IMG/VR virus record: IMGVR_UViG_3300032053_000316
Coordinates: 1-31,842 of that record
Length of the DNA: 31,842 bases
Strand: one strand, 5' to 3'
Source of the DNA: a virus
In this document: one piece after another, positions 1-31,842 of the stretch
How positions within the stretch are numbered: position 1 is the stretch's first letter
How the letters are laid out: every line of letters starts with the position of its first letter
The notes under the pieces: model-generated
Told to the model about the DNA's origin: nothing
What the model saw: the letters and a program-made list of their open reading frames with translations, nothing else
Database searches by the model: none
Position numbers and translations under genes: made by a program

Positions 1-2652
1 CTACTAGACAAGCAGACTCAAGCTCGTAAGTATGGTGTCAACTACCTGAACGCCTATGAGAAGATAATGAACGGCGTGAGGGATGCTGAGACCGAAGCCT
101 TCCAGCGATTCTACCAGAACACTACCAAGATGTCCTTCACGATGGAAGGCGCTATGGCTATGTTCAACAACCGATGGAAGGAGTTTGAGGCCTCTGACGC
201 AGCACGTGCAGCCAGAATGCAACAGCGTTGGAATACAGCTATAATCAAGATAGGTCAAGCCTCCGCTGGTGTACTGATCCCCATCATGGAGCAGGTCAGT
301 GGCTACATGGAGCAACTGGGCGGTTTCGTCAGAGATAACCCAGAGCTCATGCAGTACATAACATCAGCCGCAGGGATCATGATGGGCTTCGGCGCTGTTA
401 TGCAAGTGGTAGGTGGTGTTGCTGGTATAGTAGCCAACGTCGCTATGGCTGGTAGGGTAATTAAGGGAATGGGTGCGCTTGGAGCAGCTACGGGCGCGGC
501 AAGATTAGCTGCGGTAGCTAACACGAGCACGATGGCAGGTACTGCTGCATTGGCCCAGGGTGCTGTGCTAGAGGGTGGGGCTGGAAGCTTTGCTGTGTGG
601 TTGGCTACACAGGGGGGATGGGGTGCTGTTGCAACTGCGGCGATTGGTGTTATCATTCCACTTGCAGTAACTGCTGCAGCAGTTTACTTCAGTAAGCAAA
701 TTGACAAGTCTGCTGTAGCAACGAACACCGCGACTATAAAGTCTATAACTAATCTTAATGTAGAAGCCCTTAAAGACTTTCAAGCTCGTAAGACTCCTGG
801 TGGCTTCACAGAGTATGTTCCCACAACTGAACTTGGTGGGCAGCAGTATGAACAGATACGTGGATACTCATACAAAGGTATATCTCCTAGAGAGCCACTT
901 CAGCCCGTTGAGATGCAGACTATTCTGTCACGTATCCTAACATACGAGCAGGAGATGGCGCGGTTACGTGCTATGCCTGCTGCACCGAGAGTCACTGGTG
1001 GTACAGAGGCTGACTGGGCTGCGGAGATGAAACGGCAGCAGGCTGTACAGGCAGCTAACGACCAGGCCATTGCTGAAGCCGGTGGTTCGATGGAAGCCGT
1101 GAGAGAGCGTGTTAAGCAGGCTCTTAGAACAGGCACCCTGGAGGGTGTCGCAAGCCCTGCCGGAGTCATCAACAAAGCCGTGGATGACTACCTCACGCGA
1201 CGCGTCCAGGAGATCCTTACTGTAGCAGCAGGCCTTGCTGCACCTATGAGAATTACACCAAGTGTAGCTGGTGTACGTGCCTATGAATCAACACGCGGAT
1301 TCACACCAGCACAGGAAGCCAAAGTAGAAGCTTGGGAGACACGCAAGACCGCCATCGCTGCAGCCCAGGAGAAGTTGCAGAAAGCTGTACATGAAGATAA
1401 CGTAACCTTCGCTCGTCAGGAAGCTGAGTATGAAAGGGATTACCAGCGTCGTACAACACAGGCTGAAGTAGACTTTGGTGAGCAACAAGCACAGGCCCGT
1501 ACCGAGTACAATCGTAACTTTGCAAAGGAAGAGAAGCAGTTTGGTCTGCAGGAAGCCGATTACTTAGAGGACAAGAACAAGCGGCTGCTAGACCTGGACG
1601 AGCAGTATGCAGATCAAGCAGCTAAGGCTGCAAAAGAACGCCATCGCCAGTTGGAACAGTTGGAGCGACAGCACAAGTTGACGATGATAGGGCTGCTAGA
1701 AAAGGCAGACGTACCTGGTCTCATCGCTGAGATGCGTCAGTACCGCGAGCGCCGCAAGGAGAATAGGATACAGGATCGTGAGGCCACAGCTGACAGGGCT
1801 GAAGCCTACACGAAGTCTAAGGCGGACATCGAGAAGGACTTCAACGACGCGAAGGCGCGTAGGAAGCGGGACTTCGATCTCCGCAAGACTGAGGCGGATG
1901 AGGAGTTTGCCTATCAAGAAGGCCAGCGCTCTGCCCAGTTTGCCAAGTCTCAGACGCGAGCACAGACAGAGTATGATCTCGCTAAGGCTGACAGGAAAGA
2001 CAAGCACGACGAGCGCCAAGCTGAGATGGTAGCCGACGCAGAGGATGAGACGAAAGCCGCCGAAAAAGTCTACGCGGACTTTTACGATGCTTGGCTTCTT
2101 CAACAAGAGGGGCAGGATAAAGCACGTGCAGAAGCGTTTGCAAAGCGCCATAAGTTGATGGAAGATGACCTGATTGCCACTGCCGAGTGGGTGCAAGGAA
2201 AGTTAGCTCTGGAAAAACTCCTGGGTGAGGAGAAGTATGTACCCACACAGGCTGAGCTTGCCAATATGTCACCAGAGGCTAGACGCAGGTTCCTAATAGC
2301 TGCTGGACTACCACCAGACTTCTATGTAGAACCACAGGGGGCCACTCCGTTCGTTGGGCCTTATGGATTACAAGAGGGTGGCTACGTACCGAATGGTATC
2401 TACCGTGCAGGGGAGGCGGGCACTGAGTTCATGCTCAATGCAGATACCACACGACGACTGGAGCGCAGACTTGGGCCGTTATCCCAGGATAGCTTCGTGA
2501 AGATGCCCAGTGGAATCACTGTTATTGTGCAGCAGCATGGATGGACAGCGATGGGGAGGATTACCCCTCTGGAGATGAAAGACCTGCAGGAGATGGCCGC
2601 TGTGCAGGCCCAGCGCGTCCTCGAAGATACTATGGATAAGACGATGAGGTAG
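1..2652 (+). CDS. Tail tape-measure protein (5' end outside window)
   Basis: The frame is open to the first base of the window, so the gene starts upstream and 883 residues are visible. Tape-measure proteins set tail length and line the tail tube. The visible part has two glycine/alanine-rich hydrophobic stretches (about nt 370-460 and 625-690), typical of the membrane-active segments of these proteins. Next comes a long charged, heptad-like coiled-coil region rich in Glu, Arg, Lys and Gln (about nt 1310-2130). The C-terminal GEAGTEF motif followed by a Leu/Arg-rich helix (about nt 2410-2480) is common at the end of tape-measure proteins. The stop is one base before the next start (TAGCATG). 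Assignment rests on composition, the terminal motif and position before the tail-tip genes. Confidence 0.85.
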   Translation, partial: LLDKQTQARKYGVNYLNAYEKIMNGVRDAETEAFQRFYQNTTKMSFTMEGAMAMFNNRWKEFEASDAARAARMQQRWNTAIIKIGQASAGVLIPIMEQVSGYMEQLGGFVRDNPELMQYITSAAGIMMGFGAVMQVVGGVAGIVANVAMAGRVIKGMGALGAATGAARLAAVANTSTMAGTAALAQGAVLEGGAGSFAVWLATQGGWGAVATAAIGVIIPLAVTAAAVYFSKQIDKSAVATNTATIKSITNLNVEALKDFQARKTPGGFTEYVPTTELGGQQYEQIRGYSYKGISPREPLQPVEMQTILSRILTYEQEMARLRAMPAAPRVTGGTEADWAAEMKRQQAVQAANDQAIAEAGGSMEAVRERVKQALRTGTLEGVASPAGVINKAVDDYLTRRVQEILTVAAGLAAPMRITPSVAGVRAYESTRGFTPAQEAKVEAWETRKTAIAAAQEKLQKAVHEDNVTFARQEAEYERDYQRRTTQAEVDFGEQQAQARTEYNRNFAKEEKQFGLQEADYLEDKNKRLLDLDEQYADQAAKAAKERHRQLEQLERQHKLTMIGLLEKADVPGLIAEMRQYRERRKENRIQDREATADRAEAYTKSKADIEKDFNDAKARRKRDFDLRKTEADEEFAYQEGQRSAQFAKSQTRAQTEYDLAKADRKDKHDERQAEMVADAEDETKAAEKVYADFYDAWLLQQEGQDKARAEAFAKRHKLMEDDLIATAEWVQGKLALEKLLGEEKYVPTQAELANMSPEARRRFLIAAGLPPDFYVEPQGATPFVGPYGLQEGGYVPNGIYRAGEAGTEFMLNADTTRRLERRLGPLSQDSFVKMPSGITVIVQQHGWTAMGRITPLEMKDLQEMAAVQAQRVLEDTMDKTMR

Positions 2653-2653
2653 C

Positions 2654-3046
2654 ATGGCAGACTATTCATATGAGATCGGCGCTACACAGGTTGCACTGGC
2701 TAATGTGGAAGATTTGGTTACTGATATGCAAGCACCATTCAGTCACTACATTGAACCATATAGTAAATATCAAACCGCTGTTGATGGCTTGGAGTATGGC
2801 GATGGCTTTCCTAGATGTGTATGGCGTTTTGATTACCTTAGTGGCGCGATGTATGCAGCCCTGATTGGCTACATCACGGGGCAATCAACCAGTCTATTTA
2901 TTAGAACACGAGATGCTGCTGGAGTATATGCGCCGTACTCGGCAGTGATGCACAGGCCCAAACCGAACGAAGCTACTTGGGAGATGGGTGGCTGGCGTAA
3001 TGTCACCTTCAACTTTACTATGATGGTCAAACTCAACGAGTTATAA
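2654..3046 (+). CDS. Small tail protein following the tape measure
   Basis: A 130-residue protein starting one base after the tape-measure stop, so probably translationally coupled. It is rich in aromatic residues and beta-prone sequence, with no signal peptide, membrane segment or catalytic motif. Genes directly after the tape measure usually encode distal-tail or minor tail proteins, and this one has a plausible size and composition for a tail-tip adaptor. No specific family was recognised; the role is inferred from position. Confidence 0.6.
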   Translation: MADYSYEIGATQVALANVEDLVTDMQAPFSHYIEPYSKYQTAVDGLEYGDGFPRCVWRFDYLSGAMYAALIGYITGQSTSLFIRTRDAAGVYAPYSAVMHRPKPNEATWEMGGWRNVTFNFTMMVKLNEL

Positions 3047-3059
3047 CAGGAGGATCGAG

Positions 3060-3548
3060 ATGGTTAGCGATTGCGCGAAGTGGAACATCAAGTGGCACAT
3101 TGATCGCTACGCGAGCCCGCTCGCGTACAAGGACGGAGATAAGTACAACGAGAGTGACTTTGAGGGCAACCTGCTGCTCAATGAAGGTATCAATCTGATT
3201 TGGGCACTTGTAATCGGTGCTGGTGGTACGGTATATAACGAGGCTAATACCCGCATCGGTGTGGGTGATTCAGCTGCTGCGGTTTTGGCTTCACAGGGTG
3301 GATTGCAGGGTGCTAATAAGACGTATATGCCAATGGAGACCGACTATCCTGTAAGTCCCCCAGTTGATCAGAAGGTAGAGTTCAAGTCGGTGTTCGGGGC
3401 AGGTGATCACAACTATGTATGGGCAGAGTTTACGGTAGTTAATGCTGCTACGGATGCTGGTACTAACCTGAACCGGAAGGTCTCTGTACAGGGCACAAAG
3501 TATTCAGGACAAGTCTGGACAGTAATGGTCACAATCACACTGTCATAG
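3060..3548 (+). CDS. Putative tail structural protein, 162 aa
   Basis: The start is fixed by a strong site, AGGAGG, six bases before ATG. The protein is soluble, Gly/Asn/Val-rich and beta-prone, without catalytic motifs. The middle (NTRIGVGDSAAAV, about residues 60-75) resembles segments in phage structural proteins that precede fibre genes, but this is a weak resemblance. It lies between a tail-tip candidate and the large hub/fibre gene, 10 bases before the latter, so a virion role is likely. The function is otherwise unknown. Confidence 0.6.
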   Translation: MVSDCAKWNIKWHIDRYASPLAYKDGDKYNESDFEGNLLLNEGINLIWALVIGAGGTVYNEANTRIGVGDSAAAVLASQGGLQGANKTYMPMETDYPVSPPVDQKVEFKSVFGAGDHNYVWAEFTVVNAATDAGTNLNRKVSVQGTKYSGQVWTVMVTITLS

Positions 3549-3558
3549 GAGGACTCCG

Positions 3559-6500
3559 ATGGCGGTGACATACTTGGGGTGTGTTTATGAGACACACTGG
3601 GCACTTCTTGTAGGTGTTGTTTCATTCATACCTGATACTAGTGAGGTTGGAACGTCGGGACTTCTTGTCGTTGCACTTCCTGATGGGTTTGAGGGAGTCC
3701 CGACGTATGCTGGTATACCACTTACGCGCATTACTGCTGATAACGTGCCGGGAAATATGCCGTGGTCTTGGGGGGGATATCGAACTACAGTCTTCTATCT
3801 ATACAATCCACCCGCATCAGCCTCCGAGAGTATAGATATTTTGTATCCAGAGGAGTCATTTGTTGGAAATGGCTTTTTCTGTGCATGGGTATTCACTGGA
3901 GTATGTCCTACTAACCCGATACACGGAGCGTATGTATCAGCAGACTATCAGTACACGCCATTGCCTTACCACCAATGGATGCACAGCCTGTCAATGATGC
4001 CATTGCCTGCTTTGGGAGATATGGCTTTAGGATTCTACGAAGCAAGAAACGTTTATCAGATAATCCCAGTGCTGACATCTGGATGGCCTGACGCTGAAGG
4101 CACAACGTGGATGTTGGATAGCATAGAAGAGGCATTCAACTACCCTTTACCCATTACCGATTGGAATATGCTATACCTGTCTTGGGTAGCTAATTATAAT
4201 GGCGGTACCCCGGTTGTCGCTTTTCACAGTAATTTTTATCCAGCCATAATGTCTATGTTTGTGATAACTATCTCACCTATAGATAAGGAGTTTACTCTTA
4301 GTGATTTAGGACATGGTTATGACTTGCATGTACTAAACTATAAGATGATGGAGGAGATTGGGGTCGGTGACGATGAGGTTGCTATAGCTGTTGATCTTGT
4401 TACAGAGGACTCTGGCGCAGGTGACGATAATAATCTCGGCAATCCAGGCCCCCATATAGACATCGTGGATAGTCCAGAGATACCTGTTCCATATGTCATT
4501 CCGCCCATTGACGAAGACTACGGTAATACAATCGCGGGTACGGGCCACCAGATCGCGGTTGCTCCTTCGGGGCGCATATGGGTCATCTATCGTCGCAGGG
4601 TAACGGGATTTGCATATGTGTATATGTATGCAGCGTATAGCGACGATGGTGGGATCACTTGGATAGAGGAAGACCTCTTGGCCTCTGGGGGGTATTCCCC
4701 CTACGGGGGATGTATAGCTGTAGATAGTAGTGGCAACGTACACGCAGTCTACTTCAGAACTGGGGTGGGCGCATATCCTGCTCGCTGGCAGGTAGTCTAT
4801 CGCAAGCGCATGACATCTTGGGCTGCGGAGGAGCTTGTTACAGATTATAACCGTACTTACTATCCAGATGGTCTTGATATAGCAGTAGACAGTAGTGAGG
4901 ACGTACATATATCTTGGGCAAGTGATGATACGCCGACAGGTTGGGCACAGTGCCTCTACAAGAAGCGCACCAGTGGTGTGTGGGGTGCGCTAGAGAAGCT
5001 CACCACCGAGACATCAGTGAATGTCAACTGTACTCACATCGCCGTAGATACCTACGTGCATGTCTTGTACGATCACGATGCATCGAGTGGCTATACTGTT
5101 CACTATAGGCGTAAGAATGGTGGCTCATGGGGAGAAGAGGAGACAGTATTCAATGAGGGTGGTGGTTCCAATTATGATACCTACGATGGTTACTCTATGG
5201 CAGTCGGCGCAGATGGTGATGTTCATGCAGTAGCACGAAAGTACGACATAGTTGAACGATATTGCATTGCCTACAAGCGACGCAATGGATCTTGGGGTGA
5301 TGAATATCTAATATGGGTGAGAGTTTTATTCGGTGACCCGGAAGATCCAGAGCATACCCACGCATATAGCCCAACAGTGACGGTAGATGCTGCCACTGGC
5401 GATGTGCTGTTTATGTGCAGTAGTGAGATATACGATGGCTACCCAGCAGTAAAGAGTATTATACAGCGTACATATACGGATTCTTGGCAAGGAATCGTTG
5501 TTGTGCAGTCGCCACAAGTAGCAGAGGAGGACTTCTCTAGGCCGATGCTCGCCGCCAACAGCAAAGATGCGATATGGGCTGAATACCACGACGGAGCGAT
5601 ACCTACTGACTACATATGGTATGGAGGAGCTGGTGCAATCGCCGCTGTGCTGCCAACAACGCATATGGGGGTGGATGAAGTAATAATTGCGCTGGAACTA
5701 GCACCTAGTTGGGGAACAGAACTCGTGCATGGTGCTGATTCGGTGTTTATAACTCGTGGGTTAGAACACGAGACCCCACCACCTGCGGGTGAGCAATTCC
5801 ACGAGACCATGATTCATCCACACAAGAGCAAGTGGTATGCAGGATTTATTAAGCCACGTGTGATTTGGCGGGGTACAGTACTGACCGATAGAGGCGCTGA
5901 GACTGATGATCCTGTAGCACATGATCTAGTAATTCACATTGATTCAGGTGACTATGGCAACGTGGGTAGCTTCGATGTAACTGACTTTATGCCTGATCTG
6001 ACTGCGTGGGTGAGTAAGATGGAAGGTGATAGAGCACACGGCAAATGCCGAGTGCGCCACTTTGAGGATAATGGTTACGATCTGCATGTAGCCTGCGATA
6101 TGGCCTGCTTCTGGCACGCAGGAGACACCATTGAGATCACTGACCGACATGACCTCTGGCCTAAACTGCATAGGGTAGAGCCCGATGGAATTGACTTCGA
6201 GATCTGGATGGACTGGGACTTGGAGGATGATGTAAAGTTTGAGTATCCCGTACCTGTATTTGGCTCAGACAGGTGTGCGTTCTTCACCACCACATATGAC
6301 GATAGTGATCCACCAGTACCTTCATATGCTGTGACGTTGGCCTTTGATGGTTCGCTAAGTTTTCTTGTGCAGCCGGACTCGAAGGAGTACACAGGGCCGG
6401 GTTCGCTTAATTGGGACGATCAAGGCATAGCATCTTGGGACTGGTGGTTTGAGGGGGCAGATACACCCGTGGTGTCGGGTAAGCAAGTTACAGCCACTTA

Positions 6501-8466
6501 TACTAACATTCCTCCTGATGGACACTATGTAGTACGATTAACGGTAACAGACAGCCAGGATGGTCGTACAGAGATTGGCTTCCGTGATGTACTGCTGTTC
6601 GAGCGCACAATAGCACCACCCATTACCACCTTCGAGATCAAGCGCTTTGGTGGCTCCCTGGATAGTCATGGATGGGAAGCCGAGATCGAGGTATTCGATA
6701 CCCTCTATGATCCCACTGTACTTGAAGATGGTACGAAAGCTATCATCTTTGCTGAGGAGTGGTACGGTGACTATCTCAGGGCAGACTTCCCCGATCCGGC
6801 GTTTATACACGGTGATGGCAATATCAAGTTGATAGGATGGACTACACAGACCGCTATGAGTTATGATGCTGAGACATTCAGATCAGTAACCATTGCGATT
6901 CGTGGGCTACAGTCCTATATGGAGAGCTTCAGCAACAACGCAGCACAGTGGTCAATGGTTGATCATGAGGAACCCGACTGGATATATTTTGAGTTGCTTA
7001 CCACACGCAAGGCCCTATATCATCTACTCAAATGGTACTGGACGATATATAGGTTCACTGATGTTACATTCCCCGACGACCATAATAACAGTGTTGGTGG
7101 AGCAATTTTCCCTGAAGGTAGCTTGGGCAAGCAGCTTGATGAGTTTGTCCACAATGTACAGGCTAGGTGGACTTGCGATTGCCGAAGCGCCCTGTGCATC
7201 TTCAGTTGGCCTAACTGGTTGCCTGTAAATGGCGCTGGGGCAGAGTGGCGTAACAGATTCCATCGGAATACCATACTATACAATCGTGATGTCAAGCACG
7301 TAGATGTCACACCGCGTGTCAGCAGGGATGCCTCGCGTGTGCGCGTAGAGGGTGTTGTGCAGTGGGACGAAACCTCCTTTCAGATAGTGGTGGATACAGC
7401 CCCAGGCGACATTCGACAACTAGCAGGAGACGTGTTTGTACTCGGAAGTCAGTGGTTGGGCACAGGGGGCTTTGAGCATGATGCCTACGGCAACGAGTCA
7501 CAAGGGTACGAGTTAGCCAAGATGCTCTATGCTGAGCAGACACGGCCTATTGAAAAGGTCTCGCTGCCTCTGAATGGTAACTATGGGATGTTTGATGTCG
7601 TTCCTGACGCTATGTACTTTAAGCTTACATTCCATCCCAAACAAGTACTGCGTGATATTGACTGGACACTCAAGCCGTTCTGGTGCACAGGAGTAGAATA
7701 TGCGATTGATGTAGAGGCTGGCACAGTCAATACTACTCTGGTCGCACTGCCTGAAACCTGGGAGACCCCTGGAGTAGGTGTGTGGTCACAGTATGGCCCC
7801 GACGGTAAAGAGAAGGATTGGCTGCCACAGTCAGGTACGGCAAAACCTGTTAGATCACTACGAGCAATCAATACGGCTGATGGGCGCATCGTTCCAGCCA
7901 CGATGATGTATGAATATGATCACCCAGGCACGGTCAGAGTACGCCTTTACAACGATCCTGCACAGACCGTAATAGCGGAGTGCAAGAACTATAAGGTAAT
8001 TGCGGGTCGCCCTGTGCATGTAGAGATCAACAACCGACGATCATCTTCAGGACATCCAGGACAACAAGTCTATACAGTAGTGGGTATCCGTGAGGCACAG
8101 ACCGATGTGGAGGACACCACCTTCCAACGTGGTTTTATCACGCGCAAGCCCACATTCTGTATCAACATGCCTTTTGTTACCACAGATGCGGCACCACCTC
8201 TGCCGGTGCTCGGCTCACCCGTTACGGTACTAAGGATTGCAGCGACAGCGGCCTTTGCTGGTGCAGCAACGACAACGTTCGTTGTAAGATACCAATTCGA
8301 TACACTGGGGATTGTATCGCTCGGTGCTGGAGTACAGTACGCAGAGACGGTTCTGGAAAATCCTCGAAAGTTGTTTGAGGGCTATATACTGCATCTTGAT
8401 GTCATAGCAGTTGGAGGATGTGAGAATGTCTCAATAACTGTGGAGTGTAGGGAATATGGATTATGA
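3559..8466 (+). CDS. Giant tail-hub/fibre protein with beta-propeller and PKD domain
   Basis: 1635 residues behind an AGGAGG site. An N-terminal beta-rich domain (about 1-240) precedes a propeller-like region (about 320-690). That region repeats a blade pattern in which a segment like IAVDSSGNVHAVY is followed by a Tyr/Arg/Lys strand and a Trp, and it contains the Asp box SDDGGITW near residue 358. A PKD-like Ig fold follows at about 922-1012, ending in VRLTVTDSQDG. The C-terminal 600 residues look like a tail-hub module, with many aromatic beta strands. Propeller and PKD domains commonly mediate glycan or surface binding, so this is probably the main receptor-binding or hub protein. It could alternatively be two ancestral genes fused, hub plus adhesin. 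Confidence 0.7.
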   Translation: MAVTYLGCVYETHWALLVGVVSFIPDTSEVGTSGLLVVALPDGFEGVPTYAGIPLTRITADNVPGNMPWSWGGYRTTVFYLYNPPASASESIDILYPEESFVGNGFFCAWVFTGVCPTNPIHGAYVSADYQYTPLPYHQWMHSLSMMPLPALGDMALGFYEARNVYQIIPVLTSGWPDAEGTTWMLDSIEEAFNYPLPITDWNMLYLSWVANYNGGTPVVAFHSNFYPAIMSMFVITISPIDKEFTLSDLGHGYDLHVLNYKMMEEIGVGDDEVAIAVDLVTEDSGAGDDNNLGNPGPHIDIVDSPEIPVPYVIPPIDEDYGNTIAGTGHQIAVAPSGRIWVIYRRRVTGFAYVYMYAAYSDDGGITWIEEDLLASGGYSPYGGCIAVDSSGNVHAVYFRTGVGAYPARWQVVYRKRMTSWAAEELVTDYNRTYYPDGLDIAVDSSEDVHISWASDDTPTGWAQCLYKKRTSGVWGALEKLTTETSVNVNCTHIAVDTYVHVLYDHDASSGYTVHYRRKNGGSWGEEETVFNEGGGSNYDTYDGYSMAVGADGDVHAVARKYDIVERYCIAYKRRNGSWGDEYLIWVRVLFGDPEDPEHTHAYSPTVTVDAATGDVLFMCSSEIYDGYPAVKSIIQRTYTDSWQGIVVVQSPQVAEEDFSRPMLAANSKDAIWAEYHDGAIPTDYIWYGGAGAIAAVLPTTHMGVDEVIIALELAPSWGTELVHGADSVFITRGLEHETPPPAGEQFHETMIHPHKSKWYAGFIKPRVIWRGTVLTDRGAETDDPVAHDLVIHIDSGDYGNVGSFDVTDFMPDLTAWVSKMEGDRAHGKCRVRHFEDNGYDLHVACDMACFWHAGDTIEITDRHDLWPKLHRVEPDGIDFEIWMDWDLEDDVKFEYPVPVFGSDRCAFFTTTYDDSDPPVPSYAVTLAFDGSLSFLVQPDSKEYTGPGSLNWDDQGIASWDWWFEGADTPVVSGKQVTATYTNIPPDGHYVVRLTVTDSQDGRTEIGFRDVLLFERTIAPPITTFEIKRFGGSLDSHGWEAEIEVFDTLYDPTVLEDGTKAIIFAEEWYGDYLRADFPDPAFIHGDGNIKLIGWTTQTAMSYDAETFRSVTIAIRGLQSYMESFSNNAAQWSMVDHEEPDWIYFELLTTRKALYHLLKWYWTIYRFTDVTFPDDHNNSVGGAIFPEGSLGKQLDEFVHNVQARWTCDCRSALCIFSWPNWLPVNGAGAEWRNRFHRNTILYNRDVKHVDVTPRVSRDASRVRVEGVVQWDETSFQIVVDTAPGDIRQLAGDVFVLGSQWLGTGGFEHDAYGNESQGYELAKMLYAEQTRPIEKVSLPLNGNYGMFDVVPDAMYFKLTFHPKQVLRDIDWTLKPFWCTGVEYAIDVEAGTVNTTLVALPETWETPGVGVWSQYGPDGKEKDWLPQSGTAKPVRSLRAINTADGRIVPATMMYEYDHPGTVRVRLYNDPAQTVIAECKNYKVIAGRPVHVEINNRRSSSGHPGQQVYTVVGIREAQTDVEDTTFQRGFITRKPTFCINMPFVTTDAAPPLPVLGSPVTVLRIAATAAFAGAATTTFVVRYQFDTLGIVSLGAGVQYAETVLENPRKLFEGYILHLDVIAVGGCENVSITVECREYGL

Positions 8467-9964
8467 GTCCTTTCCGGTAGGTACTGTAATAGACGACAAT
8501 CAGTACTACGACGATATTCCTGGACATTACTACCTGGAACTGCTAGGAGATACTTGGAGCATCTCCGAGAGGTTTACTCCGTTTCGTACATTGTATTGGA
8601 GTGCTCATGGTGCTACACGTGCTGACAGTTACATCAACGTTAATAACGATTGCATGTCAACGGACGGTGGAGTAACGTGGAATGCAAAAAATGTTACTGG
8701 GGATGACTACCATATACACAATATCCGTCCGGTAAACTTTGGTGGTCTGACTCGCTTAGTGGGTATTCGGGGAGGTGCAATATCAATCAGTAGTAACTGG
8801 GGTCGAACTTGGGATGAGAACGCTATCCCAATACCTGAAGGAACCGTGCTTGCCGATGTAAACATAGACTATAGTGGCACTGTGCATGTAGTGTGTGGCA
8901 AACAAGGCGTAACTCGGGCTCTTCATGTAGATTGCTATTGGGATGCCTTTTACAGTCTAACCTACATCAATTCTCCTGACCTCGGAGCGACATGGCTTGC
9001 TCCGGTTACGCTCTACTCGAAGGATACTATTGATCAGGATTCCGTATATTACAATAATTATATCCTTAGGTACACCTACTCCTATGATGGAAGCGAGGGC
9101 ACTGCACACTTTGGCCCTGCGACGTATTGGCCTGAAAACGATCTTGCATTTACAGTTGTGGGTAGGGGTAACAAGATCTATATTATGGTGATGGAATCTC
9201 CTGTTACTGGCCACGGCCCCATCAACAGCAAAGGATTGTATAATGAGTTTCACTTCCTCTATGATAAAGGGCCTGGAAACTCTCCGAGATTTGAGTGGAG
9301 GAGAATTAAGCATCCAACCTTTGTCTCTGCGATGTTCTTCTTCGCACACTGGTATACAAGCGAAGACTGTGGATTAACGTGGACTCAATATCCAATCAAT
9401 GCACTTGCAAAACGTCCTACTGGAACAATGTACTCCCTGGATGGTTGGGCATATTGGGCACACAGCACACCCTGGGCTGGATTCGTAGTGGATGGTCGCC
9501 CTTGTATGGCGTTCAAAGGGCGCGTAATGAGTGATATAGATTCCAACAACTACACCCACTGTACTCCGGGGGTACTTCCTCACACCGCAACGATATTTGG
9601 AGCTGCGAATCACTGGAGGAATCGTTACCCCGATCCTACCTATCAGAACGGAATTGGCATAATGGCCGCACTAGGCGACCATGAGTATCCTGAAGCTCGT
9701 CAAATAGCAGGTGACTTTAATTACTCTCCTATGGGAGTAGATACGTCACCCGATGGGCTGCGAGCAACCTTTGTGGCTATCCAAAACGAGAAGGATGTAT
9801 ACTCCATGAAAAAAGATTATGCGGGTGAGGGTAATCTTCTAGCGATGCTCGATCTCGATATGGAGCTCATGTTCAGTTTACCTAACACGCCAGTCGTCCC
9901 TAGCGCATTGGTGAGTTATACTGTACCATTACTGATGGGTGGCAATTACTCTTTTTGGTGGTGA
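8456..9964 (+). CDS. Asp-box (BNR/sialidase-like) propeller tail protein
   Basis: 502 residues, starting 11 bases inside the preceding gene in another frame. At least four Asp-box motifs (S-x-D-x-G-x-T-W type) are visible: STDGGVTW, SSNWGRTW, SPDLGATW and SEDCGLTW. Such boxes mark sialidase-like beta-propellers. I see no convincing sialidase catalytic Arg triad and Asp/Glu/Tyr set, so a carbohydrate-binding or depolymerase-like fibre role is safer than calling an enzyme. It is the last rightward gene and ends at paired hairpins. The overlap with the hub gene suggests coupled translation and a shared virion structure. Confidence 0.65.
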   Translation: MDYESFPVGTVIDDNQYYDDIPGHYYLELLGDTWSISERFTPFRTLYWSAHGATRADSYINVNNDCMSTDGGVTWNAKNVTGDDYHIHNIRPVNFGGLTRLVGIRGGAISISSNWGRTWDENAIPIPEGTVLADVNIDYSGTVHVVCGKQGVTRALHVDCYWDAFYSLTYINSPDLGATWLAPVTLYSKDTIDQDSVYYNNYILRYTYSYDGSEGTAHFGPATYWPENDLAFTVVGRGNKIYIMVMESPVTGHGPINSKGLYNEFHFLYDKGPGNSPRFEWRRIKHPTFVSAMFFFAHWYTSEDCGLTWTQYPINALAKRPTGTMYSLDGWAYWAHSTPWAGFVVDGRPCMAFKGRVMSDIDSNNYTHCTPGVLPHTATIFGAANHWRNRYPDPTYQNGIGIMAALGDHEYPEARQIAGDFNYSPMGVDTSPDGLRATFVAIQNEKDVYSMKKDYAGEGNLLAMLDLDMELMFSLPNTPVVPSALVSYTVPLLMGGNYSFWW

Positions 9965-9989
9965 GCACGTCAAACCCGCCAGACGTGTT
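9964..9989 (+). terminator. Short hairpin with T-rich tail after tail operon
   Basis: CACGTC (9966-9971) and GACGTG (9982-9987) are inverted repeats, extended by a wobble and an A-T pair, and are followed by TTTAT. The hairpin starts on the stop codon of the last rightward gene, as expected of a weak intrinsic terminator. Confidence 0.45.
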
Positions 9990-9995
9990 TATCAT

Positions 9996-10043
9996 GTGGG
10001 AGCCTGAAGGACTTTCGATCTCCTTTCAACTTCAGGCTCCCAC
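9996..10043. terminator. 14-bp perfect hairpin at convergent junction
   Basis: GTGGGAGCCTGAAG (9996-10009) is the exact reverse complement of 10030-10043, with a 20-base loop. It lies between the converging tail and replication blocks. No T-tract follows on either strand, so it is probably a bidirectional barrier, a processing site or a 3'-end stabiliser rather than a textbook intrinsic terminator. Confidence 0.6.
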
Positions 10044-10086
10044 CAGTATCTAGATATACCATCAGTGAGCATGAGGGGACTTACTT

Positions 10087-10311
10087 CTACAGCATAGGTA
10101 GGATTTCTTCAGGTGTTACATATGTCCTCATATCGCGCTCTACAACCAGACTGGCCTCATTATTGTAGCAGCATGGTGTAATAACAAGGCGCTGTCCATC
10201 TGTCATCACGATGATCACCGTTCGTACTATGGAGCCAGTCCCCTCAACCCTGATGCTATCAATCGTCTTGCCAAGTTGCAGCATGAGTACTTTATTAACT
10301 TCGTCTGTCAT
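10087..10311 (-). CDS. Hypothetical protein, 74 aa
   Basis: The start is supported by a strong GGAGGAGGT site and an ATGA overlap with the stop of the preceding gene. The sequence is small and beta-prone (VRTVIIVMTDGQRLVI), with a pair of Cys in PCCYN. It is the last gene of the long leftward replication string. No family recognised. Confidence 0.55.
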   Translation of the reverse strand: MTDEVNKVLMLQLGKTIDSIRVEGTGSIVRTVIIVMTDGQRLVITPCCYNNEASLVVERDMRTYVTPEEILPML

Positions 10312-10589
10312 CTGCTACCTCCTCCACGAAAGGCTAAGTATTCTGTCTCATCTTTTATACAGGTAAGATGAGCTATCCAGCCAGCCTCATGAATCTTCCA
10401 ATACAGGTGCTGCACAGCCACCTCACGCACACTCTTGGGTAACTTGTCGAGCAGGTGTAGATAGTAATTGAACGGAGCACCTCCGGTTTCCAACAAGTGC
10501 AGGTTGATCTCGGACTCACACCTTGTTATCAACCTACGTACTTTAGGTGTTAGTAGGTCAGCAACTAATCGGTTTCTTGTAATACCCAT
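10308..10589 (-). CDS. Hypothetical protein, 93 aa
   Basis: An AGGAGG site five bases before ATG decides the start, and the gene overlaps the next by ATGA. The protein is mostly helical and basic (RNRLVADLLTPKVRRLITRCE). The leader upstream carries the palindrome at 10607-10630. No family recognised. Confidence 0.55.
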   Translation of the reverse strand: MGITRNRLVADLLTPKVRRLITRCESEINLHLLETGGAPFNYYLHLLDKLPKSVREVAVQHLYWKIHEAGWIAHLTCIKDETEYLAFRGGGSR

Positions 10590-10606
10590 TGTGTCCTCCT
10601 AGTAAG

Positions 10607-10630
10607 ATGCTACATACATTTATGTAGCAT
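10607..10630. promoter_or_regulatory. Palindrome copy 1 upstream of the 93-aa gene
   Basis: ATGCTACATA (10607-10616) and TATGTAGCAT (10621-10630) form a perfect 10-bp inverted repeat with a 4-base loop. On the leftward strand it lies just before the Shine-Dalgarno site of the 10308-10589 gene. An almost identical element sits in the same position before the gene at 29244-29591. No T-tract follows in the direction of transcription, which argues for an operator or RNA control element over a terminator. Confidence 0.55.
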
Positions 10631-10670
10631 TTTCCCGCGCCGGGGGCCAATAACGTGTAAACCAGCGGAC

Positions 10671-11045
10671 TTAGCTTTTTTCAGGCATTTCCGACGGTTT
10701 TATCACGGGCGCGTGGATTTCGTCGGATTTCGGCAATCCCTCCACGACGAGACCATCTAGAATCAACTCACCAAGCGTTTGGATGTCTGGACAAGACCAT
10801 GTAGAGCCGTTTGGTGCATAGACTGATAGGTGCATCATCTCGTGGCGCACCGATACCTTAAACCGAAAGCCCTGGGCGAGGATGATGTAGTTGCGATCCC
10901 CGACCTCCCTAACACCTCCCTCTTGTAATGCTAGACTGTCTGGCAAGACGCCGAAGGTATCGTAAAAGTAGGTTGACACCACAGCACGTTGCTGACTCAT
11001 CCTCAACTCTGCTGCTCTCAATGCGTTTTCCTTAAGTGTGTACAT
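10671..11045 (-). CDS. Hypothetical protein, 124 aa
   Basis: Starts behind GGAGG with a six-base spacer and overlaps the 3' end of the SNF2 gene by 14 bases. The N-terminus is helical, the middle beta-rich (RNYIILAQGFRFKVSVRHEMMHLSVYAPNG), and the C-terminus is Pro/Lys-rich and probably disordered. The HEMMH string recalls a metal-binding HExxH motif but lacks the correct spacing, so no enzymatic claim is made. The 81 bases after its stop hold a GC-rich stretch and the palindrome. Confidence 0.5.
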   Translation of the reverse strand: MYTLKENALRAAELRMSQQRAVVSTYFYDTFGVLPDSLALQEGGVREVGDRNYIILAQGFRFKVSVRHEMMHLSVYAPNGSTWSCPDIQTLGELILDGLVVEGLPKSDEIHAPVIKPSEMPEKS

Positions 11046-13710
11046 TGTTTCCCTCCAAATAGTTGTTGATGTTCCTTAGAGCCTCTCCACGCAGAATGTC
11101 GTTGCTCATAGCTATCTTCCTGCTGAGGATTCTCTCAACAAAGTCATCTATGGACTTTGGGTGGCGCAGAGTTATTATCTGACAGGTTCTGTCTTGGCCA
11201 ATGCGATGGCAGTTATGCACAGTTGCTAGACCGACTACGAAGGAATGATCTTCTGCAATCTCCAGATCATATACGTTTGTATACTTGTCGAGTTTAGAAC
11301 TAGTAGCAGTTACAGTATACAAAGCGTAACCATCCAAGCGCTGTTTGGTATCCGTCTTATTGGCACTAGTATTAAAGCCTCCTATATAAATGTGATTGCT
11401 GTTATCATCCACCTCTCTGTAACCTGGCGTGTATCCACACTGGGCTGCTAATAGACACATATCATAGGCCAACGTTGCTGATACTGATGACCACTCACAG
11501 TTAGTGCCTTTTATATGCCCATCGCCGCTTATATATCCTTGCAGAAGGTGCGTTGACTGCTCCGGTGCTAGTTGGAGAAGCTCTGGAGACAACCTTTTAT
11601 GCTCCGCGCCCTTACCACACAAGTGCATCATGAGATCACGTAATTCTATAGAGTACGCATACATCTCTACGGCATTAGCGTTGGCCTTTTCGTACAGTTG
11701 TGTTGTGATACCTAAACTTGCACACCAGGCAGTAAATGGAGTTAGACAGTCAAGATTTTCATGGCTGCAGCAAAGACCAACGAAGTGGTCTCCTAGCCAT
11801 CCGTTTGCTAAATAGTAACCAATAGAGTACAGGGCATCGTTGGTGAGCATAATACTGTCTGGTAGCGTTACCAGACGACTGTTGACCTGCTCAATCCCAT
11901 TATTCATAAAGGTTCTTGGCCTGTGTATCACAGATGGAACTGCAATGGACTCGTGGGCCAACACAGCAATCTCCGGCAGCACAAGCATATCACCAGGAAT
12001 AATAGACCAGGCTGGTTTCCACACAAGGCTCTCGGCATCTTTTGTATATACTAAGATTTGGTGATCGTGTGTGCACACTAGGGGTTTTACAGTGCGATGG
12101 GTTTCGATGGATGTTAGAATGCCACGGCACTGGCGTTTATGTGCATTTACTACAGGTCTCCATCTCCCCATATGTGTCAAAACATTGTCACCGGCAAGTA
12201 TGGTCTCGATTGGCACTAGCCCGCGTTTCAATACACGTACAAGTTGACCCTCTGCAATACAGCGATCTTCTGCTTGCGTGTTGACCGATGGATTGTAGTC
12301 TTTCTCAACAAAGATCAATTTGCAAGCACGTGTAAGGGTGAGTCCCACTCCGCCAGTATCCACAGTGGCTATCAACACGCGGGCCTCTCCACTCTGCACA
12401 GCCCCCACGATTTCATCTACAGACTTGCGCTTGAAGCCACCCATGAGAGTTACGCAAGTCACTCCACGTTTAGTCAGTCTGTTGTATAGCGCCAGAACAG
12501 TTTCCCTAAACTGTGTAAACACCAGTACCGACTCGTTGGCCAATTCGTTTTCCAACAGTTCCTCAATGGCATCGAGCTTGCCGGACTCGTCTGAATCATC
12601 GAGCGTTGCCGTGGTGCTGGCTATCTGTCGTAGCCTTGTTAACTTAGCAATAACGTTGGGTGCTTTGAGGATGTCACCTTTCTCTAGCGCCACCTTTGCC
12701 AGTTTAGCCATCTCACGGTACATACGCGCCTGTGCATCCGTCATTTCCACAGGTAGCTCCTTGTAGGTTTTCTCAGGAAGCCACGGTAGGACTTCGGCCT
12801 TCGTTCTCAGCAAAGTGATCGGGGCTAGTTCCTGTGTGAGAATCTCCTTGTTCCTTACTCCAATCACCTCCTTGAAGCCTGTATAATAATTGACCGAGTA
12901 GTCTACAAACATCTCATAGAAGCGGTAGTAGGACGTGTACGTCTGTGGATACAACAGGTTAAGTAGTGCCCATAGTTCCCCAGGATGATTAGCTACTGGG
13001 GTTCCTGTCATCAACATCATTCCGCCAGCGTTAATCTGGGTCGTGGCTGCGAATACTTGTGTTTGAGGATTTTTGATTTTCGTGGCCTCATCACCTATAA
13101 ACCAGTCCCACGCATAATCATCAAGGCCCTCAACCAAGCGCAGTATCTCCCAGTTGAGTATCACATATCCACCAGCCCTATATGCTCCAGGCAACTTACC
13201 CCTCTCCTTAGAGGAAATCACCTGGGCCTGTGCACCCGGATGCCAGACCCTGATCTGTGAGTCCCACCACCCAGTAAGTGACTTGGGACACACGACGAGA
13301 ACATGGCTGCACAGGCCCGATTCCTTAACTGTATATATAGCTTGGATAGTTTTACCAGTCCCAGGTTCGTCAGCCACCAGCACTCGCTTGGTGTGCAGAA
13401 TGAATCGCACCCCTGCCTGTTGATACGGCCATAGTTGATCACCATGTCCATTAAGGTCACTGGTGTCTTTTAGAGACACTCGTGATTGGTATTCCTTCAG
13501 GTAGGACTTATACCAAGTATCAAGCGCTGGAACCATCTCCTTATCGTACTCTAAGAACAGGCGTAGCATGGAAGGCTCAAGCTGAGCGCTTACTCCGTTT
13601 CCCTCCGGTCTTACGCCTGGCACACCCAACAAGTATTTTAACTTGGAAAGGGTCTGATTCTGGCTGAAAATCCGATATTTGCCCCTCCCACTCTTTATTA
13701 ACTTTATCAC
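11032..13710 (-). CDS. SNF2-family DNA helicase/translocase interrupted by an intein
   Basis: 892 residues: a 542-residue SNF2 ATPase plus a 350-residue intein. The motor has Walker A DEPGTGKT (114-121), motif II DEAT (207-210), motif III TGTP (235-238), motif V with TGGVGLT, and motif VI split as QAEDR/CHRIGQ by the intein. It would act on branched or forked DNA; its gene lies next to a RuvC-like resolvase. The start is GTG with an AGGAG site four bases before it, placing the first 134 bases inside the resolvase gene. The N-terminal residues 10-50 look like genuine protein, which supports this start over an internal Met at residue 48. Confidence 0.9.
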   Translation of the reverse strand: MIKLIKSGRGKYRIFSQNQTLSKLKYLLGVPGVRPEGNGVSAQLEPSMLRLFLEYDKEMVPALDTWYKSYLKEYQSRVSLKDTSDLNGHGDQLWPYQQAGVRFILHTKRVLVADEPGTGKTIQAIYTVKESGLCSHVLVVCPKSLTGWWDSQIRVWHPGAQAQVISSKERGKLPGAYRAGGYVILNWEILRLVEGLDDYAWDWFIGDEATKIKNPQTQVFAATTQINAGGMMLMTGTPVANHPGELWALLNLLYPQTYTSYYRFYEMFVDYSVNYYTGFKEVIGVRNKEILTQELAPITLLRTKAEVLPWLPEKTYKELPVEMTDAQARMYREMAKLAKVALEKGDILKAPNVIAKLTRLRQIASTTATLDDSDESGKLDAIEELLENELANESVLVFTQFRETVLALYNRLTKRGVTCVTLMGGFKRKSVDEIVGAVQSGEARVLIATVDTGGVGLTLTRACKLIFVEKDYNPSVNTQAEDRCIAEGQLVRVLKRGLVPIETILAGDNVLTHMGRWRPVVNAHKRQCRGILTSIETHRTVKPLVCTHDHQILVYTKDAESLVWKPAWSIIPGDMLVLPEIAVLAHESIAVPSVIHRPRTFMNNGIEQVNSRLVTLPDSIMLTNDALYSIGYYLANGWLGDHFVGLCCSHENLDCLTPFTAWCASLGITTQLYEKANANAVEMYAYSIELRDLMMHLCGKGAEHKRLSPELLQLAPEQSTHLLQGYISGDGHIKGTNCEWSSVSATLAYDMCLLAAQCGYTPGYREVDDNSNHIYIGGFNTSANKTDTKQRLDGYALYTVTATSSKLDKYTNVYDLEIAEDHSFVVGLATVHNCHRIGQDRTCQIITLRHPKSIDDFVERILSRKIAMSNDILRGEALRNINNYLEGNNVHT
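11212..12261 (-). other. Full-length intein with LAGLIDADG homing endonuclease
   Basis: 350 residues, starting with Cys1 (CIAEGQLVRV), with a block-B-like CTHDHQI, and ending VYDLEIAEDHSFVVGLATVHN except that the last two residues, His-Asn, precede Cys+1 of the extein. All hallmarks of a class 1 splicing element are present. Between the splicing blocks are two LAGLIDADG-like motifs, YSIGYYLANGW and LLQGYISGDG, which indicate a double-motif homing endonuclease. The second motif keeps its acidic residue (GDG), whereas the first has AN where an acidic residue is usual, so nuclease activity is uncertain. Removal would join QAEDR to CHRIGQ and restore helicase motif VI. Confidence 0.93.
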
Positions 13711-14119
13711 ATTTCTCCTTAATGAACCCTGCTAGTGCTCCTAGTGGTTCGCCGTGTTGCATCAGATAGTGTATGATGTGCTGCACGGAATCCTTAGCGT
13801 GCTCAGCCATCTCACGCGGCTTCCTGATAGGGTAGCCCATCTTGACTGACGGTTCCTGTTCGATGAGTTTGATGCCCCTTAACTCGCATATATACTGTAC
13901 CACCCCAATGACCCTAACTGTCAGGAAAGTATTGTTAGCCAGTGACTTAGCCATATGTGGAAAGAGTCTAAAGTTCTCTACGATAACTACATCTGGCTTG
14001 AATCTATCAATGAGAGCATCGAGACCGTGCCACAACTCGACTACACCGAACTCCAGTTTATTCCCATCATACAGTGCATAACCCGAAGAAATCCCTGGAT
14101 CTACAGCGAGCAGTCTCAT
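13577..14119 (-). CDS. RuvC-like Holliday-junction resolvase
   Basis: 180 residues from ATG at 14119, which overlaps the HNH stop as ATGA. The RNase H-like fold is marked by LAVDPGISSG (catalytic Asp7), VVIVENF (Glu48) and EHAKD (His107, Asp110), the acidic set of RuvC-type nucleases. It probably resolves branched recombination or replication intermediates before packaging. The last 44 codons overlap the start of the SNF2 gene in a different frame, and that Arg/Lys-rich tail may be dispensable. Family assignment is strong; the exact substrate is inferred. Confidence 0.85.
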   Translation of the reverse strand: MRLLAVDPGISSGYALYDGNKLEFGVVELWHGLDALIDRFKPDVVIVENFRLFPHMAKSLANNTFLTVRVIGVVQYICELRGIKLIEQEPSVKMGYPIRKPREMAEHAKDSVQHIIHYLMQHGEPLGALAGFIKEKCDKVNKEWEGQISDFQPESDPFQVKILVGCARRKTGGKRSKRSA

Positions 14120-14754
14120 AGGTGTTTCCAATACTTTCTGCGGCATAGTGCTTCTATATGCTTCACGGTCACCCCATAGTAATCACCTAAGGATCTGCAT
14201 GTTTGCCCAGCCTCATGGGATGTAAGTATCTCAAGGATTTGCTGCTCTGTCAACTTCGAGCGGCCATTCCGCTCACACTCCGCATTTCTGTGTTTGCTTC
14301 GGCTATCCTCATAGTTGTCTTTACATGTACCCCAAAACGTGTGAAGAGGATTGATACACCGAATGTTATCACAGGTATGACACAGCTGAAGATCTGGCTC
14401 GTTCTCGTTACAAAATAGCCACTTTATGAACCTAATAGGTCTGATCTGCATCCCACCTAAGCTCCACGAAGGCTCCACCGTAGACTGTATATTGTTCCAT
14501 AGCCAGCAACCGTCTACAATAGCAACATGCCTAAATAGGCGAAATACATCTCCTGTTGCAACGTCTAGATTACAAAAGTATCCTACAAAGAAGCCCTTAT
14601 GGTGCATAATCCCCTGTCGGCTTACACCGTGGCATTGTGGGCTACAGTATAGGCGTTTGCTATACATCGCTAGTCTCGGAACCCCCGGTGCAGTATACAT
14701 CATAGGTATCTCTTTTTCACAAACCTGACAGAATCTTGGTTCATATGCCTGCAT
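14116..14754 (-). CDS. HNH endonuclease, free-standing homing type
   Basis: 212 residues starting behind AGGAG with a seven-base spacer. An N-terminal CxxC...CxxxC zinc-binding module (C9, C12, C37, C41) is followed by an HNH core (CHTCDN, CINPLH and a DN pair, residues 125-147). The C-terminus is a helix-turn-helix-like segment beginning LTEQQILEIL. This order matches phage homing endonucleases of the HNH_3 type. It sits between an aldo/keto reductase and the resolvase in an otherwise tightly packed operon, consistent with an inserted mobile gene. Confidence 0.85.
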   Translation of the reverse strand: MQAYEPRFCQVCEKEIPMMYTAPGVPRLAMYSKRLYCSPQCHGVSRQGIMHHKGFFVGYFCNLDVATGDVFRLFRHVAIVDGCWLWNNIQSTVEPSWSLGGMQIRPIRFIKWLFCNENEPDLQLCHTCDNIRCINPLHTFWGTCKDNYEDSRSKHRNAECERNGRSKLTEQQILEILTSHEAGQTCRSLGDYYGVTVKHIEALCRRKYWKHL

Positions 14755-14764
14755 ACTCTGTCTC

Positions 14765-15568
14765 CTACTCCACGAGTTTACCCGCCGAGCGTGCAGCATC
14801 ACCATACGCTTCCATGTATTTGAGCTTGCTGTCGCTCATTCCGATGTGGCGCTCCAGAGCCGATGCGATGTCTCGAAATTGAGTGATGTTCCTCAAGCCC
14901 ATGAGCACTACGTCTACGGCAGGGTTCGTTAGCACATAGTAGTAGAAGTCCCAGGGGAATATCGTCGGCCAGCGGTACTCAATGAGCTTCTCGGTGAACG
15001 TAGCTTTCATAATCAATATGCCAGTGTTGTGCTGATCAGCAGCAGGAAATACCAGGGTTTCAGGCTCTTTCATAGCACAGTTGTACCAGCACAGGCACGT
15101 ATCGAATAGTCCTGTAGCTACGCACTTGCCGACTTCTTCCCAGTTGTGGCCAGTGACGCCGATCCACCGAATGAGACCATCCTCTTTTGCTTTAAGCGCA
15201 GCTTCGTATGCACCACCTGGAGCAAATATCTGCTCCCGCTCGCTTGGTGAATTGATAGCGTGCATACTCCAGATGTCTACGTAGTCAGTACGTAGCATCT
15301 TCAGGGAGTACTCCAACTCACCCCTTGCCCCCTGTGCACCCCGTTGCAAAGTCTTTGTGCCCAAGATGATGTTCTGTCGTCGGCCAATGAGCGCCTCCCC
15401 GATGACCTCTTCGTCCTTGCCATCGCGGTAGGCTCTGGCAGCGTCTACGTAGTTGACGCCACAGTCGAGCGCTGCACGGTAGCCTTCGGGCGTGAGGCAG
15501 TATGCCCCACCCACACCGAGTCTGGTTATTGTTAGACCTGTACGTCCAAGCGTTGTTGTAGGTAACAT
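14765..15568 (-). CDS. Aldo/keto reductase
   Basis: 267 residues. The ATG overlaps the preceding stop (TGATG) and lies behind GGAGGA. The family tetrad is complete: Asp42 and Tyr47 in VDAARAYRDG, Lys72 in LGTKT, and His103 in WSMHAI, so an NAD(P)H-dependent carbonyl reductase of TIM-barrel fold is expected. It resembles the single-domain bacterial aldo/keto reductases that begin LGRTGL..TRLGVG. The substrate is unknown. Such an enzyme within a phage replication operon is unusual and suggests an auxiliary metabolic gene taken from a host. The tight coupling upstream shows it is part of the operon and not an assembly error. Confidence 0.88.
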   Translation of the reverse strand: MLPTTTLGRTGLTITRLGVGGAYCLTPEGYRAALDCGVNYVDAARAYRDGKDEEVIGEALIGRRQNIILGTKTLQRGAQGARGELEYSLKMLRTDYVDIWSMHAINSPSEREQIFAPGGAYEAALKAKEDGLIRWIGVTGHNWEEVGKCVATGLFDTCLCWYNCAMKEPETLVFPAADQHNTGILIMKATFTEKLIEYRWPTIFPWDFYYYVLTNPAVDVVLMGLRNITQFRDIASALERHIGMSDSKLKYMEAYGDAARSAGKLVE

Positions 15569-15900
15569 CACTCCTCCATCTTATGTACTGTTATGGACCT
15601 GCTGATACCCCAGTGCACCTTGCAGGGGTCCTCTGGTTGTACTGATACTGCTGTCTGCCGCATTTGTATAGCCGCGATCTTTTTGGCCAGGTTGTGCTTA
15701 GCGCGGCCAATGGCTATTGCCCCACCAAGATCTTCACTCCATACGTCTCGCTTACCACATATAGCTAGTCCAGCAGCAACAATAATTCTGCTCTCATACT
15801 CCATCGTTACGGTGGCGATAGTATAGGGACGCCTGTAGATCGTCTCCTCTACCTGTGCTGCGTTGGCGATGTCCTCTTTGAACTGTCTACTGAGTTTCAT
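15568..15900 (-). CDS. Hypothetical protein, 110 aa
   Basis: Coupled at both ends: its ATG overlaps the upstream stop (ATGA) and its own TGA overlaps the reductase ATG. It looks like a small soluble alpha/beta protein, with a beta stretch (YTIATVTMEYESRIIVAAGL) and a basic helix (GRAKHNLAKKIAAIQ). Coupling to the reductase is only suggestive of a shared role. No family recognised. Confidence 0.6.
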   Translation of the reverse strand: MKLSRQFKEDIANAAQVEETIYRRPYTIATVTMEYESRIIVAAGLAICGKRDVWSEDLGGAIAIGRAKHNLAKKIAAIQMRQTAVSVQPEDPCKVHWGISRSITVHKMEE

Positions 15901-16136
15901 TTGGTCTCCTTGTATGAGTGCTTGTTGACCTCATCCCAAAAGTAGCGAACAGTTTTGCCTGTATCTATGTCAACGATGCAAACGAGAACCCTACCAAGCA
16001 GGCCTCTTGCTATTATATTGAACAGTTTCAGGAGACTCATTCCATTTAGTCCCCACCAAGCCAGTACATAGAGATAAATAGCAAAAAGTGCCATACCGAT
16101 GATTGCACCAGTTACAAGCATCAAAGCGTCGTTCAC
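15897..16136 (-). CDS. Small membrane protein, 79 aa
   Basis: The start is a GTG that overlaps the upstream TGA (GTGA) behind AAGGGGG. Starts further upstream would lack a ribosome site and run into the preceding gene. One or two hydrophobic helices are visible (LMLVTGAIIGMALFAIYLYVL and a second, weaker one), followed by a hydrophilic C-terminus with VDIDTGKTVRYFWDEV. Probably inner-membrane with a cytoplasmic tail. The function is unknown. Confidence 0.6.
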   Translation of the reverse strand: MNDALMLVTGAIIGMALFAIYLYVLAWWGLNGMSLLKLFNIIARGLLGRVLVCIVDIDTGKTVRYFWDEVNKHSYKETK

Positions 16137-16384
16137 TTGGCCCCCTTGAATCTTAATATCCATCCATCGGGTTTCTTTATCCACACAAAACCATCTACAC
16201 CAGTGTCTCTTACCCACCTACCACATGCTAGCCAACATCTGTTCCAGTGATACTTGCCTCCGGTGCTCAAGCGACAGCAGGAGTTGTTGAAATACATGCA
16301 GGTATCACAGAGCTTGCCTTCCATGACACCGTACGTCTCGTGCATCTTGTTCAGGTACTTAGACTTCTTATATATTCGTGTCAT
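16133..16384 (-). CDS. Cys-rich small protein, 83 aa
   Basis: The start is set by AGGAGG seven bases before ATG. The protein has a cluster of Cys and His (CDTC, SCC, HWNRC, LAC) that could bind one or two zinc ions, after a basic N-terminus (MTRIYKKSKYLNK). Overlapped by the next start as GTGA. It may be a nucleic-acid-binding zinc protein, but no named family was recognised. Confidence 0.6.
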   Translation of the reverse strand: MTRIYKKSKYLNKMHETYGVMEGKLCDTCMYFNNSCCRLSTGGKYHWNRCWLACGRWVRDTGVDGFVWIKKPDGWILRFKGAK

Positions 16385-16655
16385 CGTGATCCTCCTGTGG
16401 CTCTGCAAGCTCATGAATCTTGAGCAGCCACTCTGTAGCGATGTCTCGATCTGACTTCTTCTCAGTGTCGCTGAGATCCTTGTATGCTGTATTGCACTGT
16501 GTTCTCCAGCGTCTTAGGTTGCCAACAGTTAGGTGCACGATCATGTACTCTGTCCACCGAGCCCATATATGGTGAGCAAGCTCAGCTAGTTGCTCAACGA
16601 ACTCGTCTGGCATCTCACGTACCAAGCGTCCAATTTCTTCATCCGTTATTGGCAT
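16368..16655 (-). CDS. Conserved small phage protein, 95 aa
   Basis: Starts behind AAGGAG. The second half (AYKDLSDTEKKSDRDIATEW) matches a recurring phage pattern in which a loop with LS-x-x-EK-x-SDR precedes a helix. That pattern also occurs in RyR-like and related small domains. The protein is acidic and helical, and no enzymatic residues are obvious. It overlaps the zinc-binding gene by 17 bases. Confidence 0.6.
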   Translation of the reverse strand: MPITDEEIGRLVREMPDEFVEQLAELAHHIWARWTEYMIVHLTVGNLRRWRTQCNTAYKDLSDTEKKSDRDIATEWLLKIHELAEPQEDHDDTNI

Positions 16656-16656
16656 A

Positions 16657-16755
16657 TTACTCCTTATCTCCACGGCAGCATAGGGCAAAGATTTTGCCCA
16701 GAAACAAACCAGCCAGTATGGAAAACAGTCCCCACCCAGCTAGATACAGTAACAT
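16657..16755 (-). CDS. Tiny single-span membrane protein, 32 aa
   Basis: A short reading frame of 33 codons with a near-perfect GGAGGTAAT site directly before ATG, and its TAA one base before the next ATG. Residues 2-24 form a hydrophobic helix (LLYLAGWGLFSILAGLFLG...), then come two Cys and a charged tail. The ribosome site, the fit in an otherwise 100-base gap and coupling on both sides support it as a real gene. The function is unknown; a holin-like or small regulatory membrane peptide is possible. Confidence 0.65.
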   Translation of the reverse strand: MLLYLAGWGLFSILAGLFLGKIFALCCRGDKE

Positions 16756-16756
16756 A

Positions 16757-16957
16757 TTACCTCCTTAGATATACCTGTGCAAAGCGCTCCCTGAGTGATT
16801 CTTCTTCAATCAACCATCTGCCCGGCTGATGATCGTCCGGTGGGATGGTCTCAACCAACCTCCTGCGACACCATGAATACACAGTACTCAAGTTGATCCT
16901 ATATCGCTGTGAAGCTTCTCTCGGCGTTATGTATATCTTGCTGTTCTTGTCTAACAT
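16757..16957 (-). CDS. MerR/excisionase-like helix-turn-helix protein, 66 aa
   Basis: The sequence ITPREASQRYRINLSTVYSW followed by GRWLIEEESL matches the helix-turn-helix and wing of MerR/Xis-type small DNA-binding proteins. It has no other domain, so it is probably a regulator or recombination directionality-type factor; no integrase is present in the window. It lies directly after the polymerase gene. Confidence 0.75.
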   Translation of the reverse strand: MLDKNSKIYITPREASQRYRINLSTVYSWCRRRLVETIPPDDHQPGRWLIEEESLRERFAQVYLRR

Positions 16958-16966
16958 CTGACACCT

Positions 16967-19318
16967 TCATTTACAGTATTTCCACTCCCTATAAGGAGAC
17001 ATGGATTTCTTATCATAGCTGTATCCTAGATCAAAGTCCACAGAAAATGGGATGTCGTCCCCCAATATAGCTCTAGGAACAGATACCATTATGTCACTTA
17101 CAGTACGAGCGAGTTGCGCTTCGTATCCTTGCTCTACTTCCATAAGTAGGGAGTCATGAGTAGGAAATAGTATACTGGCTTGCAAATCAGCTACAACGGC
17201 TTCAAGCCTTATCAGTGAAATTAACATCATATCGCTGGCTGCACTTTGTACTGGAAAGTTGATTGCCTGTCTCTCCAGATCACCCAGATTCTCTGGGAGC
17301 ATTAGAGGAAAATGACGACGCCTGCCTGTAACACTCTCCACATACCCTTGTTTGTGCATAAGAGCTTTTGTTTCAACAATCCACTCACGGATGCCTAGCC
17401 AGTCCAGGATAAAGTTAGTTATGTACTCAGCCTCATCTAGCGATATACCATTAGTGAGAGACAAGGAGGAGGGACTTCTGCCATAAATTAGACCGAAAAC
17501 TGCCCCCTTCACGACTGTTCTGTGTGTAGCACGTACATAGCTATTCTTGAACAGTAGCTTTCCTGCTTCATCATGTACATCTAAACCAGCCTCGTAGATC
17601 TCTTTGAGCTTTATAGACTTTGCAAGGCTTCCAACAGTTCGTACCTCTGCTTGTGAGTAGTCTGCTGCAAGCAGTATACGTCCTGGTGGCGCGATGATCA
17701 GTCCACGCAAGGGGCCTTCCCTGGTAAGGTTCATCAGGTTGGGCCGCGAACCACTGAGTCTACCAGTTACTGTTGTGTGGAGTTGCAGGCCTGGGTGAAG
17801 CCGGCCATCGCTTTCTGGCTTAAAATTAACCAGATACTGTCCCACCAGTTGTTGTGCAGAACGCGCCTCCAATAACAGTTTAACGAATGGAGCGCACTCG
17901 TATTGGGGCTGTACAAGCCGCTGTAGTTGATCCTTAGCCGTAGTATCAGCAGCTCTACCCTTAATGTTAGTAACAGTTGGGATACCATTCTCCAGAACGG
18001 GATCGCTGTTATTGTAGTCAGGCGCTTTGTAGCGCAGGTAGAGTATATCATGCACTTGCTTACTTGATCGTGGATTAAAGTTGGGATCGCCCAGCATAGA
18101 CCGCATCTCTGCAGCAGCGTGCTCTCGCGTTTCTAGAGCTTCCTGCATCAATCGCTGACGCAGCGACTCGTCAATCAAGCATCCTCCAACTGTCAATGAG
18201 ACGAGAGCGTTTGCTGCTGGAATGAGTAATCCACGGTACACAGACAACAACTTTGATCCCGCAGTGTCTAGTATAGGATACAAGTGCTCATATAAACGCA
18301 GGTTCATCACAGCGTCATTTGCGTTGTAGCGATACAGAATCGCTGGTGGTACAGCATCGTAAGTCTTGTACTTCTTAAGACTCGATTCCCAATCTGGAAC
18401 ATTCAGATACTTTTTAGCTAACTGTTTGAGCCCATGAGTACCTGTTCGCTCATCAAGTACGTAGTGCAGCAGCATTGTGTCATCGCTAATTCTAGGTGCA
18501 AAGCCCAAGATACCCTGCACACGTGATACGTCATACTGTGCATTATGTGCTAACCATAATACTGTCGGACGCTCAAAGGCATGTCTCAGTGCATCACGCA
18601 CCTTGGGATCACTCAGTATACTCTTTGGGATGACTTTGGCAGAGTCTATAGTATCAGCAAAGGCAATGGACAGGAGATCGTTATCAACAACCTTCAACGA
18701 GGAAGTCTCTATATCGAAGGCCACTCTACCCATCAGGCCATCAAGGTATACCACGGCTTCCTGTGCATCCAATACAATAAACTGATCATCACTAAGTAAC
18801 TTGCCCTCGACAGGTATAGGATGTAGCAGGGCCTTCTCTATGTCCTCTGCAAAGTCGGGGAACAGGTCTGCTGAATGGAGCAGTGCGGCTGGATTATACG
18901 TAGCGATTGCGTTCATAGACCCATACTGATACCATCTACCGTGCATCTCACGCATCGTACTCATCGCACAGCCAGTATACTGAGCGGCTATCTTGCCCAG
19001 GGCAATCACCGTCTTGATGCCACGCGCAGCGAGCTCCTCGTAGAGTTGATCTGCACAGGCCCGTAGGACTTCTCGGTCTGGGGTGCCTCTCTTGGGATCG
19101 CGGCATTTACTGATATTCGTGTAGTAAAAGCTGGAGGGCTTGACATTTAGTGCTTTTAGTACTTGGGCAAGCAGAGTACCGGAAGGTCCTGTAAAGGGCC
19201 TCCCAGTACGCACTTCGACATACCCAGGCGCTTCACCAACGAACGCCACGTCAGCCTGCACAGGCCCATAGCCGAGCACTTGTTTACATCCCTTGAGTGG
19301 ACATTCATTGCACTTCAT
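16967..19318 (-). CDS. Family-4 UDG-like domain fused to DNA polymerase I
   Basis: 783 residues, with ATG chosen behind GAGGG; an upstream Met would deepen the overlap with the previous gene. The N-terminal UDG-like domain (about 1-165) has four Fe-S cysteines (C3, C6, C72, C88) and GEAPG (28-32), but the expected His of the second motif is Asn (YNPAALL, Asn142). A DnaQ-like 3'-5' exonuclease follows with DIE (202-204), Asn259/Asp263 and Tyr331/Asp335. The family A palm and fingers carry TGRLSG, motif A Asp553 (DYSQAE), motif B R600/K604/F608/Y612, and motif C HDS with Asp722 where HDE is usual. No 5'-3' exonuclease is present. The architecture resembles the UDG-linked polymerases described for SPO1-type phages. 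It is the replicative polymerase. Confidence 0.93.
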   Translation of the reverse strand: MKCNECPLKGCKQVLGYGPVQADVAFVGEAPGYVEVRTGRPFTGPSGTLLAQVLKALNVKPSSFYYTNISKCRDPKRGTPDREVLRACADQLYEELAARGIKTVIALGKIAAQYTGCAMSTMREMHGRWYQYGSMNAIATYNPAALLHSADLFPDFAEDIEKALLHPIPVEGKLLSDDQFIVLDAQEAVVYLDGLMGRVAFDIETSSLKVVDNDLLSIAFADTIDSAKVIPKSILSDPKVRDALRHAFERPTVLWLAHNAQYDVSRVQGILGFAPRISDDTMLLHYVLDERTGTHGLKQLAKKYLNVPDWESSLKKYKTYDAVPPAILYRYNANDAVMNLRLYEHLYPILDTAGSKLLSVYRGLLIPAANALVSLTVGGCLIDESLRQRLMQEALETREHAAAEMRSMLGDPNFNPRSSKQVHDILYLRYKAPDYNNSDPVLENGIPTVTNIKGRAADTTAKDQLQRLVQPQYECAPFVKLLLEARSAQQLVGQYLVNFKPESDGRLHPGLQLHTTVTGRLSGSRPNLMNLTREGPLRGLIIAPPGRILLAADYSQAEVRTVGSLAKSIKLKEIYEAGLDVHDEAGKLLFKNSYVRATHRTVVKGAVFGLIYGRSPSSLSLTNGISLDEAEYITNFILDWLGIREWIVETKALMHKQGYVESVTGRRRHFPLMLPENLGDLERQAINFPVQSAASDMMLISLIRLEAVVADLQASILFPTHDSLLMEVEQGYEAQLARTVSDIMVSVPRAILGDDIPFSVDFDLGYSYDKKSMSPYREWKYCK

Positions 19319-19676
19319 GTTCATCCCTCGCAAGCACATATCCATAGGACACGATCAGCACCATGATCTCCTTGAACCTGTTTATGAACTTGTTGGTTTC
19401 TTCCTCTGTCTTTTCCATACCGTCCACTTTGGCAATCTTGGAGAACATATCAGCAATACCCAGGTATTCGGTGGCTACCATTGCCAGCGCCTTGATGTCT
19501 TCAAGGTGCTGGCCTTTCAGGAACGAACGTTCCTTGTCCAGAACATCTAAGCGTGCCTCCACGTGCGCCATCAACTCCACAGAGCGCTTACGAGCCATCT
19601 GACACAGGATCTTGGCCATGAAGCTCTTCATCTCATTGTCAACATCCAAAGTCATACCATTGTCATCCAAGTCCAT
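19305..19676 (-). CDS. Hypothetical acidic helical protein, 123 aa
   Basis: The start is fixed by AAAGGAG five bases before ATG. The protein is almost entirely helical with many Asp/Glu/Lys and Met residues (DVDNEMKSFMAKILCQMARKR), and no membrane segment. It lies between primase-helicase and polymerase and overlaps the latter by 14 bases, so a replication accessory or structural role is possible. No family recognised. Confidence 0.55.
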   Translation of the reverse strand: MDLDDNGMTLDVDNEMKSFMAKILCQMARKRSVELMAHVEARLDVLDKERSFLKGQHLEDIKALAMVATEYLGIADMFSKIAKVDGMEKTEEETNKFINRFKEIMVLIVSYGYVLARDEHEVQ

Positions 19677-19686
19677 GTGACTCCTT

Positions 19687-22242
19687 TCAGTCATCATATA
19701 GTCCACCTAGCTCAACCGATACTGTCCTCGTAAACAACTTCTCTGGTACTTCAAGGCCGGAGGCGTGGGCCTGTGCAATGTCCACTCCCCACATGATATA
19801 CACGGATTCTCTGGGAACACGTATACTCTTAGGCAGGCAGATGTATTGCCCAGGTTCCCCTAGTCGAACAGTGCGCTCCTTAAGTTGTGCTTTGATTGCG
19901 GAGGCATCCAGTACCGATTCGCCCCTGTACCGCTTCTCCTTGTGCCACCAGGATATGGCACTGTGCAGACTGAACCACATGATGTTATCCTTGCTGGTGT
20001 AGTGGTAGATGAATGACTTGCTAGTCTTGCTGAGCGCAACCTCATTGAGCATATCTAGGATGAAGCCATCCACCGCTAACTCTCCTCGCCCAAGTCCAGT
20101 TTGATGCACAAGTTCCAACGTTTGCTGGAGAATCGTTGGCTGCACAGCCGCGCATGTAACGCCTTCGCTCTGAAGGTATAACTGATATAGCTTTATACCT
20201 GTCCATATTGTCGCCAGATTGCGCCGTATGCGGTCTGCTATGGGAAACGGAAACGTCGCCAGGATTTCTGCGTAGGCCGACAGCCACAGTTTTTCAAGGC
20301 GCGGGGCATTCCATCCCAATGTAAAGATTATGTAACGTGATGCAATCTGCTCCAGTGGTAACTCGACAAGTTCTGGAAATACATCATAGGCTTCTGTACC
20401 CTCTGCTATAGTACCTGGTGAGAGATTGATAAAGATCGTGCGCTCCTGAATTGCGGCATCTACTATTACATCCTCACCGTCGAGCACAATAGGCGCTGTC
20501 AGGGGATAGTCCCTGGTTGTCTGGTCTGGCCTACCGCGAGCATCGTGGCCTGTATCATACGTCAATAGTAGTGCTCGCTTGATATGGGCATAGTCCCTGT
20601 CTGTCAAGGTAGACTGTCGAAACTCGCTCATACTGATAGGTATGGCGTTCGTTGACGACAGCAGCGCCAGCAATACAAACGCTGTGGTCTTACAGTCGTG
20701 GCTACGCGGGTCGTCACAACTACTCAAGCGCAAGAATACTTTTAGCAGCGTACTGGTCTTTCCTGACCCGCGTGTACCATACAACTCAAGATGTGGAAAC
20801 CTTACTTGGAACTCACTAAACACCGGCTTAAGTGGTGCTGCAAAGAACCATCCTATCATGGGCCATATGCACTCAGGCTTATTGATCTGTGGTAGCCAGT
20901 TTGCAAGATTCTCAAGTTTGCTCTGTATAGCGGGATCATCCGTTTCACGATACAGTACCTTCGGGTGCTCACGCCCTGTCTCATGAAATACGATGGGAGC
21001 TTCATACAGCGCCAACACACCATCCTTGCTGATGGTACATTCAGTACTCACCCAGTGTTCCCCATGTCTACCCAAGCACCCGGTTGCCGTGGCCTGCGAG
21101 CTCCCGCTATCATGCCACTTTCGCACTACATATGGCAGCAGAAAGCGTACATCTCTGTCGTTGCCGAGCCATTGCCACTCGGCCACTGGTAGCTTACGGA
21201 GTAGTGCGTCCACCCGTGAAAACGCGCTCTTGGGTAGAACGATCCCTTCCCACACCTTGCCATCGGAATGTATGTCTCCTATGAAGGAGTCCTCCTCGGC
21301 GCTGTGCAGCAGACGTTTGGGATCGAATGTGAATGTAGATACCTCCACGGTAGAACCAGTCTTGGTCTGTGCATAGTAAGCATCCCCTAGCTCGACAAAG
21401 TATTCATCTTTCTTGGCCGCTGCCTGCAGGCGCTTCTCTGCCTGCTCCAGCGTGTGTCGCAGGTAGCGATCACCTGCACCTGCCTCACGGAACTTGGAAC
21501 CGATTTCGTGCTCTGCAAACAGGATGCGAATGAACGCATCTGACAAGCCCTCTCTTTTCAGGGCCGAGATGACACTCCAATCGGCCCCCGACCTGGACTT
21601 ATCTTTGGCCCCTGATGGAGCCGTTCCAGTGATGATCGAGCGCTTCAAAGTCTTTGGGAGCTTTACAGCGCGTTGAATATCATCAATGTTGTATACTAGA
21701 TCTGAACGATCCTCAGCTAGCGTACACGGAAGTACACCGTCTGGTTTCTTTCGATTGTATGTTCCTGGTACACGCAGTACACGTGCTGAATCACCAACAG
21801 CATCTCCCCCTGTTTCCTCTTTCATTGAACCCAGTAGCTCTTCGACCTGTGCAGCCGGAACCGAGTTTTCCAACATCCAGTAACCATGCCAGCCGTGGCC
21901 TGAATCCACCACAAAAGAGGGTGGTATGAGGCATCTTGTAATAGCCAGCCCCGCAGCCACCTTATCACCGTTGTAGTCGTCTTGATCTGTCTCTGCAAAC
22001 AGAGCCGTAAACCGCTTGGCACACTCTTTAGTCGGCCCCCGCTTTCCACGGATACCTACACCAAAGTAACAGCAATGTGTCTCTTGATATGGCTCTATCT
22101 TCTCGTAGACTTCCTGCACCGATTTGCAGTATAGAATCGTGACTTTATCTCTATCAGCGCTGTCAATTAGGGTTAGTTGGATGTACTCTGATTCCTGTAG
22201 CGTTGCGAAGAGTACTGTAAGGAGAGTCCTGTTCTCTGGCAT
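19687..22242 (-). CDS. AEP-type primase fused to helicase
   Basis: 851 residues behind GAGGAG. The first 175 residues fit an archaeo-eukaryotic-type primase: acidic ETDQDD (84-89), GHGWH (115-119) and DSARVLRVPGTYN (151-163). A PriCT-like helical segment is at about 222-275. The C-terminal part has Walker A GTRGSGKT (489-496), then an ATPase region with VVDxx/Arg-rich elements, so it probably unwinds DNA. It would prime and unwind at the fork for the adjacent polymerase. Coverage of the central region (280-480) by a known domain is uncertain. Sequence and neighbours make the overall assignment robust. Confidence 0.85.
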   Translation of the reverse strand: MPENRTLLTVLFATLQESEYIQLTLIDSADRDKVTILYCKSVQEVYEKIEPYQETHCCYFGVGIRGKRGPTKECAKRFTALFAETDQDDYNGDKVAAGLAITRCLIPPSFVVDSGHGWHGYWMLENSVPAAQVEELLGSMKEETGGDAVGDSARVLRVPGTYNRKKPDGVLPCTLAEDRSDLVYNIDDIQRAVKLPKTLKRSIITGTAPSGAKDKSRSGADWSVISALKREGLSDAFIRILFAEHEIGSKFREAGAGDRYLRHTLEQAEKRLQAAAKKDEYFVELGDAYYAQTKTGSTVEVSTFTFDPKRLLHSAEEDSFIGDIHSDGKVWEGIVLPKSAFSRVDALLRKLPVAEWQWLGNDRDVRFLLPYVVRKWHDSGSSQATATGCLGRHGEHWVSTECTISKDGVLALYEAPIVFHETGREHPKVLYRETDDPAIQSKLENLANWLPQINKPECIWPMIGWFFAAPLKPVFSEFQVRFPHLELYGTRGSGKTSTLLKVFLRLSSCDDPRSHDCKTTAFVLLALLSSTNAIPISMSEFRQSTLTDRDYAHIKRALLLTYDTGHDARGRPDQTTRDYPLTAPIVLDGEDVIVDAAIQERTIFINLSPGTIAEGTEAYDVFPELVELPLEQIASRYIIFTLGWNAPRLEKLWLSAYAEILATFPFPIADRIRRNLATIWTGIKLYQLYLQSEGVTCAAVQPTILQQTLELVHQTGLGRGELAVDGFILDMLNEVALSKTSKSFIYHYTSKDNIMWFSLHSAISWWHKEKRYRGESVLDASAIKAQLKERTVRLGEPGQYICLPKSIRVPRESVYIMWGVDIAQAHASGLEVPEKLFTRTVSVELGGLYDD

Positions 22243-22262
22243 GTTGCTCTCCTCGTATTGTG

Positions 22263-22297
22263 TTGGGGGTGCGGCCTGTGCAGCACCGCACCCCCAA
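22263..22297. terminator. GC-rich 12-bp hairpin between SSB-like and primase genes
   Basis: TTGGGGGTGCGG (22263-22274) is complementary to 22286-22297, with an 11-base loop that contains most of a TGCACAGGCC repeat copy. No T-run follows on the leftward strand, so a partial terminator or RNase-processing stem that tunes expression inside the operon is likely. Confidence 0.5.
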
Positions 22298-22302
22298 GAT
22301 GG

Positions 22303-22725
22303 TTAGAATGGGATTTCCTCTTCGTCTGCCTCACCAGCAGCTATACTGCCGGGGGGGAGAACACGATCCAACTTGCTGCGGGTCTTGCCCTGGTACTCAT
22401 CGGGAACCATGACGATCACACACTCCATCCCGATAACATCTGTGGGCTCGAAATCCACAGCACCCTCAAGATCGTCCTTCTCGTAGCCGAGAGCAATCAG
22501 CGTCTGCTTGAACTTCCACAGAGCCTGCTTCTGCAGACTCGTGGTCAAGAACGCCTTTCGCCCCTCAGCCTCGCCGTTGATGATGTTGAAGCGCCAGTTG
22601 AGGATCGGTTGATGTGCCTTAGAGCTCTTCAACTCACAGCCTTCAACAACTGCATCATAGTAACCAGGATCAAGTGCCTCAAACTCGGTCTTGATTCCAG
22701 TCAGATCGACACTAATAGGTGACAT
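22303..22725 (-). CDS. SSB-like protein (DUF669-type)
   Basis: 140 residues behind AAGGAG. The fold region has the pattern of phage DUF669-like single-stranded DNA-binding proteins (PGYYDAVVEGCELK ... WRFNIINGEAEGRKAFL). The end, DEEEIPF, mimics the DDDIPF tail that bacterial SSB uses to recruit partners. Its ATG follows the Sak4 stop (TAAATG), so the two are coupled. Probably coats ssDNA for annealing and replication. Confidence 0.8.
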   Translation of the reverse strand: MSPISVDLTGIKTEFEALDPGYYDAVVEGCELKSSKAHQPILNWRFNIINGEAEGRKAFLTTSLQKQALWKFKQTLIALGYEKDDLEGAVDFEPTDVIGMECVIVMVPDEYQGKTRSKLDRVLPPGSIAAGEADEEEIPF

Positions 22726-23544
22726 TTAGCTCTCCTTAACTTCCTCTTCGATAGTGGTAGGCTCATCAGGTATCTCTAAGCCCTGAATGGCCCCCTTGTA
22801 GATGGTTGTCATTGTCGGTGCTTGGAGCACTAGGGGCAGGGCTCCTCTGCTCTTGCCGGACTTGTTGCCAAATACGGCCATCTGTAAGTAGCGAGCGATT
22901 GATTTCCCCTGTACTCGCGTATACATATACCCTACGATGTCAAACTCTGCTCCCACCTCCCTTGCCAGTTTTCGTGATAGTCCTGGTTGAATCACCCTTA
23001 GATTCGTTCCTTCCTCCTCTCGCTCGTCTACGAGCGCTGTTGCCAAGAAGTTGACTGGTGCTGTCTTGAACTTTTGCAGCAACAATCTCATCTTGAATGT
23101 CCCATTCATCCAGTCACGGAGCCCAGGCACGTCTGGATCTTCATTCGAGCTTCGATCAGAACTTGCCATACGCTCCCGAATCATCAGATTGTATGCAACT
23201 GTGAGTGAATCAATCACGACGGTCTTGTAGCGACCAGGATTAGCCCGTAGGTACAGGTTTACATCATCTATGTCCTTGCTCTTCCTGACGGAGACTACAT
23301 CAATATCGTTCCGCTTAGCAATGGACATCAACCCTAAATCCACATCACACATCAGCACAGGACACATCTCCTGTACATCTGCTGCTGTACCCATCAGCAC
23401 CGTCTTACCCACACCGCTATCACCATAGACCAGTAGACGCAGATACTGGATGTTGTAGTTTGCTTTAACAATCACCAAGTCCTTACCCTGCCGTGTGAGC
23501 TTTTTAGGCTCAGTAGCAACGGTCTCCTTCGGTTCGTCAGTCAT
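22726..23544 (-). CDS. Sak4-like RecA-type ATPase
   Basis: 272 residues. Walker A GDSGVGKT (41-48) and Walker B KTVVIDSL (107-113) are followed by a RecA-core pattern seen in phage AAA_24/Sak4 proteins. These are single-strand annealing recombinases that often act with an SSB. Here the SSB-like gene follows immediately. The N-terminal 25 residues are polar and likely disordered; the C-terminal acidic tail resembles a protein-interaction tail. Confidence 0.85.
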   Translation of the reverse strand: MTDEPKETVATEPKKLTRQGKDLVIVKANYNIQYLRLLVYGDSGVGKTVLMGTAADVQEMCPVLMCDVDLGLMSIAKRNDIDVVSVRKSKDIDDVNLYLRANPGRYKTVVIDSLTVAYNLMIRERMASSDRSSNEDPDVPGLRDWMNGTFKMRLLLQKFKTAPVNFLATALVDEREEEGTNLRVIQPGLSRKLAREVGAEFDIVGYMYTRVQGKSIARYLQMAVFGNKSGKSRGALPLVLQAPTMTTIYKGAIQGLEIPDEPTTIEEEVKES

Positions 23545-23740
23545 TTTCTATCAACTCCTTTCCAACCTCATGCTTCTGAACATCTCTTGCAACCTCCTCA
23601 GCTTGGAGGATGAGTCCCGTCAGCTTGGTGACTAGATCCGTGATGTCCTTTCCTGCACCAAGTCGCCCCGCATAGTAAAGCCGATAAGCCCGATTCTTTG
23701 CAGCCTCCAGCTCTGCAAGTAGTGCCTCTGTGCCTTTCAC
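23537..23740 (-). CDS. Hypothetical helical protein, 67 aa
   Basis: Coupled by ATGA to the nuclease stop and overlapping the Sak4 start by 8 bases. Entirely helical, with heptad-like spacing and a Gly-rich turn (AGRLGAGKD). It could be a small adaptor for its two recombination neighbours; this is inferred only from position. No family recognised. Confidence 0.5.
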   Translation of the reverse strand: MKGTEALLAELEAAKNRAYRLYYAGRLGAGKDITDLVTKLTGLILQAEEVARDVQKHEVGKELIEND

Positions 23741-24786
23741 TCTTTTTCCTCCAGTACGGGATAGTAGTGCTCCCGCTTCATGTAGTCCTGCTTAAGTACT
23801 GGCAGCGGACTGAATCCGTTGGCTACCATCTGACATGGTGTCTTAAAATCACACCAACCGCACTTGAACCAGTCGGGATTAGGATATATTGCCAATGCTG
23901 GATCAAGCATCTCGGCTACGGTTGCCATGAACCACGAACCAAAGACGTACATGGCCCTATCTGTGCGTTTGATCTCGGTACGCTTGTGAAACTTATTCTG
24001 TGTTTTCAACATAACAAGTATATCCCTATAGTCATCTGGATTCAAGTCATGTAACTTGATTGACTCCATATACAACTCGTAAGTCGTATTCATATCCTTA
24101 TTCTTGGACAGGGTACCATTCTTAAGAAGCACAGGCCGGTCAGGTACGGTTTTCATCACGAAGTTGTAGTAAGTGCCTATAGGCCTGCGATCTACAAAGC
24201 GATCATCGTTCTGAGCCGCCCACTGATATGCCACACACTGCCAATCAAGAAACAGCATAGTGGTGTCTGGCATCTTAGCTGCTGTCTTGTGCTCCATGAG
24301 GAAGTACTTACCATCCAACTTTATGAGCGCGTCAGCCTTTCCCGTAAAGTAAACATGCCTGCCTGGGAAGATGGGCATAGGGATATTGAAGATGATCTCA
24401 ACATCCTCAGGCTTGTCAATGGTAAACTTGTCTTCTTTAAGTGCCCAGTTGTGATACCCTTTTAGAACATCATCCATAAGTGCTACTTCAGTGGAAACAT
24501 CGGCCAGGTGATCTGCAGAGAAGTCCTTCAAGGGCAGCGCCGCCCACGACTTCTGAATCCACGCCTGATATGCACTCATCAACACATCGTCGCTGCGCTC
24601 AGCCTTTGGTGTTTTGTAGTAAACCTCAAGTGCTGCGTGCGCACCAGAGCCAACAAACAGGTTCTTGTTGGTTGCTTTCGTACTCCAATTCCCACGTAAG
24701 CCAGACGAGAAGGCCCATTTCTGGCGACATGTCAAGTAGTTCTTTATATCCGAGATTGATATGTATAGATCAGGAATCCCACTCAT
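23737..24786 (-). CDS. Cas4/RecB-like PD-(D/E)XK nuclease with Fe-S cluster
   Basis: 349 residues. The ATG at 24786 lies behind AAAGGGG; an earlier Met would fall between the promoter -10 and -35. Catalytic residues are His50, Asp152 (FTGKADALI) and Glu165/Lys167 (MEHK), followed by a QxxxY helix (Q183, Y187). Cys20 plus C309, C312 and C318 fit a Cas4/AddB-type 4Fe-4S cluster. No helicase domain is present, so it is a stand-alone exonuclease that would make ssDNA ends for the Sak4-like annealing pathway. It is the first gene after the promoter. Confidence 0.88.
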   Translation of the reverse strand: MSGIPDLYISISDIKNYLTCRQKWAFSSGLRGNWSTKATNKNLFVGSGAHAALEVYYKTPKAERSDDVLMSAYQAWIQKSWAALPLKDFSADHLADVSTEVALMDDVLKGYHNWALKEDKFTIDKPEDVEIIFNIPMPIFPGRHVYFTGKADALIKLDGKYFLMEHKTAAKMPDTTMLFLDWQCVAYQWAAQNDDRFVDRRPIGTYYNFVMKTVPDRPVLLKNGTLSKNKDMNTTYELYMESIKLHDLNPDDYRDILVMLKTQNKFHKRTEIKRTDRAMYVFGSWFMATVAEMLDPALAIYPNPDWFKCGWCDFKTPCQMVANGFSPLPVLKQDYMKREHYYPVLEEKE

Positions 24787-24817
24787 GTTACCCCTTTCAT
24801 GCCCGACCGTGTGTACC

Positions 24818-24846
24818 ACTATAGCACAAAAAACAATAAGTGTCAA
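24818..24846 (-). promoter_or_regulatory. Sigma70-like promoter for the replication operon
   Basis: On the leftward strand: TTGACA (24841-24846), a 17-base spacer, and extended -10 TGC-TATAGT (24818-24823). The next ATG, at 24786, begins the nuclease gene after a roughly 25-base leader. The spacer end and -10 match the promoter at 30522-30550 over 16 bases. Confidence 0.8.
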
Positions 24847-24852
24847 GTGTTT

Positions 24853-25104
24853 TTAGATGAGTTTTTGTAGCGCTTCGATGAACCCCTTGATGCACTCGTC
24901 GCTATATCCATAGATGTAGCGCCCTTTGATCTCCGACATAAGTATCAACCCGTACTCGTGCAGCTCACCTAGTGCTCTCCTAGCAGCTTGCTCATCCAGG
25001 TGCAGATAGCTCATTACGTTCTCAACGGTTAGGCTCCTCTGTACCTTCAGTAGCTGGAGTACCTGGAGTCTGTGCCTGTGTGTCAAGGTCAGAAACTGCT
25101 CCAC
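24853..25104 (-). CDS. Winged-helix DNA-binding protein, 83 aa
   Basis: The GTG start has an ideal AAGGAGG site six bases away, though it lies 83 bases inside the preceding gene in another frame. The sequence HRHRLQVLQLLK followed by a helix-turn-helix and wing (SLTVENVMSYLHLDEQAARRALGEL) matches ArsR/MarR-like winged helices. The stop lies just before the operon promoter, so it may regulate the replication genes. The target is unknown. Confidence 0.75.
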   Translation of the reverse strand: MEQFLTLTHRHRLQVLQLLKVQRSLTVENVMSYLHLDEQAARRALGELHEYGLILMSEIKGRYIYGYSDECIKGFIEALQKLI

Positions 25105-25318
25105 TGATTTCCTCCTTACTCCAAATCAGCCGATCACACTTCTTTTCACAGTTCTCGCACGGGGTGTATTCGAGATCCATAGTGATACCATCTTCCTCTA
25201 ACACCATAGTCTCTATGTTACGGATGACGCAGTGCTTCATTACAAGCGTCCAGTGTGTGGTCTCAGGATGGTATGCCACAGCAACAAAGTCATCAGATGG
25301 GATGGTGACTATCTTCAT
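25022..25318 (-). CDS. Hypothetical protein with CxxC...C motif, 98 aa
   Basis: Coupled by ATGA to the methyltransferase stop. The N-terminal half is beta-rich (VTIPSDDFVAVAYHPETTHWTLVMKH); CENCEKKC in the middle could bind a metal. The C-terminal 30 residues are Thr/Pro/Gly-rich and disordered and coincide with the overlap with the winged-helix gene. No family recognised. Confidence 0.55.
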   Translation of the reverse strand: MKIVTIPSDDFVAVAYHPETTHWTLVMKHCVIRNIETMVLEEDGITMDLEYTPCENCEKKCDRLIWSKEEISGAVSDLDTQAQTPGTPATEGTEEPNR

Positions 25319-26358
25319 GTTACACCATCACCAGGGGTCTCTACTAGCATGTCAAGGTCATCAGGGCGCTCACCACCAAACTTCCCTTCTTCTGCGCCCC
25401 AAGTCTCATAGCCCTCATGTGCCTCACGTGCGAACATATCAAGGCGGGGGCCTGGGGATACAGTCCTTACTAGCGAGTAGAAAATCTCTGGTTTTCTGGA
25501 GTGCTCTCTGCGAGCCTCAGCGAAGTCAAGTCGCACACCGATCTTCATAAAGGGTACGTGACCTACATGCCCAAAGAGCACGTGCTCTGTGCTGAACATG
25601 AAACTAAAGGGTGTGAATCCCTGGTTTTTCACCCAAGTCAATACACACAAGTACCTAAATCCCCAAGCAGTCATAATACCGAGTGCTGCTGGTAGGTGCT
25701 TGTGTGTAGTCCACAAGTACATATGGCATCCATCAGGATGTACAAGATCAGAAACAGGTAATGCTCGTATCTCCTCTAGTGTCATGGTTGCATAAGGCAT
25801 AGCATCCTGTCCAGGCATCTTTTGCAACATCAACTTTTCAATCGGCCACGGTGGATCTATGACGAGTGTTCTGTATTTACCTACAAGCGGATGCTCTTCG
25901 CCAGCAATCGCGGCTTTCATCTGCTCTTCCTTGAGGCGACGGTAGGCCCCATGCACAGACCCAAAGGTATCGAGATTGGATGACACACCACCGTAATGCT
26001 CAGGATCATCCTTTGCGGCCTGCATCACTGCTAGGCGTTTCCGAACGGTCATTTCAGATTCACCGAAAAGTTTAGCAACCTTCTCGGTCACGTTCTCAAA
26101 CCGCTTAGGACGTTCATACACGACACCCGCTAGTGCATCGGCCTCGATCTGTGCTTGAGACCTGCGCCCACGACGTTGAAACTCAGGGCTACTCAGACGT
26201 GCAATGAGCATCCCTTGAATCTCTGCAAGTTCAGATTGAGTAAATGACTTACGGTCAATGTTCTCAACAATCTCTGCCCGTAGCTGTAATGGCAAAGAGT
26301 CAAGTACATCTTCATCAAGTACGATGACTCCATCCTCATTTGTTTCCAGTTGCGACAC
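25315..26358 (-). CDS. ParB-HTH-like region fused to MT-A70 adenine methyltransferase
   Basis: 347 residues. A GTG is preferred (AAAGGAG is correctly spaced before it); an ATG six codons earlier lacks a ribosome site. Residues 25-140 look like the helical DNA-binding half of ParB (VENIDRKSFTQSELAEI, then EKVAKLFGESEMTVRKRL). The C-terminal domain has the MT-A70 signature DPPW (168-171) followed by HSRKPEIFYSLVRTVSPG and the FAR segment. N6-adenine methylation of phage DNA is expected, perhaps protecting it from host restriction. The ParB N-terminal part is in the neighbouring gene. Confidence 0.88.
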   Translation of the reverse strand: MSQLETNEDGVIVLDEDVLDSLPLQLRAEIVENIDRKSFTQSELAEIQGMLIARLSSPEFQRRGRRSQAQIEADALAGVVYERPKRFENVTEKVAKLFGESEMTVRKRLAVMQAAKDDPEHYGGVSSNLDTFGSVHGAYRRLKEEQMKAAIAGEEHPLVGKYRTLVIDPPWPIEKLMLQKMPGQDAMPYATMTLEEIRALPVSDLVHPDGCHMYLWTTHKHLPAALGIMTAWGFRYLCVLTWVKNQGFTPFSFMFSTEHVLFGHVGHVPFMKIGVRLDFAEARREHSRKPEIFYSLVRTVSPGPRLDMFAREAHEGYETWGAEEGKFGGERPDDLDMLVETPGDGVT

Positions 26359-26956
26359 TTTCCTTACTCCTTTCATCTAACCAGAGTTCATGCACAGGAA
26401 ATAGCGTCCTGTTATAGAATAACTGTAGCTGCTCGTCTCCCGACATAGCAATCATCACAGCATCACTGTATGATTTGCTGTCACGGTGTGTATACATGGT
26501 GTCAACAAGCTCACGCACACCCATACGATGATTAGCACACAAGTATACGGCGTTGCATGGTGCTGTCGATCCACCGCGATGTGCAGGAACAAACTGGAAG
26601 CGCTCGATGTAATCTTGCTTATCAATCCCACACACTTCACACCTGTCAGGTATAGGCTGTGCGGCACGCCTGTAAGCGGCTAAGCACCCATACCACAAGA
26701 ACATATCCTTCGATATGGACTTGTTGAAGTCCTGATCGGTGACGAGAATGTGTGCCGGTATAGTTTTCCATCCCAGGAGTTTGGCTGCTAGCAACCTGCG
26801 CTCACCAGAGACGAGCTCCAGTCCCTCAGTTACGACGATGGGCTGGAGCAGACCATTGACCTGCATAGAATGGGCCAACGAGCCAATGTCACCCTTGTCA
26901 ACTCGCTGGCGTTTGCTCACAACTATCTGTTCAACAGGAATGTCCTTAACTATCAT
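26336..26956 (-). CDS. ParB N-terminal domain with HNH-like zinc domain
   Basis: 206 residues. An N-terminal ParB-like nuclease/CTPase fold, containing VSGERRLLAAKLLGWKTIPA (GERR at 51-54), is followed from about residue 100 by an HNH-like zinc module: CEVCG (106-110), HRGG (H126), N135, YLCANH (C140, H143). The stop overlaps the next start region. Start: GAGGTAG behind ATG at 26956. ParB-like folds in phages act as nucleases or modification-associated DNA binders. Pairing with the split MT-A70 gene suggests one ancestral ParB-methyltransferase. Confidence 0.75.
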   Translation of the reverse strand: MIVKDIPVEQIVVSKRQRVDKGDIGSLAHSMQVNGLLQPIVVTEGLELVSGERRLLAAKLLGWKTIPAHILVTDQDFNKSISKDMFLWYGCLAAYRRAAQPIPDRCEVCGIDKQDYIERFQFVPAHRGGSTAPCNAVYLCANHRMGVRELVDTMYTHRDSKSYSDAVMIAMSGDEQLQLFYNRTLFPVHELWLDERSKESVATGNK

Positions 26957-27308
26957 CTTCTACCTCATCCTCTATGAGGCGCTCTGGCTCACCTATGACG
27001 GTGTATCCAGCGCGGTTAAGAGCCGCATGATGAGACAATGTACCCTTCATAGAGCCATCCAACTCAATCCAGTTGATTACCTGACCATTCTCATCAGCCC
27101 CAAAGATGTATGTTTCAGGGCCAGAGAACATGGCAGTGATAGCAGACACGACGACGTACTCATAAGTTGGGACTTTTTTGGCCACATCTTCCTCGTCGTC
27201 GAGTAGGCTGTTCCATCTGTCTGAGAGCAGAGGGTTCAGTCGAAAAAGCGCTGCATGTCCAGTAAAACCCTCCAAGTCTTTCACGAACGTTGCTACTCGT
27301 TGCTCCAT
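26946..27308 (-). CDS. Conserved small phage protein, 120 aa
   Basis: Starts behind AAAGGAGTGAC. The middle segment (VVVSAITAMFSGPETYIFGAD) is beta-prone and common in tail-gene-distal phage proteins of unknown function. The C-terminus is very acidic. Overlaps the ParB-like gene by 11 bases. No function assigned. Confidence 0.55.
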   Translation of the reverse strand: MEQRVATFVKDLEGFTGHAALFRLNPLLSDRWNSLLDDEEDVAKKVPTYEYVVVSAITAMFSGPETYIFGADENGQVINWIELDGSMKGTLSHHAALNRAGYTVIGEPERLIEDEVEDDS

Positions 27309-27323
27309 GTCACTCCTTTTGTA

Positions 27324-27650
27324 TTATGTTACCTTGTCACCATGCCGATAAGGACGCGATCCATTATAGCTATCTTTAATCTGTACTAGTGTATTGAGAT
27401 CAAGCCCCTCATGTCCAAAGAAATCAAGGATGCGTATGACTACATCTACAAGCTCGATGGGCACGCCCTCTGGCTTATCCTCAGTGAACCACCAATCCTG
27501 AACAGCGTGTCCCTCACGATACTTCTCGTAGGCTTCAGATAACTCGGTGTGCATCAGAGCAATTATGTCCCCAAACTCACGTGGCTTGTCCCACCAACCA
27601 TGATCCAGAGCAGTCTGATGTACAATGGCCTGTAACTCTCTTAATTCCAT
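27324..27650 (-). CDS. MazG-like nucleotide pyrophosphohydrolase
   Basis: 108 residues, starting at the second Met of the frame, which is correctly spaced from AAAGGAGT. The motif order HTELSEAYEKYREG, then ELVDVVIRILDF, and DLNTLVQIKDSYNGSRP is the EExxE...ExxD-like pattern of MazG-family NTP pyrophosphohydrolases (DUF-type phage MazG). It would hydrolyse NTPs or dNTPs such as dUTP-like or alarmone substrates; the exact substrate is unknown. The 200 bases upstream of it hold the tRNA-like element. Confidence 0.8.
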   Translation of the reverse strand: MELRELQAIVHQTALDHGWWDKPREFGDIIALMHTELSEAYEKYREGHAVQDWWFTEDKPEGVPIELVDVVIRILDFFGHEGLDLNTLVQIKDSYNGSRPYRHGDKVT

Positions 27651-27692
27651 AATCATACTCCTTTCGTACTCATGTTTCGATCAGTGGGGATT

Positions 27693-27709
27693 GCAAGATT
27701 CAAACTTGC
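27693..27709 (-). other. T-arm-like hairpin downstream of tRNA-like element
   Basis: GCAAG and CTTGC form a 5-bp stem with a seven-base loop (TTTGAAT on the leftward strand), directly adjoining the 3' end of the tRNA-like element. It resembles a second T-arm, but no matching acceptor was found. Confidence 0.4.
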
Positions 27710-27794
27710 TGTGTCAGGTGGGATTTGAACCCTACATCTTCGGCTAATAAGAGTCACCCGTTCACCGATGCGCTACCCATTGGACCACTGACTA
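27710..27794 (-). tRNA. Degenerate tRNA-like element with enlarged anticodon loop
   Basis: Leftward, 85 bases. Acceptor TAGTCAG/CTGACAC pairs at 5 of 7 positions. A D-arm (GTCC, AATGGGTA, GCGC) has the conserved GG and A. The T-arm has TTCAAAT as loop but only 3 good pairs. The anticodon stem TCGGT/GCCGA is complete, yet the loop is 19 bases, 12 longer than the normal 7; the variable region is 5. The 3' part of the loop contains CTCTTAT, as in Lys-CUU contexts. It is either a decaying tRNA or a tRNA with an insertion; no CCA end is encoded. Confidence 0.5.
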
Positions 27795-27853
27795 GGGCGC
27801 TTTGACAAGAAGCATAGCCTTTTGCGTGTTCTCACCACGCCGCATCCCCATAC

Positions 27854-28129
27854 CTACTCAGGCAGAATCGGCCCACTTATCTCAAATACATGCACAACAA
27901 ACCAATCTAACTGGGCTGTGCCAACATATGATCCAAGCCTCTCTGTAGGCAAACTCTGACCAGTTGCAGCCGCAAAGAAGTAATGAAAGTATATAGTTGC
28001 TGTTGGCTGCACAAGACACCATAAACACAGTTTCTCATCCTGAAAGCCTATGCTTAAAGGCTCTATTTCGCCAGGCATAGATAATCTGTTCTCACCCATC
28101 CCTAACGTATACTTCCAAACTGCTTGCAT
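27854..28129 (-). CDS. Conserved phage protein of DUF7352-like type, 91 aa
   Basis: Starts behind AAGGAAAA. The arrangement WKY, MPGEIEPLSI, LCLWCLVQP, YVGTAQ and VVHVFE is the recurring pattern of a small beta-rich phage family seen in many genomes. Its function is not known. It reads away from the RNA-like region at 28130-28480. Confidence 0.7.
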   Translation of the reverse strand: MQAVWKYTLGMGENRLSMPGEIEPLSIGFQDEKLCLWCLVQPTATIYFHYFFAAATGQSLPTERLGSYVGTAQLDWFVVHVFEISGPILPE

Positions 28130-28480
28130 CGTGTTTTCCTTATACTACTAAGATAGTCGGGGACTTTCGCATAGCCCCCTGTCGGTCAGAAGGCAGGCTT
28201 TGCAACGCCTTGCTCGGATGTCCCTGCTTAGTGACGATATTTAGCAAGTCGCAGCAACCGGATGATGCCGTGGCCTACTGCACAGCGGCGTCACTTTCGA
28301 GCGGCTCGCTAAGAGCCCCATGTGGAGTTGAACCACTCCTCAGCTTTTGCAGCTTGTGCTGTCTGATATTCTCCGTAAACTAAGGGGCTCAAGGTGTCCT
28401 CTCTGATATTGCTAAGATGCGGACTGGGCATCCATCAGATTAGTTACCATCCCTATACGCTTATACCAGAGAGGACATGA
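28130..28480 (-). ncRNA. ORF-free structured region, candidate RNA gene cluster
   Basis: About 350 bases without a usable reading frame on either strand. On the leftward strand several stems line up: an 83-base element closed by an 11-bp perfect stem (28395-28405 with 28467-28477) with an inner GATGC/GCATC stem and 7-base loop; the tRNA-like 28313-28390; TTAGCGAG/CTTGCTAA (28305-28312 with 28241-28248); GCAGG/CCTGC (28193-28197 with 28223-28227); and a GGGG/CCCC stem. AATATCAGA is repeated at the borders of two elements. A processed RNA cluster is the best explanation; no known class was recognised. Confidence 0.5.
28313..28390 (-). tRNA. Second tRNA-like element, degenerate
   Basis: Acceptor arms GAGCCCC and GGGGCTC pair perfectly over seven bases, and a T-arm with GTGGTTCAACTCCAC carries TTC at the right place. 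The intervening D and anticodon arms do not fold cleanly: a GTTT/AGAC D-stem has a 12-base loop, and the only T33-like context is CTGCAAA (Cys GCA) without a proper stem. It is likely a decayed tRNA or a tRNA mimic. Confidence 0.4.
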
Positions 28481-28870
28481 TTAGGGAAGTAAGTGTAGGC
28501 TGGCCAGGGTTGGAGCGTTCTTAGGATCTTTCAACCAATCCTCTCCCATACAGTCAACCAGGAATGACTTGGCATAGGCACGATGCGATGTCTTGAAAGC
28601 AGTGATGTTTTGCCCTAATTGACTATCTACCCTGATCGCCCACTTACCATTACCCAAGTAACTCACTGTTCTGTAGCGACCATCATTGCATTGCCACTGA
28701 GGCCCACTAGCTGTCGCCATGTAAGCCTCCGTCGCTGCTTGTCCATGTTTCGTCAGCGCGTGGTTCGACACCTCTGTCAGGAGCAGGAGGCACACTACAA
28801 CAATTCCAAGGAATGTCCATCCCAGGGGGGATGATCGGTAGCGTACTGATGTACTCTGGAGTAAGGTCAT
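28481..28870 (-). CDS. Single-span membrane protein, 129 aa
   Basis: ATG at 28870 with GAGGAG ten bases before it, inside the preceding gene in another frame. A 20-residue hydrophobic helix follows a short basic N-terminus (GWTFLGIVVVCLLLL), then a periplasmic-type domain with two Cys (WQCNDG, DCMGED). This looks like a type II membrane or signal-anchor protein. The long shared region with the upstream gene resembles overlapped phage envelope genes such as spanins, but no spanin hallmark was seen. Confidence 0.55.
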   Translation of the reverse strand: MTLLQSTSVRYRSSPLGWTFLGIVVVCLLLLTEVSNHALTKHGQAATEAYMATASGPQWQCNDGRYRTVSYLGNGKWAIRVDSQLGQNITAFKTSHRAYAKSFLVDCMGEDWLKDPKNAPTLASLHLLP

Positions 28871-29060
28871 AAGCCATTTGCTCCTCTTGTACCTTGAACG
28901 CCCAGTTATGAAACAACTCGAACAAGTAAATAAGCACATCACGGTAGGATTCTGGGGCTGTTTCTAGTCCCAGTAACTGTGGTACAAGCCCCAATTTGAT
29001 CTCCTTGAGAACATTCTCATCCGGTAGCTTCTCAGCATCTGCGATGGGATCATTCATCAT
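28707..29060 (-). CDS. Hypothetical protein, 117 aa
   Basis: Starts at the first of two Met codons six bases behind GGAGG. The first 80 residues are a normal soluble helical sequence (NVLKEIKLGLVPQLLG). The last 30, which overlap the membrane-protein gene, are Cys/Pro/Asp-rich and look like out-of-frame coding. The tail may therefore be an evolutionary read-through extension. Confidence 0.5.
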   Translation of the reverse strand: MMNDPIADAEKLPDENVLKEIKLGLVPQLLGLETAPESYRDVLIYLFELFHNWAFKVQEEQMAYDLTPEYISTLPIIPPGMDIPWNCCSVPPAPDRGVEPRADETWTSSDGGLHGDS

Positions 29061-29247
29061 TATCCACCTCCAATACCCCAAACCAATCTGCACAAAAGTG
29101 ATCAGGGTCAGTATTCAGTTCGGACCACGCATGTTTGTAGGCTTTGCATACCCATTTATAGTAATCGGTATAGGTTTCCTGCAGCACATGAGTCTCACTG
29201 CGTTTATCAGTGTGCGGATTGATAAAGTGAACAACCTCTATTCTCAT
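29050..29247 (-). CDS. Hypothetical protein, 65 aa
   Basis: ATG at 29247 overlaps the stop of the preceding gene (ATGA) and has TGGAG behind it; a Met five codons upstream is unsupported. The sequence is aromatic-rich (TDYYKWVCKAYKHAWSEL) and ends with acidic residues that overlap the next gene by 11 bases. No family recognised. Confidence 0.5.
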   Translation of the reverse strand: MRIEVVHFINPHTDKRSETHVLQETYTDYYKWVCKAYKHAWSELNTDPDHFCADWFGVLEVDNDE

Positions 29248-29591
29248 GTTGTCTCCAGCCATCTTGTACTATTCAGGATAGCCACGTTTGCTATCAGGTT
29301 CGTGCAGCCTATGACGTTACCATGCTCATCGCGCACCAAGTCCCCTGGAGATAGCAAGTCAGACCTGTCTGGGCAAGCCATCCGCACCATACTCGACACG
29401 ATCAGCCACACGCCGGTCTGTACAGGCGGCAGGCCCACTATATCCGAGTACTGCCTCATGATGACAGGATTACCACCGATCTTGCCAACAGCTACCGTCT
29501 CCTCGCCACAGCGGATGGCAACGTCCTCCGGGGCCAGGACGTTGCCGTCCGGCATGTGAATCGTATGTGGTGTATAGTTAAGAAACTTCAT
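29244..29591 (-). CDS. Conserved phage protein, 115 aa
   Basis: Behind AAAGGAGTGAC. The opening MKFLNYTPHTI and the later VGLPP, VWLIVS, DLLSPGDLVRDEHGNVIGC are a recurring pattern in phage proteins of unknown function that have a conserved Arg/Asp core (RSDLL...VRDE). The leader contains the second copy of the TGCTACATA palindrome. No enzyme is assigned. Confidence 0.6.
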   Translation of the reverse strand: MKFLNYTPHTIHMPDGNVLAPEDVAIRCGEETVAVGKIGGNPVIMRQYSDIVGLPPVQTGVWLIVSSMVRMACPDRSDLLSPGDLVRDEHGNVIGCTNLIANVAILNSTRWLETT

Positions 29592-29604
29592 GTCACTCCT
29601 TTTT

Positions 29605-29626
29605 TGCTACATAGATTTATGTAGCA
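29605..29626. promoter_or_regulatory. Palindrome copy 2 upstream of 115-aa gene
   Basis: TGCTACATA (29605-29613) and TATGTAGCA (29618-29626), 9-bp perfect arms, 4-base spacer. The leftward strand reads the palindrome, then AAAAAAGGAGTGAC and ATG. It matches copy 1 at 10607-10630 in sequence and in position relative to the ribosome site. A half site TGTAGCA is seen at 29841-29847 before the 29627-29821 gene. Confidence 0.6.
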
Positions 29627-29821
29627 TTACTCGTCCGGCTCTTCAAGTACAATGTCGCGGATGATGTGCCGCAACGTCACGCAGAGATCATACACTTTCT
29701 TGCGCTCGTGCGAGTCGAGTGAGCGCCACCACTTATCAGGATAGGGCTCAATGTGTTCTGGCTGTTTTGTACTATCACGCCCACTACCTGAATCACTGAT
29801 ACTAACATCTTTGGTTGGCAT
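29627..29821 (-). CDS. Hypothetical protein, 64 aa
   Basis: Starts behind GGAG. The first half is polar Ser/Asp-rich and probably disordered; the second half is a helical pair (HERKKVYDLCVTLRHIIRDIV). The preceding intergenic block holds hairpins and a terminator. No family recognised. Confidence 0.5.
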   Translation of the reverse strand: MPTKDVSISDSGSGRDSTKQPEHIEPYPDKWWRSLDSHERKKVYDLCVTLRHIIRDIVLEEPDE

Positions 29822-29874
29822 ACGTCTCCTTTCATAAATGTGTAGCAGAAGTCAACTTTGAAGTGACACAAAAG

Positions 29875-29899
29875 AAACCCACCCCACTTGGGTGGGTTT
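29875..29899 (-). terminator. Intrinsic terminator, leftward
   Basis: AAACCCACC and GGTGGGTTT form a 9-bp stem with a 7-base loop; on the leftward strand it is followed by the T-rich stretch CTTTTGTG. It lies about 120 bases after the HTH regulator gene and is the best-formed terminator in the window. Confidence 0.75.
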
Positions 29900-29907
29900 G
29901 GCCTCAT

Positions 29908-30006
29908 CTGCTTTGGTTAGGGTATATCAACTGACGTAGGAAAGGAGTGTATAAACTACGCCCTGATATACCCTAACCAGAGCAGAGGGGGGCGGCTCTG
30001 CTCTGG
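29908..30006. repeat. Three-armed inverted repeat block, alternative hairpins
   Basis: The left arm (29908-29929) pairs with the middle arm (29964-29985) over 22 positions with one G-T. A small CGTAG/CTACG stem (29935-29939 with 29956-29960) lies in the loop. The same middle arm (29977-29987) is also perfectly complementary for 11 bases to the right arm (29996-30006). The two folds exclude each other. It sits directly after the stop of the HTH regulator and before the terminator. Confidence 0.8.
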
Positions 30007-30016
30007 AAGGAGAACG

Positions 30017-30397
30017 TCACACGGCTTGGCTGACGATGTAGTCCTCCAGGAACTTGAGATAGGCTAGCGTGGCCTCCAGATCATCTGCCATGTCAGGCAC
30101 AGGGTGCTGACGTGCGTACTTGGCTACGACCCTGACTTGCTGTGCTCGCGGTGGGAGATCCTTGAAAAGGACTCCACCATTAGAGCCTCTGTGGCCGATT
30201 GACGCGATCCAGCGGTCAAGATCTTCCAAAGGCACAACACCTAGCTTCCCCGACCCTACACGCGGCTTAGCAACCATCTTGCCCTCACGGATAGCACGCC
30301 GGACATCTTCTGCCGTGTGATCCGAGTAGGCAGCAGCAGCGCGGATAGTCAAGCAACCATCCTCGCCAACCTCGATCTGCTTCGTAATAACTGGCAT
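30017..30397 (-). CDS. HTH-type DNA-binding regulator, 126 aa
   Basis: The ATG at 30397 follows the promoters; a longer frame would begin upstream of a -10 box and is unlikely. The segment LTIRAAAAYSDHTAEDVRRAIREGKMVAKPRVG followed by GKLGVVPLEDLDRWI is the MerR/Xis-type helix-turn-helix and wing, with a C-terminal helical region. It is expected to bind DNA and, by its position behind strong promoters, is a candidate early regulator. Targets could be the palindromes in the window; this is untested. Confidence 0.75.
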   Translation of the reverse strand: MPVITKQIEVGEDGCLTIRAAAAYSDHTAEDVRRAIREGKMVAKPRVGSGKLGVVPLEDLDRWIASIGHRGSNGGVLFKDLPPRAQQVRVVAKYARQHPVPDMADDLEATLAYLKFLEDYIVSQAV

Positions 30398-30432
30398 CTC
30401 CGATCCCCTTTCGTGTATTGCGAACTTTGATA

Positions 30433-30461
30433 ATTGTACCACACATCCATACGCTTGTCAA
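30433..30461 (-). promoter_or_regulatory. Promoter P2 for HTH regulator
   Basis: TTGACA (30456-30461), a 17-base spacer, TACAAT (30433-30438) with an extended TGG. Start of the gene at 30397 gives a short leader. Confidence 0.8.
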
Positions 30462-30521
30462 GCCCCTGAATACATTGACGTGTTATGGTAAGTGTAGCCC
30501 GTACCCCGCCTTTACCTATCC

Positions 30522-30550
30522 ACTATAGCACAAAATATGGAAAATGTCAA
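30522..30550 (-). promoter_or_regulatory. Promoter P3, tandem upstream
   Basis: TTGACA (30545-30550), 17-base spacer, TATAGT (30522-30527). The 16 bases TTTTGTGCTATAGTGG are identical to the promoter at 24818-24846. The -35 overlaps the stop codon of the transglycosylase gene. Confidence 0.8.
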
Positions 30551-30909
30551 GGGGTCTGTTGATCGAGTTTTCCAACTTCATCTTGACAGTGTTCCCAGGT
30601 CGAAAACCAGCGTGGGTGATTCTTCAGTATCCACAGTCCCAGTGTAGTATTGTCCTGTACATCAAACAGGTCATAGCCTTTCATATCAAGTTGGTGAGTC
30701 ACATACATGGCAGTTGTCGGTAATATCTGCCACAAGCCAATCTCACCATGTGAACCCACGGCCTTTTCATCCCACTTGGATTCATGCTGTACGACGCACA
30801 TAGCGAGTGCAGGATCAAGTCCTTTACGCAATGCCTCCTTATAAACAAGTTCCTGTGTCCCGCTTAGTACGATACGAAGGAAGATAAGCCAGGGCACTAA
30901 CTTCGTCAC
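30547..30909 (-). CDS. Lytic transglycosylase-like muralytic enzyme, 120 aa
   Basis: A hydrophobic N-terminus (LVPWLIFLRIVL) can act as signal or membrane anchor. The SLT-like catalytic domain has Glu43 in VVQHESKWDEKA, followed by GSHGEIGLWQILPTTA, the GxxGxxQ-like segment of the family. Its size suits a compact endolysin, or a tail-associated or lysis enzyme. Coupled by ATGA to the small gene upstream. Confidence 0.8.
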   Translation of the reverse strand: MTKLVPWLIFLRIVLSGTQELVYKEALRKGLDPALAMCVVQHESKWDEKAVGSHGEIGLWQILPTTAMYVTHQLDMKGYDLFDVQDNTTLGLWILKNHPRWFSTWEHCQDEVGKLDQQTP

Positions 30910-31106
30910 ATCACCTCCGATATAAAGAACTGTAGATCACGCATTTCATCCTCTGTCAGATGCTCATTGCGTGACACGCGAGCAAGCAAGTCCCTGGCCT
31001 CCTCCAGTGACAGTAGCTTGATACCCCACTTCCGCTCGCCAGCAGGGTCGTTCTGCACAGGCCGGTGGGGGGCGACCTTTCTCTCCAGAGGGGTACTCCA
31101 CTTCAT
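30906..31106 (-). CDS. Hypothetical protein, 66 aa
   Basis: ATG at 31106, two bases after the stop of the tiny membrane gene, with GGAG seven bases before it. The protein has a basic N-terminus and a helical C-terminus (LSLEEARDLLARVSRNEHLTEDEMRDLQFFISEVM). No family recognised; the setting suggests co-expression with the lysis genes. Confidence 0.5.
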   Translation of the reverse strand: MKWSTPLERKVAPHRPVQNDPAGERKWGIKLLSLEEARDLLARVSRNEHLTEDEMRDLQFFISEVM

Positions 31107-31107
31107 T

Positions 31108-31215
31108 TCATGGCTCCGTCCTGCCCTTAATGTATCCAAGAGCATATGAGATAACAGCGACAACGATTGTCCACGAAATCAACGCGATCAGTATCCACGC
31201 CAACGAGTCACTCAT
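31108..31215 (-). CDS. Tiny membrane protein, 35 aa (holin candidate)
   Basis: A 36-codon frame whose ATG is one base after the upstream stop and whose TGA is one base before the next ATG (TGAAATG at both ends). Residues 5-29 form one strongly hydrophobic helix (LAWILIALISWTIVVAVIS..), then the charged GRTEP. Tight coupling in an operon with a muralytic enzyme suggests a small holin or pinholin. The length is below usual holins, so this is tentative. Confidence 0.6.
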   Translation of the reverse strand: MSDSLAWILIALISWTIVVAVISYALGYIKGRTEP

Positions 31216-31216
31216 T

Positions 31217-31842
31217 TCAGTACCCATCCATCCTAGCCCCACATATGGGACAGCATCCGTGGCCCTCGGTATCAACATAGATGTACTCCTGTATCAAGCA
31301 GTACTGCTCGATAGCCAAGTCCTCCATGCGCTGGCGCTGTGCGTTGCGGTGATCTTTTGCCCACTCATCGTCAGGCAGGATGTTCATCACAAGTTGCTCG
31401 TCAGGTACAGATTCGGGTAGCTCCAACAGCTTCTCAGACTTGTACTTGGCGAACTCTCCCTCCACATCCCAAAAGTCCACGATGGGATAGGTCTGTAGTT
31501 GTCGGCCAGCGCCAAGCCCCACCGCACCGTCTCTGTACCAGTGTGAACCTTTGTCATCTGTTGACCAGAGATGCTGATTGGGGCCTGTGCAGGAGATCCT
31601 GCCGTCCTGCAGCATCAGGAAGCTATCCAGCTCAGCGCTGAATATCCAGGCCCCCGATCCGCCCTGGAACATCACGAACTCGCCCTCATGCAACTCACCG
31701 AATAGCTCGGCCACGGCGTCACTGTAGAGGATGTCATCGCGATCATATTCAGGCACCTTTGTACAACTGAAAGCATGTGCACTGAATCCCTGATCGAGAT
31801 TGCTCTCATCATCGTACACTTGAAAGGGTTTACCCTTACCGT
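31217..31842 (-). CDS. Unknown protein, 5' end outside window
   Basis: The frame continues through the right edge of the window (GKGKPFQVYDDESN before the first possible GTG start), so at least 208 residues are visible and the start lies beyond. It is acidic with aspartate and glutamate clusters, and ends with CCPICGARMDGY, a short zinc-ribbon-like CxxC. A Gly-rich, beta-prone middle region (FVMFQGGSGAWIFSAEL) suggests a small beta domain. No family recognised. Confidence 0.6.
   Translation of the reverse strand, partial: GKGKPFQVYDDESNLDQGFSAHAFSCTKVPEYDRDDILYSDAVAELFGELHEGEFVMFQGGSGAWIFSAELDSFLMLQDGRISCTGPNQHLWSTDDKGSHWYRDGAVGLGAGRQLQTYPIVDFWDVEGEFAKYKSEKLLELPESVPDEQLVMNILPDDEWAKDHRNAQRQRMEDLAIEQYCLIQEYIYVDTEGHGCCPICGARMDGY

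Follow-up and report, generated by a model that had tools for sequence, protein, structure and literature searches.

A dispersed TGTG-containing word in a family of uncultured phages and its link to a phage-encoded primase-helicase

Background

To our knowledge, the recognition sequence of a primase is usually thought to be too short to mark a genome, and the sites at which primers start inside phage genomes are rarely known; nor do we know of any report that the plasmid pRN1 carries a dispersed, enriched word. The pRN1 primase (ORF904) needs GTG in its template and starts with ATP opposite the base 5' of GTG (PMC8076596), and the template used for its NMR analysis was CTGTGCTCA (PMC11009956). 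The PrimPol of phage NrS-1 also uses GTG (PMC8718748), its 8-nt word being present in only two copies in the NrS-1 genome (PMC7102993). For other PrimPols a CCTG motif has been named (PMC8718748).

Dispersed words are found in other systems as well. Chi and DNA-uptake sequences are short, dispersed and strongly over-represented words of cellular genomes; Chi is oriented with replication in the host chromosome, and uptake sequences number in the hundreds or more in naturally competent hosts. The stoperators of Cluster A mycobacteriophages are scattered, asymmetric sites of 13 bp whose dialects differ by lineage in step with a phage protein, and they follow the direction of transcription (PMC6550527). 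Localized single-strand nicks in the virion DNA of T5, phiKMV-like and tf phages likewise lie in a dispersed, phage-specific consensus; those of tf fall in TACT/RTGMC, a lineage-specific word whose main form TACTGTGAC contains TGTG and is cut T/GTG, and the sites of tf and phiKMV are confined to one strand (PMC3517423).

Results and discussion

A ten-base word on both strands of the window

The window, by which we mean the whole analysed stretch of 31,842 nt, represents part of a tailed-phage genome and contains nine exact copies of TGCACAGGCC, five on the plus and four on the minus strand, at the positions and in the orientations given by the initial annotation. The two copies of AGCACAGGCC that had also been reported exist as well, although each starts one base earlier (1488 and 24128) than had been stated.

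1488-1497, plus strand, AGCACAGGCC, one-mismatch copy (opposite strand GGCCTGTGCT)
2949-2958, plus strand, TGCACAGGCC (template strand GGCC-T-GTG-CA)
13225-13234, minus strand, TGCACAGGCC
13308-13317, plus strand, TGCACAGGCC
19052-19061, plus strand, TGCACAGGCC
19257-19266, plus strand, TGCACAGGCC
19768-19777, minus strand, TGCACAGGCC
22273-22282, minus strand, TGCACAGGCC, the sole intergenic copy, its core in a hairpin loop
24128-24137, plus strand, AGCACAGGCC, one-mismatch copy
31054-31063, plus strand, TGCACAGGCC
31582-31591, minus strand, TGCACAGGCC

The claimed over-representation holds against dinucleotide shuffles, Markov models of orders 2 to 5 and codon shuffles. Against the nine observed copies of TGCACAGGCC, dinucleotide shuffles gave 0.13 (none of 100 reached nine) and the Markov models predict 0.11, 0.15, 0.34 and 0.89 at orders 2, 3, 4 and 5. 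Ranked by Poisson P among 10-mers, it comes first at orders 2, 3 and 5 and second at order 4, where it is preceded by GCACAGGCCC, a one-base shift of itself. Within coding sequence, 8-9 copies stand against 0.29-0.36 after synonymous-codon shuffling, in agreement with the earlier view that neither shared protein sequence nor codon use explains the word. Near copies, whose frequency had been suspected, are indeed common (20 with at most one mismatch, 2.9 expected), and the enrichment falls off gradually around a shorter core, with TGCACAG occurring 33 times versus 9.0 and SSSTGTGC, the degenerate form of the opposite strand, 37 times versus 10.0.

Dialects of the word in related phages

No close relatives turned up in searches with single proteins, and alignment-based searches were required. 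A search of viral contigs by pair patterns of the word was discarded, as most of what it returned was either tandem repeats that code for protein or lone pairs in contigs that are not related.

Each phage with a related primase has a dispersed word of its own on both strands, namely GCACAGGGGG, AGCACAGGGC, CGCACAGGS, AGCACACCCC, GCACAGCCCC or GATTCACAGG. The top dispersed 8- or 10-mer in the relatives is GCACAGGGGG, GCACAGGGCG, CGCACAGG, AGCACACCCC or GCACAGCCCC, and in the outgroup G012 it is GATTCACAGG; further types are CACACCC in G332 and CACAGGGG in G001. Read on the other strand, all of these dialects show TGTG with G/C bases before it, GTG with a T directly 5' being the invariant core, and codon shuffles rule out codon use in 11 phages. 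In 42 primase-bearing records, with the window left out, SSSTGTGC ranks first of 8,192 patterns (544 versus 252, 2.2-fold, P~1e-56). Changing one base of the core removes the enrichment (0.98-1.18x), and none is seen when the S bases are replaced by W (WWWTGTGC, 0.92x). At 67-75% identity, word sites are conserved in 33-100% of cases, compared with 4-9% for letter-permuted 8-mers. The word of the window is thus one dialect of a short signal that is common to a family of uncultured phages, and the initial annotation was right that it recalls a dispersed recognition site at the DNA level.

Every record examined has the word on both strands, the two being used about equally overall, and its orientation shows no replication-arm polarity. 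If anything, neighbouring sites alternate in strand (131 of 311 pairs on the same strand, 155 expected, P=0.004). The sites lie mostly inside genes without strand preference (83 sense, 107 antisense and 10 intergenic in 12 records), which distinguishes them from stoperators with their single orientation; this candidate was rejected.

The primase-helicase and its association with the word

The genes of the window that bear on replication and recombination, and the domains of the primase-helicase, are as follows.

11032-13710, minus strand, SNF2-type helicase with an intein
16967-19345, minus strand, fusion of UDG, exonuclease and family A DNA polymerase
19687-22242, minus strand, primase-helicase of 851 aa, the proposed reader of the word (AlphaFold2, Foldseek, motif residues)
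19738-20928, minus strand, C-terminal helicase/ATPase of the former (about residues 439-835, Walker A GTRGSGKT), resembling SCCmec Cch and the C-terminal helicase of NrS-1
21400-21687, minus strand, helix-bundle domain (about residues 186-281), similar to the helix bundle with which the pRN1 primase reads GTG in the template
21709-22185, minus strand, AEP catalytic domain (about residues 20-178), resembling cyanophage S-2L PrimPol and RSF1010 RepB'
22263-22297, hairpin with 12-bp perfect arms and an 11-nt loop (plus strand CCTGTGCAGCA), just upstream of the primase gene
22303-22725, minus strand, DUF669 protein, which probably binds ssDNA as part of the replication module
22726-23544, minus strand, Sak4-like ssDNA-annealing ATPase
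23737-24846, minus strand, PD-(D/E)XK exonuclease
25315-26376, MT-A70 DNA methyltransferase

Rfam and tRNA scans of the window gave no matches.

The AlphaFold2 model of the primase-helicase (pLDDT 87.7) matches AEP primases and helicases of mobile genetic elements in Foldseek. For the AEP domain the matches were 6zp9 (S-2L PrimPol, TM 0.80 by target length), 3h20 and 3h25, and the DxD and SxH catalytic motifs lie in this fold, D84, D86 and S114 being nearly invariant and H119 invariant. The matches of the helix bundle are weak (6gt7 with TM 0.51 and 9rtj with TM 0.52 by target length, E 0.14-0.32), and this part of the model also resembles RepB' primases. The GTG specificity proposed below is extrapolated from distant enzymes, with 12-22% identity over the matched parts, which counts against the proposal.

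A primase that the model assigns to the AEP plus helix-bundle type is encoded alongside the word in 16 of 17 word-bearing records. PolA (17/17) and the SNF2 helicase (16/17) are also near-universal there, but both are found in wordless phages as well, and Sak4, the exonuclease and DUF669 were undetected in several word-bearing records. In 44 relatives with a similar polymerase and no such primase, SSSTGTGC ranks only 871st (1.36x). Among loci fetched by the polymerase alone, a TGTG word is on top in 5 of 11 with the primase versus 1 of 45 without it (P=7e-4), and the record of the sole exception, L057, ends near its polymerase. Most records were fetched via the primase, so that outside the set obtained through the polymerase the association is to some extent a product of the sampling. 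A clear word is absent from some phages with this primase (G326, G366, G007 and G361), and isolated phages with more distant AEP primases, tried as positive control (YuA, FP1, Pam3, CGphi46 and UFV02), showed no GTG word, which counts against generality. Taken as a whole, the evidence associates the word with the primase that the phage encodes.

The hairpin noticed in the initial annotation is confirmed, the intergenic copy at 22273 falling in the loop that a perfect inverted repeat forms. In the relative L040 a hairpin also lies upstream of the primase gene, but its different loop is without the word; for this reason the 22273 copy is not claimed as a special origin.

A proposed priming site

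We consider it probable that the word is a preferred priming site of the phage's own AEP-type primase-helicase. This enzyme would read the word and start primers there, and we infer that these would serve lagging-strand or general strand initiation. The template strand would read 5'-GGGCC-T-GTG-CA-3', of which GTG(C) would be read by the helix-bundle domain, while the first base of the primer would be an A paired with the T that immediately precedes GTG. From there the primer would run on through a G/C-rich stretch (AGGCCC...), which would hold the first short primer on the template. With many sites gathered and kept on both strands, strands could start regularly along the genome. It counts against the proposal that the sites lack polarity and if anything alternate in strand, where simple lagging-strand priming from a single origin would give long stretches of one orientation.

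This proposal resembles pRN1 ORF904 in the template core T-GTG-C, in an A-initiated primer (the start in the phage being proposed) and in the combination of AEP, helix-bundle and helicase domains. It differs in that GTG alone suffices for pRN1, and sequence similarity is very low. That the longer word is kept is not accounted for by pRN1 biochemistry. NrS-1 PrimPol (TTTGGTTA, and also GTG) would be a comparable case of a phage-encoded AEP primase-helicase reading a specific template word, with two copies there against tens here. The CCTG motif of other PrimPols was considered too; it occurs in some dialects, but GTG fits better because CCTG is missing from GGGGTGTGC, GGGCTGTGC and GGGCGTGTGC. 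No published equivalent was found in the literature searched.

Among the related phages TGTG is constant, whereas the G/C stretch varies, as does in some cases the base 3' of GTG; such dialects would reflect a shifting preference of the primase. Word and primase appear to have changed together. It is about an even call whether the phage genome as a whole has co-evolved with the sequence that its primase prefers, selection keeping dozens of scattered priming words inside genes and the entire set having been rewritten into a new dialect several times within the primase family.

If the primase reading is true, more primer should be made on GGGCCTGTGCA than on GGGCCTCTGCA oligonucleotides, and each enzyme should favour its own dialect among GGGCCTGTGCA, CCCCTGTGC and GGGGTGTGC templates. 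Each such genome would then display the preference of its primase, so that the specificity of many uncultured phages could be read from metagenomes and checked with purified enzyme, and the dialects would be an example of many intragenic sites changing with one enzyme.

Other readings

Of the three guesses in the initial annotation, a phage binding site survives, while a host-wide uptake or Chi word found no support in the Chloroflexota genomes searched and a methylation site is unlikely. Another replication or recombination protein encoded in the gene block of the primase (polymerase, SNF2 helicase, Sak4 or exonuclease) could bind the word or be stopped by it, for example as a phage-borne Chi-like signal, as these genes adjoin that of the primase and accompany it in many of the phages that bear the word, and Chi-like signals are short, asymmetric and dispersed. 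We regard this as unlikely, given the wordless relatives that have the polymerase and SNF2 helicase, the word-bearing records in which the other genes went undetected, and the lack of polarity. Moreover, AEP primases are known to read GTG, and we know of no such word specificity for any of these proteins.

A host word (Chi, uptake sequence or restriction context) adopted by the phage is disfavoured and rather improbable. In its favour, uptake sequences and Chi are likewise evenly dispersed and have dialects. The sole cellular lead is a set of distant N-terminal primase matches in four genomes, all Chloroflexota; a profile search of 400 Chloroflexota genomes gave only partial primase matches (N-terminal domain or short), in 15 of them. 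The suggested search for the word in candidate hosts did not find it dense in this phylum: among 301 Chloroflexota genomes TGCACAGGCC reached at most 39 copies in 8.9 Mb, about 60x sparser than in the window. In addition, the word is missing from phages whose polymerase is similar but whose primase is a different one, and a host word in every related phage would need many different hosts that share the TGTG core.

It is very unlikely that the word marks localized nicks in virion DNA, despite the TGTG in the tf site, since the nick sites of tf and phiKMV are placed on one strand and the word on both; no nickase candidate was noted. Even less probable is a recognition site of the MT-A70 methyltransferase, or of another modification enzyme. 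Such a gene is present in the window, but MT-A70 relatives were found in fewer than 3 of the 17 word-bearing phages tested, which makes this target unlikely, and modification leaves the accumulation of sites unexplained. Finally, although CTGTGCA and TGCAG are likewise frequent in the window, chance, codon use or local composition is already refuted, as neither codon shuffles nor Markov models of orders up to 5 account for the word, its core is again the top word in distant relatives, and its sites are conserved.

The dispersed word in the window

The initial annotation had counted nine exact copies of TGCACAGGCC, and this count was borne out in the window (five on the plus and four on the minus strand). 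The two copies of AGCACAGGCC that it listed are also present, their true starts (1488 and 24128) being one base lower than it gave. By chance, 0.1 to 0.9 copies of TGCACAGGCC are expected in the window under all models: dinucleotide shuffles yielded 0.13 and the Markov-corrected count (orders 2 to 5), which had been proposed as a check, 0.11 to 0.89, so the over-representation stands. Codon use had rightly been discarded as its cause, since synonymous-codon shuffles gave 0.29–0.36 copies versus 8–9 in coding sequence; such shuffles ruled it out in eleven phages, the window among them. Enrichment is graded around the shorter core TGCACAG (33 versus 9.0 expected), and the degenerate form SSSTGTGC (S = G/C) occurs 37 times on the complementary strand versus 10.0 expected.

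Dialects and selection

Relatives were gathered by polymerase alignment and then by primase alignment; for many, the complete record or a large one was retrieved. Many of these relatives have a variant of the window word as their most over-represented dispersed word, and on the other strand all these dialects show a G/C-rich stretch and TGTG, usually followed by C.

Top dispersed words in related virus records
CACAGGGG / GCACAGGGGG: G001, G002, G327, G360
GCACAGGG: G005, G006, G008, G324, G329, G353
CGCACAGG: G330
AGCACACCCC: G332
GCACACCC: G359
GCACAGCC: G335
GCACACGCCC (weaker): G341
GATTCACAGG: G012 (outgroup)

In the primase tree, CACAGGG-type words are found on either side of the root, and CACAGGCC (window), CACACCC, CACAGCC and CACACGCC each lie on separate branches, a pattern consistent with several independent dialect changes.

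Between phage pairs at 67–75% DNA identity, 33–100% of sites are identical versus 4–9% of same-letter 8-mers, although many sites were gained or lost between those phages. We conclude with high confidence that this phage family carries a genuine dispersed DNA word that is lineage-specific and under selection.

The outgroup G012 (locus L053), a 70-kb phage with a distant primase version, contains GATTCACAG (37) and GATCACAG (51), both of them dense and dispersed. Other repeated words, TTGACATAAT in G360 (L214) and TTGTCAAATT in G363 (L219) and G004 (L048), are possibly promoter or operator sites.

Link to the primase

The window record (31,842 bases) is of IMG/VR class linear, which often means a fragment, and no close isolated phage was found at the DNA level.

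Genes of the window
11032-13710, SNF2 helicase with intein (about residues 484–835, LAGLIDADG-like segment inside)
14765-15571, aldo/keto reductase, possibly an auxiliary metabolic gene
16967-19345, minus strand, UDG-exonuclease-DNA polymerase A fusion
19687-22242, minus strand, primase-helicase
Tape measure protein
DUF669 protein
Sak4 protein
PD-(D/E)XK exonuclease
MT-A70 methyltransferase
ParB-like protein

Of the window's genes, only those for the polymerase, the SNF2 helicase and the primase were detected in almost every word-bearing record, and the first two are found in wordless phages too. Among polymerase-fetched loci, TGTG was in the top word of 5/11 with the primase versus 1/45 without (P=7e-4). 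The sole exception is L057 (record G008), where the sequence stops about 3.5 kb upstream of the polymerase, so a more distant primase would be cut away. Most records outside this set came in via the primase, whose presence there is thus expected.

In 42 primase-bearing records, the window left out, SSSTGTGC ranked first of 8,192 patterns (three S/W positions plus five bases; W = A/T), with 544 occurrences where 252 were expected (P about 1e-56). Among 44 polymerase relatives that lack this primase, its rank was 871 (1.36-fold). Within the primase-bearing set, cores with one base changed reached 0.98–1.18 fold and WWWTGTGC 0.92 fold. A clear word is absent from some primase-bearing phages, and no GTG word was found in cultured phages with distant archaeo-eukaryotic (AEP) primases.

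The AlphaFold2 model of the primase (pLDDT 87.7 overall, 92.5 for residues 1–330) matched cyanophage S-2L PrimPol in Foldseek (TM 0.80 by target length), and further RSF1010 RepB' and the pRN1 primase; the isolated pRN1 helix bundle matched weakly (TM 0.51–0.52, E 0.14–0.32). Its helicase part is similar to SCCmec Cch and to the C-terminal region of NrS-1, and the residues of the DxD and SxH motifs show no or almost no variation. Strong hairpins with differing loops, a possible terminator or origin, lie immediately upstream of the primase gene in the window (22263-22297) and in the relative L040 (5352-5393).

A putative priming site

The pRN1 primase requires 5'-GTG in its template and places its first nucleotide, ATP, opposite the neighbouring base on the 5' side (PMC8076596); its NMR template was CTGTGCTCA (PMC11009956). 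GTG is also a priming site for the NrS-1 phage PrimPol (PMC8718748). Read as a template, the window word is GGCC-T-GTG-CA and has the same triplet. GTG would be the recognition triplet, the preceding T would template the starting A of the primer and the G/C run its first bases, which would account for both constant dialect features, TGTG and the G/C run. By analogy with these distant enzymes, we propose with moderate confidence that the word most likely serves as the site at which the phage's own AEP primase starts primers. Searches of the open-access literature for dispersed primase words in phage genomes found none reported.

Among the 200 sites in 12 records, 83 lie in the sense and 107 in the antisense orientation, and 10 are intergenic. 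Over 16 records, sites are spaced a little more evenly than expected at random (combined P=0.0025), and neighbours lean to strand alternation (same-strand 131/311 versus 155 expected, P=0.004). Replication-arm polarity is absent, which disagrees with simple lagging-strand priming from one origin; the layout would suit priming along both strands of the whole genome.

A host-wide word, as the annotation had suggested, is unsupported in Chloroflexota, the only phylum with (distant) genome matches to the primase: the word is not dense there, although this is a candidate phylum only and the host may lie elsewhere. A methylation site of the phage's MT-A70 enzyme is unlikely, the gene not tracking the word among records.

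The published nick consensus of phage tf, TACT/GTGAC, is cut precisely at the junction of T and GTG (PMC3517423). An AEP primer on the opposite strand would begin at this very step, which may be coincidence. The isolated Vibrio phage 1.046.O (L311, 1-50000), with an annotated primase, has AGGAGCGA dispersed on both strands (15 versus 1.2 expected), a word without the GTG core.
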